Positions 1-64,000 of a stretch of 64,000 nucleotides of DNA are shown in pieces (the first letter of the stretch is position 1; the number at the start of each line of letters is the position of its first letter). Location: contig PABK01000032.1 in NCBI GenBank assembly GCA_002699145.1, positions 1 to 64,000 of the forward strand, in the 5' to 3' direction. The position numbers and the translations under genes are program-made. A model generated the notes under the pieces. The model saw only the letters and a list, made by a program, of their open reading frames with translations, was not told the origin of the DNA and did not search any database. Source of the DNA: Halioglobus sp. (GTDB lineage: Bacteria; Pseudomonadota; Gammaproteobacteria; Pseudomonadales; Halieaceae).

Positions 1-60
1 GCGGGGGAAGTGTCCCGGGGAGGGAGTCTGCTTTTCGACCGACCGGGACACTTCCCCCGC
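1..60. repeat. 18-bp perfect inverted repeat (REP-like palindrome)
   Basis: Bases 1-18 (GCGGGGGAAGTGTCCCGG) are the exact reverse complement of 43-60, with a 24-bp loop. It lies about 100 bp past the stop of gdhA. A GGTTCG-containing word recurs at about 64-69 and 115-121. There is no U-tract, so it is not a classical terminator. It may be an intergenic REP/BIME-type element or half of one that continues left of the window. Confidence 0.6.
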
Positions 61-164
61 GGGAGGTTCGATTAGGCCCAAGAACGACCCAATGTGAGAA
101 GCCTCCCACGTGGAAGGTTCGGCTGGCGCAACCCGCTCTATCAAGACACGTCCGGCACGGCGAC

Positions 165-1508
165 TCAGATCACCCCGTAGGCCAGCATCGCATCGGCCAC
201 CTTGATGAAGCCGGCGATGTTCGCGCCCCTGACGTAGTTAGTGTAGCCGTCCTGGTAGCCATGCTTGGCGCACTGCGCGTGGATATTCACCATGATGTCG
301 CACAGCTTCTGTTCCAGCTCCGCCGAGGTCCAGGCCATGCGGATGCTGTTCTGCGTCATTTCCAGCCCCGACACGGCCACACCGCCGGCATTCGCCGCCT
401 TGCCCGGCCCGTAGAGCAGTTTGTTCTCCAGCAACACCTCCACGCCCTCCAGGGTGGTGGGCATATTGGCGCCCTCGGACACGGCCTTGCAGCCGTTGGC
501 CACCAGGGCCCTGGCGTCGTCGCCGTCCAGCTCGTTCTGGGTGGCGCAGGGGTAGGCCAGATCACAGGGTACGCCCCAGGGACGCTTGCCCTCGTGGTAA
601 TCGCAGCCGTACTTCTCCGCGTACTCGGCGATACGTCCACGCCGCTTGGTCTTCAGGTCGATGATCCAGGCGAGCTTTTCCTCGTCGATACCGTCCGCAT
701 CGTGGATGAAACCGTCCGAGTCCGACATGGTCACCACCTTGCCGCCCAGCTGGGTGATTTTCTGCACGCAGTAGGTAGCCACGTTACCCGAGCCGGAGAC
801 CACGCAGGTCTTGCCCTTGGTGGAGTCGCCGTGGTGTTTGAGCATCTCCTCCATAAAGTAGGCGTTGCCGTAGCCGGTGGCCTCGGTGCGTATCAGGCTG
901 CCGCCGAACTCCAGCGCCTTGCCCGTGAGCACCCCGGTGAACTCGTGGGCCAGGCGCTTGTACTGGCCGAACATGTAACTGATCTCGCGGGCCCCGACAC
1001 CGATATCCCCGGCCGGCACGTCCGTATTGGGGCCAATGTGATGTACCAGCTCAGTCATAAAGGACTGGCAAAAGCGCATCACCTCGCGATCGGACTTGCC
1101 GCGAGGATTGAAATCCGCCCCCCCCTTCCCCGCGCCCATGGGCAGGGTGGTCAGGCTGTTCTTGAAGGTCTGCTCGAAACCAAGGAACTTGAGAATGCTC
1201 AGGTTGACCGAGGGATGAAAGCGCAGCCCGCCCTTGTACGGCCCGATGGCATTATTGAACTGCACGCGGAAGCCGCGGTTGACGCGGATATTGCCCTCGT
1301 CGTCCTCCCATACCACACGGAAGATGATGGTGCGGTCGGGCTCGGTCATGCGCTCGATGATGCCGGCCTGCTGGTAGCGGGGATTCTCCAGGATGAACGG
1401 GATGACCGATTCCGCCACCTCGTGCACCGCCTGGTGAAACTCCGGCTCGTTCGGGTTGCGCTTTTTCAGCCCCGCCATGAAATTTTCCAGTGTGAGGTCG
1501 TCGTACAT
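165..1508 (-). CDS. gdhA: NADP-specific glutamate dehydrogenase
   Basis: Cytoplasmic enzyme that reductively aminates 2-oxoglutarate with NADPH to make glutamate, the ammonium-assimilating reaction. The protein is about 447 aa, the usual length of hexameric bacterial GdhA. Family landmarks are the glutamate-binding stretch GPYKGGLRFHPSVN, the catalytic-lysine region PMGAGKGGADF, and the Rossmann motif GSGNVA in the second half. The track start (1514) is a TTG. I prefer the in-frame ATG two codons later at 1508, because a GGAG Shine-Dalgarno sits six bases upstream of it. It stands alone, divergent from the FHA gene at 1719, so nothing links it to the cytochrome locus. Confidence 0.96.
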   Translation of the reverse strand: MYDDLTLENFMAGLKKRNPNEPEFHQAVHEVAESVIPFILENPRYQQAGIIERMTEPDRTIIFRVVWEDDEGNIRVNRGFRVQFNNAIGPYKGGLRFHPSVNLSILKFLGFEQTFKNSLTTLPMGAGKGGADFNPRGKSDREVMRFCQSFMTELVHHIGPNTDVPAGDIGVGAREISYMFGQYKRLAHEFTGVLTGKALEFGGSLIRTEATGYGNAYFMEEMLKHHGDSTKGKTCVVSGSGNVATYCVQKITQLGGKVVTMSDSDGFIHDADGIDEEKLAWIIDLKTKRRGRIAEYAEKYGCDYHEGKRPWGVPCDLAYPCATQNELDGDDARALVANGCKAVSEGANMPTTLEGVEVLLENKLLYGPGKAANAGGVAVSGLEMTQNSIRMAWTSAELEQKLCDIMVNIHAQCAKHGYQDGYTNYVRGANIAGFIKVADAMLAYGVI

Positions 1509-1630
1509 AATCAACTCCGTGGTCGCTTAGTGGTCTTGTTGTATTGCCGGGCCGTTGTCCCGGCGGACGACGGTGTGTGCTGTCATTGATTGTAGCCGAG
1601 ATTCCCGCCCCGGCAGGCAGAAAACGGCAT

Positions 1631-1666
1631 CGCGCCAGGCCCTGCTGGACAACAGGCCCTGGCGCG
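1631..1666. other. 14-bp near-perfect inverted repeat in the gdhA/FHA divergent gap
   Basis: Arms CGCGCCAGGCCCTG (1631-1644) and CAGGCCCTGGCGCG (1653-1666) pair with one mismatch around the 8-base loop CTGGACAA. No T-run follows on either strand. The element sits about 50 bp before the FHA start, in a 210-bp gap that otherwise holds only the two promoters. It could be a regulator site or a structured 5' leader; its role is unknown. Confidence 0.5.
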
Positions 1667-1718
1667 CCAATACTTGAGACTGACCGGTGCAACTGGCGAC
1701 AGGGCCCGCGCGCTTTCC

Positions 1719-2468
1719 ATGAGCAACCGCGGTTATTCAGTAGGGTCACTCCTGCGCGAAATACGACGTCGCGGGCTGCCCCGCGCCTGCCTGCTTTATA
1801 TCATTGCCTGCTGGGTCGCGCTGCAGGTCAGTGAGCTGGTGTTTTCCGCCCTGGGGCTGGACTGGCCACAGATATCGCGCGGCATCCTGGTGGTCTCTAT
1901 CCTGGCCTTTCCGCTGGTCGTATTGTTTGCCTGGTTTTTCCGCATCGGCAGCGACGGGGTGCATGCACATCCCCCTTTCGTCGAGCGGCGCAGACTGGAC
2001 AATATCGCCCCGGTCGAGGAGCGGCGCAGGGGCGAACCAGCCCGCGGTGGCCGCGCACGTCCGCCGGAAGACTATCCCTGGCTGCTGGAAATGGAAAGCG
2101 GGCCGCTGGCGGGCCAGACGTTTGGCATCGACACGTGTCTCGAGATCGGCAGGGCCCTGGAATGTGACCTCACCCTGCCCTCGGCCCAGGTTTCCCGACG
2201 CCACGCCAGGCTTAGCCTGGAAGACGGATCTCTGCAGCTGCAGGACCTGGGCTCATCGAATGGCACCACGGTCAATGGCGTGCTCATCCGCAACACCGTG
2301 ACAGTGGAGCATGGCGACTGTATCCAGTTGCAGGACGTGCGCCTGCGTGTGCGCCGCAACGCCCGCTTCGCGCTCGTCGGCCAGGACACCGCGCTGCGTG
2401 ACCCGCAGTCATCGGCAGCCATGGCGACCCTGCGCATGCGCGGCGAACCTGGCGCAGACGACACTTGA
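1719..2468 (+). CDS. Membrane-anchored FHA-domain protein
   Basis: About 249 aa from the ATG at 1719, which is 15 codons inside the track ORF. That start places the motif LREIRRRGLPRA just before two predicted membrane helices (about residues 21-42 and 50-70), an N-terminal module also seen in membrane-tethered regulators. A linker rich in Arg and Glu leads to an FHA domain (about 130-220) with the expected signatures: a GRA core, SRRHARL, and LGSSNGTTVNG. FHA domains bind phosphothreonine, so this is probably a receptor for a Ser/Thr kinase such as the one encoded at 21346. A terminator-like hairpin follows the gene. Start choice is moderately secure; no strong Shine-Dalgarno is visible. Confidence 0.85.
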   Translation: MSNRGYSVGSLLREIRRRGLPRACLLYIIACWVALQVSELVFSALGLDWPQISRGILVVSILAFPLVVLFAWFFRIGSDGVHAHPPFVERRRLDNIAPVEERRRGEPARGGRARPPEDYPWLLEMESGPLAGQTFGIDTCLEIGRALECDLTLPSAQVSRRHARLSLEDGSLQLQDLGSSNGTTVNGVLIRNTVTVEHGDCIQLQDVRLRVRRNARFALVGQDTALRDPQSSAAMATLRMRGEPGADDT

Positions 2469-2492
2469 CTTGGCAGGTAGAGCGGCTAGGCT
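2465..2492 (+). promoter_or_regulatory. Candidate sigma70 promoter ahead of the electron-transfer operon
   Basis: TTGACT (2465-2470), a 16-bp spacer and TAGGCT (2487-2492), overlapping the end of the FHA gene. The -10 is poor (3 of 6). If active, transcription would start just before the hairpin at 2513. Confidence 0.3.
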
Positions 2493-2512
2493 AATTGGAA
2501 ACCCGGAGACAT

Positions 2513-2543
2513 GCGAACGGTCGCGCCGCTCGCATATTTTTTT
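2513..2543 (+). terminator. Intrinsic terminator or attenuator between the FHA gene and the FAD gene
   Basis: A stem of seven pairs with one mismatch (GCGAACGG ... CCGCTCGC, loop TCGCG) is followed two bases later by a run of seven T. It is only 37 bp before the start of the FAD/Fe-S gene. It therefore either ends the FHA transcript or acts as an attenuator in the leader of the downstream operon. Confidence 0.6.
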
Positions 2544-2580
2544 ATCCCTGACACCACCACAATAACAGGGAGTTGGCTAG

Positions 2581-5067
2581 TTGGCTGACAGGTATCATAT
2601 TGCCGTCATCGGCGCGGGACCTGCCGGTCTGAGCGCGGCCGGCCGAGCCGCCCACTACGACAGGGAAGCCGGGGCCGCACAGCCGAGCTACATCCTGCTG
2701 GAAGGTTTCTCCACCTTCGCCAAGACCATCCAGAAGTACCAGAAAGGCAAGCACGTCATGGACGAGCCCGGGTTTCTGCAGCTGCGCAGCCCGGTGCCCT
2801 TCGTGGCCGGCAAACGCGAGGAGATCCTCGGCGGCTGGCAGGACAGTATCGACGCCGGCATCAACATTCGCTACGACAGCGAGGTCGCCGCCATCGAGGG
2901 CAGCCGCGGCGACTTCAATATACGCCTTGCCAGCGGCGACAGCATCGGCGCCGAACACATCGTGCTGTCCATCGGCACCCAGGGCAACCCGCGGGCGCTG
3001 GGTGTTCCCGGTGACAACGAGTCGGATTTCGTGCGCTACACCCTGGACGACCCGGAGGATTTCAAGTCCGAGACCATCGTCGTGGTCGGCGCGGGTGACG
3101 CCGCCATCGAAAACGCCATCGCCCTGGCGCAGTACAACAAAGTTTACATCGTCAACCGCAAGAACGAGTTTGCCCGCGCCAAGGAGGGCAACCTGAACGC
3201 CGTACTCGCGGCGATCAACGACAAGGGCCGCGATTTCCACTGCTATTACGAGAGCACTGTGGCCGCGCTGGAGTTGCCCGCCGCGCCCGGTGGCATCGGT
3301 GCAATCGTGCTCAATACGCCATCGGGTGAGGAGCGGGTACCCTGCCACCGCATCATCGCGCGCCTGGGCACCATCCCGCCGCGCAGCTTTGTCGAGTCCT
3401 GCGGCATAGAAATTGCCAGCCCGAGCATGGACGCCGTGCCGGATGTCGACAGGCAGTACCAGAGCAACGTGCCCGGCCTGTACATCATCGGCGCCCTGGG
3501 CGGCTACCCGCTGATCAAGCAGGCCATGAACCAGGGCTACGATGTCATCGAGTACATCCACGGCAAAGACACCAAGCCCGCCGACTATCCGCTACTGCAG
3601 GACCAGTTCTCCGGCCTGCCCTTCGTCATGGACGCCGAGGAGGTCCTCACCTTCCTGCAGAGCAAGGTGCCCATGTTCGGGCAGATGAACCCCCTGGCCT
3701 TCCGCGAGCTGATTATCGAGAGCCGCATCATGGTCAGCCTGCCCGCCGCGGAGATGGGCGACGCCCCCGACGGTGGTGAGCGCTCGACGGTGTTCGTCGA
3801 GGCGGGCAAGCCGGTGTACAGGCACGGCGAGTTCTCCACCAGCTTCTTTACCGTGGTGGTCGGCGACGTGGACATGCAACTCGAGGAAGACGGCCCGTGG
3901 CACGCGATCAGCAACGGCCAGTTTTTCGGCGAAATGAGCCTGATCTCCGGGCGCCCGCGGCAGGGCAGCGCCGTGGTCAAGGAAAATACGATTATCATCG
4001 AAACGCCGCGCCGCATCATGGTCAAGCTGATGAGCTCCAACGAGCAGGTGCGTGAGAGCATCGACCGCGCGTTCAAGATTCGCGCGCTGCAGGCCGCGTT
4101 CAGGCCGCAGATGAGCCTGGAGCAGTTGGGCGATATCGCCGACAGGGTGGCGACCCACGAGTTCAAGGCGGGGGAGGTACTGTTCGAGGAGGGCAGTGAG
4201 GGCGACTGCCTGCACCTCATCCGCTCCGGCACCGTGGTGCTGTCGCGCGGCAGCCGGGAGCTGGTGGTCGCGCAACATCACTCCGGTGAACAGGTCGGCC
4301 AGCTCGCATTGATGGGCGCGCCGCTGCGTCGCGATACCGCGATCGCCGCGGTGCGCACGGAAACCCTGGAAGTGCGTCGCAGCGAGTTCCTGGCGCTGGT
4401 GGACAGCCACCGCGAGCACGTCAAGGTGCTGCAGGACAAGCTCAGCGACAACCTGCGCCAGAGCAACTCCATGGCCTCGCAACCGGAATCCGCCCGCACC
4501 ATCGGCTTCCTCATGGACCAGGGCCTGGGCGAGGCGACCAATGCCCTGATCATCGACGAGACGCTGTGCGTCGGCTGCGACAACTGCGAAAAAGCCTGCG
4601 CGGAAACCCACGGCGGCATCTCGCGCCTGCGCCGCGAGGAAGGCGACTCACTGGCCGCGCTGCACGTGCCCATCGTCTGTCGGCACTGCGAACTGCCGCA
4701 CTGCATGAAGGACTGCCCCCCCGACGCTATCCGCCGCTCCCCCAACGGCGAGGTCTTCATTACCGACAGTTGCATCGGTTGCGGCAACTGCGAGACCAAC
4801 TGCCCCTACGACGCCATCAAACTCAGCTACGCCCCGCAACCCAAACCCGGGCTGTTGTCCTGGCTGTTCTTCGGGCGTGGCGCCGGGCCCGGCGAACCGG
4901 CGAGCTTCGAGCCCTCGGCGCAATCGAAAGACGCCGGCAAGAAGGCGGTAAAATGTGACGCCTGCATGGACCTGGCCGGCGGTCCCGCCTGCGTCCGCGC
5001 CTGCCCCACCGGCGCCGCGGTGCGCCTGGGTCCGGAACAGTTCATCGAACTGGTCGAGGCGCGCTGA
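2581..5067 (+). CDS. FAD oxidoreductase / twin cNMP-binding / four-[4Fe-4S] fusion protein
   Basis: A cytoplasmic fusion of 828 aa with no signal peptide or membrane helix. Residues 1-330 are a two-dinucleotide-binding flavoprotein of the thioredoxin-reductase/YpdA type. GAGPAG (11-16) should bind FAD and GAGDAA (170-175) NAD(P)H; no CxxC disulfide is visible. Residues about 365-495 and 505-615 are cyclic-nucleotide-binding folds. The first keeps a phosphate-cassette-like GEMSLISGRPRQ; the second has Q in place of the usual Glu. Residues 655-828 carry sixteen Cys in the DmsB/HycB pattern for four [4Fe-4S] clusters (CVGCDNCEKAC, CRHCELPHCMKDC, CIGCGNCETNC, CDACM...CVRAC). It starts with TTG behind AGGGAG. 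The haem b gene follows 2 bp later, implying electron flow between NAD(P)H and the membrane, gated by a nucleotide or by another ligand of the CNB folds. Confidence 0.9.
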   Translation: MADRYHIAVIGAGPAGLSAAGRAAHYDREAGAAQPSYILLEGFSTFAKTIQKYQKGKHVMDEPGFLQLRSPVPFVAGKREEILGGWQDSIDAGINIRYDSEVAAIEGSRGDFNIRLASGDSIGAEHIVLSIGTQGNPRALGVPGDNESDFVRYTLDDPEDFKSETIVVVGAGDAAIENAIALAQYNKVYIVNRKNEFARAKEGNLNAVLAAINDKGRDFHCYYESTVAALELPAAPGGIGAIVLNTPSGEERVPCHRIIARLGTIPPRSFVESCGIEIASPSMDAVPDVDRQYQSNVPGLYIIGALGGYPLIKQAMNQGYDVIEYIHGKDTKPADYPLLQDQFSGLPFVMDAEEVLTFLQSKVPMFGQMNPLAFRELIIESRIMVSLPAAEMGDAPDGGERSTVFVEAGKPVYRHGEFSTSFFTVVVGDVDMQLEEDGPWHAISNGQFFGEMSLISGRPRQGSAVVKENTIIIETPRRIMVKLMSSNEQVRESIDRAFKIRALQAAFRPQMSLEQLGDIADRVATHEFKAGEVLFEEGSEGDCLHLIRSGTVVLSRGSRELVVAQHHSGEQVGQLALMGAPLRRDTAIAAVRTETLEVRRSEFLALVDSHREHVKVLQDKLSDNLRQSNSMASQPESARTIGFLMDQGLGEATNALIIDETLCVGCDNCEKACAETHGGISRLRREEGDSLAALHVPIVCRHCELPHCMKDCPPDAIRRSPNGEVFITDSCIGCGNCETNCPYDAIKLSYAPQPKPGLLSWLFFGRGAGPGEPASFEPSAQSKDAGKKAVKCDACMDLAGGPACVRACPTGAAVRLGPEQFIELVEAR

Positions 5068-5069
5068 GT

Positions 5070-5954
5070 ATGCACCAGAGCCTGCTCAGCTGGCAGCGCT
5101 TCCGCTACCTCTACTGGGCACTGCTGCTGGCGGCCGTCAGTATCCTGCTCTATGTCAGCCAGGGGCTGGACGCGTCGCAACCACCCAATGGCGGCACCTG
5201 GCAGGGCTATACCCTGGGCACCATCGGCGCGCTGCTGATCGCCTGGCTCAGCGTGCTGGGCATCCGCAAGCGTCGCTACAGTTCCAATTTGGGCAGCGTA
5301 CAGGGCTGGGCCTCGGCGCACGTGTACCTGGGCATCGCGCTGCTGCTGGTCGCCACCCTGCACTGCGCGGCGCAGTTCGGCGCCAATGTCCACACCCTCG
5401 CCTACGTGCTCATGTGCCTGGTCATCGGCACCGGCATCTACGGCCTGTATGTCTACCTGCACCTGCCAGGCCGCCTGGCGGAGAATCACGCGGGGCGCGA
5501 TCGGCAGGCCTGGCTGGCGGAGCTGGCCGAGGTCGACGACGGCATCCGCGACACCGTGCAACGCTGTGACGCCAACCTGCAGGCCATGGCCCTGTCCGCG
5601 CTGGAACTGACACGCCTGGGCGGCAGCGCCCTCGCCCAGTTGCTGGGCCGCGATCGCTGCCGCATCCGCGTCGAATCGTCCGGCAGCGTCAGCACCACGC
5701 GCAATCCCGAGCAGCAGGTCATCATCGACGAACTGGCCGGGCGCATACCCAATGCCAGCAAACAGGCCGAGGCGGAAGTCCTCAACGACCTGCTGGCGCT
5801 GTTCGGCCGGCGCCAGGTCATCCTGCACCTGCTACGGCGCGACATCCAGTACCGCGCACTACTGAAGATCTGGCTGTACTTTCACGTGCCGCTGACCGTG
5901 GCGCTGCTCGTCGCACTGGCCATCCACATCTTTTCCGTTTTTGTGTACTGGTAG
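5070..5954 (+). CDS. Membrane protein, predicted di-haem b cytochrome
   Basis: 294 aa with four N-terminal predicted helices (about 14-32, 47-65, 82-101, 108-129), a cytoplasmic stretch of about 135 residues and a last helix at 270-292. The third and last helices each carry His pairs 14 apart (H84/H98 and H272/H286). This H-x13-H spacing is typical of bis-His ligation of two haems b stacked across a membrane. No family name is recognised. Its place between a cytoplasmic Fe-S flavoprotein and a membrane-anchored decahaem cytochrome fits a trans-membrane electron relay or quinone-reactive subunit. ATG lies 2 bp after the previous stop. The haem assignment is inferred from spacing only. Confidence 0.75.
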   Translation: MHQSLLSWQRFRYLYWALLLAAVSILLYVSQGLDASQPPNGGTWQGYTLGTIGALLIAWLSVLGIRKRRYSSNLGSVQGWASAHVYLGIALLLVATLHCAAQFGANVHTLAYVLMCLVIGTGIYGLYVYLHLPGRLAENHAGRDRQAWLAELAEVDDGIRDTVQRCDANLQAMALSALELTRLGGSALAQLLGRDRCRIRVESSGSVSTTRNPEQQVIIDELAGRIPNASKQAEAEVLNDLLALFGRRQVILHLLRRDIQYRALLKIWLYFHVPLTVALLVALAIHIFSVFVYW

Positions 5955-5960
5955 CGCGCC

Positions 5961-7676
5961 GTGGATTTCCTGGTCAGGACAGTAACCGGTCGCGGACAGG
6001 GCGAGTCCCTGGAAACCCAATACCAGGGCGACGCCCTGACCCTGGGCGGCGGCGGCAACAACACCCTGCAGCTGCCATCACTGACCGGCCAACTGACCCT
6101 GCGTCCCGACGGCAAGGGAGGCGCGCGTCTCTCCACCAGCGGCTTCAAGGCGAACGTAGACGGCAAGCCCAGCGGCAAGGCGCGGCTGACCGTGGGCGAC
6201 ACATTCAGTGTGCCGGGCTATCGGCTGCAACTGTTCCAGCCTCCGGCCGGCTTTGACCTGGGCCTGGAACTGGAGGCCGAAGGCGTCAGCTACGCCGGCA
6301 GCATGGACCTGGCCGAGCGCATCTTCAGCATGCGCCGGGCGAGCTGGCTCGGCGCCCTGCTGGTACTACTGCTGTTCCTCGTCCTGCCCGGCCTGGTCCT
6401 GCTGCTGCCCGACGCCGCCGAGACCCTGCGCAACTCCCCCCTGCCCGACGACGACCTGTGGATCAGCGGCCCGCTGGCCGGGCCCCACGCCACCGCCGGT
6501 ATCGCCCAGGACTGCCAGGCCTGCCACCGCGAGGCGTTCGTCATGGTCGAGGACGGCGCCTGCATGGACTGCCACCGGGACATGACCGAACACGTGGATC
6601 TCGGCGTCCACCCGCACGCGGAATTCACCGGCGTGCGCTGCGCCAGTTGCCACCGCGAGCACAACGAACCGGCCATGCTGGTGCGTGCGGACAACGGCTT
6701 CTGTACCGATTGCCACCTGCAGCCGCAGCGCTTCAGCGCCGCCGAGGGTATGGCGGCGGTTGCCGCGTTTACCGCGCAGGACCACCCGGCATTTCGCCTG
6801 GACCTGCTGACGCCCCGGGGACCCGGCGGCGCCCACGGCTGGGAAGTCGTCTCCGCACGCCAGGGTGAGGGCGAGCTGAGCGAGACCTCGAACCTCAAGT
6901 TCAATCACGCCGTACACCTGGACCCGGAGAAGGTGCAGCAACAGGGCAGCGGCGCGGCCCTGGGCTGCGACAACTGCCACGTGGCGGAGGATGACGGCGA
7001 GCATTTCGAGCCCATCACCATGGACAACCACTGCCGCGAGTGCCACGGCCTGAGCTTCGACATTTTCGAACCGGACATCGAGTTGCCCCACGGCGACCTG
7101 CGCGCGGCCATCGTCGCCATGGAGGCGCACTTTATCCGCGAATTCACCGACCCGCAGCTGCGCAGCCAGCGCGCCGGCAAGAAACCCCGGCGCATACCCG
7201 GCAAGCGCGAAGCGGCGGCCAGTTGCACCGGTTCGGGGCTGGACTGCGGCCGCGCCGAGGCGCTCAAGGAGGCCAGCTACCAGTTCGCGGAAACCGGCTG
7301 CATCACCTGTCACGTGGTACTCGATACCGGGGCGCAGGACATCATGGACCGCTGGGTGGTATACCCGGTGCGCATCACCCAGGACTGGCTGCGCGGCTCG
7401 GATTTCGATCACGCCAGTCACCTCAGCTTCGCCGCCGAGGACCCGGACACGGTCTGCCTGGGCTGCCACGACGCCGCCGGGTCCAGCGAATCCACGGATA
7501 TACTCATTCCGGATCGCGACAACTGCCTGGGCTGTCACGACGACACCCGCGGGGAGACCTCCGTGAACTGTGTCGGCTGTCATGCCTTCCACCTGCCGGG
7601 TGGAACCCCGGCCCTCGACGCCCGGCCCGGCGACAATGACCCCCACCCCACACCCGTGGGCAGCCAGGGAGACTAG
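5961..7676 (+). CDS. FHA-like domain / TM / decahaem c-type cytochrome
   Basis: 571 aa from a GTG start 6 bp after the previous stop. Residues 1-100 resemble a degenerate FHA fold (an LTLGGGGNNTLQLPS-type strand, then GKARLTVGD). A single helix (about 129-149) preceded by MRR implies cytoplasm-in. The remaining 420 residues hold ten CxxCH motifs: CQACH, CMDCH, CASCH, CTDCH, CDNCH, CRECH, CITCH, two CLGCH and CVGCH. The product should be an inner-membrane-anchored periplasmic cytochrome of cytochrome c3/c7-like type with a cytoplasmic phospho-peptide-binding or scaffold head. Such a head could couple the conduit to the kinase/phosphatase genes downstream. The FHA call is weaker than the haem call. 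Confidence 0.88.
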   Translation: MDFLVRTVTGRGQGESLETQYQGDALTLGGGGNNTLQLPSLTGQLTLRPDGKGGARLSTSGFKANVDGKPSGKARLTVGDTFSVPGYRLQLFQPPAGFDLGLELEAEGVSYAGSMDLAERIFSMRRASWLGALLVLLLFLVLPGLVLLLPDAAETLRNSPLPDDDLWISGPLAGPHATAGIAQDCQACHREAFVMVEDGACMDCHRDMTEHVDLGVHPHAEFTGVRCASCHREHNEPAMLVRADNGFCTDCHLQPQRFSAAEGMAAVAAFTAQDHPAFRLDLLTPRGPGGAHGWEVVSARQGEGELSETSNLKFNHAVHLDPEKVQQQGSGAALGCDNCHVAEDDGEHFEPITMDNHCRECHGLSFDIFEPDIELPHGDLRAAIVAMEAHFIREFTDPQLRSQRAGKKPRRIPGKREAAASCTGSGLDCGRAEALKEASYQFAETGCITCHVVLDTGAQDIMDRWVVYPVRITQDWLRGSDFDHASHLSFAAEDPDTVCLGCHDAAGSSESTDILIPDRDNCLGCHDDTRGETSVNCVGCHAFHLPGGTPALDARPGDNDPHPTPVGSQGD

Positions 7677-7679
7677 ATT

Positions 7680-9710
7680 ATGCAATGGCGCGCAACGTTT
7701 CTTTCAGCGGTCCTGCTACTGAACGCCTGTGGCGGCGGCGGTAGCGGGGGCAACGGCGAGGGTGCATCGGCGCCCACGGACCCGAACAACGAGCAGTGCA
7801 CCGGCCAGTGCGCGGACAGCGGGCAGCGGCTGGAAGTGGCGGATGTGCAGCGGGTGCTCGCGCAGGCGATACACCAGGCGCAGGCGCTGGGCGTCAACGC
7901 AACCATCGCGGTCGTGGACCGGGTGGGCAACGTGCTGGCGGTGCACCAGATGGCGCCGCAGGAAGTCACCATCGCCACGACACTGCCCGCCACGGTCAAT
8001 ACCGGGCTGGAAAACATTGTCCTGCCCGCCCCCATCGGCGGCGATGCGCTGGCGGCGATTGCCAAGGCGGTGACCGGGGCCTACCTGTCCAGTGAGGGCA
8101 ACGCCTTCACCACACGCACCGCCAACCAGATCGTGCAGGAACACTTCAATCCCGGGGAGTTCAACCAGCCCGGCGGGCCACTGTTCGGCGTGCAGTTCAG
8201 CCAGTTCGCCTGCGGCGACTTCGTACTGGATTCACCGGACCCGGGGACCAGCGTCGGCCCGCAACGCTCTCCCCTGGGCCTGTCCGCCGACCCGGGCGGC
8301 TTCCCGCTGTACAAGGGCGGCACACCGGTGGGCGGGGTCGGCGTGATCGCCGATGGCCTGTACAGCATCGACAAGAACATCCTCGACAGCGACCGCGACA
8401 TGGACGAGATGGTCGCCTTCGCCGCCACCTTCGGTTTCGCCGCGCCCAACCAGCGCCGCGCGAACCGTATCACCGTCGAGGGCAAGACATTCCGCTTCAG
8501 CGACGTGGATTTCAACAACCTTCCCGCGGACCCGGAACAGGCGCCGGACTACAGCACGCTGCAGGGTGTGGGTTCGCTGATAAACGTGAACGGCTACGGC
8601 GGCGGCGCCATCGTCGCGGGTACGGTTTTCGGCCGCCCCGAGTCGGGCATCCGCCCGGCGCCCGGCTTCGGTGACCTGGACGCCTTTACCTTCGTCGACG
8701 ACAACAACCAGGTGCGCTTTCCGCCCCGCGCCGGCGGCGACGCCGCCCGCCTGTCGGTGGCGCCGCTGTCCGCCGACGAGGTGCGCACCCTGCTCAGCTC
8801 AGCCATCGCCGTGGCCAATCGCAGCCGCGCGCAGATTCGCCAGCCGGTGGGTACACCGGTGCGGGTCACGGTCTCGGTGGTGGACTCCGAGGGGCGGATC
8901 CTGGGCATGCTGCGCACCCGCGACGCGCCGATTTTCGGCGCCGATGTGTCGCTGCAAAAAGCGCGCACGGCGACGCTGTTTTCTTCCCGCGACGCGGGCG
9001 AGTTCCTGGCGGGACTGCCCGATGCGTTCTACATCGATATCGACCTGGCCAACACGCCGCCGGTGACCACCCGCGACACCATCGTCATCGCGGACTACGT
9101 CGAGGCGGCGAAAAACTTCGTCGGCCCCGGGGCGCTCAGCGACGGCACCGCATTCGCCGATCGCTCCGGCGGCAACCTGTCCCGGCCCTTCTACCCTGAC
9201 GGCATCCGCGGCAATCCCCACGGCCCTTTCAGCAAATCTTTCGTGGATAACCAGTGGAGCGTGTTCTCCAGCGGCCTGCAGCTCGACCTGGCATTCAACC
9301 AGATCGTGCAGCACCTGGCCTTCGTGGCCGGCCTGCCCTTCAACGCCGTCGAATACCTTCCGCCCAGCGACGACCTGATACCGGATGTCACCGACAACTG
9401 CGCCGGGGCCACCTCGGCGCCCCGCGTCGCCAACGGCATCCAGATTTTCCCCGGTAGCGTGCCTGTTTACCGCGGCGGGGAACTGGTCGGCGGCATCGGC
9501 GTTTCCGGCGACGGCGTCGACCAGGACGACATGGTCGCCTTCCTGGGCCTGCACGAGGCGGGCGTGGCGCTAGGCGGTGCAATCAATAACGCGCCCAGGG
9601 CTATCCGCGCAGACAATCTCACACCGATGGGCGACCGGCTGCGCTACGTACAGTGCCCGCAGACCCCGTACATCGACAGCAGCGAACAGCAAGTCTGTTC
9701 CGGCAAGTAG
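7680..9710 (+). CDS. Lipoprotein with two HbpS/GlcG-like haem-binding domains
   Basis: 676 aa. A lipoprotein signal (LLLNAC lipobox, Cys at about 17) is followed by a Gly-rich tether. Two copies of the HbpS/GlcG (DUF336) fold are visible: ATIAVVDRVGNVLAV near residue 78 and VTVSVVDSEGRILGM near residue 400, each followed by the usual Lys-Ala-rich helix and a GG-containing strand. Proteins of this fold bind haem or small cofactors. This one is about four times the length of a single-domain member. It lies 3 bp after the decahaem gene, with its Shine-Dalgarno GGGAGA overlapping that stop, so it is translationally linked. It may be a haem-handling or accessory lipoprotein of the cytochrome complex. 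Confidence 0.82.
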   Translation: MQWRATFLSAVLLLNACGGGGSGGNGEGASAPTDPNNEQCTGQCADSGQRLEVADVQRVLAQAIHQAQALGVNATIAVVDRVGNVLAVHQMAPQEVTIATTLPATVNTGLENIVLPAPIGGDALAAIAKAVTGAYLSSEGNAFTTRTANQIVQEHFNPGEFNQPGGPLFGVQFSQFACGDFVLDSPDPGTSVGPQRSPLGLSADPGGFPLYKGGTPVGGVGVIADGLYSIDKNILDSDRDMDEMVAFAATFGFAAPNQRRANRITVEGKTFRFSDVDFNNLPADPEQAPDYSTLQGVGSLINVNGYGGGAIVAGTVFGRPESGIRPAPGFGDLDAFTFVDDNNQVRFPPRAGGDAARLSVAPLSADEVRTLLSSAIAVANRSRAQIRQPVGTPVRVTVSVVDSEGRILGMLRTRDAPIFGADVSLQKARTATLFSSRDAGEFLAGLPDAFYIDIDLANTPPVTTRDTIVIADYVEAAKNFVGPGALSDGTAFADRSGGNLSRPFYPDGIRGNPHGPFSKSFVDNQWSVFSSGLQLDLAFNQIVQHLAFVAGLPFNAVEYLPPSDDLIPDVTDNCAGATSAPRVANGIQIFPGSVPVYRGGELVGGIGVSGDGVDQDDMVAFLGLHEAGVALGGAINNAPRAIRADNLTPMGDRLRYVQCPQTPYIDSSEQQVCSGK

Positions 9711-9724
9711 AGGGAGGGTAACCG

Positions 9725-11602
9725 ATGAGAATGAGATGGCTGAGCCCCGTGCTGGTCGCCGGCTTCACCGCGCTGGCCTTGCTACCCTCCCAGGCGACGG
9801 CGCAGGAACCCGGCAGCGCCGCTGACTGCGTGGACGAGCGCGACCGCTCCAACACCGGCCGGCGCCGCGGGCGCGGCAGCAACCGCGACTGCGAGTACCG
9901 CGAGGTGGTCGCCGACCCCGACAGCGAGACCGGCATCGTCGAGGTCGACGTCGCGCCCAGCCGCAGCCGCACCGTACTGCCGCGCCGCTACTCCGACATA
10001 CCCCGCCCCACTGCCGAGCAGTACGTCGAAGCAGTGCCCATCCCGGATCGCTGGCGCATTGTCGACAGTCTGAACAGCCTGGGCCTGGCGGACTACCCCA
10101 ACAAGTGGTACGACCCCTACAACCAGAACACGATCAAGGGCGACAAGCCCATTCACGGCGACTGGTTCTTCAACGTCACGGCCATCAGCGACACGGTGTA
10201 CGAGTTGCGCGAGGTCGCCACCCCCGTGGGGGTACAGAGCACCAACAACGCCGGCTCGCTGGATGTACTGGGCGATACGGAGCAGTGGCTGTTCAACCAG
10301 AACATCCCCATCGAATTGGTCTATTACCAGGGCGACACCGTGTTTCGCCCGCCCGACTGGGAGTTCCGCCTCACCCCGGTCATCAACTACAACTACACCG
10401 AACTGGAGGAATACGGCGGCGTAAACGCCGACCCAGGCGACAAGGAGGACCGCCACGACCACCATATCGGCCTGCAGGCGGCCTTTGTCGACAAGCACCT
10501 GCGCAACGTATCCCACCGCTACGATTTCGACAGTCTGCGCGTGGGCATCCAGCCCTTTTCCAGCGATTTCCGCGGTTTCCTGTTCCAGGACGCGCCCTTC
10601 GGCGTGCGCCTGTTCGGCACCCGCGACAACAACCGCTTCCAGTACAACCTGGCCTGGTTCCGGCGCATGGAGAAGGATATCAACAGCGGGCTCAACGACG
10701 TCACCGAAGACCTGCGCGACGACGACCTGTTCATATTCAATCTCTACTGGCAGGACCAGCCCAAACTGGGTTTCTTCTCCCAGGGCACGATCATCTACAA
10801 CATGAATCGCGAGGACAACGATGTCTTCTACGATAACAACGACTTCATCCAGCGCCCCGCGTCCATCGGCGGGGAGCGCCTGCGCGACTACGACGTTGTC
10901 TACGTGGGCTACAACGGTGACGGCCATTTCGGCCGCCTGAACCTCACGGTTTCAGCCTACTTCGCCTACGGCGAGGAAAACGACGCTGTCTTCAGCGGCG
11001 TGGATTCGGACATCGAGGCCTTCTTTTTCGCCGCCGAACCCGGTATCGACTTTGACTGGATTCGCCTGCGCCTGTCTTTCCTCTACGGCAGCGGCGACGA
11101 CGACCCTTACGACGACAAGTCCCAGGGCTTCGACGCCATCTTCGAGAACCCGCAGTTCGCCGGCGCCGACACCAGCTACTGGATTCGCCAGGGTGTACCG
11201 CTGATCGGCGGCGGACGCGTGGCGCTGTCGCAACGCAACGGCGTGCTCAATTCCCTGCGCTCGTCCAAGGAACACGGCCAGTCAAATTTCACCAACCCGG
11301 GCATCCTGCTGGCCGGGGCCGGCACCGACCTGGACCTGCTGCCGGAACTGCGCCTGAGTTTCAACGCCAACTACCTCGCCTTCGCCGAGACCGAGGTGCT
11401 GGAAGCGGCACGCGCCCAGGCCAATATCGACGAGGAGATCGGCGTGGACCTGTCCGCGGCGCTGATCTGGCGACCGTTCATGAGCCAGAACGTCGTGCTG
11501 CGGCTGTCTTACGCGCAACTGCTGGCCGGGGACGGCTTCGAGGACCTGTACGGCGACGAGGACCCCTACTCCCTGCTGTTTAACGCGATCCTGACCTTCT
11601 AA
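9725..11602 (+). CDS. Outer-membrane beta-barrel protein of the cytochrome locus
   Basis: 625 aa with a cleavable signal (ending SQATAQ), a polar N-terminal segment, then alternating aromatic/polar strands to a C-terminal Phe (FNAILTF), the usual recognition end for BAM. About ten strand-turn repeats with acidic loops can be read in the second half. It shows no TonB box or plug and no LPS-type signature. By position between two decahaem cytochromes it may be the porin sheath that lets electrons cross the outer membrane, as MtrB does for MtrA. I see no MtrB sequence hallmark, so that role is an inference from context. SD GGGAGGG, 8 bp before ATG. Confidence 0.8.
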   Translation: MRMRWLSPVLVAGFTALALLPSQATAQEPGSAADCVDERDRSNTGRRRGRGSNRDCEYREVVADPDSETGIVEVDVAPSRSRTVLPRRYSDIPRPTAEQYVEAVPIPDRWRIVDSLNSLGLADYPNKWYDPYNQNTIKGDKPIHGDWFFNVTAISDTVYELREVATPVGVQSTNNAGSLDVLGDTEQWLFNQNIPIELVYYQGDTVFRPPDWEFRLTPVINYNYTELEEYGGVNADPGDKEDRHDHHIGLQAAFVDKHLRNVSHRYDFDSLRVGIQPFSSDFRGFLFQDAPFGVRLFGTRDNNRFQYNLAWFRRMEKDINSGLNDVTEDLRDDDLFIFNLYWQDQPKLGFFSQGTIIYNMNREDNDVFYDNNDFIQRPASIGGERLRDYDVVYVGYNGDGHFGRLNLTVSAYFAYGEENDAVFSGVDSDIEAFFFAAEPGIDFDWIRLRLSFLYGSGDDDPYDDKSQGFDAIFENPQFAGADTSYWIRQGVPLIGGGRVALSQRNGVLNSLRSSKEHGQSNFTNPGILLAGAGTDLDLLPELRLSFNANYLAFAETEVLEAARAQANIDEEIGVDLSAALIWRPFMSQNVVLRLSYAQLLAGDGFEDLYGDEDPYSLLFNAILTF

Positions 11603-11603
11603 A

Positions 11604-14600
11604 GTGAGCGCCATGAAAGAGATGACGAGAAAGAGCAAGACGAGAACAGCGTACGGTGTCCTGTCCTGCGCGATCCTGGTCGGCAGCCTGGCGTGGATGC
11701 AAACGGCCTGGAGCGCCTCCAAACTGGTTGCGGTGGAGCGGGACTACGTCACCGCGCCGCATGCGCCGACCAACCAGACCGCCGCACAGGTGCAGGCAAA
11801 ATCAGCCGGCTGCGCAAGCTGCCACACGCAGACCGACGCCAAGACCATGCACCTCAACCCGGCGGTAAAACTCGGCTGCACGGACTGCCACGGCGGTGAC
11901 GCCGGGGTACGCCGCCCCGACGGGACCGCGGGGCTGGAAGACGCATCCTACCTGGCGGCGATGGAGCAAGCCCACGTGCTGCCGCGCTACCCGGATGCCT
12001 GGCACTTCCCCTCCAGCGCCAACCCCGAGCGCACCTACACCCTGCTCAACAAGGAGAGTCCGGAATTCGTGCGCTTCATCAACCCCTCGGACTACCGCAT
12101 CGCGCGCGAGGCCTGCGGCGCCTGCCACCTGCCTATCATCGAGGCGGCGGAGCGCAGCCTGATGGCCACCTCCGCCATGCTCTGGGGCGGCGCCGCCTAC
12201 AACAACGGCATCCTGCCCTACAAGCGCTACCTGCTGGGCGAGGCCTACACGCGCGAGGGTGAACCCGCCGCCATCGTCGCGCCGCTGAAACCGACCCCCG
12301 AACAGACCGAACAGGCGGGCCTGCTGCCCATTCTCTACCCGCTGCCGGCCTGGGAGACGCTCAAGCCCGGCGACATCTTCCGCGTATTCGAACGCGGCGG
12401 ACGCAATATTTCCAACCTGTTCCCCGAGACCGGCCTGCCCAACGCCCTGGGCCAGCTGCAGCGCCTGGAAGAACCGGGCCGACCCGACTTCCGCCAGTCC
12501 AACCGCGGACCCGGCACCGGCGCGCGCATCTCGGTGCCGGTCATCAACATCACCAAGACGCGCCTGAACGACCCGCATACCTGGTTCATGGGCACCAACG
12601 ATCAGCCAGGGGATTACCGCCATTCGGGCTGCGCGTCCTGTCACGTGGTCTACGCCAATGACCGCGATCCGCGCCACTCCGGGCCCTACGCACAGTTCGG
12701 GCATACCGGCAAGACGCAGACCGCGGATCCGACCATTTCCACCGAGGAGGAAGGCCACCCACTGCAACACGCCTTCACCCGCGCCATTCCCACCAGCCAG
12801 TGCATGTCCTGTCACATGCACCAGCCGAACATGTTCGTCAACAGCTACCTCGGCTACACGATGTGGGACTACGAGTCCGATGCGCCGACCATGTGGCCGG
12901 AAAAACAGGTCTACCCCAGCGACGAGGAGCGGCACAAGGTACTGGAGCGCAACCCGGAGGAGGCGGCGACGCGTGGCAAATGGGCTGATGTGGATTTCCT
13001 CAAGGCAGTCTCGGAACTCAACCCGCAACTGCAGGACACGCAGTTCGCCGATTACCACGGCCACGGGTGGAACTTCCGCGCCGTGTTCAAGCGCGACCGG
13101 CAGGGCAACCTGCTCGATGCAGACGGCAACGTCGTCAGCGACGAGGACCCCCAGAAGTTCAACAAGGCCGTGCATATGTCGTCCATCCACCTGGATGCGG
13201 GCATGCACTGCGTGGACTGTCACTACGCCCAGGACAACCACGGCAACGGGCACATCTACGGCGAGGTTGCCGCAGCGGTGGAAATCGACTGTAAGGACTG
13301 CCACGGTTCGGCCGAGGCCTACCCCAACCTGTTCACCTCCGGTCCCGCGGCCCTGGAGGGGGGCACTGACCTCGGCGCCATCCGCAACCCGGACGGGCGC
13401 CGGCGCTTCGAGTGGCTCGGCGACAAGCTGATCCAGCGCTCGGTGCTGGACCCGGAACTGGAGTGGGAGGTCAGCCTGGTCAAGGACTCGGTCACCGCCG
13501 GACATAGCCAGTACAACGAGAAGGCGGCGCGCGCCAAGCTGATGGGCACAAATACCTCCACACTGGCCTGGGGCGAGGACGCCATCGCGGACGGCGTGGC
13601 CCACTCGGACGAGGAGATGGAGTGCTACCCCTGCCACACCTCCTGGACCACCAGTTGCGGTGGCTGTCACCTGCCCATCGAGGCCAACAACAAGACCGAA
13701 CGCCACCACTACGAGGGCGGCGAGTCGCGTAACTTCGCCACCTACAACCCGCAGGTGGCGCGCGACCAGATCTTCATGCTCGGCCGGCGCGAGACCGCCA
13801 AGGGCGGCGTGAACGGCGGCCCGGGCAAGATCGCGCCGGTGCGCTCCACCTCCGCGCTGGTGCTGTCCTCGACCAACGCCAACCGCGAGCGCATCTATAT
13901 CCAGCAACCGCCGATCGCGGCCAGCGGCTACAGCTCACAGGCGATGAATCCGCACTTCCCGCACACGGTGCGCAAGACCGAGACCAAGCAGTGCGAGGAC
14001 TGCCACCTGTCCAAAAACAACGACAACAACGCCATCATGGCGCAGTTGCTGATGTACGGCACCGATTTCATCGACTTCATTGGCCATATCGCCTATGTCG
14101 GCGGGCAGGAGCATGTCACCGGCGTGCAGGTCACCGAGTGGGACGAACCCCAGGCGGTGATAGGCAGTTACCTGCAACGCTACGCCTACCCGGACTTCTA
14201 CGCTGAGCACCAGGCGGCGGGGTCGGTCCTGCAGCACGGTTATCCGCACGCCAGCGGCACGGCGCGCTGTATCCAGCATCGCGGCGAGTACCTGTTCGTG
14301 GCCGAGGGCGAGAAAGGCGTGCGCGTGTACGACATCGCCAGCATCGCCAACAAGGGCGTCTCCCAGCGCATCATCAGTGCACCGTTCAGCCCGCTGGGGC
14401 AGGACACCCGACTGGATAGCGCCAACGCCACCTGCATCGTGCTGCCGACGACACAGCCGGTGCACCCGCAGCGCAACGTCGGCGAGCTGATGCGCGAGGT
14501 CAACCTGGAGCAGCCATTCCACCCGCTGTACAAGTACGCCTTCGTACTCGATGCGCAGGAAGGGCTGATTCTCGCCGACCTGGATACCTTTTCCGACGGC

Positions 14601-15374
14601 GAGCCGCGCAACAATTTCATCGAGCGCGATCTCACCTGGAATGAGGGCGGTATTCTCGACGGCGCCCGGCACATGACTCTGGGCGGCTACTACGCCTACA
14701 TCATCGCCGATGCCGGACTGGTAGTGCTAAACCTGGACGACCCGCTGCAGCCCAGAGTCGAGGCCACGCTGGCGCTGAACAACGGCCACTCGGTGGCGCA
14801 GCAGTTCCGCTACCTGTTCGTCACCGATGCGGACGGTCTCAAGACAGTGGATATCACCGACCCGACGAAGCCCACCCTGGTCGGAGACAACACCATTGCG
14901 CTGGCGCAGGCGCGGCGCCTGCACCTGGCGCGCACCTATGCCTACGTGGCGGCGGGCAGTGACGGTATCGCTATCGTCGACATTACCCGGCCGGAAAAAA
15001 TGCGCCTGCTGCAGACGTTCAACGACAATATCGTCGACGCGCAGGATGTCACGGTGGCCTCCACCAACGCCTCGCTGTTTGCCTACGTGGCGGACGGCAG
15101 CGGCGGCCTGAAAGTGGTACAACTCACCTCGCCGGAACTGCAGCCGAAGTTTTACGGTTTCAGCCCGCAGCCAAACCCGCGCTTTATCGCCAGTTACCCG
15201 ACGCAATCGCCGGCGCTGTCGCTGTCGCGCGCGCTTGAACGCGATCGCGGTGTCGACGAGACCGGCGGACAGGTCGCGGTGTTCGGCCGCGTCGGCTCGC
15301 GGCCGCTGAACCTGGAAGAGATGCGCAAGCTGTTCCTCGACGAAGACGGTAAGCCATGGTTTGTAGAAAACTAA
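11604..15374 (+). CDS. Decahaem cytochrome c fused to an LVIVD-repeat propeller
   Basis: 1256 aa, starting at GTG one base after the previous stop (ATG 11613 is an alternative). An N-terminal signal/anchor (about 17-36) is followed by ten CxxCH motifs between about residues 70 and 800: CASCH, CTDCH, CGACH, CASCH, CMSCH, CVDCH, CKDCH, CYPCH, CGGCH and CEDCH. The last 400 residues hold about five LVIVD repeats, for example YLFVTDADGLKTVDI and YAYVAAGSDGIAIVD, which should close into a beta-propeller. I would place it in the periplasm or on the cell surface as the large catalytic or terminal cytochrome. The propeller may mediate docking or bind a substrate. A few His residues outside CxxCH could serve as distal ligands. 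Confidence 0.88.
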   Translation: MSAMKEMTRKSKTRTAYGVLSCAILVGSLAWMQTAWSASKLVAVERDYVTAPHAPTNQTAAQVQAKSAGCASCHTQTDAKTMHLNPAVKLGCTDCHGGDAGVRRPDGTAGLEDASYLAAMEQAHVLPRYPDAWHFPSSANPERTYTLLNKESPEFVRFINPSDYRIAREACGACHLPIIEAAERSLMATSAMLWGGAAYNNGILPYKRYLLGEAYTREGEPAAIVAPLKPTPEQTEQAGLLPILYPLPAWETLKPGDIFRVFERGGRNISNLFPETGLPNALGQLQRLEEPGRPDFRQSNRGPGTGARISVPVINITKTRLNDPHTWFMGTNDQPGDYRHSGCASCHVVYANDRDPRHSGPYAQFGHTGKTQTADPTISTEEEGHPLQHAFTRAIPTSQCMSCHMHQPNMFVNSYLGYTMWDYESDAPTMWPEKQVYPSDEERHKVLERNPEEAATRGKWADVDFLKAVSELNPQLQDTQFADYHGHGWNFRAVFKRDRQGNLLDADGNVVSDEDPQKFNKAVHMSSIHLDAGMHCVDCHYAQDNHGNGHIYGEVAAAVEIDCKDCHGSAEAYPNLFTSGPAALEGGTDLGAIRNPDGRRRFEWLGDKLIQRSVLDPELEWEVSLVKDSVTAGHSQYNEKAARAKLMGTNTSTLAWGEDAIADGVAHSDEEMECYPCHTSWTTSCGGCHLPIEANNKTERHHYEGGESRNFATYNPQVARDQIFMLGRRETAKGGVNGGPGKIAPVRSTSALVLSSTNANRERIYIQQPPIAASGYSSQAMNPHFPHTVRKTETKQCEDCHLSKNNDNNAIMAQLLMYGTDFIDFIGHIAYVGGQEHVTGVQVTEWDEPQAVIGSYLQRYAYPDFYAEHQAAGSVLQHGYPHASGTARCIQHRGEYLFVAEGEKGVRVYDIASIANKGVSQRIISAPFSPLGQDTRLDSANATCIVLPTTQPVHPQRNVGELMREVNLEQPFHPLYKYAFVLDAQEGLILADLDTFSDGEPRNNFIERDLTWNEGGILDGARHMTLGGYYAYIIADAGLVVLNLDDPLQPRVEATLALNNGHSVAQQFRYLFVTDADGLKTVDITDPTKPTLVGDNTIALAQARRLHLARTYAYVAAGSDGIAIVDITRPEKMRLLQTFNDNIVDAQDVTVASTNASLFAYVADGSGGLKVVQLTSPELQPKFYGFSPQPNPRFIASYPTQSPALSLSRALERDRGVDETGGQVAVFGRVGSRPLNLEEMRKLFLDEDGKPWFVEN

Positions 15375-16648
15375 GCGCGGCCTGGCTGTTCCTGCTGTGC
15401 TGCGCCCTCGCGCAGGCAGCGCCCCTGCCCGAGACCGGCGCCAACGTGCACCAGGGCGTGGCCAGTTGTTCCAACAGCGTCTGCCACGGCAAGGTCAGCC
15501 CGGACCCGCAGTCACCGGTATTGCTCAACGAGTACCGCACCTGGTTGCGCGAGGACTACCACTCGCGCGCCTACAAGACCCTGAGCAACCCGCAGTCGCA
15601 ACGCATCGCGCAAAAACTGGGCCTGGAGAGCGCCCATACCGCGAAGATCTGCCTGGACTGCCACGCCGACAATGTCGCCGCGCCACGCCGTGGCGCCCGC
15701 TTCGACATCAGTGACGGCGTGGGCTGTGAAGCCTGTCACGGCGGTTCTGGCCAGTGGCTGGAGTCACACGCCGAGGCCGGCACCTCGCACGCGGACAACC
15801 TGGCCCGGGGCATGTATCCCACCGAGGCGCCGCTGCAGCGCGCCAGGCTGTGTCTGTCCTGCCACCTGGGCACCACGGGCAAGTTCGCCACCCACGAGAT
15901 CATGGGCGCCGGCCACCCGCGGCTGGCCTTCGACCTGGAAGTGTTCACCGAGAACCAGCCGCGCCACTACAAGGTCGATGCGGACTATCGCGAGCGCAAA
16001 CCGTATATCGCCTCGGTCAACATGTGGCTGGCGGGACTGGTGGTGTCCGGCATGCAGACCATGGAACTGCTGCAGGCTGACTGGTTTACCCGCGAGTCGC
16101 TGGTGCCGGAGCTGTCGTTTTACCAGTGCCACGCCTGTCACCACCCGATGGACGAGTTGCGCTGGCAGGCGGAGGGCGGTGCCGGCGCCCTGCCCCCGGG
16201 CGCCGTGCGCCTCAACGACGCCTCGCTGGTGATCCTGCAGTCGGTGCTGGACATCCTCGGCAGCGACGCGGCAGCGGGGCTGCGCGGCGGTATCGCCGCC
16301 CTGCACACGGCGTCCCTGCGCGACCGCCCTGCGGTCACCGCGCAGGCCGCACAGATCCATGACCTGCTGGCGCCCCTGGAGGATGAACTGGTGGGCCAGT
16401 CCTTCTCCTCGCAGGAGAAGAGTGCCCTGCGCCGCGGTCTCGTGCAGCGTGCAGCCAGCGGGCAATACCGCCACTTCACGGCGGCGGAGCAGGCCTTCCT
16501 GGCGGTGGAAACCCTGAATATCGTACTCGACGACGCGACCAGGCTCGACGCCGCCATGGATGCGTGGTTCGCCACGGTGGAGGATGAAAATGATTTCGCA
16601 CCACTGCAGTACGCGGAGTTCGCGCGGCGGCTCCAGGCGGCCCTGTGA
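15356..16648 (+). CDS. Pentahaem cytochrome c, c554-like
   Basis: 430 aa; overlaps the previous gene by 19 bp. A signal peptide (MVCRKLSAAWLFLLCCALAQA) is followed by one CX4CH site (CSNSVCH) and four CxxCH sites (CLDCH, CEACH, CLSCH, CHACH), all within the first 270 residues. The order and the HGG/GHPRLAFD words resemble the cytochrome c554 family, which shuttles electrons in the periplasm. The C-terminal 150 residues are helical and haem-free. It probably carries electrons between the larger cytochromes. The atypical CX4CH spacing recurs in this family, so I count it as a haem site, with some doubt. Confidence 0.87.
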   Translation: MVCRKLSAAWLFLLCCALAQAAPLPETGANVHQGVASCSNSVCHGKVSPDPQSPVLLNEYRTWLREDYHSRAYKTLSNPQSQRIAQKLGLESAHTAKICLDCHADNVAAPRRGARFDISDGVGCEACHGGSGQWLESHAEAGTSHADNLARGMYPTEAPLQRARLCLSCHLGTTGKFATHEIMGAGHPRLAFDLEVFTENQPRHYKVDADYRERKPYIASVNMWLAGLVVSGMQTMELLQADWFTRESLVPELSFYQCHACHHPMDELRWQAEGGAGALPPGAVRLNDASLVILQSVLDILGSDAAAGLRGGIAALHTASLRDRPAVTAQAAQIHDLLAPLEDELVGQSFSSQEKSALRRGLVQRAASGQYRHFTAAEQAFLAVETLNIVLDDATRLDAAMDAWFATVEDENDFAPLQYAEFARRLQAAL

Positions 16649-17628
16649 CGACGACCGGGCCTGATACCTGCAAAGTCGGCGGCCATACCGACATTGGCCG
16701 ACGCAAGCACAATGAGGACAGTTTCCTCATCGACCCTGAACTGGGCCTGTACGTGGTCGCCGACGGCGTCGGCGGGCACAAGGCCGGTGAGGTGGCCAGC
16801 AACATCACCTGCCAGGTGGTGCGCCGCGAGGTCGCCGCCGGCACCGATCTCGCCGCGGCGGTGCTACTGGCCAACCGCGAGGTGTCAGACGCTGTCGCCA
16901 GCGGCACCGGCAAGGCCGGCATGGCTTCCACCGTGGTCGCCGCGGTGGTTCGCGACGGGCTGTGCGACATCGCCTGGGTGGGCGACAGCCGCGCCTACCT
17001 GTTGTGGCGCGACAGGCTGTCCCTGGTCAGTCGCGACCACTCCTACGTGGAGGCGCAGCTGGCCGCCGGCAGGATTACCCCGGAGGAGGCGCTGACCCAC
17101 CCGCGCCGCAATGTCATCCTGCAGGCAATCGGCCTGCACGAGGACGGCGAATTGAACGTGGGGCGCAACAAGGGCCGCCTGCAACCCGGCAGTCGCCTGC
17201 TGTTATGCAGCGACGGGATCAGCGATCCGCTGGACGCGGAACAGCTCGCCCAGATACTGATGCGCGGCGGCGATCCCGAGGCGGCCTGCGAGCGCCTGGT
17301 CGCACTGGCCCTGCAGTGCGGCGGCAAGGACAACGCGACCGCGGTGCTGGTGGACACCCCCGCGACAGCCGACGATGACACGGCGCACGACCCACCGCAG
17401 GCGACCTGGACTTTCGACTCCGCAAGCGGCAGCTACGACGGCCAGGCACCGCTGGCACCCCGCGAGGAAGCGCCACACGACCCCCTGGGACAGACGCAGA
17501 TCATGTCGGTCAGCGAGGCGGAGCAAAGCGCACTAGAGACTGGCAGCGGCGGCAATCGCGCCCGATACTGGTGGCTGGCCCTGCTGCTTGGCGCCCTCGC
17601 ACTGGCACTGGCCGCTTCACTGCAGTAG
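16645..17628 (+). CDS. Membrane-anchored PP2C-type protein Ser/Thr phosphatase
   Basis: 327 aa. The GTG start overlaps the cytochrome stop in a GTGA junction, so the two are translationally coupled. All metal-binding PP2C motifs are present: RRKHNEDSF, VVADGVGGHKAGE, WVGDSRAYLL, RDHS, CSDGISD and KDNATAVLV. After residue 250 comes an acidic linker and a C-terminal membrane helix (about 303-325), which keeps the catalytic domain in the cytoplasm. It should dephosphorylate Ser/Thr-P proteins made by the kinase at 21346. Coupling to a cytochrome gene is the strongest sequence link between the electron-transfer and signalling halves of this locus. Confidence 0.93.
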   Translation: MTTTGPDTCKVGGHTDIGRRKHNEDSFLIDPELGLYVVADGVGGHKAGEVASNITCQVVRREVAAGTDLAAAVLLANREVSDAVASGTGKAGMASTVVAAVVRDGLCDIAWVGDSRAYLLWRDRLSLVSRDHSYVEAQLAAGRITPEEALTHPRRNVILQAIGLHEDGELNVGRNKGRLQPGSRLLLCSDGISDPLDAEQLAQILMRGGDPEAACERLVALALQCGGKDNATAVLVDTPATADDDTAHDPPQATWTFDSASGSYDGQAPLAPREEAPHDPLGQTQIMSVSEAEQSALETGSGGNRARYWWLALLLGALALALAASLQ

Positions 17629-17660
17629 AACGCCCCGGTTTAACCTGGGAGAGATGAGCA

Positions 17661-18884
17661 ATGGCAGGACAAGACATGACTTCCGAAATTACCGCACAGC
17701 TGGTTGGCGAGGACGGCACCAGCTATGAACTGAGCGGGAACCAGGTCCTGGGACGGTCGGAAAAGGACGACATCACCATCCCGAACAAGAAAATCTCGCG
17801 CGGCCACGCCCGCTTCTGCTTCCAGGACGGGCGCGCGACCGTGGAAGACCTGGGCTCGACCAACGGCACGCGCGTCAACATGCGCAAGATCGACGCCAAC
17901 CAGCCCACGGAATTGCACAACGGCGATACGGTGAGCTTCGATACGGTGGATCTGCGCGTGGAGATACTGGGTCTCGAGGAGCAGGACGACGCCGACGACG
18001 ACGCCACGGTGTTCGGCAGCGTGGACGATGACGCCACGGTGTTCGAAGCCCCCGCGGAGCCCCCTGCAGCGAGGGAAAAAGCTGCGGCGCCAGCGCCGCC
18101 GCCGGAACCTGCAGCTGAACCCGAGCCAGCGCCCGAACCCGAACCCGAGCCCCAGCCCGAACCAGAGCCCGAACCAGAGCCCGAACCAGAGCCCGAACCA
18201 GAGCCCGAGCCCGAACCCGAGCCCGCTGCAGAGCCGGCAGCGGCACAGGTCGACGCCAACGCCATCGCGCCCGGGTCGCAGCGCACGGTCAGCGCCCGCC
18301 AGGGCAGTGACCTGCTGCCCGCCGCGTTCCTTGAGGGGGAACAGGCGCTGGAGGACGAAGAAACCCGCATGATGTCCCCCGAGGAAATGAAGATCGACAT
18401 GGAAGCGCTGGGTGATGCGGACATCAGTGTCGACGCCGAGGCGCAGCAGCCCCACCTGGTGGTGCTGTTTTCCTCCGGCGAGCGCGCCAGCGTACTGCTG
18501 GATTTCACCCCGGCACAGGAACCGGATGTGTGGGAGATCGGCCGCCGCTCACCCTGTGATATCGTCCTGGACGACGAGTACGTTTCCAAGCGCCACGTGC
18601 AACTCGTGCACCTGGACGGCAAGTGGAAACTGGTCAACCTGCTCGGCTCCAACCCGCCCTACGTCAACGGCGAGAAAGTGCTGAGCAAGTTTCTCGGCGA
18701 CAACGACAAGATCAGGCTGGGCAAGACCGTACTGGTGTTCAAGTCGGGCCCGGCACGCGCGGCGGTAAAATCGGCCGGCGGCAAAAACACGCCGGCCAGC
18801 ACTGGCGGCAACTCGGCTCGTCTGGCACTCATCGGCTTCGGCGTTGTACTCGCGGCCATCGCCGCCTGGTGGCTGCTGCGCTAG
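17661..18884 (+). CDS. Tail-anchored protein with two FHA domains
   Basis: 407 aa. An N-terminal FHA domain (about 10-95; [24 protein letters not shown]) is joined by an acidic, Pro/Glu-rich linker (about 115-200, an EP dipeptide tract) to a second FHA-like domain (about 275-350; [26 protein letters not shown]). The second has lost the usual S/T-NG pair, so phosphopeptide binding there is less certain. A C-terminal helix (about 385-405) anchors it with both FHA domains in the cytoplasm. It lies 32 bp after the phosphatase with its own Shine-Dalgarno (GGGAGA). It is probably the adaptor that gathers phosphorylated partners at the membrane. Confidence 0.9.
18117..18228 (+). repeat. In-frame Glu-Pro tandem repeat (GAACCAGAGCCC units)
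   Basis: Within the two-FHA gene, hexanucleotide units (GAACC[A/C]/GAGCCC) give an EP dipeptide tract. The central part holds four near-identical 12-bp copies of CCCGAACCAGAG. Copies are a multiple of 3 bp, so length changes would alter linker length without shifting frame. Confidence 0.85.
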
Positions 18885-18907
18885 ATTGGCCGGGCGAGCG
18901 TCGCGAC

Positions 18908-19774
18908 TCAGCGCAGGCCCACCTGCCCCAGCAGTCGCGGCCAGTGCTCGACCCAGCAGCAGCGGTGATCGTAACCGGGCTGGCGCAGCAGGCGAATAGC
19001 GGCGCCGCGCGCACCCGGCGACTGCACAAAGGACTCTGCGATAGCCGGCGGGACCTGGACGTCGTCCACTCCCACCAGGTGGACCTGGCGCAGGCGTGCG
19101 GGCCAGCCGGGCAGGCGTGCGGGGTCAGAGCCCGGCGCCAGCGGCGTGTAATCGTGCAACCGCGTCCACGCGGCGACATCCAGCGGCGCGGCGATCGTCA
19201 CCACGGTGTCCACACGCGGGTGCTGGCGCGCTGCCAGCAATGCGACCACACCGCCGCCACTGTAGCCAACCAGGGTAATCGCCGCTTGCGGATGACGCCG
19301 GCCGATATCTGTCAGCGCCGCCAGCACCGCGTCGACAACAACCGGCGCATAGCGTTGCAGGGTCCACAGCTCGGGGCCGCAGGGCGGTTCGGTCGCGGCG
19401 CCGTAATAGCAGGGCCTGGCCAGAAACACCGCCGGTGCCGGGTCCGCCGCGGCCAGGCGCAGGCCCAGGTGCCGCCGCGGCGTCGGGTCGCGCGACACGC
19501 CGAAACGGCTGCTGAAGGCCAGACCATCTCCCCCAAGGTAGACATGCAGGCGCGGCACATCCGCGGGTATGTCGGGGCCGAACAGGCGCAGCGTGAACTC
19601 GCCAGCGCGCAGCGGCTCGCCGCGCCAGCCTGCGGCGAGAGCCGGCTCGCCAGGCCGACCCGCGGAAAGGTCGACGCAGGCGCCGAGACAAAGCACCAGG
19701 CAGCTCAGGCAAACCCTGATCCTGGCCCTGACCCTGACAAAAGAAAAAGCCCGATTTACATGAACTGTAGTCAA
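18908..19774 (-). CDS. Lipoprotein alpha/beta-hydrolase-like protein
   Basis: 288 aa on the strand opposite to its neighbours. The TTG at 19774 is the only usual start in frame ahead of the signal. The N-terminus has a long basic stretch, then VCLSCLVLCLGAC, giving a lipobox (LGAC, Cys at about 33). The alpha/beta-hydrolase core includes GYSGGG (nucleophile elbow GxSxG), a later Asp (VGVDD) and a His near the C-terminus (PGYDH), plausible as a catalytic triad. The substrate is unknown. It ends 24 bp from the two-FHA gene in convergent orientation and is divergent from the autotransporter gene. It looks inserted into, rather than part of, the signalling locus. Confidence 0.75.
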   Translation of the reverse strand: MTTVHVNRAFSFVRVRARIRVCLSCLVLCLGACVDLSAGRPGEPALAAGWRGEPLRAGEFTLRLFGPDIPADVPRLHVYLGGDGLAFSSRFGVSRDPTPRRHLGLRLAAADPAPAVFLARPCYYGAATEPPCGPELWTLQRYAPVVVDAVLAALTDIGRRHPQAAITLVGYSGGGVVALLAARQHPRVDTVVTIAAPLDVAAWTRLHDYTPLAPGSDPARLPGWPARLRQVHLVGVDDVQVPPAIAESFVQSPGARGAAIRLLRQPGYDHRCCWVEHWPRLLGQVGLR

Positions 19775-19833
19775 TATTGTCCTAATATGGATCGGCGATA
19801 ATAGAAAAAAATACTTTCACGGAGACTCACACA
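19775..19833. promoter_or_regulatory. AT-rich divergent control region
   Basis: A 59-bp AT-rich gap between the hydrolase and autotransporter genes in otherwise GC-rich DNA. A GATAAT hexamer (19797-19802) lies before the plus-strand gene. No convincing -35 at 16-18 bp is visible. GGAG precedes the ATG at 19834. Confidence 0.3.
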
Positions 19834-21324
19834 ATGGCAATCCCCAAAGGCAGGTTTTTATACCATGGAGCCCTGGCGTGCCTTTTCGGCCACGCACTGG
19901 CGGCAAGCGCGCAACAGGACCCGGCAACACCACTGGGTCAGGCGGTCGAGGCAGCGGCCAACAACTCCGCCCTGCAGACGGTGACCGGCGACGCGGTCAA
20001 CCAGACCTGCGGTGAACTGGTACCGGAGTACGCCCAAACCTCCAACCCGAGACTGCCGCCGACCTCCGCGGAGGAAGCCTTGTTTTTCCGCTGCAGCGAC
20101 ATGGTCGGCACCGCGCTGGGCCTGCTCGGCCAGCCGGGTATCGGCACGGACCTGGGCTGGAGCAACGAACAGCTCGCCGAGGGTATGCAGCAGCTCACCG
20201 GGGAGGAGCAGGTATCCAAGGGTCGTCTCGCCACCGAGGGTTCCAACGGTCAGTTCGCGAACATCGGCATGCGCCTTGACGCGATTCGCGCGGGCGCCCG
20301 CGCCACCGCCGGCGGTCTCAGCCTGGCCTACAACGGCGCGCCGGTGGCCGGCGGCAACGCGGGCGATGACGGCACAGGCTGGGGCTGGTTCCTCAACGGG
20401 GCCATGGGTTCCGGCGATCGCGATGCGACACAGCGCGAGGACGACTACGATTACGATTCCTACGGGGCCACCCTGGGCTTCGACTACCAGTTCGAATCCG
20501 GCCTCGTCGCCGGCTTCGCCCTGGGCTATCACGACTACGAGGTGGACTTCGCCAACGTCAGTTCCTTCCAGACCGGGCCGCAACTGACCAACACCCAGGC
20601 CGGCGGCGGTTTCGATACCGATGGCTACGCCCTCTCCGGCTACGCCATCGGCCACGTGGGCCGCTTTTATATCGACGGCCTGGTCAGCGTGGGACAATCG
20701 GATATCGACAGCGAGCGCATCGTGCGCTACAACGGCAGCGCCTCCGGTCAGGGCACCGGCCAGAACCTGGTCGTCGACCGCTCCATGCGCGGCAGCACCG
20801 ACAGCGACACCTACAGCCTGGGTGTCTCCACCGGCACCAGCTTTGAAATGGGCTGGGCCGACCTCTCCCTCGACCTGGGGGTCAGCTACGTGGATGTCTC
20901 CATCGATGGCTACACGGAAAAGGACATCGCCCGCGGCAATGATACCAACGAGTTCAGCGGTCTCAACCTGGCCTACGACGACCAGGACTTCGACTCCCTG
21001 CAATCCAGTCTCGGCTTCCAGCTGTCCAGGGCCTACAGCGTTTCCAGCGGCGTCCTGCTGCCCTATCTCAACGCCGCCTGGCGCCACGAATTTGAAAACG
21101 AATCCAGTACGATGAAGGCGCGCTACGCGGCTCAGGATTCGGGACAGGTGTTCAACCTCAACGTGGTGACCGACGACCCCGACGAGGACTTCTACGAGGT
21201 CGGCCTGGGCCTGTCGGCGGTGTTCGCCAACAACATCCAGGCGTTCGTCGACTACCGCACAACTCTCGACCTGGACAAGGTGGACGCGCAGCTGTTCACC
21301 GTCGGCATCCGGGGCTCATTCTAG
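19834..21324 (+). CDS. Autotransporter-type outer-membrane beta-barrel protein
   Basis: 496 aa. A signal peptide ends near ALAASAQ. A short mostly helical region of about 150 residues follows (with a conserved-looking Cys pair, NQTCGEL and FFRCSD), then a barrel of about 310 residues. Its strand-turn pattern (YGATLGFDYQFESGLVAGFA, DVSIDGYTEK...) and terminal VGIRGSF match the autotransporter beta-domain fold. The passenger is very short for a type Va autotransporter, so this may be an autotransporter-fold porin rather than a secreting one. It is encoded 21 bp upstream of the kinase gene and is probably co-transcribed, which makes it a candidate envelope partner of the kinase. Confidence 0.82.
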   Translation: MAIPKGRFLYHGALACLFGHALAASAQQDPATPLGQAVEAAANNSALQTVTGDAVNQTCGELVPEYAQTSNPRLPPTSAEEALFFRCSDMVGTALGLLGQPGIGTDLGWSNEQLAEGMQQLTGEEQVSKGRLATEGSNGQFANIGMRLDAIRAGARATAGGLSLAYNGAPVAGGNAGDDGTGWGWFLNGAMGSGDRDATQREDDYDYDSYGATLGFDYQFESGLVAGFALGYHDYEVDFANVSSFQTGPQLTNTQAGGGFDTDGYALSGYAIGHVGRFYIDGLVSVGQSDIDSERIVRYNGSASGQGTGQNLVVDRSMRGSTDSDTYSLGVSTGTSFEMGWADLSLDLGVSYVDVSIDGYTEKDIARGNDTNEFSGLNLAYDDQDFDSLQSSLGFQLSRAYSVSSGVLLPYLNAAWRHEFENESSTMKARYAAQDSGQVFNLNVVTDDPDEDFYEVGLGLSAVFANNIQAFVDYRTTLDLDKVDAQLFTVGIRGSF

Positions 21325-21345
21325 GCGGGCGGTGAAGGCGACTCT

Positions 21346-22911
21346 ATGGACGAAGGGCACTCGCCACACAGCCCCGACCCCGGAGTCGCCAACGAGGGCG
21401 TGAGTCCCAATGACGAAACCGCCCCGGCGCCCACGTCTCCGGGCAGCGGAACGCGCGTCGGCGGTGCCGCGGCCGGCGCCGCCGCCACGCAACCCCGGAC
21501 GGAGGGCGCCGAGCCCACCGCCGGGGATCTCATTTCCGGCCGCTACCGCCTGGAAAAGGTGCTCGGCGAAGGTGGCATGGGCAAGGTTTTCCTGGCCATC
21601 GACGAGCTCTACGCGGGGGAGTTCCAGGATCGCAAGGCGCAGGTCGCGCTAAAGTTCCTCGGCAAGAAATTTGCCAGCCATTCCGTCTCGCGCATGGCCC
21701 TGCAGCGCGAAACCCGCAAGTCCCAGCAACTGGCCCACCCGAACGTCGTGCGCGTCATGCATTTCGACCAGCACGCGGGTCACCCCTACATGATCATGGA
21801 GCACATGCGCGGACAGCCGCTGGATGAATTCATGAAGACCCACGCCCGGGACGGCCTGCCGCTGGACCAGGCATTACCCATCATCGACGGCATGGCGGCG
21901 GGGCTGCACTACATCCACCAGGAAGGCCTGGTGCATTCGGACTTCAAGCCCAACAACGTGTTTGTGACCGAGGACGGCACGGCGAAAATCCTCGACCTGG
22001 GGATCGCCAGGATCAACGAGGCGCTGGTCGAAAGCAGCGAACAGACCCTGTTCGACGCCGGCGCGCTGGGCGCGATGACGCCGGCCTACGCCAGCTGCGA
22101 GATGTTCGAACTGCAGATGCCGGACCCGCGCGACGATATCTACGCCCTGTCCTGCGTCATCTACGAACTGCTCAGTGGCGCCCACCCCTTCGGACGCACG
22201 GCGGCGCCCAAGGCCCGCGCCGCGGGGATGAAACCGCAGCGGCTGGAGAGCCTGGGACGCAGTCGCTGGCGCGCGCTGAACAAGGGCCTGGCCTTTCAGC
22301 GCGAGGAGCGCACGCGCAGCGCCCAGGCGCTGCTCGAGGCCCTGCGCGGTGACCGCGCCAGGCGGCGCCTGCAGCTCACGGCGCTGATGCTGGTCGCCGG
22401 GCTGGCCATGGCGGTTGCCATCGGCAGCGGCTACATGGCGCTACAACCGGAAGATCCCGATACACTGTTCCGCGTGGAGCTCGCGTCGCTTTCGGCCAAG
22501 GCGCCGCAGCTGACAGCGGCCGACGAGGCGCGTATCGGACGCTGGCTGGACCAGGGCAACGCCTACCTGCAGGTGGCGGAGGAGGTCTTCGCCACCGGCG
22601 ACGTCCTGGCGGCCCACCAGATTCTGCAGGTCGGCGCCGACAATGCGCTGGAGGCCTTCCTCTCGATACTGCGCCTGGAAAATTCCGAGGCGGCGAAGAA
22701 CGGCGTGCTCGCGCTGGTCGACAAATACGCCGACTGGACACAGGCGAAGCTCGACGAGCCGGACCCGACCGTGGCGCTGTGGCTGGCCTGTCATGGCCTG
22801 GCGATACATAAGAATCACCGCGAACTGCTGTCACTGAGCGATACCGCGCGACGGCGCATAGACGATTCGAGCAACACCGACTGCGCCTTCATGCGCACAC
22901 TGACGCCCTGA
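21346..22911 (+). CDS. Transmembrane Hanks-type Ser/Thr protein kinase
   Basis: 521 aa. After a low-complexity N-terminus of 60 residues comes the kinase domain (about 66-335): G-loop GEGGMGKVF, ATP-binding Lys in ALKFL, a catalytic loop reading HSDFKPNN, and DLG in place of DFG. The usual HRD arginine is Ser, as in non-RD kinases, so activation need not depend on activation-loop phosphorylation. A helix at about 345-367 leads to a C-terminal domain of about 150 residues, presumably periplasmic, with no recognised fold. It should phosphorylate FHA partners encoded nearby and be opposed by the PP2C at 16645. The caspase-like gene follows 31 bp later. Confidence 0.92.
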   Translation: MDEGHSPHSPDPGVANEGVSPNDETAPAPTSPGSGTRVGGAAAGAAATQPRTEGAEPTAGDLISGRYRLEKVLGEGGMGKVFLAIDELYAGEFQDRKAQVALKFLGKKFASHSVSRMALQRETRKSQQLAHPNVVRVMHFDQHAGHPYMIMEHMRGQPLDEFMKTHARDGLPLDQALPIIDGMAAGLHYIHQEGLVHSDFKPNNVFVTEDGTAKILDLGIARINEALVESSEQTLFDAGALGAMTPAYASCEMFELQMPDPRDDIYALSCVIYELLSGAHPFGRTAAPKARAAGMKPQRLESLGRSRWRALNKGLAFQREERTRSAQALLEALRGDRARRRLQLTALMLVAGLAMAVAIGSGYMALQPEDPDTLFRVELASLSAKAPQLTAADEARIGRWLDQGNAYLQVAEEVFATGDVLAAHQILQVGADNALEAFLSILRLENSEAAKNGVLALVDKYADWTQAKLDEPDPTVALWLACHGLAIHKNHRELLSLSDTARRRIDDSSNTDCAFMRTLTP

Positions 22912-22942
22912 CGGCGGGCGGGCGGACAAGGAGGGAAGAATC

Positions 22943-25660
22943 ATGAGAATGCGCAACATCCTGGGAGCATCTTTACTGCTCGCCTTCGTACCGGCCTCTC
23001 TCGCGCCGGCCCAGCAACAGGGCCTGAGCAAGAACTACGACAGTGTCGATCCGAACAAGCCCGTGGTCTGCCTGCTGCCCGGACGGGTGCGCAAGGTGGG
23101 CGGCATGATGACCTACCTGGAACGTCGCAAACCGGTCGAACTGGCCGCCTCGGAGTGTGAAATTCGCGGCGGGGAATACACACTCTACGACCGCGCCAAC
23201 TACCAGACCGCGCTAAAGCTGTGGCTGGAAGCGGCGGAACAGGGCGATGCCACGGCCGCGGTGCACGTCGGCGAAATCTACGAGAAGGGCTGGGTCGGCG
23301 AGCCCGATTACGCCACCGCCGCCCGCTGGTACCGCCAGGCGGCGGCGGAAGGCGACACCCGCGCGCAGCGCCGGCTGGCCTATTTTTACGAGAACGGCCT
23401 GGGCGTGGAACAGGACCAGGAGCAGGCCCTGGGGCTGTGGCGCTCCGCCCTCGGGCTGAAAGAGGAACTGGTGCTGGCCTCACAGGTCGAGGCCGCCAAG
23501 TCGCAGGCGCAGCGTGAGATCGACAGGCTGGTGGCGCAGCTCGACCGGCAGAACCAGCGCACCGGGCAACTGCAGCGCAGCCTGGATGAGGCGCGTGGGA
23601 CCCTGCACGACCAGACCACCGCCCTGGAGACGGAGCGCGCCGCGGTGCGCCGGCTGCAGGAGGAGCTGGCGCTGTCCGCACAGGACGGCGGCGACCCGGG
23701 CCGGCTGCGGGAGCTCGAAAGCCAGCTCGCCGCCAGCGAGTCGCGTATCGACGAGCAGCGCATCAATATCGAACTGCTGGAGGCGGATATCGCCGCCCAG
23801 CGCGCCCAGGTGGCGGCGAGCCAGCGCCAGGCGCAAGTACGCAGCAAGCAACTGGAGCGCGTGCAGGAAGACCTGATCGCCGAGTCCAGTCGCGGCGACG
23901 CCCTGCTGGTGCAGTTGCAGGAGAAGGACGCCAGCCTGCGCTCCCTGGAACAGCAACTGGCCGCCGCCCAGGCGCGCCTGGAGCAGGGACGCGAGCGCCA
24001 GTCCGAACTGGCCGCGCGCGCCCGGGCGGCGCAGGACGATGACGCACGCGCACAACTGGAGCAGGAACTGGCCACGGCGCGGGCCGAGGTCGACACGCAG
24101 AAAGCGCGCACGGCCGGCCTGCAACGTGAGATAGCGGCCCAGCGCGACAGCTTCGAGTCGCAACTGGCGGACTCCAGGGTGCGCGAAAACGAACTGAACA
24201 GCGCGCTGGCGCAAAGCCGCACGGAAAAGGAGGCGCTGGCGCGGCAGCTCGAACAGGCCAGTGCGCGACTCGTCGCGGTTGACCGGGAGCTGACCCGCAC
24301 ACGCTATGCCCTGGCCGACCGCGAGGCGGACGCCGCGGGCCTGCGCGAACAACTGGACACCCTGGCTGCCCAGGGCGGCAGCGAGGCGCAGCGTCGCTCG
24401 CTGCGCGAACGCATGGAGATACAGCAGCGGGAAATCGCGGCGCTGCGCGAAGAAAAGCAACAACTCATCGCCGGCTGGGAGGCGACACAGCGGGAGCGGG
24501 ACGAGGCGCGCGCGAACCTGGCAGAGGAAGTGGACACCACCAGCTGGTTGCGGGTGGAACTGGAGTCAGCCGGCGGCAGGCTGGCGGCCACCCGCGAGGA
24601 ACTGGCCCGCGTACAGCTCGCGCTGGAAGAGGCGAACTTCGCGCGCGATCGACTGGTCAGCGATATCGGGCGGCTGGAACAGGACCTCGCCGCCTCGCGT
24701 GAGCGCAGCGTGCAGGACCGGCAGCGTATGGAGGACCAGCTGCGACGTTACCGCGAACAACTGGCCAGCAGCGCGCCGCAGACCGACAGCCTGCGCCAGC
24801 AGGCCTCACGCCTGCAGAGTGACCTGGACCTGTACGGCCAGCGGCAGCAGGGCCGTGTGCTGGCGATGCGCGGCCTGCGCAAACCGGTGGAATCGATTAC
24901 CGAAATCCCCAGGGCGGCCCGGCGCGCGAATTACCACGCCATCGTGATCGCCAATTACGACTACCGTTACCTGCCTGACCTGGTCTCCCCGCCCTTCGAC
25001 GCCAACCAGCTGAAACAGATGCTGGAGGACGCGTACGGCTTCAATGTCGAGGTGCTCATCAACCTCAATCGTTCCGACATGTACAAGGCCCTGGCCATGG
25101 TGCGCGAGTTCGACGAGAACGATCACGTACTGCTCTATTACGCCGGTCACGGCAAGATGGACGAGTACGGCGACGGCTTCTGGCTGCCCACCGACTACCA
25201 CGAATCACAGCCTTTGGCGGAGACGGTCTCCAGCGCCGACCTGACTCGTACACTGAATTTCAGTGAGGCCAAGCACGTCATCGTCATGGCGGACTCCTGC
25301 TACTCCGGCGCGCTGGCGCGCAACGCCGACCCGGTTATCCGCAAAAGCGTACCGGCGCTGATGAACTACTGGATCGCCAACAAGTCGCGCACCGTGCTCA
25401 CCTCGGGCGGCCTCAAGCCGGTGCTGGATGACGGACCCGGCGGCCACTCGGTATTCGCCTCGGCGCTGCTGCAGGTCCTGCAGTCGAACGCCGGCGCGCT
25501 CAACGGGGAGATGCTGCACGCGCAGGTCTATGAACTGGTACAGCAGCAGGCCGCGCTGCTGGGCTACCTGGACCAGCGACCGCGTTTCGCGGTGATCGAG
25601 GACGCCGGCCACGAGAACGGCCAGTTCGTCTTCCTGCGCGGACAAGCCTCGCGCGGCTGA
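22943..25660 (+). CDS. Secreted Sel1 / coiled-coil / caspase-fold (C14-like) protein
   Basis: 905 aa, started by ATG behind a strong GGAGGG. A signal peptide (1-24) predicts periplasmic location. Residues about 85-175 are two or more Sel1-like repeats (AAVHVGEIYEKGWVGEPDY, AYFYENGLGVEQD). Residues about 180-640 form a very long Glu/Gln/Arg coiled coil. Residues about 660-900 are a caspase-type domain with both catalytic residues: His in YYAGHG (about 732) and Cys in DSCYSG (about 785). Caspase-fold proteins cleave after basic or acidic residues. The target here is unknown. Co-location with a kinase whose sensor domain is periplasmic suggests they act together on the envelope. Confidence 0.9.
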   Translation: MRMRNILGASLLLAFVPASLAPAQQQGLSKNYDSVDPNKPVVCLLPGRVRKVGGMMTYLERRKPVELAASECEIRGGEYTLYDRANYQTALKLWLEAAEQGDATAAVHVGEIYEKGWVGEPDYATAARWYRQAAAEGDTRAQRRLAYFYENGLGVEQDQEQALGLWRSALGLKEELVLASQVEAAKSQAQREIDRLVAQLDRQNQRTGQLQRSLDEARGTLHDQTTALETERAAVRRLQEELALSAQDGGDPGRLRELESQLAASESRIDEQRINIELLEADIAAQRAQVAASQRQAQVRSKQLERVQEDLIAESSRGDALLVQLQEKDASLRSLEQQLAAAQARLEQGRERQSELAARARAAQDDDARAQLEQELATARAEVDTQKARTAGLQREIAAQRDSFESQLADSRVRENELNSALAQSRTEKEALARQLEQASARLVAVDRELTRTRYALADREADAAGLREQLDTLAAQGGSEAQRRSLRERMEIQQREIAALREEKQQLIAGWEATQRERDEARANLAEEVDTTSWLRVELESAGGRLAATREELARVQLALEEANFARDRLVSDIGRLEQDLAASRERSVQDRQRMEDQLRRYREQLASSAPQTDSLRQQASRLQSDLDLYGQRQQGRVLAMRGLRKPVESITEIPRAARRANYHAIVIANYDYRYLPDLVSPPFDANQLKQMLEDAYGFNVEVLINLNRSDMYKALAMVREFDENDHVLLYYAGHGKMDEYGDGFWLPTDYHESQPLAETVSSADLTRTLNFSEAKHVIVMADSCYSGALARNADPVIRKSVPALMNYWIANKSRTVLTSGGLKPVLDDGPGGHSVFASALLQVLQSNAGALNGEMLHAQVYELVQQQAALLGYLDQRPRFAVIEDAGHENGQFVFLRGQASRG

Positions 25661-25675
25661 GCCAGGGGACTGTCC

Positions 25676-27112
25676 CTATCGCGGATCGGGGTTGCGGATC
25701 ACCAGGTTGCGAACTTCCGACATGTCCTCGATGGCGAAGCGGATTCCCTCGCGGCCCAGTCCCGAGTCCTTGACGCCGCCGTAGGGCATGTTGTCCACGC
25801 GAAACGACGGCACGTCGCCGATCACCACGCCGCCCACGTCCAGTTCGCTCCAGGCGCGCTGGGCCTTGTACAGGTCGCGGGTGAAGATGCCGGCCTGCAG
25901 CCCGAATTTACTGTCGTTGACCTGCGCCAGGGCCTGCTCGAAGTCATCGAAACGCGACAGGGTCGCCACCGGACCGAAAGCCTCTTCCGTGGCCAGGGCG
26001 CAGTCCGGCGGCGGGTCCTCCACCACGGCCGGCGACAGCATGACGCCCTGGCGCTCGCCGCCGCAGAGCACGCGCCCCCCCTGCTCCGCCGCCTGCGCCA
26101 CCCAGGTTTCCAGGCGCTGCGCATCCTTTTCCGAGATCAACGGGCCAATGAAGGTGTCCTCGTCGCGCGGGTCGCCCATGGGCAGCGCCTTGACGGCGGC
26201 GACCAGCGCGGCGCGAAATGCCTCGTAGACCTGTTCGTGCACGAGTATGCGCTGCACGCTGATACAGCTCTGCCCGGACTGGTAGAACGCCCCGAAGACC
26301 ACCCGCTCCACCGCATCGGCCAGGTCGGCATCGGCATCGATGATGCAGGCGGCATTGCCGCCCAGCTCCAGCACCACCGGTTTTTTCCCGGCCCGCGCCT
26401 TCAAGGCCCAGCCGACATCGGGCGAGCCGGTAAAACTGAGCAGCTTCAGCCGCTCGTCCGTGGTCAGCAGGTCGGCGCCATCGCGCGAGGCGGGGAGAAT
26501 GGAAAAGGCGCCCACGGGCAGGTCCGTCTCCGCCAGGACCTCACCGATCAACAGGGCGCCGATCGGGGTGAGGCTGGCGGGCTTCATCACGAACGGGCAG
26601 CCGATGGCCAGCGCCGGGGCGATCTTGTGCGCGGCCAGGTTCAGGGGAAAATTGAACGGCGAGATGAAAGAGCAGGGCCCGATCGGGACACGTTTCCACA
26701 TGGCGCTGTAACCGCGCGCCCGCGGCGAAATCTCCAGGTTGAGCACCTCGCCGTTGATGCGCACCGACTCCTCCGCCGCGATGCGAAAGGTATCGATCAG
26801 GCGCGTCACCTCGCCGCGCGCATCCCTGATCGGCTTGCCCGCTTCCACGCACAGGGCGTGGGCGAACTCGTCGAAACGCTCGCTGAAACGGTCGACGCAA
26901 TGCTCGAGGATTTCCTGGCGGTGGTAGGCGGGCAAGGACCGCATGGCCTCGAAACTGTCGTCAGCGGCGGCAATGGCGCGCTCGATGACCGCCGCGTCCG
27001 CCAGGGCGACGCGCGTGGCCACCTCGCCGCTATACTTGTCGACGACGTCCAGGTCCTCGTTCGCATAGACCGCCTGGTTGGCCAGGTAGTACGGGTAGGC
27101 GTCCTGTAACAT
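25676..27112 (-). CDS. NAD(P)-dependent aldehyde dehydrogenase
   Basis: About 478 aa from ATG 27112. This start is preferred over the track start (27139) because it follows the synthase stop with AGGGGA at the right distance, whereas 27139 lies inside that gene. Family motifs are ISPFNFPLN, KPASLTP, SFTGSP, the catalytic Glu in VVLELGGNA, and the nucleophile Cys in YQSGQSCISV. It oxidises an aldehyde to the acid; the substrate cannot be read from sequence. The downstream position in a two-gene operon with a thiamine-diphosphate enzyme suggests it removes or uses an aldehyde linked to that enzyme. The stop lies in a small GGGAC/GTCCC palindrome. Confidence 0.92.
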   Translation of the reverse strand: MLQDAYPYYLANQAVYANEDLDVVDKYSGEVATRVALADAAVIERAIAAADDSFEAMRSLPAYHRQEILEHCVDRFSERFDEFAHALCVEAGKPIRDARGEVTRLIDTFRIAAEESVRINGEVLNLEISPRARGYSAMWKRVPIGPCSFISPFNFPLNLAAHKIAPALAIGCPFVMKPASLTPIGALLIGEVLAETDLPVGAFSILPASRDGADLLTTDERLKLLSFTGSPDVGWALKARAGKKPVVLELGGNAACIIDADADLADAVERVVFGAFYQSGQSCISVQRILVHEQVYEAFRAALVAAVKALPMGDPRDEDTFIGPLISEKDAQRLETWVAQAAEQGGRVLCGGERQGVMLSPAVVEDPPPDCALATEEAFGPVATLSRFDDFEQALAQVNDSKFGLQAGIFTRDLYKAQRAWSELDVGGVVIGDVPSFRVDNMPYGGVKDSGLGREGIRFAIEDMSEVRNLVIRNPDPR

Positions 27113-27122
27113 GGCGATTCCC

Positions 27123-28763
<1,641 letters not shown>

Positions 28764-28943
28764 ACAACATCCTTGGGCAATTGATGGCAGGGCGTCCCAG
28801 CAGTCTAGACGCTGCCGGCGGGTTTGTCCGTAAGCGGTCCGCGGGGGTCGTGCCGCGGCTCGACAATGTCCCTGGGCCAGGCCGGGGACGGGGCCGGGAG
28901 GGAGGAAGCGCGAACCCCGGCGCAGAAAAAGCGGGTTTGAGGC

Positions 28944-28971
28944 TTGACTATATGTTAGCCATAACTATAAT
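28944..28971 (+). promoter_or_regulatory. Near-consensus sigma70 promoter of the cytochrome c5 / FAD oxidase block
   Basis: TTGACT (28944-28949), a 16-bp spacer and a perfect TATAAT (28966-28971). It lies 74 bp before the cytochrome c5 ATG, in a 282-bp gap. The spacer contains GTTAGCCATAAC, a partial dyad that could hold an operator. It is the best promoter match in the window. Confidence 0.75.
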
Positions 28972-29045
28972 TTAACGCTGGAGGGCCAATCGAGGGTATT
29001 ATTGGCCGTTTGACCTGACCCCCAATAGGCTGCCGGAATCCCGCC

Positions 29046-29417
29046 ATGCGCAAGATAGTCCCCCTTCTCACCCTGCTGTGCCTGGCGCTGACCGCCGGCT
29101 GCAACCAAGACAACGGCGCAACAGGCGCCTTCAGCGAGAACAACAGCGCGACCCTGGTGCCCGCCGACCCCGACCTGGCGGCCATCTACAACCGCAGTTG
29201 CCGCAGCTGCCACACCGTGGCAGCGACCGGCTCGCCGCTGACCGGCGACCGCGCCGCCTGGGCGCCGCGGCTGGAAAAAGGCATGGACGTACTGGTCGAC
29301 AACGTGGTCGGCGGCTTTGGCGGCATGCCGCCGTTCGGCCTGTGCATGGACTGCGACGCCGGGCAGTTCGAGGCGCTGATCGACTTCATGTCGACGGCCG
29401 GGCGGGCCGCGCCATGA
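29046..29417 (+). CDS. Cytochrome c5-like monohaem lipoprotein
   Basis: 123 aa. A signal ending LALTAGC gives a lipobox, so the protein should be lipid-anchored in the periplasm. It has one haem site, CRSCH, and a C-terminal GGMPPFGLCMDC. The latter is the hallmark of cytochrome c5: a Met ligand followed by a second, non-haem Cys pair. It probably accepts electrons from the FAD oxidase encoded next, whose ATG overlaps this stop (ATGA). An intact class I fold fits the length. Confidence 0.9.
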   Translation: MRKIVPLLTLLCLALTAGCNQDNGATGAFSENNSATLVPADPDLAAIYNRSCRSCHTVAATGSPLTGDRAAWAPRLEKGMDVLVDNVVGGFGGMPPFGLCMDCDAGQFEALIDFMSTAGRAAP

Positions 29418-30772
29418 AGCGTCGCGATGTGCTGGGCGCGCTGCTTGCAGTCGCCGCCTCCTCCACCCTGCCGCTGTCCGCGGTGGCGCAGCAGGCGGCG
29501 CCGAGGCGCCTGCCCTGGCGCAACTGGTCGGGTTCCCAGCACTGCCTGCCGGAGGCGCGCCTGGCGCCGGCCAGCGTCGACGAATTGCGCTCCCTGGTCA
29601 GGTCCGCGCACACCGTGCGACCGGTGGGCGCGGGGCATTCCTTTTCCGCGCTGGTGCCCACCGACGGCACCATCGTCTCGCTGTCCCGGCTCAGCGGAAT
29701 CGTCGCGCATGATACGGACAGCCTGCAGGCCACCGTGTGGGCGGGAACGCGCCTGGGCGACATCGGCGCACCGCTGGAACAGGCGGGCCAGGCGCTGCTC
29801 AACATGCCCGACATCGACGAACAGACCCTGGCGGGTTGCCTGTCCACGGCAACCCACGGCACCGGCGCGGGCATCGGCTGCATGTCGACCTTTGTCCGCG
29901 GCCTGCAACTGGTGGACGGACGCGGCAACGTCATCGATTGCGACGCCGACAACCATCCTGACGTATACAACGCGGCGCGCGTATCGCTGGGCGCCCTGGG
30001 CATTATCACCCAGGTGCGCCTGCAGAACACCGCGCCCTACCGCCTGCGGCGGGAGACGCGCTGGCGCAGCTTCGACGAGATCATGGAGACCGCCGAGGCC
30101 TCGGCGGACCGCCACCGCAACTTCGAGTTCTACTACATCCCCTTTTCCGGCATGGGCTTCACCGACAGCCACGACCTCACCGACGAACCCCTGGGCAGTA
30201 CCGAGAAAATCGACCAGAACGAGGGCGCCGAGGATCTCAAGACTATCCGCGACCTGCTCGAACGCGTGCCGAAACTGCGCCAGCTGCTGCTCGGCAGCTA
30301 CCTGCGCATCCTCGACGACGAGGTATCGGTGGAAAGTTCGTGGAAGAACTACGCCAGCGAGCGCAACGTGCGCTTCAATGAAATGGAGTATCACCTGCCG
30401 CGGGAACACGGCCTGACCGCCCTGCGCGAAATCCGCCAGGTGCTGGAGAAGGACTTCCCGGAAGTGTTTTTCCCCATCGAGTTCCGCTACGTCAAGGGCG
30501 ACGACATCTGGTTGAGCCCGTTCCACGGCCGTGACACCTGCTCCATCGCCGTGCACCGCTACTTCGACGAGGACTACGCGCCCTATTTCGCCGCCATCGA
30601 ACCGATCTTTCGCAAGTACCACGGCCGGCCACACTGGGGCAAGCTCAACACCCTGGACCGCCAGGCGTTGCGCGCGCTCTATCCCGACTGGGACCGCTTC
30701 GCCGCGGTGCGCCGGGAACTCGACCCCCAGGGCCGCTTTCTCAACACCTACCTGCGCTCCCTGTTCGGTTGA
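29414..30772 (+). CDS. Tat-exported FAD-linked oxidoreductase, aldonolactone oxidase-like
   Basis: About 452 aa from the ATG at 29414 that overlaps the cytochrome stop. The long track ORF from 29078 only reads the wrong frame of that gene. The twin-arginine signal KRRDVLGALL predicts folded export. An FAD-binding PCMH domain (VRPVGAGHSFSAL, then LSTATHGTGAGIGC) is followed by a C-terminal D-arabinono-1,4-lactone oxidase-type domain ending with WGKL and a LYPDWDRF motif typical of the family. It should oxidise a sugar lactone or polyol in the periplasm and pass electrons to the cytochrome c5. Whether O2 is also used is not evident. Confidence 0.87.
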   Translation: MKRRDVLGALLAVAASSTLPLSAVAQQAAPRRLPWRNWSGSQHCLPEARLAPASVDELRSLVRSAHTVRPVGAGHSFSALVPTDGTIVSLSRLSGIVAHDTDSLQATVWAGTRLGDIGAPLEQAGQALLNMPDIDEQTLAGCLSTATHGTGAGIGCMSTFVRGLQLVDGRGNVIDCDADNHPDVYNAARVSLGALGIITQVRLQNTAPYRLRRETRWRSFDEIMETAEASADRHRNFEFYYIPFSGMGFTDSHDLTDEPLGSTEKIDQNEGAEDLKTIRDLLERVPKLRQLLLGSYLRILDDEVSVESSWKNYASERNVRFNEMEYHLPREHGLTALREIRQVLEKDFPEVFFPIEFRYVKGDDIWLSPFHGRDTCSIAVHRYFDEDYAPYFAAIEPIFRKYHGRPHWGKLNTLDRQALRALYPDWDRFAAVRRELDPQGRFLNTYLRSLFG

Positions 30773-30778
30773 GCTGAT

Positions 30779-32050
30779 ATGAAACGGCGCACACTGTTAC
30801 TGGGCGGACTGGCGGGCGCGGCCGGCCTGACCCTGCTGGCGCGGCCGCGCGATCACGGCGAGAACCACTCGGCGTGGTTCCGCCAGTTGAGCAACGCCCT
30901 GGACGGGGCCGGGCGCGCCGGCCCGACCCTGGTCATCGACCGCGCGCAGCTGGCCGCCAACGTGCGCACCTTGCAGGGCCACGTGCAGGGGCGTTTCGAC
31001 TACCGCATCGTCGCCAAGTCGCTGCCCTCGCCGGACCTGCTACAGGCGGTGATCGAGGAGTCCGGCAGCCGCCGGCTGATGCTGTTCCACCAGCCGTTCA
31101 TCAACCTTGCGGCGCGGCGCTTTCCCGACGCGGATATCCTGCTGGGTAAACCCATGCCGGTGGCGGCGGCACACAACTTCTACCGCCAGTTCGACGGCGG
31201 CGGCTTCGACCCCGCCAGGCAGCTGCGCTGGCTGCTGGACACGCCGCAGCGGGTGCAGCAGTACGCCCGGCTCGCCGCGCAGCTCGACACCGACATGCTC
31301 GCCTGCGTGGAGATCGACGTCGGCCTGCACCGCGGCGGCGCCGCCACGGATGCGCAACTGCTGGCCATGCTCGACGCGATCGAGGCGGCGCCGCGCCTGC
31401 ACTTCTGCGGCTTCATGGGCTATGAACCGCACATCGTCAAGGCGCCCGGCGACCCGCTGCGCTACCGCGACCAGGCCATGGCCAGGTACCGGCGCTGCGT
31501 CGAGGTGGCGCGCGCGCACCTGGGCGCGCGCTGGCCGGCGGACGCCGTGCTCAACGCCGGCGGCAGCCCCACCTACCAGCTCTATGACCAGGGCGAGTTC
31601 CCGTTCAACGAGCTGGCGGCCGGTTCCTGCCTGGTCAAACCGACGGATTTCGACCTGCCCTCCCTGGCCGATCACCGCCCGGCCGCGTGGATCGCCACGC
31701 CGGTGCTGAAAAGCCAGGACAGGCTGCAGATACCGGGCATCGACGTGGGACCCCTGCAGTCCCTGTGGAACCCGAACCGCGCGCGCAGTTTCTTCACCTA
31801 CGGCGGCTACTGGAAGGCCGTCCCCGAATCGCCCCGGGGGCTGCTCAACAATGCGCTGTTCGGCCGCTCCACCAACCAGGAGATGTACAACGGCTCGGCC
31901 AGCATCGACCTGCAGCCGGACGACTGGATCTTCCTGCGCCCGACCCAGAGCGAGTTCGTCTTCCTGCAGTTCGGCGATATCGCCGTATACGAGCACGGCG
32001 CGATCAGCGAACACTGGCCGGTGTTCGGCGAGGGCGGCTTCACCGGCTGA
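30779..32050 (+). CDS. Tat-exported PLP enzyme, D-threonine aldolase/alanine racemase fold
   Basis: 423 aa, 6 bp after the FAD enzyme. Again a twin-arginine-like leader (KRRTLLLGGLAG). The fold-type III PLP-binding domain has VIDRAQLAANVRTL and the likely PLP Lys in YRIVAKSLPSPD. A C-terminal domain of the D-serine dehydratase/DTA type has a probable metal-binding His-x-Asp-like end (VYEHGAISEHWPVF). This family cleaves or dehydrates D-beta-hydroxy amino acids. Periplasmic export of such an enzyme is unusual. It is likely to work with the neighbouring oxidases on hydroxylated amines or amino acids, but the substrate is unassigned. Confidence 0.8.
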   Translation: MKRRTLLLGGLAGAAGLTLLARPRDHGENHSAWFRQLSNALDGAGRAGPTLVIDRAQLAANVRTLQGHVQGRFDYRIVAKSLPSPDLLQAVIEESGSRRLMLFHQPFINLAARRFPDADILLGKPMPVAAAHNFYRQFDGGGFDPARQLRWLLDTPQRVQQYARLAAQLDTDMLACVEIDVGLHRGGAATDAQLLAMLDAIEAAPRLHFCGFMGYEPHIVKAPGDPLRYRDQAMARYRRCVEVARAHLGARWPADAVLNAGGSPTYQLYDQGEFPFNELAAGSCLVKPTDFDLPSLADHRPAAWIATPVLKSQDRLQIPGIDVGPLQSLWNPNRARSFFTYGGYWKAVPESPRGLLNNALFGRSTNQEMYNGSASIDLQPDDWIFLRPTQSEFVFLQFGDIAVYEHGAISEHWPVFGEGGFTG

Positions 32051-32135
32051 CGCCTGCCGCGACCGCGATGGCCGACCGGGCGAGCGCTCCGCCGCACCCG
32101 GGTGTTACCATGGGGCGGAACCCGGAAGAGCGAAC

Positions 32136-33437
32136 ATGTTCGGCCTGCGATTTCCCATCACCACAGCGGAGCACACCCGTTCCTACTACGCCGCGACCGC
32201 GCCGGGGCGCAAGCGGGCGCCGCTTGGCGCGGACATCGAGGCCGACGTGCTGGTGGTCGGCGGGGGTTTCAGCGGCGTCAACACCGCGCTGGAGCTCGCC
32301 GAGCGCGGCGTCGACGTGGTGCTGCTGGAGGGCCACCGCATCGGCTGGGGCGCCAGCGGCCGCAACGGCGGCCAGGTGATCGGCGGCCTGGGGCACGACC
32401 CGGAGCGGTTCCGCCGCCGTATCGGCGCAGCAGGCGTGCGCCTGGTGCACGAACTCGGCGTGGAGTGCGTGGATATCCTGCGCGAGCGCGTCGCGCGCCA
32501 CGCCATCGACTGCGACCTGCGCTGGGGCTACTGCGACGTCGCCCTGAAGCCGCGCCACCTGCGCTGGCTGCAACAGGAGCAGCGCGACCAGTCAGCGCGC
32601 AATTACCCGCACGAACTGGTACTGCTGGGCCGTGATGAACTGCGCGATTTCGTCGGTTCCGATGCCTATGTCGGCGGCCTGTACAACCCCGGCGGGGCCG
32701 GCCAGGTGAACCCGCTGAAATTGTGCCAGGGCGAGGCAGAGGCGGCAGAGGCCGCCGGCGCGCGGCTGTTCGAGATGTCGCGCGTCGAGCGCATCGAGCA
32801 CGGCGCCACGCCCACGGCCTACACCGCGCAGGGCAGTGTGCGCGCGCGCCACCTGGTGCTGTGCGCCAACGCCCACCTGGACAACCTGGAGCCGCGCATC
32901 GCCGCGCGCATGATTCCCGCCAGCACCTGCATCATCGCCACAGAACCACTGGCGCCCGGGCTGGCGCGCGAGATCCTGCCGCGCGACGTGGCGGTGTGCG
33001 ACCAGCGCACCGCCCTGGACTACTTTCGCCTGTCCGCCGATCGCCGCCTGCTGTTCGGCGGCCTGTGCAACTACACTGGTCTGGTGCAGGAAAACTACGT
33101 CAGGATCATGCGCAGGAAAATGCTCGCGATCTTCCCGCAACTGGATGCCACGGGCATCGAGTTCGCCTGGGACGGGCAGATGGCCATCGGCATGAACCGC
33201 ATGCCGCAGGTTGGCCGGTTGGCGCCCAACAGTTACTACATACAGGCGTTCTCCGGTCACGGGGTCGCCCCCACCCATATCATGGCGCGCCTGGTGGCCG
33301 AGGCGATCTGCGCGGAGTCGCGGCGCTTCGACGTCATCAGCGCCATTCCGCACCGGGCCTTTCCCGGCGGGCGTTACCTGCGCCGCCCGGCCATGGCCCT
33401 GGGCATGCTCTACTTCAAGGCGCTGGACTACCTGTAG
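32136..33437 (+). CDS. FAD-dependent amine oxidase, PuuB-like
   Basis: About 433 aa from ATG 32136 behind GGAAGAG; the track start (31851) lies inside the previous gene. It belongs to the DAO family: VLVVGGGFSGVNTALELAERG for FAD binding near residue 35, then GWGASGRNGGQ, and a C-terminal FSGHGVAPTH with RLVAEAI. The closest functional analogues are gamma-glutamylputrescine oxidase and related amine or amino-acid oxidases. No signal peptide, so cytoplasmic. The 85-bp gap before it may hold a second promoter, but none is convincing. With the PLP enzyme upstream it suggests polyamine or amino-acid catabolism. Confidence 0.85.
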   Translation: MFGLRFPITTAEHTRSYYAATAPGRKRAPLGADIEADVLVVGGGFSGVNTALELAERGVDVVLLEGHRIGWGASGRNGGQVIGGLGHDPERFRRRIGAAGVRLVHELGVECVDILRERVARHAIDCDLRWGYCDVALKPRHLRWLQQEQRDQSARNYPHELVLLGRDELRDFVGSDAYVGGLYNPGGAGQVNPLKLCQGEAEAAEAAGARLFEMSRVERIEHGATPTAYTAQGSVRARHLVLCANAHLDNLEPRIAARMIPASTCIIATEPLAPGLAREILPRDVAVCDQRTALDYFRLSADRRLLFGGLCNYTGLVQENYVRIMRRKMLAIFPQLDATGIEFAWDGQMAIGMNRMPQVGRLAPNSYYIQAFSGHGVAPTHIMARLVAEAICAESRRFDVISAIPHRAFPGGRYLRRPAMALGMLYFKALDYL

Positions 33438-33493
33438 GCGCTATCGCGCCGCCCCGGCTGGTCCGGACCGCCTCGCGGCCCGGGGCCTTGGCA

Positions 33494-33979
33494 TCAACGC
33501 AGGGAGAACTGCGCGGCGGCAGTGCGCTCGGCCAGGGCGAGATTTTTCGCCACCGGGCGCGAGCGCGGCTGCAGCCGGGCGGCGGCGCGGAAATCCGCTA
33601 TCGCCGCATCGGTACGCCCCTGTAACAGGCGCATCACGCCGCGGTTGTTGCGGAAACTCCAGGCGGCGCTGCCGCCGCCCTCCTCCACGGCCGCGTCGCA
33701 GGCGGGTTCGGCGCGCTGCCAGTCTCCCTGGGCGAAGTACGCCCGGCAAACCAGGTCGTGCGCGGCGGCGCGCTGGGCGCCGGGGCGCAATTCCAGCACG
33801 CGCCCCTGCAGCAGCGCCAGGCTGCGCCGGGGCTGGCCCCGCTCCAGGGCGCGCTCGGCCTTGGCCAGCAGCGGCGGCTGGTAGTGCTCCAGGGGTTCGG
33901 CGGCGGCGCGGCTGTGCCAGAGCAGCAACGTCATCGCGCTGACTGCGCCGGCGGTAAGGAAAACCCGGAAACCGTGCAT
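33494..33979 (-). CDS. Small secreted TPR-like protein
   Basis: 161 aa. A signal peptide (residues 1-27, ending SRAAAE) precedes three tetratricopeptide-like helix pairs, for example KAERALERGQPRRSLALLQGRV and RNNRGVMRLLQGRTDAAIADFRAA. One Cys pair (DLVCRAYF, EPACDAA) could form a periplasmic disulfide. GAGGAG precedes the ATG. TPR proteins are protein-interaction scaffolds; no partner is identifiable. It is divergent from the LysR gene at 34073, which might control it. Confidence 0.75.
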   Translation of the reverse strand: MHGFRVFLTAGAVSAMTLLLWHSRAAAEPLEHYQPPLLAKAERALERGQPRRSLALLQGRVLELRPGAQRAAAHDLVCRAYFAQGDWQRAEPACDAAVEEGGGSAAWSFRNNRGVMRLLQGRTDAAIADFRAAARLQPRSRPVAKNLALAERTAAAQFSLR

Positions 33980-34072
33980 GGTGTTTCTCCTCGTGTGATG
34001 GGTTTACGCCAGCCACCTTATCTATTAAATTTACGCATAACAATTCAATTAATGACTACTTGATATGCATTT
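33980..34072. promoter_or_regulatory. AT-rich divergent promoter region
   Basis: The 93-bp gap between the TPR and LysR genes contains a 50-bp AT-rich core (about 34015-34070), in contrast to the GC-rich surroundings. It should hold both start sites and, by analogy with other LysR genes, the regulator's own binding site. No hexamer pair is good enough to name. Confidence 0.4.
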
Positions 34073-35002
34073 ATGAATAGAAAGAGCAGCCTGCGGGACT
34101 GGGCGGACATCCGCCTGTTTCTCGCCATCCTGGATCACGGCAGCCTGGTGGCCGCCGCCGAACAACTGGGACTCACCCAGCCCACGGTGGGCCGCCGCCT
34201 GGCCGCCCTGGAGGCGCGCTTCGACACGCCCCTGTTCGTGCGCGCAGGACGGCGCATGCAACTGACCGACGCCGGCGACAGCATCCTGGAGAGCGCGCGG
34301 CGCATGGAACGGGAAATGCTCGCCATCGAGCGCAGCCTGGAGGTGCAGTCCAAGGCGCTGGTCGGCGAGGTGACCATCTCCGCCACCGAGGGCACGGGGA
34401 CGCAATGGCTGACACCCGTCCTGCGCGATTTCCACCGCCGCTACCCGGAGATCGTGGTCAAGGTGCAGATCGACAACCGCACCGTGGACCTGCTGCACCG
34501 CGAGGCGGATATCGCCCTGCGCCTGGGCCAGCCGACCCAGGGCGAACTGATCGCCCGGCGCCTGGCCAGCGTGGGCTTCGGTCTTTACGCCAGCCCGGAT
34601 TACCTGGCCGAACTGGGGACGCCGACCCGCGTGGAGGACCTCGCCACACACCACATGGTGGGGCTGGACGCGGCGGGCACACGCATCGACTCGGCCCTGG
34701 CCTTTCCCACAGCGCAGCCGCTGCCGGGCAACTACGTCTACCTCAGTAATAGCCCGGCGGCACAGCTGTCGGCGGTGCAGTGCGGGCTCGGTATCGGGGT
34801 GATCTCCCATCGCTGGGCGGCGATGGTCGACGGCCTGGTGCGGGTGCTGCCGGATTTCACCGCCGCCAGTGTCGACCTGTGGCTGGTATCGCACGAGGAA
34901 CTGCGCCACAGCGCGCGCATTCGCGCCCTGTCGGATTTTATCGCCGAACGGGTGCGCGACGATGCACCCCTGTTCGCCCAGGGGTCGACATCCGCGGCCT
35001 AG
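34073..35002 (+). CDS. LysR-type transcriptional regulator
   Basis: 309 aa. The N-terminal winged HTH (residues 10-68) shows the LysR pattern: RLFLAILDHGSLVAAAEQLGLTQPTVGRRLAALE and LFVRAGRRMQLTDAG. The remainder is the periplasmic-binding-like effector domain with IVVKVQIDNRTVDLLHREAD. It probably binds DNA as a tetramer and responds to a small molecule. The divergent TPR gene is the natural first target. The upstream PuuB-like operon on the same strand is another possibility. Confidence 0.92.
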   Translation: MNRKSSLRDWADIRLFLAILDHGSLVAAAEQLGLTQPTVGRRLAALEARFDTPLFVRAGRRMQLTDAGDSILESARRMEREMLAIERSLEVQSKALVGEVTISATEGTGTQWLTPVLRDFHRRYPEIVVKVQIDNRTVDLLHREADIALRLGQPTQGELIARRLASVGFGLYASPDYLAELGTPTRVEDLATHHMVGLDAAGTRIDSALAFPTAQPLPGNYVYLSNSPAAQLSAVQCGLGIGVISHRWAAMVDGLVRVLPDFTAASVDLWLVSHEELRHSARIRALSDFIAERVRDDAPLFAQGSTSAA

Positions 35003-35098
35003 GTGCTCGCGTCAATCCGCCCGACGCATGGGCAATGTGGAGGGAAACGCCGGGGCCGCCCGCGAGCGGGCCCGGCGATGCGATAGCGGGGCCTGGAA

Positions 35099-36112
35099 CT
35101 AGAAAGTGCGCCCGATACCCGCGGCGATCATCCAGCCGGCGCCGTCATTGAAGTCGATGTCACTGTCGTGATCGCCGTACAGTACCGCGATATTCGGCTG
35201 CCAGTGCTCGAGGCCGAACAGGTTGCGGAAGAACACCTGGCTGGCGAAGGTGATCGTGTCGGCGTCGTTGACGTCGCCGAAGATGGGATTCGTCTCGTCG
35301 CCCTCCAGCGTGGTGTAGGCGAGGTTGTTCGTCCAACTGAAGCTGTCGTTTCTGTGCAGCCAGCTGACCGCGACCTGGTAACCGTCCTGGGCCATGGCGT
35401 CGCCATCCAGGTCGTTGTCGATGTAGGTGAGGCTGGGACGCACGAGATTGCGCCCGTCGCCCAGCTCGAACAGGTAGCCCAGCTCGACCCTCATCTTGTC
35501 GCCCTCACGGTCCAGCAGGTCGCGCTCGGCATCGCTCAGGCCCAGGGCCTGGCCGCTGCGCTCCTCGTCCAGCTCCAGCTCACGCGACTGCACTTTCAGT
35601 TCGAACGCGGAGCCGAAGATCCGGTCCCAGGTAAAGCGGCCACCGGTTGATTCACGCTCGGTCGCCTTGCGCCGGGCGTCCAGCACGTAGGGGTCTTCCC
35701 ACACCTAGGTACTGGGGAAGGCGGAGGACATCAGGCCGAGCTGGAAGCGGCCGATACCGTCCAGGTCGTGGCGAACTGACAGCACGGTGGAGCGGTCGAA
35801 CTGCAGAAAGTCGGACAGGTCGTTACCCAGGCTGACCTGGGTCTTCAGGTTGGAGAAGGTGTAGTTGAGGGTAAGGTTCAGCAATGCCGTGGCGATATCC
35901 TCCCCGTCGGGTGAGTCGAAATCGTCCAGGGTCTTGTCACCCAGGTCCAGGTCTATACCCGACAGGCGGGCGAGGAAGTTCGACTCGATCTCACCGGCGC
36001 CGGCGGAGACGTTGAAGAAGCCCGAGAGCCCCGGCTGGTCGGGCATCTTGTCCAGCGCCAGCGCGGGCGAACCCAGCAGCGCCAGGGCGACGGTTGCGGC
36101 AATTTTTTTCAT
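35099..36112 (-). pseudogene. DUF2860-like secreted protein interrupted by an amber codon
   Basis: Reading from ATG 36112 (AAGGAT upstream, signal MKKIAATVALALLGSPALA), the frame meets TAG at 35707-35705, codon 136. It then continues without shift for 201 codons to TGA at 35099. The track shows the halves as two ORFs (35705-36208 and 35099-35704). Together they make a protein of about 337 residues resembling DUF2860 outer-membrane proteins: GLSGFFNVSAGAG early, VWEDPYVLDAR immediately after the stop, and aromatic strands to a terminal GIGRTF. A single base change (for example CAG to TAG) would explain it. A GTG right after the TAG could restart translation but would lack a signal peptide. Confidence 0.8.
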
Positions 36113-36218
36113 GTTTGTATCCTTCCCCGTAGTGTTGTCAAAATGTGGTACCACACACGGGGAAATTCTCGCACAAGGCCACAGCGCAATACAGGGCACT
36201 TTGACCAATTATTTCAGG

Positions 36219-36255
36219 GCCGCCGGCCTCTCTGGCAGTCTGGCCAGCCGGCGGC
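36219..36255. other. 9-bp perfect inverted repeat upstream of tamA
   Basis: GCCGCCGGC (36219-36227) and GCCGGCGGC (36247-36255) flank a 19-base loop in the gap between the DUF2860-like gene and tamA. No T-run follows. It could be a leader structure of the tamA message or a factor-independent pause; no function can be claimed. Confidence 0.4.
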
Positions 36256-36337
36256 ACGGTATGTTGCAGATGCATTACAATGCCGGTCCCGGCCGGGTTC
36301 CCGGGCGCTGCCAGCGCCGCCGCAGCCGTGCAATCCA

Positions 36338-38089
36338 GTGATTACACCGGTGACAAGGTTCTGCCTGCTGCTACTGCTCCTGCTGCTGCCGATCGCGGTC
36401 CGCGCGGCCAGCCTGGACTATTCCCTGTCCGGACTGGACGGGGAACTCAAGCGCAACGTGCGCGCCTGGCTGGGCGCCCCGCCGCAGACCGCGCGCGAGC
36501 GCCAGGCCTTCGTCTCGCTGGCCCGCTCCAGGGTGAGCAAGGCCCTGCAGGCGCTGGGCTACTACCAGCCGCAGATCGATATCGAGGTCACACGCGAGGA
36601 ACCGGCCTGGTCCATGCACATCGCGGTGCAGCCGGGTGAGCCGGTGCGCATCAGCGCCATCGACATCCGCCTGCTCGGCGAGGCGGCGCGGGACGAGGAG
36701 TTCGCCAGCCTGCGCCAGGATCCCGGTTTTGCCGTCGGCGACCCCCTGCACCACGGCCACTTCGACGCTTTTCGCGGGCGCCTGCTGACCCTGGCCCAGC
36801 GGCGCGGCTACTTCGACGCCGACGTCAGCCAAAGCCAGGCGCGGGTGGATGCCGCCGCCGGGACGGCGACGATCGAGGTGGAACTGGCCAGCGGGCGGCG
36901 CTACCGCTTCGGCGAACTGCGCTACGACAGCGGCCTGGTCGACGCGGACACCCTGCGGGCGCTGCGCAGCTTCGAACGCGGCGCCCCCTACCTGCAGGCC
37001 AGGCTGCGCGAGTTCCAGGCCCGTATTCAGGGCACGGGCTTTTTCTCGGCGGTGCTGGTGGAACCGGTGGAGGAGCAGGCGCGCGACGGCGAGGTGCCCA
37101 TCGCACTGAGCCTGCAACCGGCGCGGCGGCACAGCTTCGACCTGGGCGTGGGGTACAGTACCGACACGGAAGAGCGTGTCTCACTGACCTGGCGTACGCC
37201 GCGCATCAATCGCTTCGGCCACAGCCAGCAGACACGCCTGGTTTACTCGCGCATCAATCCCAGCGGGCGCATCACCTACAACATCCCCCTGACACACCCG
37301 CTCAACGACATCCTGCAGCTGTGGGGCAGGACCGAGGAAAACGAGTTCGGCGACCTGGACAGCCAGCAGGACGAGCTCGGCCTGCGCCGTGAACTGCGCC
37401 GGCGCGACTGGATTCTCGGTTACTCCCTGCGCCAGCTCGACGAGTCCTGGGAGCTGCTGGGCGAGAGCCGCAGCAATGACTACCTGCTGCCCGGCGTCTC
37501 ACTCTCCAGTCGCATGCAGCGCGGTTCACTGGTCGACCCCCAGGCCGGCTTCAGCCAGCTGTACACGCTGGAAGCCGCGCGCGACAACCTCGGCTCGGAC
37601 GTCGACCTGGTGCGCCTGACCGGGCAGCTGCGCTACGTCTACACACCGCTCGAGCGGCACCGTCTGGTGGGCCGCACGGAACTCGGCTTCGCCGACATCG
37701 ACGATGAAGACCGCACCGAGCTGGCGCCCTCGCTGAACTTCTTCGCCGGCGGCAGCCAGAGCATTCGCGGCTTCGGCTACCAGTCGATCGGCAACGAGGT
37801 GCGGGTGACCCGCGCCAGCGGCGAACAGAAGAAATTGGTCGTGGGCGGTGATCGCCTGTTCGTGCTCAGTGCGGAGTACCAGTACTACTTCAGCGACCAG
37901 TGGCGTGGCGCCCTGTTCGTCGACGGCGGTGACGCCTTCGACGCCGGCGAATTCGACTGGCACTTCGGCGCCGGCTTCGGCATCCACTACCTGTCGCCGG
38001 TGGGCGCGATCCGCCTGGAACTGGGCAACAGCCTGAGCGAGGACAACCCGGACTGGCAACTGCACGTGAACATCGGGGCGGAGTTCTGA
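36338..38089 (+). CDS. tamA: TamA, Omp85-family outer-membrane assembly protein
   Basis: About 583 aa from GTG 36338 (GTG 36350 is equally possible). The track ORF begins at 36143, upstream of any signal peptide. The signal FCLLLLLLLLPIAVRAAS is followed by three POTRA-like domains (about 25-255) and a 16-strand Omp85 barrel. The barrel includes lid-lock motif-like FFAGGSQSIRGFGYQSIG and YYFSDQWRGALFVDGGDAF, ending in NIGAEF. TamA works with TamB to insert a subset of outer-membrane proteins and in phospholipid transport. tamB begins 2 bp after the stop, the standard arrangement. Confidence 0.94.
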   Translation: MITPVTRFCLLLLLLLLPIAVRAASLDYSLSGLDGELKRNVRAWLGAPPQTARERQAFVSLARSRVSKALQALGYYQPQIDIEVTREEPAWSMHIAVQPGEPVRISAIDIRLLGEAARDEEFASLRQDPGFAVGDPLHHGHFDAFRGRLLTLAQRRGYFDADVSQSQARVDAAAGTATIEVELASGRRYRFGELRYDSGLVDADTLRALRSFERGAPYLQARLREFQARIQGTGFFSAVLVEPVEEQARDGEVPIALSLQPARRHSFDLGVGYSTDTEERVSLTWRTPRINRFGHSQQTRLVYSRINPSGRITYNIPLTHPLNDILQLWGRTEENEFGDLDSQQDELGLRRELRRRDWILGYSLRQLDESWELLGESRSNDYLLPGVSLSSRMQRGSLVDPQAGFSQLYTLEAARDNLGSDVDLVRLTGQLRYVYTPLERHRLVGRTELGFADIDDEDRTELAPSLNFFAGGSQSIRGFGYQSIGNEVRVTRASGEQKKLVVGGDRLFVLSAEYQYYFSDQWRGALFVDGGDAFDAGEFDWHFGAGFGIHYLSPVGAIRLELGNSLSEDNPDWQLHVNIGAEF

Positions 38090-38091
38090 GT

Positions 38092-41000
38092 ATGCGCGGC
38101 ACACGTTGGCTGGTGCTCGTTCTCGTACTCGCGCTGCTGTGCCTGCCGCTGGCGCTGCCGTACACCGCCGCCGGCACACGGCTGGCGCTGGCCGTGGCGC
38201 AGCGCGTGAGCGGACTGCAGATCGATTACCGCGGCGGCACCCTCGCCGGTGCGCTGCAACTGGCATCACTGCGCCTGGACTGGGACGCGGGCGCCATCGT
38301 CCTGCGTGACGTGCAGGTGGCGATGGACGCGAGCTGCCTGTGGGACAGGGCCATCTGCGTGCGCCACCTGGCGATTGCGCGCACGGACATCCTGCTCGAA
38401 CCCGACTCGCAAGCTGCGCCGGCGGCGAGCACACAGGCGGGGCCACTGCGCCTGCCCTGGGCCCTGCACGCACCCGACATCGAGCTGGGCGCTGTGCAGG
38501 TGCGTTGGCGCGGCGGTCGCTGGAGCCAGGGGGCGGCGCGTGTGGCCCTGAGCGCGCAGGACGCGCAGCTGCGCGTGGCCAGTGCGCAGGTCGCCGCGGC
38601 GCTGCTGGAGATAGATGCATCGCAGCCGGCAACCGACCCCGGGCGCCTCTCCCTGCCGGCGCTGGACCTGCCCATGGACCTGCGCGTCGAATCCCTGTCC
38701 GTGGCGCCTGCGGTCCTGGTGCTGGGCGACAACCGTCACACCCTGGCGTCGCTGCAGTTGTCCGGGCGCTGGTCCGGCGACCGCCTGACACTGCGCGGAC
38801 TGTCTCTCGACGCGGGCAGCCAGGGCCAGCTCGCCCTGACACAGGGGCAGTTGCGTTTCGCCGGGGAGTGGCCGCTGAGCGCCGCGCTGGCCCTGCAGTC
38901 GCGCGAGCTGCTCACGCAGCCGCTGTTGCGCGATCGCCGCTTACAACTCGAAGTGGACGGTGACCTGGGCGACCTCACCATTGCCCTGCACGCCCCGGGA
39001 GCCCCCTCGGCACGCGGACGCGCACAGGTCGACGCGCTGGCGCCGGACCTTCCCTTCGAAGCCGAACTGGAAGTGGACGCCCTGCAGGACCTGAATCTGC
39101 CACGGCCCGAAGGGTTGCCCGGGGGCCTGGCGGTCACCGCCCTGCAGCCGCCCCTGCAGGTAGCTGCGCGCGGCACGCTCGACAGTCAGCATATCCAACT
39201 CGAAGGCAGTGCCCAGACCGTCGGCTACGGGACAGTGGCGTTCGCACTGGGCGTGCGTCACAGCCAGGACCGTTTTCTTATCGAGTCGCTGGACCTGCGC
39301 GACCGCGATGGCGGCAACCAGCTCAGCGCCTCGGGGGAACTGAGCCTGCAACCGGCGCTGCGCTGGTCCCTGCGCGGCAGCAGCCAGGGCCTGGCGCTCG
39401 CGCCGCTATCGCCGCAGTTGCGCGGCACGCTCGCCGGGGGTTTCAACAGCCGCGGCCGGGTGGAGGAAGATAGCTGGCAGGCCGAATTCAGCGAGGTCGA
39501 ATTGCGCGGGAACATCAACGCGCAGCCGGCGACCGTCAGCGGCGCCATCAGACTGGGTGACGGCGCGGTGCTGCCCGGTACGGACCTGCGCGCCAACGTT
39601 AACGAGGCGCGCCTGTGGTTGCGTGCCGACGCTGCGCAACGCGGTGCGGCACAGCTGGACCTGGAGATCGACGACCTGGCGCGCTGGCAGGCGGATACGG
39701 CTGGGCGCCTGCTGGTTCATGCGCAAATTTCTGCATCAGGCGACGCCTACCAGGTGCGGGGCGTGCTCGAGGACGCCCGCCACGACCAGTTGTCGCTGGC
39801 GCGGGCAACTGTCGAGGCCAGCTACCGCCGCGACCAGGGGCAGGACTTCGATGCCAGCGTGGCGGCCAGCGGCCTGCGCCTGGGTGCGACCGCGCTGGAC
39901 AGCGTGGACCTGGCGGCGAGCGGCGATGCGCAACGACAACGACTGCAACTGCGCGTCAGCGGCGACCTGACGGGCGAGCTGGACCTGAACGGCAGTGGTG
40001 ATCGCCAGGACTGGCGCGCCGAGCTGCGCAGCTCGACGCTGCGCCTGCAACTACCGGCGGGCACCGAACTACAGGGCGACCTGCACGGCAACGTGGCGGG
40101 TCGCTGGCCACGGGGTGGCGCGCCGCGCGGCAGCCTGGCGCTGGCCACCGACGGCGTACTGCTCAGCCGCGTGCTCGCCGACGGCCAGCGCAGCGAGACG
40201 CAATGGGAGCGGGTGGAACTGGAGGCCAGCACCGGGGACGCAGCCAGCCGCCTGGCGGCGGCGCTGTACCGGGGCAGCCAGGCAGAGTTGCGCCTGCAAC
40301 TGGGGCTGGAGGGCGCCGCGCCGCGCCAACTGGACGGGCGCCTGTCCCTTCAGGACATGCAACTGGCGCCGCTGCTACCGCTGCTGCCGATGCTTGAATC
40401 CCTGTCAGGTGCGCTGCACGGCGAACTGCAACTGTCGGGCACACTGGATGAACCGCGGGCAGTGGGAGCCGTGACCCTGCGCGATGGCGAACTCTTGCTG
40501 ACCGGCAACCCGACACCGCTACAGGCCCTGCAACTGGACATCGAAGCGACCGACGGCGGCGCCGCGCTGCGCGGCAGCGGGCTACTCGGTGGCGGCGCAC
40601 TCAACCTGCGCGGCAATTTCACCGCGGCGCCGCTATCACTGGCGCTGCAGGTGCAGGGCCGCGAACACCATGTCTTCTACCCGCCATCGACGCAGTTGCT
40701 GCTGTCCGAGGCACTGCAGATCAGCCTGCGCGGTTATGACCTGGATGTACGCGGTGACGTGACCGTGCACGAAGGCGAGTTGCAGTTCGAGCAATTGCCC
40801 GAGGGCGGTGTGGACCTGTCGCCGGACGTGGTGCGCATCGATATCGAAGCGGAAACCCTGGAACAGAACATCCCGCTGGCCATCAGCATGGACCTGGGCG
40901 TGCATATCGAGGACGGTTTCGCCATTACCGGCAAACTGGTGGACTCCACCCTGTCCGGCGACCTGCGCCTGCGGCGGGCCCCGCGCCAGCCGCTACAGCT

Positions 41001-41589
41001 GTTCGGCAGCCTGCAGACGGCCGGCGGCAACCTGCGCGCCTTCGAGCGCGTGCTGGCGGTGAAACGCGGCGTGGTCAGTTTCAACGGCAACCCGAACAAC
41101 CCGCTGGTGGACCTGCGCGCGGAGCGCATCATCAGCGCAGAGAACATCGTCGCCGGGGTGCACGTGCACGGTGCGCTGGAGGAAAACCTCACCCTGGATG
41201 TGTATTCGGACCCGGTGATGTCGCCGGGGGACGCCATGTCCTACCTGATCTGGGGGCGCAGCGTGCAGACCGGCAACACCGGCGACGGCACGGTGGTCGC
41301 CCTGTCGCTGGCCGGCAGCGTGGTCAATCGCTCAAGCCTGGTGGAGAGCATCAACCGCGTGCCGGGAATCAGCGACGTCAGTTTCGGCGCGGAGGGCAGC
41401 GAGGACGACGCCGCGGCCACGGTCAGCGGCTACATCGGCCAGCGCATTTACCTCTCCTACGGGTTCGGTATCTACGAACCCGTCAACATTCTCACGGCGC
41501 GCCTGTTCCTGCAGTCGCGCCTGTGGCTGGAGGTGGTGAGCCGGCTGGAGAATTCCGCGGACCTGTACTACTCATTCGACATCGACTGA
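38092..41589 (+). CDS. tamB: TamB, translocation and assembly module / AsmA-like protein
   Basis: 1165 aa, a typical TamB length. One N-terminal inner-membrane helix (6-24) precedes a long run of beta-strands that should form a hydrophobic groove spanning the periplasm. The conserved DUF490/TamB C-terminal domain (about 850-1165) includes MSPGDAMSYLIWGRS, DVSFGAEGSEDDAAATVSGY and YLSYGFGIYEPVN. It bridges to TamA and is thought to move lipids or nascent outer-membrane proteins. Its last 18 bp overlap the 3' end of the convergent redoxin gene. Confidence 0.95.
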   Translation: MRGTRWLVLVLVLALLCLPLALPYTAAGTRLALAVAQRVSGLQIDYRGGTLAGALQLASLRLDWDAGAIVLRDVQVAMDASCLWDRAICVRHLAIARTDILLEPDSQAAPAASTQAGPLRLPWALHAPDIELGAVQVRWRGGRWSQGAARVALSAQDAQLRVASAQVAAALLEIDASQPATDPGRLSLPALDLPMDLRVESLSVAPAVLVLGDNRHTLASLQLSGRWSGDRLTLRGLSLDAGSQGQLALTQGQLRFAGEWPLSAALALQSRELLTQPLLRDRRLQLEVDGDLGDLTIALHAPGAPSARGRAQVDALAPDLPFEAELEVDALQDLNLPRPEGLPGGLAVTALQPPLQVAARGTLDSQHIQLEGSAQTVGYGTVAFALGVRHSQDRFLIESLDLRDRDGGNQLSASGELSLQPALRWSLRGSSQGLALAPLSPQLRGTLAGGFNSRGRVEEDSWQAEFSEVELRGNINAQPATVSGAIRLGDGAVLPGTDLRANVNEARLWLRADAAQRGAAQLDLEIDDLARWQADTAGRLLVHAQISASGDAYQVRGVLEDARHDQLSLARATVEASYRRDQGQDFDASVAASGLRLGATALDSVDLAASGDAQRQRLQLRVSGDLTGELDLNGSGDRQDWRAELRSSTLRLQLPAGTELQGDLHGNVAGRWPRGGAPRGSLALATDGVLLSRVLADGQRSETQWERVELEASTGDAASRLAAALYRGSQAELRLQLGLEGAAPRQLDGRLSLQDMQLAPLLPLLPMLESLSGALHGELQLSGTLDEPRAVGAVTLRDGELLLTGNPTPLQALQLDIEATDGGAALRGSGLLGGGALNLRGNFTAAPLSLALQVQGREHHVFYPPSTQLLLSEALQISLRGYDLDVRGDVTVHEGELQFEQLPEGGVDLSPDVVRIDIEAETLEQNIPLAISMDLGVHIEDGFAITGKLVDSTLSGDLRLRRAPRQPLQLFGSLQTAGGNLRAFERVLAVKRGVVSFNGNPNNPLVDLRAERIISAENIVAGVHVHGALEENLTLDVYSDPVMSPGDAMSYLIWGRSVQTGNTGDGTVVALSLAGSVVNRSSLVESINRVPGISDVSFGAEGSEDDAAATVSGYIGQRIYLSYGFGIYEPVNILTARLFLQSRLWLEVVSRLENSADLYYSFDID

Positions 41590-42369
41590 GCCGCCGCCGG
41601 GCGGTGACAGCCCCGCCCTGTCCAGGTGTTCGCGCATGGCGGCCAGCACGACTTCCGGCGGCGAGCGGCGCTGGTAATTCTGCGCCATGTCCACCCACAG
41701 CACCCTGCCGCGGCGATCGACCAGCAGGGAGGTGGGCACCGGCAAGGCCTCGGCGTCATCGCCAGGGGGGCCGGATTGTACGGTCTGGTTCCGCAGGCCA
41801 AACGCATCGGTGATCACCAGATCCGGGTCGGACAACATGCGCGCCTGCAGACCGTGCTGGTCGCGCCCGGCACGGATCTCCTCCGGGTGATCGGTGCTGA
41901 TGGTCACGACCTGCACGCCGCGCAGATCGAACTCGGCCCGAAGCTCCTCCCATCGCCGTAACTCGGCGACACAGTAAGGTCACCAGTGGGCGCGGAAAAA
42001 CTTGATCAGTACGAGGTGGCCGTTGAGGGAACGCGAGTCGAACAGTTCGCCCTGGCTGTCAAGGGCGGTGAAGCGGGGAATCGTGTCGCCCACTCTGATC
42101 GCGTCGGCGGTCGCCTCCTGCGGGCTGATGGCGATGGTCGCGGGCAACAGGCCGCCGATCGCGATGGCCAGCACCGCGGCCGCGCCACCGAGCCAGCCGG
42201 CGCCGCGCACCAGGGCCGCCACGCCCAGCGCCGCGGCGCCCAGGAACAGCAGCACGAACAGGGTACGGTTTTCCGGGATGGCCACCTGGCCTATGCGGTA
42301 ATTCCACAGCGCCGCGCCGCCCACGGCCAGGGCGAGTGCGGCGAATGCGAGAACTTTTCCACGCTGCAT
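41572..42369 (-). CDS. Candidate selenoprotein: membrane redoxin with in-frame UGA (UxxC)
   Basis: Read from ATG 42369 (CGGAGA upstream), the frame gives three membrane helices (about 5-23, 37-55, 62-80) and an AhpC/TSA-type thioredoxin-fold domain. A single TGA at 41982-41980 is codon 130; the same frame then runs to 41572, 265 residues in all. Local sequence is LIKFFRAHW-UGA-PYCVAELRRWEEL, where redoxins have Cys-Pro-x-Cys, so UGA stands for selenocysteine in a UxxC motif. The following hairpin fits a bacterial SECIS. Upstream and downstream parts stay in one frame, and the C-terminal half keeps TSLLVDRRGRVLWVDM. It probably reduces or oxidises periplasmic thiols. ORF callers split it into 41980-42717 and 41572-41916. 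A nonsense mutation is the alternative. Confidence 0.82.
41953..41969 (-). promoter_or_regulatory. SECIS-like hairpin after the in-frame UGA
   Basis: On the coding strand a perfect 6-bp stem, TCGCCG/CGGCGA, encloses the loop AGTTA, extended below by G-U and U-G pairs. The loop starts 16 bases after the UGA and its second base is G followed by U. That meets the published bacterial SECIS rules: loop 16-37 nt after UGA, with G within the first two loop bases. SelB would bind it. Confidence 0.7.
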
Positions 42370-42506
42370 AGCGCGTCTCCGGGTAGACAGCGGGTCTAAT
42401 CCTGCCCCTGAGTATAGTGACGATACCGAACGCCCGCCAGGGGGCCTGCAGGCGGATGAGACCAGTCTCGCATACCCATCAATTTCGAGCAGTGAGTGCC
42501 ACGGCA

Positions 42507-43553
42507 CTAGGCCGTGGCGAACCTGCCCCGTGTCCTGTTGGCGATGGCCACCAGCGACAGCATGACCGGCACCTCGACCAGCACCCCGACCACCGTGGCC
42601 AGCGCCGCGCCGGAGTGCAGGCCGAACAGGCTGATGGCGACAGCGACCGCCAGCTCGAAAAAGTTGGAGGTGCCGATCAGCGCCGCGGGGGCGGCGGTAT
42701 CGAAGGGCACCCGCCACAGATAGCCCCAGGCATAGGCAATCAGGAAGATACCGTAGCTCTGGATGACCAGCGGCACCGCGATCAGCGCAATGATCAGCGG
42801 TTTATCGACGATCGTCTGCGCCTGCAGCCCGAACAACAGGGCCACGGTGGCCAGCAGGCCCATCACGGACAGCGGCTTCACCCTGGCGATGAAAGCGGCG
42901 ATGCGCTCCCCGTCACCGGCGCGCGCGAGCATGCGGCGCGTGGCGTAGCCCGCCGCCAGCGGTGTCACGACATAGAGCACGACGGACAGCAGCAGCGTTT
43001 CCCAGGGCACGACGATATTCGTCACCCCCAGCAGGAAAGCCGCCAGGGGCGCGAAGGCGAACACCATGATGATATCGTTGATCGACACCTGCACCAGGGT
43101 GTAACCGGCGTCCCCGCGTACCAGCTGGCTCCAGACGAAGACCATCGCGGTGCAGGGCGCCACGCCGAGCAGGATCATCCCGGCGATGTACTCCTTCGCG
43201 CTCTCCGGCTCCACCAGGTCTGCGAACAGGTAGTCGAAAAACAGGATGCCCAGCGCCGCCATGCTGAAGGGCTTGATTAGCCAGTTGACCACGAGCGTCA
43301 GGCACAGGCCCTTGGGTCGCCGGCCCACGTCCCTGATCGAGGCGAAATCGACATTGACCATCATCGGGTAGATCATCAGCCAGATGAACACGGCGATGAC
43401 CAGGTTTACATTGGCGTGCTCGAACCGGGCGATCGCCGCGAACAGCCCGGGAAACACCAGGCCCAGGCCGACGCCGCCGCCGATGCACAGTGCTACCCAC
43501 AGGGAGAGGTAGCGTTCGAAGAAGCCCAGGGGGGACGCGCTGGATGCGCTCAC
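42507..43553 (-). CDS. acr3: Acr3-family arsenite efflux permease
   Basis: About 348 aa from GTG 43553, the expected Acr3 length; the track ORF adds 58 non-homologous residues overlapping arsI. About ten membrane helices are visible, with family words [25 protein letters not shown] (the conserved Cys needed for As(III) transport), SINDIIMVF and [15 protein letters not shown]. It exports trivalent arsenite using the proton gradient. Third gene of arsR-arsI-acr3, 13 bp after arsI, so it is induced with them. Confidence 0.94.
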
Positions 43554-43566
43554 GGCGAGGCCCGCC

Positions 43567-44052
43567 TCAGCCACAGCACGCCCCACTGCCGGCAGCCGGC
43601 TCGTCCGCAGTCTCGCGCGCCTGGGGCGGCGCACAGCACGCCGCACCGGTTTCCGTCGCGGTCCCGTCCTCTGGCGCACTGCCGAAGAACTGCGCCTCCT
43701 CCATGGTACGGTACGCCTCCCAGGCAATGCCGGCCGGGTCCTGCACCCAGGTCTTGTCGGAGCGTGCGTAGCAGCACACGGTCTCGCCCTCGTCGAACAG
43801 CGACAGGTCGGCGTCCTGCAGGCGCTGGCGCAACTCGCCCAGTTCCCCCTCTTCCTCGACCTGGATACCCAGGTGCTCCAGGCCGGTGCTGCCGGCGCGC
43901 GTGGAAATGGCGAAGTTGACGCAGGGTTCGTCGAGCATCCACTTCGCGTAATCGCTACGGATTTTCACCGGCTGTGCGCCAAACAGTGCGCTGTAGAACG
44001 TGACGGCCTGGTCGAGGTGCTCCACACCGACGTGGATATGCATGCGTTTCAT
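43567..44052 (-). CDS. arsI: ArsI C-As lyase (organoarsenical-degrading dioxygenase)
   Basis: 161 aa from ATG 44052; the track start 44163 lies inside arsR. A vicinal-oxygen-chelate fold protein with metal ligands in [18 protein letters not shown] and the late Glu of [10 protein letters not shown]. It has the substrate-binding vicinal Cys pair [17 protein letters not shown] that defines ArsI. It cleaves the C-As bond of trivalent methyl- and aromatic arsenicals, releasing As(III) for Acr3 to export. The Cys-rich tail (GAACCAPP...GACCG) is a further As-binding feature often seen in this family. 17 bp downstream of arsR. Confidence 0.92.
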
Positions 44053-44069
44053 CGTGTCTCTCCTGGTTG

Positions 44070-44435
44070 TCAGTTGGCTGCGGTATCGCAGCAGTTGGCC
44101 AGCTCGATAATGGAACAGCCCTTGTGCCTGTCTTCGTGAATCGTGGCGAACTCCCCGCTGCAACAGTCCTTGACCATGAAACTGATCAGGCCCTGCACCA
44201 CCTCGTAGTTGGCGCTGTAGATGATCGAGCGCCCCGCCCGGCGCGAGGTCACGATACCCGCGTTGGACAGGTGGTTGAGGTGAAAGGACAGCGAGTTGTG
44301 CGGGATGCCCAGGTGATCGCTGAGCGCGCCGGCGGGCATGCCCTGCCGGCCGGCCTCCACCAGCAGGCGGAAGGCGCGCAGGCGGGTCTCCTGGGACAGG
44401 GCGTCGAACAGGGTGGTCGCGGTCTTGATATCCAT
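44070..44435 (-). CDS. arsR: ArsR-family As(III)-responsive repressor
   Basis: 121 aa. The winged-helix domain covers residues 8-85 (ALSQETRLRAFRLLVEAG, HNSLSFHLNHLSNAGIV). As(III) is probably held by C-terminal Cys (VKDCCSGEF and ELANCCDTAAN) rather than the classical ELCVCDL helix, so this is the C-terminal-cysteine subtype known from Acidithiobacillus-like ArsR. It controls arsR-arsI-acr3. Its start codon lies inside the operator and a few bases from the predicted transcription start, which implies a leaderless message. Confidence 0.93.
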   Translation of the reverse strand: MDIKTATTLFDALSQETRLRAFRLLVEAGRQGMPAGALSDHLGIPHNSLSFHLNHLSNAGIVTSRRAGRSIIYSANYEVVQGLISFMVKDCCSGEFATIHEDRHKGCSIIELANCCDTAAN

Positions 44436-44470
44436 ATGTCCAGACTAATCGACATATTGGCGGGCGTCAA
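44434..44470 (-). promoter_or_regulatory. ars promoter with ArsR operator overlapping the arsR start
   Basis: On the minus strand TTGACG (44470-44465), a 17-bp spacer and TAGTCT (44447-44442) form a sigma70 promoter. The inverted repeat ATATGTC-N10-GACATAT (44434-44440 / 44451-44457) covers the -10 and the arsR ATG at 44435. Repressor binding here would block RNA polymerase directly. Confidence 0.65.
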
Positions 44471-44625
44471 GACGTGAATGGTGAATGGTGCATGGGTTCG
44501 TAGCAGTTGGGCCAAGCCATCCGGGCAACAACGGCTCGCCGTCCGATGGTACGTAGGTAAAAAAATGGGCGCGTGGCCAACGACCCGGCGCCCTGCATGG
44601 ACAATTCAGATCACAGAATGCGCAA

Positions 44626-45297
44626 CTATTGTGCCGGTTTCACCGCGGCAAGCTGCGCGTTCAGCAGGTCTGCCCAGCGCCGCAGGAGGCGGTCCACATC
44701 GGCCCTGTTGGTCACGCTGTTGGTCACGTGGACGAGATCGTCCCCGACGACCTCGGGGTCGATGACACGGGCGATGATGTCCTGGGTCTTGCCGTCATAC
44801 AATTCCAGGTACAAGGTCATCTGGCCTGCGTCCGCCGCGAAGGTGCGGGTGATACCCGGCTCCATCAGGTCCGGCGCCGTCACATCGAGATTGATGATCG
44901 CCGGGCGCAGGATCAGCACCCCACTGCCGGCAGTCGTCACCACCTCGTGCCCGCCCTTCTCGGACAGTTCTTTGGTGAAGACCTTCCTGAACTCGGCGGC
45001 CAGCTCCTGGCGAATACGCTGCATGTCCTTGTCGCTGACCCGATCGGCCAGGCCCACGGCGTCGCGATTGTGATCGCGCTGCCAGTTTTTGCGAAACGCC
45101 ACGTAGGTGTCTAGCAGCGCGATCTTGTTGTATTCCTTGAGGTCAGCGCCGGGCTTCATGTACACGGCGCGTACCTTGGTGCCCTTGAGCAGGTGCAGGC
45201 CGTCGTGACTGACCTGCGGCAGTTGCTCATCGGCCTGCGCCGCGCCCTGCAGGACGAGCAACGCGCACGCTACCATGGCTGTGATGATGGCTCTCAT
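44626..45297 (-). CDS. DUF3313-like secreted protein
   Basis: 223 aa. A signal peptide (1-22, ending GAAQADE) precedes a soluble domain of about 200 residues. KVRAVYMKPGADLKEYNKIALLD near the start and PAIINLDVTAPDLMEPG with MTLYLELYDGKTQDIIARV in the middle are typical of DUF3313. Function in the family is not established; members are usually lipoproteins or periplasmic proteins, and this one has no lipobox Cys. The start has a strong AAGGAG. Divergent from the AraC-type gene, which may regulate it. No tie to the ars operon beyond proximity. Confidence 0.8.
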   Translation of the reverse strand: MRAIITAMVACALLVLQGAAQADEQLPQVSHDGLHLLKGTKVRAVYMKPGADLKEYNKIALLDTYVAFRKNWQRDHNRDAVGLADRVSDKDMQRIRQELAAEFRKVFTKELSEKGGHEVVTTAGSGVLILRPAIINLDVTAPDLMEPGITRTFAADAGQMTLYLELYDGKTQDIIARVIDPEVVGDDLVHVTNSVTNRADVDRLLRRWADLLNAQLAAVKPAQ

Positions 45298-45444
45298 CGG
45301 ATTGTTCTCCTTATCGACAAAATAACGGAATCGGGCAGGCCCGGCTCGCGCTGCGGCCGCATGCCGGACGCTTGCCAGCCCAAGTGTATACCACTATTCT
45401 GCGGGCGTATTACCCCGCTGCGCCAGGCACAGGGAAGAATAACC

Positions 45445-46488
45445 ATGTCACAGCGCTCGCCGCTACACAGGGCATCCTCTCTCGCCCAGGTCGGGGCGTA
45501 CCTCGTATCTCGCGATATCGCCCCGGGACAGCTGTTACGCGACATGAACATCCCGGCGGAGACCCTGCTCGGCTCCAACATCTGGCTGCCCCGCAACTCG
45601 GTGCTAGAGCTCACCTGGGCGATCAATCGCCGCGCCGGAGACGAGTTGCTGGGCTTTCACCTTGGCGACCTGTTTGAACTGGAGAACTACGGCGAGTGGA
45701 CCCGGCGTTTGCTGCGCTGCGCCACGCTGGGCAAGGCACTGCACCATCTCTGCCTGACCCTGCACGAACAGGAAACCGGCACGCGCCTGAGCCTGCGCCG
45801 CCAGGGGGACAGCGTCAGTATACGCTCTGAAATGCTGGGAAAGATGACGGCCGACCCGCGCCACCAACACGACGCTCACCTGTACGTGCTGCTAAAGCTC
45901 CTGCGCTGTGCAGCACAACCGCTGGCGCTGACCCTGCGCCTGCCCCGGCATTACAGGCGAGTAGCCGAGGTGGAAGAACTGCTGGAGCTGCGTGTCGAAA
46001 GCGGCTGTGACCACGCGGAACTGGTGTTCGATGCCGCCGCACTCGAACTGCCGATGACAGATACACCGCCGCAACCACAGCACAGAGCCAGCCGCGCGGA
46101 ACTCACCTGTCAGCAGGTCTATCGCGAAATTGTCCGTACGTCGGGCCTGTCACGGCCGACGACGGCCAGTATCGCCGACGAACTGGCCCTCAGCGTGAGG
46201 ACCATGCAGCGACGCCTGTCCAGCTGGGGTTTCTCCTTCGAGGAAATACTCGACAGCTACAGAAAACGGCGCGCCATGGAACTGCTGCTGCACACACAGG
46301 CTTCGGTGACGGAGATCGCCTACGGCCTGGGCTATTCGGACGCGGCGCACCTGACGCGGGCCTTCCGCCGCTGGTATGGGATGCCCCCGCGCGCGGCGCG
46401 TGAGCGGGCGAGCCAGGGAGGGGCCGCGCTCGCAAACGAGACCGCCGCGCCGCCCCTGGTACCCGGCTTCATCGCGGCACCTGCCTGA
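45445..46488 (+). CDS. AraC-family transcriptional regulator (AraC_binding_2/OruR type)
   Basis: About 347 aa from ATG 45445 with AGGGAAG upstream; the track ORF begins 84 codons too early. Residues 1-220 resemble the arabinose-binding-like N-domain of OruR/ArgR-type AraC proteins (GSNIWLPRNSVLELTWAINRRAGDELLGFHLG). The last 100 residues carry the double HTH: ASIADELALSVRTMQRRLSSWGFSFEEIL and VTEIAYGLGYSDAAHLTRAFRRWYG. The effector is unknown. Neighbour genes on both sides, the divergent DUF3313 and downstream DUF3604, are candidate targets. Confidence 0.9.
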   Translation: MSQRSPLHRASSLAQVGAYLVSRDIAPGQLLRDMNIPAETLLGSNIWLPRNSVLELTWAINRRAGDELLGFHLGDLFELENYGEWTRRLLRCATLGKALHHLCLTLHEQETGTRLSLRRQGDSVSIRSEMLGKMTADPRHQHDAHLYVLLKLLRCAAQPLALTLRLPRHYRRVAEVEELLELRVESGCDHAELVFDAAALELPMTDTPPQPQHRASRAELTCQQVYREIVRTSGLSRPTTASIADELALSVRTMQRRLSSWGFSFEEILDSYRKRRAMELLLHTQASVTEIAYGLGYSDAAHLTRAFRRWYGMPPRAARERASQGGAALANETAAPPLVPGFIAAPA

Positions 46489-46741
46489 GCCGGCCCGCTC
46501 GCCCGATGTCCGGGAGATCCCCGTGGCGTGTACGGCGGCGGATCACCCGACTGTGACAGCCTCCCGGCGACGAATCTTGCCCCTGCGCGCCGTTTCTCGC
46601 CCCGACGGCAAAAACTGGCATGAAATGGCAAGCGCGAACAACCCGGGTACGCAACACTGCTACGCGCCCTGCCGCCTTGCCCGGCCACGCGCGCGGTGGA
46701 TTGGTGTCATCCGGCAGGCGGGATTGCCGAGCCGGTAGCGA

Positions 46742-46755
46742 GCGGGAGCTCCCGC
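46742..46755. other. 14-bp perfect palindrome upstream of the DUF3604 gene
   Basis: GCGGGAGCTCCCGC, self-complementary without a loop, lies 14 bp before the ATG at 46770. The 281-bp gap that contains it shows no other clear signal. It might be an operator; a chance event in GC-rich DNA is equally possible. Confidence 0.3.
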
Positions 46756-46769
46756 CCCAGCCGCAGGCC

Positions 46770-49055
46770 ATGACAGAACAATCACCAGGGAGAATCCACG
46801 CCATCGCCAGAAAAAAACCCGCAGCCGACACAGGCGCCGGACGCCGCAACCGCTGGTTGCCGTGCCTGTTACTCAGCCTGGGGACCGGCATCAGCAGCGT
46901 GAGTATGGGAGCCCCCAACCCGCAGAAAAACGTCTATTTCGGCGAGCAGCACCTGCATACCAGCCTGTCCTTCGACGCTTTCGCCTTCGGCAACACCCTC
47001 ACCGGGCCGGAAGATTTCTACCGCTACGCCAGGGGCAGGCCGATCAAGCACCCCGGGGGTTACGATGTCAGGATCACCAAACCCCTGGACTGGGGCGCGG
47101 TGACGGAGCACACGGACTACATGGGCGTGGTGCAGCAGGCCAACGACCCGCATTCGCCGCTGCGCAAGTCCTCCGGGTTTGCCGCCGGGCTATTGAAATT
47201 CGCCGCGGAGAAGGACGCCATGCTGACCTTCAAGGCGCTGTCGGCGAGCATCGCGACGGGCCATCCGCTGGAAACGCTCGCCGACCCGGCGGTCGTCAGC
47301 CCGGTGTGGCAACGCATCATCCGCGCGGCGGACGACGCCTACGAGCCGGGCGTCTTCACCTCGTTCACGGCGTTCGAATGGACGTCGACGCCCGGCTCCC
47401 AGAACCTGCATCGCAACGTGTTCTTCCGCGATTCGAAGATCCTGCCCAAGGTGCCCTATTCTTCCCTGGATTCCACCGACCCCATCGACCTGTGGCGCTG
47501 GATGGATGAACAGCGCGCCAGGGGCAGCGAACTGCTGGCGGTGTCGCACAACGGCAATCTCAGCTCCGGTGTGATGTTCCCGCGCCAGCGCGACCACAAA
47601 GGGCAGGCGATCGACCGGGCATGGGCCGAGGCGCGCCTGCGCAACGAACCGCTGACCGAGGTCAAGCAGGTCAAGGGGCAGTCGGAAACCACGCCCGCGC
47701 TGTCCCCCAACGATGAATTCGCCGGCTACGAGGTATTCGTCTGGCAGTTGCTGGGGGCGACTGGCGCGCCGCAGAACTACGGCAGCTACGTGCGCCAGGC
47801 CTATAAGGACGGCCTCGCCATGGGCCAGGGTCTGGGTTTCAATCCCTACCGCATGGGCATGGTGGCGGGCTCGGATTCTCATGTCACCGCCGTGCCCTAC
47901 CGCCAGGAAAACTTTTTCGGTGTGCACGGCACCGTGGACGACAGCCGCGAGAAACGGCTCAACGGCGCGACCGTGCTGGGCCTGAACAGCCTCTGGGTGA
48001 CCCCCGCCGGGCTCAGTGCCGTATGGGCCCAGGAGAACACGCGCGAGGCGATCTTCGATGGCCTCAGGAACGCCGAGACCTACGCCACCAGTGGCACGCG
48101 TATCGTGTTGCGCGTGTTCGGCGGCTGGGAGTTTCCCGGCGACCTGCTGCAGCAACGCGACTGGCTCACCACGGCCTACGAGACGGGTGTGCCGATGGGC
48201 GGCGAACTGACTGCACGCAGCGGCAATGGCGCGCCGGTGCTGGCCATTTGGGCGACACGCGACCCGGACGCCGCCAATCTCGACCGCATCCAGGTCATCA
48301 AGGGCTGGAGCAAACACGGGCAGTCCTTCGAGCAGGTCTACGACGTGGCCTGGGCCGGCGAGCGCGAACCGGACAAGAACAGCGGCAGACTACCCACCAT
48401 CCAATCCACGGTGGACCTGAACACCGGCGAGTACAGCAACACGGTCGGCGAGGCGGAACTGAAGACGCTGTGGACGGACCCGGATTTCGACCCCGCGCTG
48501 GATGCGTTCTACTACGTGCGCGTACTGGAGATCCCCACGCCGCGCTGGAGCACCATCCAGGCCGCCCAGGCCGGACGGCTGCCGCCGAGCGGCGCCGGCT
48601 ACACCGCGATCATCCAGGAACGCGCCTGGGGCACCCCCATCTGGTATGTGCCCGACGAGAAGGCGCGCCGTGGCGCCGGAGAAGGCCTCACCGTGGAACA
48701 ACTGCTCAAACAGGGCGGCGTGGCGCTGGACAACGACGCGCTGACGCAACTGGTGCAGGGCAAGTCATTCAACGTGCGTAACCGCGTTACCGGCAAGACC
48801 CACACCATCCTCTACGGCACTGACGGGCGCCGCCTGGTCACCGCTGTCGACGGCCAGCCCCAGGGACTGAGTGAGATGGGTGGAATGTTGCACAGCAATG
48901 CGCCGGACTACGAAATCCGCGACGGGCGATTGATCACGATCATCGCGGGAACGCCACTGGAAATCACCGTGTACAGGCTCGGCGACAAATACCTGGCGGC
49001 GCGACGCGGGGAGTACGGCTTCGTCAATTACGACGTCGCGCCGGTAAAAACCTGA
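46770..49055 (+). CDS. DUF3604 domain secreted protein
   Basis: About 761 aa from ATG 46770. A helix (about 28-45, WLPCLLLSLGTGISSVSMGA) should be a signal peptide with a long basic n-region. The rest matches DUF3604: NVYFGEQHLHTSLSFDAFAFGNTL near the start, WGAVTEHTDYMGVV, TAFEWTSTPGSQNLHRNV, and GMVAGSDSHVTAVPYRQENFFGVHG. The His and Asp in these motifs resemble a PHP-type metal site, so a hydrolase is plausible, but family function is unproven. The visible GGGAGA lies inside the coding frame, 9 bases before an ATC, so initiation there cannot be excluded. Confidence 0.85.
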   Translation: MTEQSPGRIHAIARKKPAADTGAGRRNRWLPCLLLSLGTGISSVSMGAPNPQKNVYFGEQHLHTSLSFDAFAFGNTLTGPEDFYRYARGRPIKHPGGYDVRITKPLDWGAVTEHTDYMGVVQQANDPHSPLRKSSGFAAGLLKFAAEKDAMLTFKALSASIATGHPLETLADPAVVSPVWQRIIRAADDAYEPGVFTSFTAFEWTSTPGSQNLHRNVFFRDSKILPKVPYSSLDSTDPIDLWRWMDEQRARGSELLAVSHNGNLSSGVMFPRQRDHKGQAIDRAWAEARLRNEPLTEVKQVKGQSETTPALSPNDEFAGYEVFVWQLLGATGAPQNYGSYVRQAYKDGLAMGQGLGFNPYRMGMVAGSDSHVTAVPYRQENFFGVHGTVDDSREKRLNGATVLGLNSLWVTPAGLSAVWAQENTREAIFDGLRNAETYATSGTRIVLRVFGGWEFPGDLLQQRDWLTTAYETGVPMGGELTARSGNGAPVLAIWATRDPDAANLDRIQVIKGWSKHGQSFEQVYDVAWAGEREPDKNSGRLPTIQSTVDLNTGEYSNTVGEAELKTLWTDPDFDPALDAFYYVRVLEIPTPRWSTIQAAQAGRLPPSGAGYTAIIQERAWGTPIWYVPDEKARRGAGEGLTVEQLLKQGGVALDNDALTQLVQGKSFNVRNRVTGKTHTILYGTDGRRLVTAVDGQPQGLSEMGGMLHSNAPDYEIRDGRLITIIAGTPLEITVYRLGDKYLAARRGEYGFVNYDVAPVKT

Positions 49056-49087
49056 ATGAGCAACCATCCACTGACAAGGTACTCGCG

Positions 49088-49816
49088 ATGAAAACTCCTC
49101 AAACAGCGCCCCTGCTGAGCTCATTGCTGGCCGCGCTACTGCTGGCGTGGACGCCGGCCACACTCGCCCAGGGCGCCTCGCCCCAACAGCGCGTGGATAC
49201 ACTCAAGCAGTGGCTCGCCGCCAGCCAGCAATCGATCAGGCAGTACGAGTGGGTGCAGACGAGCACGGTTACCGTCGATGGCAAAACGCAGAAAAAACAG
49301 CAATTTCATTGCTACTACGGCGTCGACGGAAAGCTGCAGAAAGTACAGGTCGGCGACGATGGCTCCACCGAGAAGGGCATGAAAATCATGCTGCCGCCCG
49401 CCATGATCCTGTCGAAGATCGCCGAACACCACGCGCAGGAAGTGCAGGAATTCGCAGCCAGCGCCGAGCAACTCGTGCACAGCTACCTGCCCACCGACCC
49501 CGCCAACATCCAGGCGTCGATGAACGCCGGGAAGATGTCGCTGAATCCGGCGGGCCAACGGGTGAAGCTGGGGTTTGCCGACTACCTCAAGGCCGGGGAC
49601 ACGTTAGGGGTCGAGATGGAAATCCCCACCAGCAGGCTGATTGCTGTATCCGTTGAAACCTATGTCGACAAGCCCGAGGACGCCGTGCAGTTCGACGCGC
49701 AGATGGGCGTCCTGCCCGACGGCACGATTTACGCCTCGCATATCACCCTGTCGGCGCCATCGAAGAAGCTGAACATCGTGATCGACAATTCCGGGCACCG
49801 GCCCGCATCGAGCTGA
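49088..49816 (+). CDS. Secreted protein of unknown function
   Basis: 242 aa with a signal peptide (1-28, ending TLAQG). The mature part is a mixed alpha/beta protein with a single Cys (HCYYGVDGKLQKVQVG), a helical middle of about 60 residues (ILSKIAEHHAQEVQEFAASAE) and a beta-rich end. I do not recognise a family. It lies 32 bp after the DUF3604 gene and 3 bp before the DUF2092 gene, so it probably belongs to one transcript with both. The layout suggests an outer-membrane-facing or lipid-handling accessory, but nothing in the sequence proves it. Confidence 0.75.
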   Translation: MKTPQTAPLLSSLLAALLLAWTPATLAQGASPQQRVDTLKQWLAASQQSIRQYEWVQTSTVTVDGKTQKKQQFHCYYGVDGKLQKVQVGDDGSTEKGMKIMLPPAMILSKIAEHHAQEVQEFAASAEQLVHSYLPTDPANIQASMNAGKMSLNPAGQRVKLGFADYLKAGDTLGVEMEIPTSRLIAVSVETYVDKPEDAVQFDAQMGVLPDGTIYASHITLSAPSKKLNIVIDNSGHRPASS

Positions 49817-49819
49817 GCG

Positions 49820-50638
49820 ATGGGAACTCGTTTGCTCTCCCGGGTGCTTGCCCCGCTGGCCCTGGTTGCCGCGCTGGCCGCCGGCACAGCCCTGGCACAG
49901 AATGAGGTCGGGGCCGCCGCTGGACAGCCCCTGCCATGGGACAAGCGCGCTCACGGGATGCTGCTGGACATGGCGCAACACCTCGAAAAGCTGCAGAACT
50001 TCCAGGTCTCCATCCGCGCCGGTTACGATGCCATGCAGGCCGATGGACAGCTGCTGGAGTTCCTCGAGCGCCGCGAGGTTCGGGTGGCGCGCCCCTCCCT
50101 GCTGCGCGTCGACGAGGCCGGCGCCGATGGCAGGCCAACGTCGCTGATATTCGATGGCGAGCAAATCACGGTGTACGACGGCACGCACAATGTCTTCGCG
50201 CTGGCGCCGCAACCTGGCGGTATCGACGATGCGATGGTGTACCTGCTGCGCGACCTGCAGATGCGTCTGCCCCTGGGCATGATGTTCACCACCTACTTTT
50301 CGCAGGAACTGCAGCGGCGGCTGCTGTCAGTCGCCTACGTGGAGCAGAGTTACGCATTCGCGCAGCCGACTCATCACATTGCCGGTCGCACCGGCTGGCT
50401 GGATTTCCAGGTGTGGCTGCCGGTAGCGGGTGAACCCCTGCCGCGCAGAATCGTCCTCACCTACCGCGGCGCGCCGGGCCACCCACAGCACTGGATGGAC
50501 TTCGACGCATGGCACACCGACAGTAGCCACGACACGACTGCCTTCGACTTCGAACCGCCAGCGGAGGCGACACAGATTCTCTTTGCGGTGCAAGTACCGC
50601 CTGAGCACGCCAGCGGGCAAGCGGGAGAAGCACCATGA
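49820..50638 (+). CDS. DUF2092 periplasmic protein
   Basis: 272 aa, 3 bp after the previous gene. A signal peptide (1-27, ending GTALAQ) is followed by a beta-rich domain typical of DUF2092/LolA-like folds: FQVSIRAGYDAMQADGQLLE, RREVRVARPSLLRVDE, LIFDGEQITVYDGTHNVFA and GWLDFQVWLPVAGEPLPRRI. By fold analogy it may bind lipids or lipoproteins in the periplasm; this is unproven. Its stop overlaps the next ATG (ATGA). Confidence 0.82.
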   Translation: MGTRLLSRVLAPLALVAALAAGTALAQNEVGAAAGQPLPWDKRAHGMLLDMAQHLEKLQNFQVSIRAGYDAMQADGQLLEFLERREVRVARPSLLRVDEAGADGRPTSLIFDGEQITVYDGTHNVFALAPQPGGIDDAMVYLLRDLQMRLPLGMMFTTYFSQELQRRLLSVAYVEQSYAFAQPTHHIAGRTGWLDFQVWLPVAGEPLPRRIVLTYRGAPGHPQHWMDFDAWHTDSSHDTTAFDFEPPAEATQILFAVQVPPEHASGQAGEAP

Positions 50639-51471
50639 GTACACTGGACAACCGCCTCTTGCTGGCCTGCACAGTTGCGCTGCTGTGTGCACTGGCCACG
50701 GGCGATGCGCTGGCACGCGGCGGAGCGCACAGTGGCTTCGGCGGTCAGGGCGGCTTCTCCCGTGACGGCGAAGCCCGTGGCGGGAGATTCTCCGGCGGCG
50801 GCAGTTTCCAGGGCAATCGCTCCGGGGAGCTGCAATCGGGCTCCGCACAGGCATCGGAGAATCGCTCTCAGCGGCAGCAGTCAATGAGTAGCACCAGCAC
50901 GGAAAACCAGGCGCAACGCCAGGAATCCATCTCGAACAACCAGTCCCAGCGGCAGGAGACGACCTCATCCAACCAGGCATCGCGACAGGAGTCGCGCAAC
51001 CAGAACGTCGACACCCGCCAGAGCGAGGCGACCGAACGCAGTGAAAACCGCACGGACGCCTTCAGCGACACCTATCGATACCCGGGATACGGCGGGTATC
51101 ACTACGACGATGATGACGATGACGGCGAGAAAGTCGCCGCTTTCGCCATCGGCGCCCTCGCCGGCGCTGCAGTCGGAGCGAGCGTGGCCTCATCGAAAAA
51201 CACAGCGCAAACGCAACAGCAGACCGCGGCGACTGCGCCGCAGGGCACAACCCCATCGCAGCAGACCACCACGAACACGACCAACATCTACTACAACACA
51301 CCGGCACCGGCGGCAGCACCCGCGCCTGCTCAGCCGATTAGATCACTGCCGTGCAACGCGAACGTCATCAATCGCCAGGGCGTCATGTACTACCAGTGCG
51401 GTCAGGACTACTACATGCAGACCTTCGGCAGCAACGGCCCCGTATACATGCAGGTGGCACCGCCAGCCTGA
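50635..51471 (+). CDS. Secreted Gln/Ser/Gly-rich low-complexity protein
   Basis: 278 aa, ATG overlapping the previous stop. The signal peptide ends near GDALARG. A Gly/Arg-rich part (GGAHSGFGGQGGF) is followed by a Ser/Gln/Glu/Asn tract with a recurring SQRQ(E/Q)S word (about residues 75-130) and a Tyr/Asp patch with six Asp in a row. A small helix of GxxxG type follows (AFAIGALAGAAVGASVA), and a Thr/Gln/Pro tract ends in a compact C-terminal domain with two Cys (LPCNANVINRQGVMYYQCG). The helix could insert in a membrane. Resemblance to DUF2092-linked small proteins of other genomes is positional only. Confidence 0.75.
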   Translation: MSTLDNRLLLACTVALLCALATGDALARGGAHSGFGGQGGFSRDGEARGGRFSGGGSFQGNRSGELQSGSAQASENRSQRQQSMSSTSTENQAQRQESISNNQSQRQETTSSNQASRQESRNQNVDTRQSEATERSENRTDAFSDTYRYPGYGGYHYDDDDDDGEKVAAFAIGALAGAAVGASVASSKNTAQTQQQTAATAPQGTTPSQQTTTNTTNIYYNTPAPAAAPAPAQPIRSLPCNANVINRQGVMYYQCGQDYYMQTFGSNGPVYMQVAPPA

Positions 51472-51560
51472 ATGGCCGCCAGCCCGGGCCTCTGCCCCAC
51501 GGGTATGGATTCCACCGGCGACAACCAGTTAATGGCAGGCGTCACACAAGGAGATAACAA

Positions 51561-52292
51561 ATGACACGAGCAAAACAGGTTGCGGCATGCGCCGGACTGG
51601 CCCTGTCCCTGGCACTGAACCCCGCCAGCGGCGAGAAAATGCAGGACTGGTCGTTCGAGGTGGCCCCCTATCTCTGGGCGATGGGTATCGACGGAGATCT
51701 CGACATCGGCAGGATCGACTACGATGCCTCCGCCAGCTTTTCCGATATTCTCGACCAGGCGGAGTACGGCGCCCAGGTGTTGCTGGAAGCCAACCGGGGA
51801 CGCTGGGTGAATTTTCTGCAGATCGACTACGGCGTACTGCAGAGCGATGACATCAGCGGGCCACTTGACCTGGCGAATGTGGAAATCGAGGTCACCAGCG
51901 CCCTGGCCACCCTCACCAGCGGCTATCGCGCCCCACTGGGGGAACGTCATAGCGTGGACTTCATGCTCGGCGTGCGTTTTGCCGGTTTCGAACTGGACGT
52001 GGATAACAGCCTGCTCGGCAAGAGCACAACCCAGGAGGAGGTCTTCGACGCGATACTCATGCTCCGGCCCCGCATCGTCCTGTCTGAAAACTGGACGCTG
52101 ATGACCTCGGCTTCCGTGGGCGCCGGCGATTCGGACCTGGTCTGGGAGATGTTCCCGGAGCTGATCTACCAGCCCGGCGCGCTGACGTTCAGGCTCGGCT
52201 ACCGCGAGCTGAACTACGAGTTCGAACAGGGCAATGCCGAGCTGGACATCAGCATGCCGGGCCTGGTAGCTGGCGTGGGTTTCGTGTTCTGA
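51561..52292 (+). CDS. Outer-membrane beta-barrel protein, function unknown
   Basis: 243 aa, ATG behind AAGGAG. Signal peptide 1-25 (ending NPASGE). The mature chain alternates hydrophobic and polar residues in about eight strands with Asp-rich turns (WSFEVAPYLWAMGIDGDLDIG, RFAGFELDVDNSLL) and ends in VAGVGFVF, a barrel C-terminus. WSFEVAPYLWAMGIDGD is typical of small conserved outer-membrane proteins without assigned function. It is last in a run of secreted-protein genes starting at 46770. A 90-bp gap precedes it, so it may have its own promoter. Confidence 0.8.
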   Translation: MTRAKQVAACAGLALSLALNPASGEKMQDWSFEVAPYLWAMGIDGDLDIGRIDYDASASFSDILDQAEYGAQVLLEANRGRWVNFLQIDYGVLQSDDISGPLDLANVEIEVTSALATLTSGYRAPLGERHSVDFMLGVRFAGFELDVDNSLLGKSTTQEEVFDAILMLRPRIVLSENWTLMTSASVGAGDSDLVWEMFPELIYQPGALTFRLGYRELNYEFEQGNAELDISMPGLVAGVGFVF

Positions 52293-52357
52293 CCCAGGCA
52301 GTCACCGGCGTTTCAGAGCTGGCGCCAGGCCTGCAGGCGCGGTCGTTTCTCGCCCTT

Positions 52358-54145
52358 TCAACCCTCGCGCTGTTGCTGCGCCTGCCACAGCGCCGCGTAG
52401 CGCCCGCCCGCCGCCAGCAGTTCCCGGTGTGTCCCCGTCTCCGCCACCACCCCCTGGTGCAGCACCACGATGGCCTGCGCATCGATCACCGTGGACAGGC
52501 GATGGGCAATCACCAGGCTGGTGTGTTCACGGGATATCTCGCGCAGGGCGTCCAGGATCGCCTGCTCCGAGCGGCTGTCCAGGGAGGACGTGGCCTCGTC
52601 GAAGACCAGGATGGGCGGTCGCTTGAGTATCGTGCGCGCGATGGACACGCGCTGGCGCTCACCGCCGGACAGTTTCAGCCCGCGTTCGCCGACCAGGGTC
52701 GCCCCGCCCTCGGGCAGGCCGTCGATGAAGGCGTCCAGGTGAGCCAGCCTGATCGCCTCTTCCACGGCGGCGTCCGTAGCGCGCGGGTTGCCGTAGCGCA
52801 CATTCTCGAAAATCGTGTCGTTGAACAGCACGGTGTCCTGCGGCACGATGCCGATGGCCGCACGCAGGGTCGCCTGGGTAACCCCGCGAATATCCTGCCC
52901 GTCGATCAGGATCCGGCCACCGTCCGGGTCGTAGAAGCGAAACAGCAGCTTCACCAGCGTGGACTTTCCCGCACCGCTGGCTCCCACCACCGCGACCTTC
53001 TGCCCCGGCTCGATGACAAAGCTGACATCGTGCAGGATGGGCCGCGCCGGGTCGTAGGCGAAGCTGACCCGGTTGAACTCGATGCGGCCTCGTTGCACTG
53101 CAAGTGCGGGCGCGCCCGGCGCATCCGTGACCGTCGGCTGCAGGCGCAACAGCGCGAACATCTGCTCGATATTGGCCATGGAACCCTTGATCTCGCGGAA
53201 TACGAAGCCGAGAAAGCCCAGCGGCATGAACAACTGGATCATGAACTGGTTGATGAGGATGAAGTCGCCGAGGCTCAGGCTGCCCTCCCTGACACGCCAG
53301 GCGGCCAGGCCGATCATGGCAGTCTGGGAGACGGCGATGATCAGGGCCTGGCCGCCGTTGAGCCCGAACAATGACAGGCGGTTGCGGCGCCTGGCCAGCT
53401 CCCACTTCTGCAGTTCGCTATCGTAGCGCCGCGCCTCGAAGTCCTCGTTGTTGAAGTACCTGACCGTTTCGAAGTTGAGCAGGCTGTCCACGGCGCGGGT
53501 ATTGCTGTTCGAGTCCGCCTCGTTCATCTCGCGCACGAAGCGGGTGCGCCACTCGGTGGCGCGCAGGGAAAACCAGCCGTACAGGAATACCGACACCAGC
53601 GTGATGCCGGCAAACCCCGGTCCGTAGTTGAACAACAGGATACCCGCCACCATGGCGATCTCGAACAGGGTTGGCGCAATGTTGAAGACGAAGAAACGCA
53701 GCAGAAAGCTCACCCCGGTGACGCCGCGCTCGATATCCCTGGCCAGGCCGCCGGTGCGCCGGTTCAGGTGGTACTCCAGGTCCAGCGAGTGAACGTGCCG
53801 GAACACCCGCAGGCCGATCTCGCGCATGGCGCGTTCGGTGACGCGCCCGAAGATCGTATCGCGCAACTCGGCGAAGAGGACATTGGCAAAGCGCGCCGCT
53901 CCGTAGGCCAGCACCAGGCCCAGCAACACCGAGGTGAGCAGCGTTGCGGAGCTGGCGCCCTCCAGCGAATCCACCAGTTGCTTGAGCAGGAAGGGAATGA
54001 CCAGGATGGCGCCCTTGGCGGCGAGCAGGCACAACATGGCCACGGTGACCCTGCCGCGGGAGTGGCGCAAGTAGGGGACCAGGTGGCGCAAAATGCGCCA
54101 GTTGACGGGGGTGTCGGTCTGCTCTGAGAAATTGCCGTGGCGCAT
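52358..54145 (-). CDS. Atm1-type ABC exporter (fused permease-ATPase)
   Basis: 595 aa half-transporter. The N-terminal six-helix permease has Atm1-family residues (LNRRTGGLARDIERG, SLLNFETVRYFNNEDFE). The C-terminal ATPase has Walker A GASGAGKSTL, Q-loop IVPQDTVLFND, signature LSGGERQRVS, Walker B ILVFDEATSSLD and H-loop IAHRLST. Homodimers export glutathione derivatives or metal-thiol complexes. Nearby arsenic genes are 8 kb away, so a metal role is a guess. It ends 65 bp from the barrel gene in convergent orientation and stands as a single gene. Confidence 0.93.
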   Translation of the reverse strand: MRHGNFSEQTDTPVNWRILRHLVPYLRHSRGRVTVAMLCLLAAKGAILVIPFLLKQLVDSLEGASSATLLTSVLLGLVLAYGAARFANVLFAELRDTIFGRVTERAMREIGLRVFRHVHSLDLEYHLNRRTGGLARDIERGVTGVSFLLRFFVFNIAPTLFEIAMVAGILLFNYGPGFAGITLVSVFLYGWFSLRATEWRTRFVREMNEADSNSNTRAVDSLLNFETVRYFNNEDFEARRYDSELQKWELARRRNRLSLFGLNGGQALIIAVSQTAMIGLAAWRVREGSLSLGDFILINQFMIQLFMPLGFLGFVFREIKGSMANIEQMFALLRLQPTVTDAPGAPALAVQRGRIEFNRVSFAYDPARPILHDVSFVIEPGQKVAVVGASGAGKSTLVKLLFRFYDPDGGRILIDGQDIRGVTQATLRAAIGIVPQDTVLFNDTIFENVRYGNPRATDAAVEEAIRLAHLDAFIDGLPEGGATLVGERGLKLSGGERQRVSIARTILKRPPILVFDEATSSLDSRSEQAILDALREISREHTSLVIAHRLSTVIDAQAIVVLHQGVVAETGTHRELLAAGGRYAALWQAQQQREG

Positions 54146-54407
54146 ACGGGCATTCTAACCTGAATCGCCCCCGCCATCGGAATTGCCGGCGACCTCTGCG
54201 CCAGGCACCGTGCCGTGAGGCCGGGCGGCAAACCTGTATTGACTGGATCGCCGTGTTTATCGAAGATACGCAGCCGGGACGCTGGAGCGGCGCCCCTTCC
54301 CTTGGCACGGCAGCGGACGCCTTCCCAGGCCGGGATCACTACCAGCTGTCACCGAGGACCAGGCCCTGATTTCCAAGCAGTTACAACAATCCGACCTCAA
54401 TCTCTTC

Positions 54408-55274
54408 GTGGTATTCGCCACGATCTACCGGGAGCGCAGTATCACGCGGGCAGCCGAGGCCTTGCACGTTTCCCAGCCCGCGGTGAGCGCCAGTGTCGCC
54501 AAGCTGCGCGAAATCTACCAGGACCCCCTGTTCGTCAGGTCGCGCCAGGGGGTGACGCCGACCAACCTGTCGCGCTCCCTGATCGGCCCGATTACCGAAT
54601 CGCTGGCGCTGCTCGACAAGACGATGCTGGAAGCCACCGGCTTCGACCCCGCCACCTCACAGCGCACGATCTCGTTCAGTGTCGGCGACCTCGCCGAGGT
54701 GCTGTTCCTCACGCCCCTGGTGCACACGATACAGGCGCTGGGCTCGGGCATCACCGTGCACAACCAGCAGGTCCTGGACCAGGAGATACACGACAAGCTC
54801 GTATCGGGAGAGCTGGACTTTGCCATCGAGTACTTCCAGATCGACGAGAGCATGCTCGGCCGCCAGCTGCTGCTGAACGACGACTTCGTCTGCGTGGTCA
54901 ACAACAACAACCCCTGCCTGGAGCAGGAATGGAACCTCGAGTGCTACCTCGCCCAGGACCATCTGCTGGTATCTACCCGGCCCCACGGTGCGGGCTATGT
55001 CGATACGGTGCTGGAGCAGCAGGGCCTGTCGCGACGGATACTGGTGAGAGTGCAACACTGCCTGGTTGCCGAACCCATGGTGCTGCAAAACCAGGTCTGC
55101 CTGACGGTGCCGCGCAAGCTCGTGGACTGCTGCATGGACGCCAGCCAGCTAAGCATCCTGCCAGTGCCGTTCGAGATGCCACAGCTGGAACTGTGGCTGT
55201 ACTGGCACCAGAACAGCGAGAGCAGCGCCGCTCACCGCTGGGTGCGGGAACTGATCACGCAGCCGGCCCACTGA
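54408..55274 (+). CDS. LysR-type transcriptional regulator (true start probably upstream)
   Basis: 288 aa from the first ordinary start (GTG 54408). Homologous N-terminal sequence is visible in frame before it (QQSDLNLFVV), so the first HTH helix is cut off by this start. The likely initiation codon is CTG 54366 or ATT 54369, with GAGG eight bases before the CTG. The HTH is ITRAAEALHVSQPAVSASVAKLRE, followed by DPLFVRSRQGVTPT. The effector domain has GELDFAIEYFQIDE and five Cys. It is convergent with the catabolic cluster on the minus strand and is the obvious regulator for it. Confidence 0.9.
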   Translation: MVFATIYRERSITRAAEALHVSQPAVSASVAKLREIYQDPLFVRSRQGVTPTNLSRSLIGPITESLALLDKTMLEATGFDPATSQRTISFSVGDLAEVLFLTPLVHTIQALGSGITVHNQQVLDQEIHDKLVSGELDFAIEYFQIDESMLGRQLLLNDDFVCVVNNNNPCLEQEWNLECYLAQDHLLVSTRPHGAGYVDTVLEQQGLSRRILVRVQHCLVAEPMVLQNQVCLTVPRKLVDCCMDASQLSILPVPFEMPQLELWLYWHQNSESSAAHRWVRELITQPAH

Positions 55275-55284
55275 ACTCATGACA

Positions 55285-56130
55285 TTACGGCAGCCCGGCG
55301 TGGGCGACGTCCACGCGTACCGCCTGCACGCTGCCGGCGCGCTGCGACAAGGTCACCGCGGGGTCGTGATGCGGCGCCAGGCAAACATACAACGTGCACC
55401 CGTCGTCCCCACCCAGCATGCAGGCATAGGGCTGCGCCTCGCCAAAATCCAGGCGCTGCAGCACCGCCCCACCCTGCTGTACACGCAGCACCTGGCCGGC
55501 GTAGGGAGAGGCGAGCCAGATACAACCCTGGGCATCCAGACAGATGCCGTCCGGTACGTGATCACCGAGTTGCGCCCATACTGAGCGCTGCGCCAGCGCG
55601 CCGTCGCTGCCGATACTGAAACTGGTCAGGCGGTTGGCCAGCGACTCGGCGACAATCAGCGTCGCGCCATCGGGCGTGATGACACTGCCGTTTGGGGTGA
55701 GCATGTCCCTGGCCGCGACGGACACCGCGCCGTCCGGGCGCACCATTGCCACGTTCGTCTCCCTGGGCTCCTCACCGCCGTTGAAGTCGAACCCGATGTT
55801 GCCGACGTACGCATTGCCAGAGGCGTCCACCACCATATCATTGCTCTGGCCGTGGTGCACAGAGGCCAGGTCCGCGTAGACCTGCAACTGCTGCGCCGCA
55901 TCCATTACGTACAGCCGGCGCTGCTCCATCGACGCCACCAGCAGTCGCCCGTCGGGCAACCAGCCGAGTCCGGCCGCGCGGCCGGGCACGTCGATCCGAT
56001 GGACCAGCCCGCCGGCCGCGTCCAGGCAGAACACCTGGCCGCTGTGCTGGTCGGAAAACCACAGACAGCCGTCGCGCCAGCGCGGGCACTCGGGAAACGC
56101 GACGCCGTCGACAAGAACCTCGCCCTTCAC
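55285..56130 (-). CDS. SMP-30/gluconolactonase-like hydrolase
   Basis: 281 aa with six-bladed propeller signatures: FPECPRWRDGCLWFSDQ with the metal-binding Glu, VHHGQSNDMVVDASGNAYVGNIGFDF, TPNGSVITPDGATLIVAES and DHVPDGICLDAQGCIW with the second metal Asp. These enzymes open lactone rings, usually of sugar acids, using one divalent metal. No signal peptide, so cytoplasmic. It starts at the base next to the aminotransferase stop, so the two are co-translated. It probably hydrolyses a lactone formed after oxidation by the quinoproteins upstream. Confidence 0.87.
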   Translation of the reverse strand: MKGEVLVDGVAFPECPRWRDGCLWFSDQHSGQVFCLDAAGGLVHRIDVPGRAAGLGWLPDGRLLVASMEQRRLYVMDAAQQLQVYADLASVHHGQSNDMVVDASGNAYVGNIGFDFNGGEEPRETNVAMVRPDGAVSVAARDMLTPNGSVITPDGATLIVAESLANRLTSFSIGSDGALAQRSVWAQLGDHVPDGICLDAQGCIWLASPYAGQVLRVQQGGAVLQRLDFGEAQPYACMLGGDDGCTLYVCLAPHHDPAVTLSQRAGSVQAVRVDVAHAGLP

Positions 56131-57351
56131 TCAATCACCTTTCTCGCAGTCCCTGAGGATTTCACCCAGTTTCTTGATGCCCTTCTCGATGGTCTCGAAG
56201 CTGACCCTGGCAAAGGCGATGCGAATAAACTGGCGCGAGTCGTCCGCCGTGTCAAACCGCTCGCCGGGGCGGAAGTAGATGCCGGCGTCGACCGCCAGTT
56301 CCGCCGCCCGCAACCAGTCCACCCGCTGGTCGACCTCGACCCAGATATAGAAAGACCCCTGGGGAATGTCGAAACTGACATAGTCGCCGCAATGGCTGTT
56401 CAACGCCTGCACCACGGCATCGCGCTTGCGATGGTACAGCGCGTTCGCCTTCTCCAGGTGCGCATCCAGCAAACCGTCCTCGATGTAGCGCTGCGCCAGG
56501 CGCGCCATCCACTGGCTGACACCCAGGTCCTGGCGTACCGCGCCCATGGCGTTGATCAGGCTCGGGTCTCCCGCCATCCAGCCGATGCGCAGTCCCGGCG
56601 CCAGCGTTTTACTCAGTGAGTTGTCGTGGATGACACGGCCGGAATCATCCAGGCTCAGCAGGGAGGGAATCTCCTCGCCCTCATAGCGCATCTCGCCGTA
56701 CACGTAGTCCTCGTGGATGAGGAAATCGTGCGCGGCGGCGAGATCCAGCAGCCGGTGTCGCCGGGGGAGACTCAGCACCACGCCGGTGGGCATCTGGAAG
56801 GTCGAAATCGTGTACACGAGCTTGACGCGCTTGCCGTCGCGACGGCACTCGTCCAGCACCGCCTCGAGGGCGTCCATGTTCATGCCATCCTGGTCGACCG
56901 GCACACTGATGACCTCGGCGCCGGCGCTTTTCATGTAGTTGACCGCGTAGGGGAAGGTCGCCGCCTCGACGATCGCCACATCGCCCTGTTCCAGACAGGC
57001 GGACGCGGCCAGTGAAATCGCCTGCACGGAGCCGGAAGTGAGGATGAAATTGTCCGCGGTAAAATCGCTGCGCCCGTGCTTGGCGCCATAACGCTGCGCC
57101 AGCGCGTTGCGCAGTCCGCGGCTGCCGAACACGAGTTCCTCGTAGCCCACGCTGGGATCGAAATAGTCCAGTACGTCGCTGCCGTCGTTCTGGAAAAGTT
57201 CCTGTGTCAGCCTGGCCATATCCTCCATCGGGAAGGTCTCGGTCGAGGCCAGCCCCTGGTCGAAATTGAACGTTATCGGCTGATCCGGCCCCGGAAAAAT
57301 AAAGGGCTTTCCATCCCCTGCCCTGGTGGCAAGCAAATGCGTCATGTCCAT
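56131..57351 (-). CDS. PLP-dependent class I/II aminotransferase
   Basis: 406 aa from ATG 57351 (AAGGAG upstream); the long track ORF to 57657 runs into the dehydrogenase gene. It has fold-type I motifs: GSVQAISLAAS (cofactor phosphate), YTISTFQMPTGVVLS, the PLP Lys in NSLSKTLAPGLRIGWMAGDP and a final Arg in RQFIRIAFA for the carboxylate. It resembles the aminotransferase half of MocR-type and 2-aminoadipate/kynurenine aminotransferases. No DNA-binding domain. Probably transfers the amino group of a catabolite. It is preceded by a hairpin after the dehydrogenase gene. Confidence 0.9.
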   Translation of the reverse strand: MDMTHLLATRAGDGKPFIFPGPDQPITFNFDQGLASTETFPMEDMARLTQELFQNDGSDVLDYFDPSVGYEELVFGSRGLRNALAQRYGAKHGRSDFTADNFILTSGSVQAISLAASACLEQGDVAIVEAATFPYAVNYMKSAGAEVISVPVDQDGMNMDALEAVLDECRRDGKRVKLVYTISTFQMPTGVVLSLPRRHRLLDLAAAHDFLIHEDYVYGEMRYEGEEIPSLLSLDDSGRVIHDNSLSKTLAPGLRIGWMAGDPSLINAMGAVRQDLGVSQWMARLAQRYIEDGLLDAHLEKANALYHRKRDAVVQALNSHCGDYVSFDIPQGSFYIWVEVDQRVDWLRAAELAVDAGIYFRPGERFDTADDSRQFIRIAFARVSFETIEKGIKKLGEILRDCEKGD

Positions 57352-57387
57352 CGAGTCATTACTCCTTGAAAATCGACTGTTGGTGGA

Positions 57388-57413
57388 CGCCGCAGGCGAC
57401 TTCGTCTGCGGCG
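57388..57413 (-). terminator. Intercistronic hairpin after the first PQQ dehydrogenase gene
   Basis: A perfect 8-bp stem CGCCGCAG/CTGCGGCG with a 10-base loop lies 9 bp after the dehydrogenase stop. Only a short T-run (ATTTTC) follows, further downstream, so it is a weak terminator at best. It could protect the upstream message or partly insulate the aminotransferase/SMP-30 pair. Confidence 0.5.
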
Positions 57414-57422
57414 CGATCTGGA

Positions 57423-59318
57423 TTACTTCCGGGTGTTCCCGGAACCGGTGACGGGCCTGAAGCTGAGCAGCACGTTCCCCGCCGCACCGGTGTAGAAGCT
57501 GTAGCCTGAATTGATAAAGACCCTGCCCCCGGCAACCACGGGGCCCGGCCCATCGACATTGCCGCCCTGTGCCGTTTGCCCGCTGATGCTGTCGAACTCC
57601 CTGGCCGTATCGTAGGACCAGAGCGTCGCACCGCTGTCGCGGTCGAAGGCGAAACACCTGCCGTACCTGGCGCAGGCGAGAACGGCGCCGTCTATCGCGG
57701 TGATCGCTGCCGAGAAACCGCCGCAGTCCGCACCGTCGCAGGCGTCCCTGGCGCTCCTGAACCAGCGCGTCTCACCGCTGAAAGCGTGCACGGCGTATAC
57801 GCCCGGGCGCTGCTCGCCCCGGTGATCGTAGCGGTCCGGCGGATAGGGCAGGTAGTTGTCGTAGTCGTCGATGGGCACGTACACGGTGTCGCCATCCGCC
57901 GCCAGCGAGAAATGCACCCCGCCGGACAGGCCGCCACGGGCAAGCGTTCGCTTCCAGCGTACCTCGCCCGTGTCAGGGTCCATACCGTAGACATCGCCCG
58001 ACTTCTGCCCCACCACCAGGATCGCGCGCTCGCCCTGGCTCACCAGGACGGGTGACGCGCCGATATCGAAATCCGGTCCATCCTCCTCGGGACAGTTGAA
58101 ACGCGCCCCCGGGGGACTGAGGCAGCTCGAATTCCAGGCGTCGTTTTGCGTGAGCTGCGTTTTCCACACTACCTTGCCGGAGGCGAGGTCCAGCGCGAAT
58201 ACCGCGTCGCTGTTGTCATCGGCGGGGGACGAATGGTTCTGCCCCGTGCCGAACAGCAACAGGCCACGCTTTGCGTCGACGATCGGCTGGTTCCACACCG
58301 AGGCGCCGGAGGGTCCCAACTGGGGCACGCCCCGGGGATTGCGGTGATGTACCGTGGGAGTGCGGGCAATGGTGTGCGTCTTCCATTCACGCTCGCCGCT
58401 GAGCGCGTCCAGCGCCACCACCGACCCCCTGAACGTGCAGCACGAGTACTGCGGGTCCGGCGTTTCGTTGTCCTCCGTCGTGGAGACCGGCACGTACAGG
58501 CGCGCACGCCCGGCCTGCAGGTAAAAGATCGGCGAGCCGGTCACCGTGGCGTTGCTGTGGCTGTCTACCACGGTACTCCATACCAGCGTCCCGCTGCGCG
58601 CGTCCAGCGCATACACCCGCGCCGCGGTGTCGGCGAAGAACAGCAGGTGCGCCGCGTCCCCCTCACCCAGCGTAATCGCCACCCGCACCTCCGCGTCGGC
58701 CTGGTACTGCCAGTGCACACAACCGCTGCTACTGTCGATGGCGTACACCTGGCCACCCTGGCTGCCGACAAACAGTGCCGAGCCGAGGACCGCCGGCTGC
58801 GAACGCGCGCGAACTGCGTCCGGGTAGGCAAAGGCCCACTCCAGCGCCAGCTGTGGCAGTTCCTCCCGCGCCAGGCCCGCGACCGCCGGGGGGATGAAGC
58901 GGCGCCCGTCAGCGCTCATACCCCAGTGCTCGACGCGCAGCGTACTGCCGGTGTCCAGCCAGCCGGGCGGCGCATTGCACGCGGGCTTGGCCGGGCGTTC
59001 CCGGTCCGCCGACACGCCGAGGAAATCCGCCAGCACCGCCCGCTCCTCCGCGCTCAACGCACTGGCCTGGGAGGACATGATGCCGCTGGTGATTGCCGCG
59101 TAGATGGCCTCCCTGGGCATCTGCATGAGCGTATCCAGGCGCGGCGCCTTGGGTGTGCCGCCGTTGTGGCAGGTGTAGCAGTGCTGCTGGAACAGCTGGT
59201 CACCTGTGGCGGTCCCGGCCGCCGGGGCGGCCGTCGCCGCGGCCGGGGCGCAGAGCGCGACGCCCAACAGCAAGCACCTGGTGAGATTTATAAAAACATT
59301 CTGCTTGTCGCCATGCAT
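57423..59318 (-). CDS. Haem-c PQQ-dependent dehydrogenase, PVA dehydrogenase-like (copy 1)
   Basis: 631 aa. A signal peptide (1-33, ending ATAAP) precedes an N-terminal cytochrome c with CYTCH (about 50) and a Met ligand candidate, then an eight-bladed PQQ propeller (about 130-625). The propeller carries PQQ W-motifs (GEREWKTHTI), a vicinal Cys pair SCCTFRG near the PQQ site and repeated VYALD/VVALD strands. The order haem then propeller matches polyvinyl alcohol dehydrogenases and is the reverse of usual alcohol dehydrogenases. It should oxidise a hydroxyl group in the periplasm and pass electrons to a haem. It starts 4 bp after the second copy ends. Confidence 0.9.
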   Translation of the reverse strand: MHGDKQNVFINLTRCLLLGVALCAPAAATAAPAAGTATGDQLFQQHCYTCHNGGTPKAPRLDTLMQMPREAIYAAITSGIMSSQASALSAEERAVLADFLGVSADRERPAKPACNAPPGWLDTGSTLRVEHWGMSADGRRFIPPAVAGLAREELPQLALEWAFAYPDAVRARSQPAVLGSALFVGSQGGQVYAIDSSSGCVHWQYQADAEVRVAITLGEGDAAHLLFFADTAARVYALDARSGTLVWSTVVDSHSNATVTGSPIFYLQAGRARLYVPVSTTEDNETPDPQYSCCTFRGSVVALDALSGEREWKTHTIARTPTVHHRNPRGVPQLGPSGASVWNQPIVDAKRGLLLFGTGQNHSSPADDNSDAVFALDLASGKVVWKTQLTQNDAWNSSCLSPPGARFNCPEEDGPDFDIGASPVLVSQGERAILVVGQKSGDVYGMDPDTGEVRWKRTLARGGLSGGVHFSLAADGDTVYVPIDDYDNYLPYPPDRYDHRGEQRPGVYAVHAFSGETRWFRSARDACDGADCGGFSAAITAIDGAVLACARYGRCFAFDRDSGATLWSYDTAREFDSISGQTAQGGNVDGPGPVVAGGRVFINSGYSFYTGAAGNVLLSFRPVTGSGNTRK

Positions 59319-59322
59319 GCTG

Positions 59323-61260
59323 CTACTGCGCCTCGAACATCAGTAAAAGGTTGCCGGCCGGTGACTGGTCCAGCGCGTAATAACCGGAGGAGACGAACAC
59401 ACGGCCGCGCGCAACCAGGGGACCGGGACCGCCGATCGAGCCGCCGCTGGCGCGCCGGCCGCTGGTGGTCTCAAAGCGCCTGGCGGTATCAAACCGCCAC
59501 AGCAGTTCGCCATTCCGCGTATCCCGCGCGACACACAAGCCACCGCGATTACAGGCGAACACCGCCTGGTCTGTCGCCGTGGCCGCGGCCGAGTAGCCCC
59601 AGCAGTCAGTCTCCGTGGCGCAGGCCTCGGCGACGTCCGAGGACCAGCGCACCTCGCCCGTGGCGGCATTTACCGCGTGCAGCCCGCGCTGCGCCTTGCC
59701 GGGGAAGCGCGCGCGCATCACCTCACCCATGTACGCGGGCAGCAGGCTGAAATCCGGGTCGTAGATCGGCACGAATACGCTGTCGCTATTGGCCGCCATG
59801 CCAAAATGCACCCCGCCGGTGGAACTGCCGCGCCCGACCCGTGCCTGCCAGGCCAGCGCACCGCCCTTGTCCGGGTCCAGGCCGTAGACATTGCCGGACT
59901 TGTGACCGACAACAAGCATATCGGTGTCTGCGTCCAGCGCTACCAGCACCGGGGACGCGCCGAAATCAAGGTCCGGGCCGTCCTCCTTGGGGCAGTTGGG
60001 GCCGTCGTAGGGGCAGGCGAGATTGAAGGCGTCGCCCTGCACGAACTGCCTTTGCCAGGACACTTCGCCGCTATCCATATCCAGCGCAAAGATCGCGTCA
60101 CTGCCTGACTCGGCGGGCGACGAGTAGTTTTGCCCCGTGCCGAAGTAGATCCGGCGCCGCTTGGCGTCGATGGTCGGCGCATTCCACACTGCGGCGCCGG
60201 AGGGCCCGAATTGCTGCACCCCGGCGGAACTGACATAGGTCGGCCGCGGCTCCTGCGCGACCGTGTAGGTCTTCCAGATCTGCCGCCCGGTCGCGGCGTC
60301 CAGCGCCACCACGCTGCCGCGGAAGGTGCAGCACTGGTAGTCGGGTAATGCTGCGGTCACGCTCTCCAGCGACGATACCGGCACGAACACGCGCGCCTGG
60401 GCGCCGTCCGCAAAGTAGGCCACCGAACCGGTCAACGTAGCATCACCGTGGTCATCCACTTTGGCCTGCCACAGCAAAGAGCCGTCCATGGCGTTAACCG
60501 CGTACACGTTGGCCAAAAAATCACCGAAAAAGAGGTAGGGGGTTGCGTCCCCCGGGCCCGCGGCCCCGGCCGGGAGACGGCCCAGCGCCATGGCCGAGCG
60601 CACCTCGCTCTGGGCGGTAAAGGTCCAGTGCACACAGCCGCTGGCCGCGTCCAGCGCATACACGGTGCCGTCCTGGCTGCCGACGAAGACCGCCCCGCCG
60701 GCATAGGCCGCCTGCGACCGCGCGCGTACCGTGGCGGGAAACTCGAAAGCCCATTTCAGCTTGAGCTTGCGGATATCGGCGCGATCGAGCCCGGCCGCCC
60801 CGTCGTCGACATGGCGCCTGTTGTCCGCGCCAAAACCCCAGCCCTGTACGGTGGGTTCCTGGTGGTCGAACCAGTTGTCTTGCCGGCAGTACTGAGCCTC
60901 GTCGATCAGCGCTTCCTCGACGTACCGGCTGCCGGACAGGTACTCCGCGACAGCCACCCGCTGCTGCCGTGTCAATCCCTGCGCCTGCTGCTTCATGGCC
61001 CCCGATTCCATCACCCGCAACAAGGTGCTCGGGGACATGATCTTCAGCTGGCTGATCTTCGGCGCGCGCGCGACTTTGCCGTTGTGGCAACCGGCGCAGT
61101 GCTCGAGATACAGTGGCCGACCCTGTTGATTCTGGCCCTCCACACTGTCCGGCACCAGGATGTCCGGGGTGGCGCTGTCCACGCTCAGCGCCGGCTGGGC
61201 AAGGCCCAGGCCCAGCGCGAGCAGCCAGCGGCCAGCGCAGCTCCTGCGCACCCTACCCAT
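59323..61260 (-). CDS. Haem-c PQQ-dependent dehydrogenase, PVA dehydrogenase-like (copy 2)
   Basis: About 645 aa from ATG 61260, which overlaps the Rid-family stop; the track start 61314 is inside that gene. The layout is the same as in the neighbour: signal, CAGCH haem domain, then PQQ propeller with QCCTFRG, RSQAAYAGGAVFVGSQDG and WNAPTIDAKRRRIYFGTG. The two share long identical stretches, so they arose by tandem duplication, but their haem domains and loops differ strongly, consistent with distinct substrates or a heteromer. Periplasmic oxidation of a secondary alcohol is the likely reaction. Confidence 0.9.
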   Translation of the reverse strand: MGRVRRSCAGRWLLALGLGLAQPALSVDSATPDILVPDSVEGQNQQGRPLYLEHCAGCHNGKVARAPKISQLKIMSPSTLLRVMESGAMKQQAQGLTRQQRVAVAEYLSGSRYVEEALIDEAQYCRQDNWFDHQEPTVQGWGFGADNRRHVDDGAAGLDRADIRKLKLKWAFEFPATVRARSQAAYAGGAVFVGSQDGTVYALDAASGCVHWTFTAQSEVRSAMALGRLPAGAAGPGDATPYLFFGDFLANVYAVNAMDGSLLWQAKVDDHGDATLTGSVAYFADGAQARVFVPVSSLESVTAALPDYQCCTFRGSVVALDAATGRQIWKTYTVAQEPRPTYVSSAGVQQFGPSGAAVWNAPTIDAKRRRIYFGTGQNYSSPAESGSDAIFALDMDSGEVSWQRQFVQGDAFNLACPYDGPNCPKEDGPDLDFGASPVLVALDADTDMLVVGHKSGNVYGLDPDKGGALAWQARVGRGSSTGGVHFGMAANSDSVFVPIYDPDFSLLPAYMGEVMRARFPGKAQRGLHAVNAATGEVRWSSDVAEACATETDCWGYSAAATATDQAVFACNRGGLCVARDTRNGELLWRFDTARRFETTSGRRASGGSIGGPGPLVARGRVFVSSGYYALDQSPAGNLLLMFEAQ

Positions 61261-61684
61261 CGTCACGGCGCCTCCCGGACTGTTCGCTACCGGCCCCACG
61301 CAGGGGGCCCGCATAGGCGGTCGCCTCGACCTCCATGAGCAGCCCCTCCAGCAGCAGCGACTTCACCACCAGCCCGGTGCTGGCGGGCGCGGCGCGGCCA
61401 AACAGCCGGTTCTTGACCTCGGCGTAGGCGGGATAGTACGCGGCGTCTGTCAGGTAGCAGCGCAGCATCAGCACGTCCTCGAAGCCCAGTGAGGCGGCGT
61501 CGAGCACCGCCGCCAGGTTCTCAAAACACTGCTCCGCCTGCCGCGTCGGGTCGCCGTCACCGACCAGTTCACCATTCTTGAGCGCGACGACCCCGGAGGC
61601 GTAAAGCGTGCCATCCGGCGCCATCACGGCGTCACTCATGCCCGCGAAACTACTCGCAAAACGAACAAAGCGATCCTGTGCCAT
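61253..61684 (-). CDS. Rid (YjgF/YER057c/UK114) family protein
   Basis: About 143 aa from ATG 61684 behind GGGAGA; the track adds 25 residues. The Rid fold is seen in LYASGVVALKNGELVGDGDPTRQAEQCFENL and DVLMLRCYLTDAAYYPAYAEVKNRLF, ending VEVEATA-like (LLMEVEATAYAG). Canonical RidA deaminates reactive enamines and imines. The Arg that holds substrate in RidA lies in the LMLRCYLTD segment or is shifted, so activity is uncertain. With an aminotransferase in the same operon it probably handles imine intermediates. Confidence 0.85.
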   Translation of the reverse strand: MAQDRFVRFASSFAGMSDAVMAPDGTLYASGVVALKNGELVGDGDPTRQAEQCFENLAAVLDAASLGFEDVLMLRCYLTDAAYYPAYAEVKNRLFGRAAPASTGLVVKSLLLEGLLMEVEATAYAGPLRGAGSEQSGRRRDDG

Positions 61685-61721
61685 GCGCTGTTTCTCCCTG
61701 CTCAACCAGGCGGATTGTCCC

Positions 61722-61757
61722 GTGGCTGCCGGCCATGCGTGCAGGACCGGCAGCCAC
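61722..61757. other. 11-bp perfect inverted repeat between TonB receptor and Rid genes
   Basis: GTGGCTGCCGG (61722-61732) and CCGGCAGCCAC (61747-61757) enclose a 14-base loop in the gap between the receptor stop (61774) and the Rid start (61684). No T-run follows on the coding strand, so it is not a good terminator. It may set the ratio of receptor to downstream enzymes by stabilising the receptor message or by pausing. Confidence 0.6.
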
Positions 61758-61773
61758 ACCCTGACGCGATCCC

Positions 61774-63975
61774 CTAGAACGCGTACTCGACAGAGACGCC
61801 CAGGTGGCGCGGGGCCGTATAGTTGACAGTGTCGCCGAGCGTGCCGAGCTGGTTCAGGCCGATGATATCGTTCTCGTCACCGAGGTTGCGGCCCCAACCG
61901 GACAGCGTCCAGTGATCCATCGTCCAGGACACCTCGGCGCCGTAGAGTACGTAGGAATCCTGTTCTATACGGCCCAGCAGTTCGGCGTTGTAGCCTTTGG
62001 AATAGTAGGCGTTGAGGTTGGCGAACAGGGTTCCCGCACCCAGCTCCCGGGTGTAGTTGACGCCCAGGTTGCCGGTAAATTTCGGCGTGCGGATAATGCG
62101 GTAACCGCTGGCGTCATCTATCGCTATACCCGCGTTGCCGCAGTAACAGATCTCGCCGGTGAGCGGGTCGCGGATGGGCTCCAGCGCGTCCGCTTCCAGC
62201 CACTCATCGTAATCGGCGTTGGGTATGTAGGAGAAACCGGCCTGCAGTTCGACAGCGCCGCTCATCGGCCGCCAGCGACCCTCGAAGTCCAGGCCCTCGA
62301 TTTCCGAACTGGCCGCGTTCTGCGTGGTCAGGACCAGCCCCTGGTAGGTGCCCACCTGCTGGTCAGTGTAGTCGTAGTGGTAGATCGCGGCGCTGAGCGA
62401 GTAGTTCTCGCCTTCGGACTTGAAGCCCAGCTCGTAGGATTTCAACTCTTCCTGGTCGATGGGCACCGGGTTGAAATTGAGCGTGTCGATACCGCCGCTC
62501 TTGAATCCTTCGCTGTAGGTGAAGTACACATTGCTGTTGTCGGACAGGTTGTAGATCGCCGAGAAACGCGGTGTGACCTTGTCCCAGCTCTCGTCGCCCA
62601 GTTCCTGGTAGGGGTCGGGCTTGCCGCCGATCACCGGCGCCGTCGAGACGTAGCCCGTGCGATCCTCCTCGCTGTAGCGCAGGCCGGCGATGAAGGAGAG
62701 CCGCTCGGACAACTGGTATGTGGCCTCGGCGTAGACCGCCCAGGCATCCGTCTCGTTCTTCGCCTGGTAGGTAATGGTGTCGACCACGGTAAACGGCGAC
62801 CACTCCTGCCGATCCGACATCAGGTAGAGGCCGGCGATATAGGAAAACGGCCCGTAGTCTACCGAGGAATAGTTGAATTCCTGCGACAGCGTTTCCGCCT
62901 CGACGGGGTTGATGTAGTGCGCCACCACCACCGGGGAGCCGTCCGAATCTGCATTGTTCTTGCTGTTTTCCGTGAAATTGTAGGCAGTCAGCGAGCTGAA
63001 ATCGCCCAGCGCTGTCGACAGGTCAAGGCGCAGGTAGCTGCCCCAGGCGCTGGCCTCGATATGGCTGAGAAAATCCTGCGCGGTGTGGTAGCGCTCGCCG
63101 GGAAGCTCGATGTTCGGGTCGACGGCGCGCCCCGCCGTGTTGCCGTCAATCGCTTCCAGGCCTATCGCGGCGAAATCGTCACGGTCTGCGTAGTTGCCGC
63201 CGAGGACGATGTTCAGGTTTTCGCTGGGTTCGAACAGCAGCTTGCCGTGCAGGTTCAGTGTCTCGACACCCAGGTCCTTGTCGAGAAAATCATTGTGCAT
63301 GTAGCCTTCGTCGTCCTCCCACAGGACGGATATGCTTCCCGCGACGAGATCATCGACCAGCGGGCCGCTCAGGTGCCCCGATGCCGACGTTGTGTACTCG
63401 CCTTCGGAGTAGGCCCCGTAGGAAAGCTTGACCTTGCCGGTCGGCTCGAAGCTGGGATTGCGCGTGATGATCTGTATGGCGCCGCCCGTGGCGTTCCTGC
63501 CGAACAGGGTGCCCTGCGGCCCTTTCAACACCTCAACCCGCTCGATATCCGGCAGCGCGAAGATGTTCCCCGCCATGGAGGACTGGTACACCCCGTCCAC
63601 GTAGATCGCGATATTGGCGTCAAAGCCCGGGCCCACGACGGTGGTCGAGACGCCGCGCAGGTTGGGCTGCAGGTACGCCCCGACACGTTCCATCTGCAGG
63701 CCGGGCACCGCCTGCTCCAGGGACAGGGTGTCGCGAATGCCCAGGGTTTCCAGCGCGGCGCCGGACACCGCGGTGATGGAGATCGGCACATCGGTGATAT
63801 TCTGGGCGCGGCGCTGCGCCGTGACGACAACCTCCTCCAGTCCCCCGGTGGCGCCACTGGCAGAGGCGTTCTGTGCGTGCAGCTGCTGCGCCTGAACGCT
63901 CATTGCCACACCCACGGCCACGCTCATGGCGCCCAGGCAATGCTTCTTGGTGGTGAATATGTCATTGGCTCGCAT
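61774..63975 (-). CDS. TonB-dependent outer-membrane receptor
   Basis: 733 aa. A long signal peptide (to about 35, SVQAQQLHAQ) is followed by a TonB-box-like VVVTAQRR, a plug domain (ITAVSGAALETLGIRDTLSLEQ, ERVEVLKGPQGTLFGRNATGGAI) and a 22-strand barrel ending VSVEYAF. The style resembles receptors of Sphingomonadales/Cellvibrionales for large organic substrates rather than siderophores. ATG has a strong AAGGAG. First gene of the minus-strand catabolic cluster, it should import the substrate of the PQQ dehydrogenases into the periplasm. The promoter lies outside the window. Confidence 0.93.
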   Translation of the reverse strand: MRANDIFTTKKHCLGAMSVAVGVAMSVQAQQLHAQNASASGATGGLEEVVVTAQRRAQNITDVPISITAVSGAALETLGIRDTLSLEQAVPGLQMERVGAYLQPNLRGVSTTVVGPGFDANIAIYVDGVYQSSMAGNIFALPDIERVEVLKGPQGTLFGRNATGGAIQIITRNPSFEPTGKVKLSYGAYSEGEYTTSASGHLSGPLVDDLVAGSISVLWEDDEGYMHNDFLDKDLGVETLNLHGKLLFEPSENLNIVLGGNYADRDDFAAIGLEAIDGNTAGRAVDPNIELPGERYHTAQDFLSHIEASAWGSYLRLDLSTALGDFSSLTAYNFTENSKNNADSDGSPVVVAHYINPVEAETLSQEFNYSSVDYGPFSYIAGLYLMSDRQEWSPFTVVDTITYQAKNETDAWAVYAEATYQLSERLSFIAGLRYSEEDRTGYVSTAPVIGGKPDPYQELGDESWDKVTPRFSAIYNLSDNSNVYFTYSEGFKSGGIDTLNFNPVPIDQEELKSYELGFKSEGENYSLSAAIYHYDYTDQQVGTYQGLVLTTQNAASSEIEGLDFEGRWRPMSGAVELQAGFSYIPNADYDEWLEADALEPIRDPLTGEICYCGNAGIAIDDASGYRIIRTPKFTGNLGVNYTRELGAGTLFANLNAYYSKGYNAELLGRIEQDSYVLYGAEVSWTMDHWTLSGWGRNLGDENDIIGLNQLGTLGDTVNYTAPRHLGVSVEYAF

Positions 63976-64000
63976 ACTCTACATCTCCTTATTCTGGCTG

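Follow-up and report, generated by a model that had tools for sequence, protein, structure and literature searches.

Nine tightly packed genes on the same strand (2581-18884) lie in the genome of a marine bacterium, Halioglobus sp., on contig PABK01000032.1 of assembly GCA_002699145.1. The window analysed is the first 64,000 nucleotides of this contig, and all coordinates are positions within that whole stretch, not within single genes (Table 1). The gaps between the nine genes do not exceed 32 bases, and there are two overlaps. One of these, noted in a preliminary description of the locus, is the 4-base overlap between the start of the PP2C phosphatase gene (16645) and the end of the pentahaem cytochrome gene (16648). 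The first seven genes encode the redox components and are called the core; the last two encode PP2C and a protein with two FHA domains (2xFHA).

Table 1 Genes of the operon and of the flanking regions in the window, with the evidence for each assignment.
Position	Strand	Product	Evidence
1674-2468	+	2-TM + FHA protein	FHA 7.1e-19; ends 112 bases before the operon
2581-5067	+	FAD/NAD(P)H protein, 828 aa, cytoplasmic	Pyr_redox_2 9e-24; cNMP_binding 2.8e-29 (2 stretches); Fer4 family matches (Pfam)
5070-5954	+	Di-haem b protein, 294 aa, inner-membrane (IMP of PCC3/PCC4 type)	WX3HX13H twice, [ST]GXXG
5961-7676	+	FHA-like domain, one TM, periplasmic decahaem cytochrome c, 571 aa	10 CXXCH; FHA by homology
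7680-9710	+	HbpS/GlcG-like tandem lipoprotein, 676 aa	Pfam HbpS-like 5.8e-22; lipobox LLNAC
9725-11602	+	Outer-membrane beta-barrel, 625 aa, AlgE-like	AlphaFold2 pLDDT 79; Foldseek AlgE 1.1e-16
11604-15374	+	Secreted decahaem with C-terminal LVIVD beta-propeller, 1256 aa	10 CXXCH; LVIVD 3.3e-15
15356-16648	+	c554-like pentahaem cytochrome, 430 aa	Cytochrome_C554 1.8e-12; 4 CXXCH + CX4CH
16645-17628	+	PP2C phosphatase, 327 aa, C-terminal TM anchor	PP2C_2 5.4e-14; Stp1/IreP family model 194.5 bits
17661-18884	+	2xFHA protein, 407 aa, acidic linker, C-terminal TM anchor	FHA 4e-34, 2 stretches
18908-19774	-	Alpha/beta-hydrolase-like lipoprotein	Abhydrolase_1 1e-5
19834-21324	+	Autotransporter-type beta-barrel protein, neighbouring module	PF03797 2.2e-45
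21346-22911	+	Hanks-type Ser/Thr kinase, one TM, neighbouring module	Pkinase 1.7e-36
22943-25660	+	Secreted Sel1, coiled coil, caspase-fold protein, neighbouring module	Peptidase_C14 9e-20; GHG, DSCYSG motifs

Every protein named in the preliminary description was found at its position, and the kinase, the caspase-fold protein and the 2xFHA protein gave strong Pfam matches. Two identities are corrected here: 7680-9710 encodes an HbpS-like lipoprotein, and the product of 19834-21324 is a barrel of autotransporter type. The conserved minus-strand gene at 18908-19774 had been overlooked; it separates the 2xFHA gene from the autotransporter, kinase and caspase genes. Outside the window, the FHA gene that precedes the operon is found at this position in the closest relative alone (it is present in G012), so its membership in the operon is doubtful.

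The count of about 25 c-type haem sites (10 + 10 + 5) given earlier was reproduced. The 571-aa and 1256-aa cytochromes each contain ten CXXCH motifs, and the 430-aa cytochrome contributes four CXXCH and one CX4CH. All ten motifs are invariant in 69 orthologues of the 571-aa protein, ten are present in 80 of 81 orthologues of the 1256-aa protein, and the CX4CH of the pentahaem protein is kept in 75 of 75. The motifs are not chance occurrences, because every one is invariant or nearly so in these three sets. The candidate di-haem b protein likewise held up, with W-X3-H-X13-H twice (H84/H98 and H272/H286) and [ST]GXXG in 66 of 66 orthologues. Sixteen cysteines of the FAD protein, equivalent to four [4Fe-4S] clusters, are kept in at least 90% of 68 orthologues. 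The cNMP phosphate-binding cassette (FGE..R) and the GXGXXG motifs of this protein are also conserved, the pocket cassette best in the first of the two cNMP domains.

An FHA domain had been assigned to the 571-aa decahaem cytochrome. The domain is real by homology: of 61 orthologous N-termini, 44 have a Pfam FHA match (E <= 0.01), and a profile of the N-terminus finds the GarA/OdhI FHA structures with E = 6.6e-12. The window's own N-terminus has no Pfam match and has lost the phosphate-binding residues, with GG, Q and DG in place of the signature GR, His and NG. Phospho-reading by the decahaem's own FHA domain is thus not supported in the window's lineage. Elsewhere, GR is retained in 31 of 39 orthologues without PP2C, and its arginine survives in 35 of 40 loci that lack a 2xFHA neighbour and has been lost from 26 of the 27 that have one. 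This association (Fisher p = 1.5e-12) corresponds to only 3-5 changes on the tree, so that their independence cannot be shown. The pattern suggests that the fused FHA reader was replaced in one lineage by the separate 2xFHA protein. The serine of the canonical SxxH motif is seldom retained even outside the window's lineage, which makes phosphothreonine binding by the fused domain uncertain in general.

A scan of 84,980 species genomes yielded 383 confirmed relatives of the 1256-aa protein, and the best 80 of the 383 loci, a sample biased to close relatives, were read. The seven-gene core recurs as a block across Pseudomonadota, and all seven genes are present in 54 of the 61 loci longer than 16 kb. 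An even draw of 369 gammaproteobacterial genomes contained the decahaem-propeller protein in 13 and the FHA-decahaem in 16. In L136 and L138 the inner half (FAD protein, di-haem b protein and FHA-decahaem) has no outer half close by, and in L105 the outer trio (decahaem-propeller, barrel and HbpS-like lipoprotein) has no inner half close by. The architecture is therefore modular and consists of two modules. Betaproteobacterial loci have Ccm cytochrome-maturation genes next door, and one relative (L044) comes from a biocathode MAG.

The decahaem-propeller protein is the most conserved component, with a median 67% identity to 59 loci; the corresponding conservation is 59% for the barrel, 55% for the HbpS-like protein and 34% for the FHA-decahaem. 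The high conservation of the outer parts argues for a specific partner or substrate. The AlphaFold model of the 1256-aa cytochrome has a mean pLDDT of 58 and is good only in its propeller half, which is why its fold matches show propellers only. The barrel model has about 18 strands, and its best Foldseek match is AlgE; the fold is AlgE/OprD-like with many invariant charged residues. Searches by sequence for solved structural relatives of the barrel and the decahaem found none.

The preliminary description drew a parallel to MtrCAB-type conduits, which neither the family models nor the barrel fold supports. MtrB barrels have 26 strands. The barrel at 9725-11602 has no match to the MtrB/PioB models (PF11854/TIGR03509), whereas PF11854 finds true copies at C33 and C24 of the host genome. 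The 571-aa protein scores 31.7 bits against the MtrA/DmsE model TIGR03508 (cut-off 192.2), which MtrA (261 bits) and DmsE (286 bits) from the same genome pass. The 1256-aa protein has no match to the OmcA/MtrC model TIGR03507, and the genome's own MtrC scores 481 bits. Genuine MtrA, MtrB, MtrC and DmsEFAB are encoded elsewhere in this genome. A haem wire running through the barrel is doubtful, because the predicted barrel is AlgE-like with about 18 strands and genuine Mtr and Dms proteins pass the models that failed here.

These data bear on two explanations of what the outer half does. If the cluster were an extracellular electron-transfer conduit of the porin-cytochrome type (PCC3/PCC4-like), the barrel would sheathe a cytochrome and the propeller decahaem would lie outside the cell. 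The combination of a porin with three multihaem proteins fits this explanation, as do an inner-membrane protein signature identical to that of PCC3/PCC4, the relative from a biocathode and the presence of MtrCAB in the same host. The barrel seems to leave too little room for a haem wire of the MtrAB type, however, the haem counts are 10/10/5 and not the 10/5/4 of PCC4, and a decahaem that is the most conserved component points to a specific enzyme more than to a wire; we consider a conduit rather unlikely. In the second explanation, the outer half is a substrate-specific periplasmic or outer-membrane oxidoreductase, and a charged compound that enters or leaves through the AlgE-like porin is reduced or oxidised by the decahaem-propeller. 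The invariant charged residues of the barrel, the extreme conservation of decahaem, barrel and HbpS-like protein and their persistence as a trio in L105 would all be accounted for. Neither a known catalytic haem site nor a substrate family was identified, and the resemblance of the 1256-aa protein to the selenite/tellurite cytochrome ExtM is weak (NF040943, 54 bits vs a cut-off of 800); we rate an oxidoreductase as somewhat short of probable. The two are sub-readings of one complex, and for this reason the confidences given in this report do not sum to one.

The claim that the cytochromes form one system with PP2C and FHA proteins was to be abandoned if homologous cytochrome sets never had these neighbours. 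They do, in 30 of the 59 loci with at least 2.5 kb behind the core: PP2C follows in 27 and FHA in 30. HMM searches of the 80 loci gave 32 PP2C matches. Each lies no more than 3 kb from the end of the core, and a further 352 kb of flank contains no match. Clustering of neighbour genes without preselection identified PP2C (24 loci) and 2xFHA (22 loci) as the two commonest non-core neighbours, followed by caspase (7), autotransporter (7), kinase (6) and glutamate dehydrogenase (5). The loci with PP2C/FHA span Halieaceae, Alcanivoracaceae, Steroidobacteraceae, Marinobacter, Granulosicoccaceae and others. On the decahaem tree they occupy two groups, one broad and gammaproteobacterial and the other with L082, L089, L090 and L103; there are about 10 changes, some of which arise from contig ends. 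Among 61 genomes of the family, a close PP2C is present in 11 of 11 core-positive and 1 of 50 core-negative genomes (Fisher p = 2.9e-11, ignoring kinship), and it adjoins the core in each of the 11. Ten of the core-positive genomes were found by search; the other is G445, on a contig that starts within the pentahaem gene. PP2C and FHA therefore belong to the system.

The domains of Hanks kinase/PP2C/FHA signalling are recognisable, and the FHA signature residues are present. The 2xFHA orthologues retain them in both domains with few exceptions, and most have acidic-x-T-V/I linker motifs and a C-terminal TM; the linker in the window contains two DDATVF. We take these acidic-Thr-Val motifs to resemble the phosphoacceptor motifs of GarA/OdhI. 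The host genome encodes 2 PP2C and 6 kinases in total. PP2C and 2xFHA could instead act as a unit of their own in phospho-signalling or housekeeping, such as envelope or central-metabolism control, and merely share a promoter with a redox complex that is not phospho-regulated. The core occurs without PP2C and FHA2 in about half of the loci, which indicates that a phospho input is not essential, and G019, the sole core-negative family genome with a close PP2C, holds a copy of similar score without the core. On the other hand, the association is retained across several orders despite a rearranged gene order (FHA2 precedes PP2C in L063, L068 and L091, and a cyclase-FHA protein is found in L082, L089 and L090), and an FHA domain is fused to the cytochrome itself. 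An independent unit is distinctly unlikely in our judgement.

Nucleotide cyclases adjoin the cluster in at least four lineages. A nucleotide cyclase-FHA fusion lies between the pentahaem and PP2C genes in L082, L089 and L090, and a cyclase adjoins the FAD gene in L113 and L120 and the FHA-decahaem gene in L138. These neighbours fit the conserved cNMP domains of the FAD protein and suggest two signal inputs at the cytoplasmic face, cNMP and phosphorylation.

The hydrolase, autotransporter, kinase and caspase genes form a separate module, in which the kinase and caspase genes are on a transcription unit apart from the operon. The hydrolase gene is found at the equivalent place in L041, L043 and L049 (48-61% identical). 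Other kinases adjoin the core or lie close to it elsewhere. One immediately precedes it in Marinobacter (L076, whose genome encodes 2 kinases), L051 and L077 have one immediately after it, and there is one upstream in L091 and one in the vicinity in L078. A kinase is therefore often near the core, although not always this kinase or in this place. The presence of a kinase did not differ significantly between loci with and without PP2C/FHA2 (p = 0.11). A full version of the hypothesis in the preliminary description would make the kinase, caspase and autotransporter functionally part of the redox system. Adjacency stands for some Halieaceae: the window, G012, L041 and G441/L043 have the module next to the operon, and G031 and G020 have a second kinase-caspase pair upstream. 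The window-type kinase is present in 5 of 11 core-positive and 1 of 50 core-negative family genomes (p = 4e-4, ignoring kinship). A functional connection is opposed by the opposite-strand gene between the operon and the kinase and caspase genes. In addition, the module occurs without the cytochrome core in G425 and, more divergent, in G019, is 22-24 kb away in G031 and G453 and 355 kb away in G436, and is absent near the core in G026, G033 and G430. The full version is accordingly judged unlikely.

The operon content, its conservation and the integrity of the domains are observed directly; from them we infer an electron route, its direction, a substrate, gating and a kinase-substrate pair as follows. 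We lean toward a modular, NAD(P)H/quinone-linked trans-envelope redox complex that is encoded by one operon and gated from the cytoplasm by cNMP and, in the gammaproteobacterial group, by Ser/Thr phosphorylation. The inner half would consist of the NAD(P)H-binding FAD/[4Fe-4S] protein, the di-haem b subunit and the FHA-anchored decahaem. The pentahaem cytochrome would pass electrons between this half and the outer half (AlgE-like barrel, HbpS-like lipoprotein and decahaem-propeller), which may act on an electron acceptor or donor that is either periplasmic or located at the cell surface. The cNMP input would enter through the FAD/Fe-S protein at the cytoplasmic face. In the gammaproteobacterial group, a Hanks kinase, in the present genome plausibly the neighbouring one at 21346, would set threonine phosphorylation that the membrane-anchored PP2C reverses and the 2xFHA protein reads. 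A more specific proposal is held only tentatively and stops short of probable: a widespread trans-envelope respiratory complex, new to the literature, that is switched from the cytoplasm by cNMP as second messenger and by Ser/Thr phosphorylation. Its multihaem electron-transfer chain would have a dedicated phosphatase and dedicated readers of phosphothreonine, and the double-FHA protein would have replaced the fused FHA domain in one lineage.

Control of multihaem respiration is usually held to be transcriptional. The conserved cluster has inner-membrane parts fused to cNMP-binding and FHA domains and, in many Gammaproteobacteria, shares an operon with PP2C and 2xFHA. If the proposal is true, electron flow across the envelope would be gated post-translationally in the manner of kinase signalling. 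Halieaceae, Marinobacter and Steroidobacter offer culturable hosts for tests.

The cluster resembles MtrCAB, MtoAB and DmsEFAB in having multihaem cytochromes and a barrel across the envelope and differs in its AlgE-like barrel, predicted to have about 18 strands, which has no MtrB/PioB match; membership in the MtrCAB/MtoAB group is rejected on the failed family models and the AlgE-like fold. ExtM was also rejected: the similarity extends over four haem motifs of the 1256-aa protein, and the ExtM gene set is different. A kinase, a PP2C and an FHA protein are shared with the PpkA/PppA/TagH set of the T6SS, but here they are linked to cytochromes, and no secretion-system genes were recognised among the genes examined. 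The FHA domains score best against GarA/OdhI (Rv1827) and have acidic-Thr-Val-hydrophobic motifs beside them, as in those proteins. The 2xFHA protein differs in having two FHA domains and a membrane anchor, and, unlike GarA/OdhI, it is not known to control 2-oxoglutarate or glutamate dehydrogenase. The Gallionellaceae pangenome includes, as cluster 403, a 'Forkhead-associated protein' that has 10 haem motifs and occurs in 27 genomes (PMC10734462, Table 1). Its annotation and haem number match those of the FHA-decahaem, and it is listed without a system or regulation.

Also among the closest published systems are PCC3 and PCC4, putative porin-cytochrome clusters (He et al. 2017, PMC5566968) with a porin, several multihaem cytochromes and an IMP with two WX3HX13H and [S/T]GXXG. 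Judged on its motifs, the di-haem b protein corresponds to the five-TM IMP with two WX3HX13H and SGXXG, with S or T in the first position in 66 of 66 orthologues, and the barrel gene adjoins a decahaem gene as the porin adjoins multihaem cytochromes. PCC4 subgroup II has an Fe-S (pfam13247) gene upstream of the IMP; here, Fer4_11 (5.5e-10) lies in 2581-5067, directly before the IMP gene at 5070. The three multihaem cytochromes of PCC4 have 4, 5 and 10 haems (PMC5566968), and those of the present cluster invariantly have 10, 10 and 5. A search of the openly licensed literature found no paper on the whole cluster or on its phosphatase/FHA link, and the cluster, which is real and conserved, has apparently not been described as a system. 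Halieaceae are already known to carry Mtr genes (PMC8805035), and the cluster represents a further multihaem outer-membrane system, distinct from MtrCAB, in these bacteria. Beyond PCC3 and PCC4, it has FAD and cNMP domains, an FHA-fused decahaem, a propeller decahaem and PP2C and 2xFHA in the operon.

A nucleotide cyclase-FHA fusion gene lies between the pentahaem cytochrome gene and the PP2C gene in three cluster loci. A second, shorter Sel1-caspase and kinase pair is located upstream of the FAD gene at the head of the core in locus L048 and in genome G031 (locus L067) (Parahaliea, Chromatocurvus). Parahaliea carries both pairs, with the shorter one upstream of the core and the window-type pair downstream. 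The HbpS-barrel-decahaem trio of locus L105 has no inner-membrane genes nearby and is a possible minimal outer unit.

Features of the cluster loci and of the window's own genome
Feature	Location	Strand	Context
Nucleotide cyclase-FHA fusion	L082:15057-15974		between pentahaem cytochrome and PP2C
Nucleotide cyclase-FHA fusion	L089:11436-12329		between pentahaem cytochrome and PP2C
Nucleotide cyclase-FHA fusion	L090:15121-16014		between pentahaem cytochrome and PP2C
HbpS-barrel-decahaem trio	L105:5934-13771
Glutamate dehydrogenase (ELFV)	window 165-1514	-	adjoins cluster
MtrA-MtrB-MtrC genes	L134 (G000:C24:97000-115000) 6344-11851		window's own genome
DmsEFAB-type cluster	L133 (G000:C33:30000-48000) 5367-12714		window's own genome

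The window's own genome also encodes genuine MtrA-MtrB-MtrC proteins, with an apparent further glutamate dehydrogenase gene downstream (16409-17665 of the same locus), and a DmsEFAB-type cluster of the extracellular DMSO/selenate-family reductase type.

Three clusters (L103, L106 and L108) come from public MAG records titled Klebsiella pneumoniae or Candidatus Marinimicrobia. The tree places them among unrelated proteobacterial loci, and they are probably misnamed bins. In Steroidobacter and Woeseiaceae (L058, L059, L075, L096 and L098), the region downstream of the cluster repeatedly contains genes for 2-oxoacid dehydrogenase E1/E2, together with an AsnC-type regulator.

A glutamate dehydrogenase (ELFV) gene adjoins the cluster in the window, in six other loci (L051, L057, L063, L068, L071 and L110) and in genome G012, a recurrent association that spans several far-apart lineages. 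By analogy, this arrangement may recall GarA, whose FHA domain controls glutamate dehydrogenase.

Follow-up and report, generated by a model that had tools for sequence, protein, structure and literature searches.

Selenoproteins that combine an AhpC/TSA domain (PF00578) with a UxxC motif are already catalogued (PMC13188914 Table 1; PMC9312934; "Prx-like 1" in PMC2398784), in agreement with the original prediction, which had described UxxC redoxin selenoproteins as known in some bacteria. The protein analyzed here has both the PF00578 domain and the UxxC of the Prx-like thiol:disulfide oxidoreductase selenoproteins (PF00578, UxxC/UxxU), with selenocysteine (Sec) first in the motif; set against the published description of this class (representative WP_010940744.1), it differs by a three-helix anchor, by the sequence FFR[AG]HWUPYC and by a subfamily in which we found no Cys member. 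With the Redoxin family selenoprotein (PF08534, UxxC; PMC13188914 Table 1), also compared by description (representative HEU0032618.1), it has the redoxin type and UxxC in common. NF041054 (WAxxUGC_long, ResA-like) and NF040769 (SelL-related redox protein) are likewise Sec or Sec-related thioredoxin-fold redox proteins, but they differ from our protein in motif and architecture, and it scores far under their curated cut-offs (31.5 bits for 300 and 32.6 for 120, respectively), as it does under that of a further Sec redoxin model, NF040737 (19.1 for 270). No NCBIfam model (June 2026) reaches its cut-off with this protein, and the motif UPYC was not found together with "selenoprotein" in the literature searched. 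The claim of an unannotated selenoprotein is therefore plausible as regards existing models, while the kind of protein is catalogued and the novelty is at the subfamily level. What is added to the bacterial selenoproteome is an un-modelled subfamily whose gene current annotation would split in two, and in which Sec is used in a predicted membrane-anchored periplasmic redoxin that has no Cys version among the sequences searched.

The window, i.e. the whole stretch of 64,000 nucleotides analyzed, carries this gene on its minus strand, from an ATG at 42369..42367 to a terminal TGA at 41574..41572 (Table 1). With TGA translated as U, the 265-residue frame has a sole interruption at codon 130 (VLIKFFRAHW-U-PYCVAELRRWE), so that the frame is indeed broken by TGA alone, as first proposed. 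Mechanical ORF calling cuts the gene into two pieces (42717..41980 and 41916..41572), which had also been anticipated. No promoter- or terminator-like sites were found around it.

Table 1. Coordinates of the features of the selenoprotein locus in the window.
Feature	Position	Strand	Basis
Selenoprotein gene, 265 codons and stop	41572..42369	minus	TGA=U translation; Pfam AhpC-TSA; AlphaFold2 model
UGA codon 130, read as Sec, position one of the UPYC active-site motif	41980..41982	minus	TGA in 37/37 relatives with full-context site
SECIS hairpin with AGUUA loop on a 6-7 bp stem; nt +13 to +31, counted from the U of UGA	41952..41970	minus	common fold, covariation, frozen synonymous sites, bSECIS fit
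Likely ribosome-binding site GGAG, 7 nt upstream of the ATG	42377..42380	minus	sequence
Predicted three-helix membrane anchor (helices at residues 3-26, 35-54, 59-79), N-in/C-out	42132..42369	minus	structure model; charge counts, 36 members
Redoxin domain (about residues 89-250), UPYC at start of first helix	41620..42105	minus	Pfam, PDB fold matches, invariant residues

The locus is very probably one selenoprotein gene, with SelB-dependent Sec at codon 130 of a three-helix-anchored periplasmic redoxin, likely an oxidoreductase. Sec decoding of this codon appears near-certain, because the genome has the sel machinery, the codon is UGA in all members and Cys in none, and codons 131-139 are frozen in their synonymous choice and form a bSECIS hairpin. 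SelB with Sec-tRNA(Sec) would bind this hairpin just past codon 130, and Sec would be inserted at the UGA to give the 265-residue protein. Its three N-terminal membrane helices (N-in) would then hold a thioredoxin/AhpC-TSA-fold domain in the periplasm, where the active site Sec130-Pro-Tyr-Cys133 would cycle between the selenol/thiol and the selenenylsulfide (Sec-S-Cys) forms. The most likely function is that of a thiol:disulfide (or peroxide) oxidoreductase, acting through this putative selenenylsulfide intermediate. The initial reading of a Sec at the redox Cys position of a membrane redoxin is supported by the machinery, by the UGA common to all members and by the Cys of distant relatives.

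The Pfam AhpC-TSA model matches residues 93-225 with 84.6 bits (gathering score 26), and Redoxin (PF08534) matches with 66.7 bits. The AlphaFold2 model (pLDDT 74.8) contains the three membrane helices that had been proposed, followed by a thioredoxin-like fold in which residue 130 starts the first long helix of the domain. Fold matches in the PDB are Bcp1, Bcp4, AhpE, AhpC and ResA. Over 36 members the N-terminus has on average 1.72 K+R vs 0.03 D+E and loop 2 has 1.33 vs 0.08; loop 1 and the region after helix 3 are acidic-biased. Under the positive-inside rule this charge bias would make the redoxin domain face the periplasm.

Members were sought among 57 relatives, in 140 genomes from the same family and 369 from the class, and by a pattern scan across GTDB; the family set consists of 36 distinct aligned members plus L075. 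Codon 130 is TGA, and never Cys, in each of the 37 members whose site is seen in full context. Their hosts belong to one gammaproteobacterial family, apart from three Myxococcota MAGs whose members show 64-66% identity. H128, W129, U130, P131, Y132, C133 and P212 are invariant in the 36 aligned members, P212 being likely the cis-proline; in L075 a Ser replaces P131 (HWUSYC). The coding sequence is conserved in relatives on both sides of the in-frame UGA, as the original prediction held for the two flanks, and the half that follows it has a mean identity of 0.66; the degenerate C-terminal half in close relatives that would have spoken against a selenoprotein is thus not what is seen.

A Cys member of the Sec subfamily was found neither among the 57 relatives nor in the family and class genomes, nor by the GTDB-wide scan. 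Closest among the Cys proteins are some distant membrane redoxins (L029, L030, L032, L033 and L065; 25-30% identity), which likewise have N-terminal membrane helices and a redoxin domain, with C-P-x-C for U-P-Y-C, but carry Cys for Sec and no UGA. As to the suggested check of Cys homologues at codon 130, they have a Cys in the equivalent W-C-P-x-C motif (FYRGNW-C-PLC). In the 369 class genomes only one further match, a Cys protein, reaches E 1e-20, and the Sec subfamily therefore looks narrow. In the tree the Cys outgroups attach by very long branches, and one or two Sec/Cys changes fit alike. A phage or plasmid origin was considered and rejected: viral contigs contain no relatives, and plasmids yield only distant peroxiredoxin-like proteins of about 32% identity.

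The core of the hairpin, UCGCCG-AGUUA-CGGCGA (41969..41953), is lengthened by one G-U pair; its 5-nt loop has G at the second position, followed by U. The perfect 6-bp stem with loop AGTTA and second-position G was thus correctly described; the distance of 16 nt holds from the UGA to the loop and not to the start of the stem, which lies 10 nt past the UGA. The published bSECIS model demands a loop of 3-9 nt, a stem of 4-16 bp, a G within the first two loop bases, a spacing of 16-37 nt and an MFE of -7.5 or below (PMC13188914). The hairpin satisfies every one of these constraints, the stem-loop core alone reaching -10.9 kcal/mol. Compared with shuffled sequences its folding energy has a z of -2.0 (8 of 200 shuffles are equally good), so that energy by itself is weak evidence and it is conservation that lifts the hairpin far above chance. 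The same 6-7 bp stem with a 5-nt loop AGUU[AG] is formed in 35 of the 36 aligned members, which bears out the SECIS-like element originally proposed. Stem pair 17-27 is C-G in 10 members, G-C in 3 and G-U in 22. The change of its 5' base turns Ala into Gly, and its 3' base is the synonymous third position of an Arg codon; the change is thus compensatory for the RNA and silent for the protein on that side. The exception is the most divergent member, L027, which does not fold into this hairpin; its alternative structure is weaker (-6.7 kcal/mol) and has a loop that starts with two bases other than G.

Synonymous choice was assessed by shuffling synonymous codons inside each member's gene. Conservation z is 22-30 in the six-codon windows that begin at codons 130-135, as against 2.7 for the median of the whole gene and a maximum of 8.6 in windows distant from the UGA site. 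This null ignores shared ancestry, likely the reason for a median above zero, and the evidence is carried by the contrast along the gene. Synonymous choice is frozen only after the UGA, at codons 131-139, i.e. those which form the hairpin; 35 of the 36 aligned members, for example, use TTA or TTG for Leu137. This is a clean example of SECIS selection legible from frozen synonymous codons and could help train predictors.

The original prediction had called for selA, selB, selC and selD in the same genome, and all four are present, including the selB and selC whose absence would have told against it. The tRNA-Sec passes the gathering score with 69.9 bits, is likewise called SeC (anticodon tca) by ARAGORN, and is adjoined by selB (394 bits) and selA (581 bits) on contig C57, at 199.5-202.9 kb; selD (250 bits) is on contig C25. 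The latter (G000:C25:48140-49042, L053) lies inside an open frame of 772 residues, suggestive of a fusion like the known Ndh-SelD type. Among the 140 family genomes selA occurs in 29 of 33 carriers of the gene vs 20 of 107 non-carriers (Fisher p 6e-13, uncorrected for kinship), and the two genes are 3-16 kb apart in seven of the eight genomes that have both on one contig. All three Myxococcota carriers have tRNA-Sec; selB is clear in one and partial in two.

One base change (TGC or TGT to TGA) would suffice to place a lone UGA in the frame at a Cys-like position, whether in a decaying Cys redoxin or by sequencing error. Conservation refutes this reading, whose probability is negligible: the UGA is common to 37 sequences from two phyla, the half that follows is conserved and the downstream synonymous sites are frozen. 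We give equally little credit to a reading as two genes, one for a membrane peptide that stops at the UGA and one for a redoxin fragment downstream; mechanical ORF lists do give two ORFs, but in the model the cut would interrupt the beta-alpha unit of the active site in a single thioredoxin fold, the next listed start (GTG) is more than 20 codons further on, and relatives show no other break in the frame. What counts against one Sec-containing protein is the misfit of the L027 hairpin, the lack of a conserved operon partner, and four carriers in which selA, selB and selC were not detected. Three of these are incomplete MAGs; the fourth, G029 (L026, L062), consists of 6 contigs with a completeness rating of 100% and has the gene with a perfect standard hairpin. 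It is the argument for UGA being decoded otherwise in some hosts, by near-cognate readthrough or with a Sec system that is unusual or has lately been lost, in which case not all members would be selenoproteins. This seems very unlikely, because the window's own genome has a full Sec system and G029 is accounted for equally by its simplest readings, namely that a contig is missing or that the system was lost recently.

If the protein is a true selenoprotein, it may act chiefly as a peroxidase rather than as a thiol:disulfide oxidoreductase, a possibility to be taken seriously though we lean against it. By E-value the best fold matches are two peroxiredoxins, Bcp1 and Bcp4, while a ResA-type enzyme ranks fourth; the distant Cys relatives found on plasmids carry the annotation "peroxiredoxin-like". 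But UPYC and the invariant Pro212 resemble TlpA/ResA-type CxxC enzymes, and Sec-x-x-Cys stands where classical peroxiredoxins have their Thr-x-x-Cys motif.

No operon partner is conserved among the relatives and the context therefore does not indicate a substrate for the predicted oxidoreductase. Immediately upstream on the same strand (42507-44435, minus) are arsR, an ArsI/CadI-type VOC gene and the arsenite exporter gene acr3; as no relative keeps the acr3 neighbor, a link with arsenic was treated as incidental. A tamA-tamB pair occupies 36143-41589 on the plus strand, tamB being convergent with the selenoprotein gene and overlapping its 3' end by 18 bp.

In seven relatives (L056, L061, L082, L091, L092, L093 and L106/L113) the convergent neighbor encodes another redoxin with a UGA, about 410-430 aa long (VWUPPCWTQLGELRD), with an AhpC-TSA domain and a DsbD_N-like C-terminal region; it also occurs as L107 in a Myxococcota genome. 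It is absent beside the selenoprotein gene in the window's genome, and no NCBIfam model scores above cut-off for it. This adjacency hints at a pathway shared with the UPYC redoxin. It is conceivable, though rather doubtful, that the UPYC redoxins are an obligate-Sec family tethered to the membrane on its periplasmic side and that, with the VWUPPC selenoredoxin, they make up a Se-dependent thiol relay in the periplasm, inherited together with the sel cluster. G038 (L046/L094) and G014 (L089) contain a third candidate selenoprotein, with the motif NRS[VA]DW-U-P[FY]C; elsewhere its redoxin family has Cys (SRSxDWCPYC).
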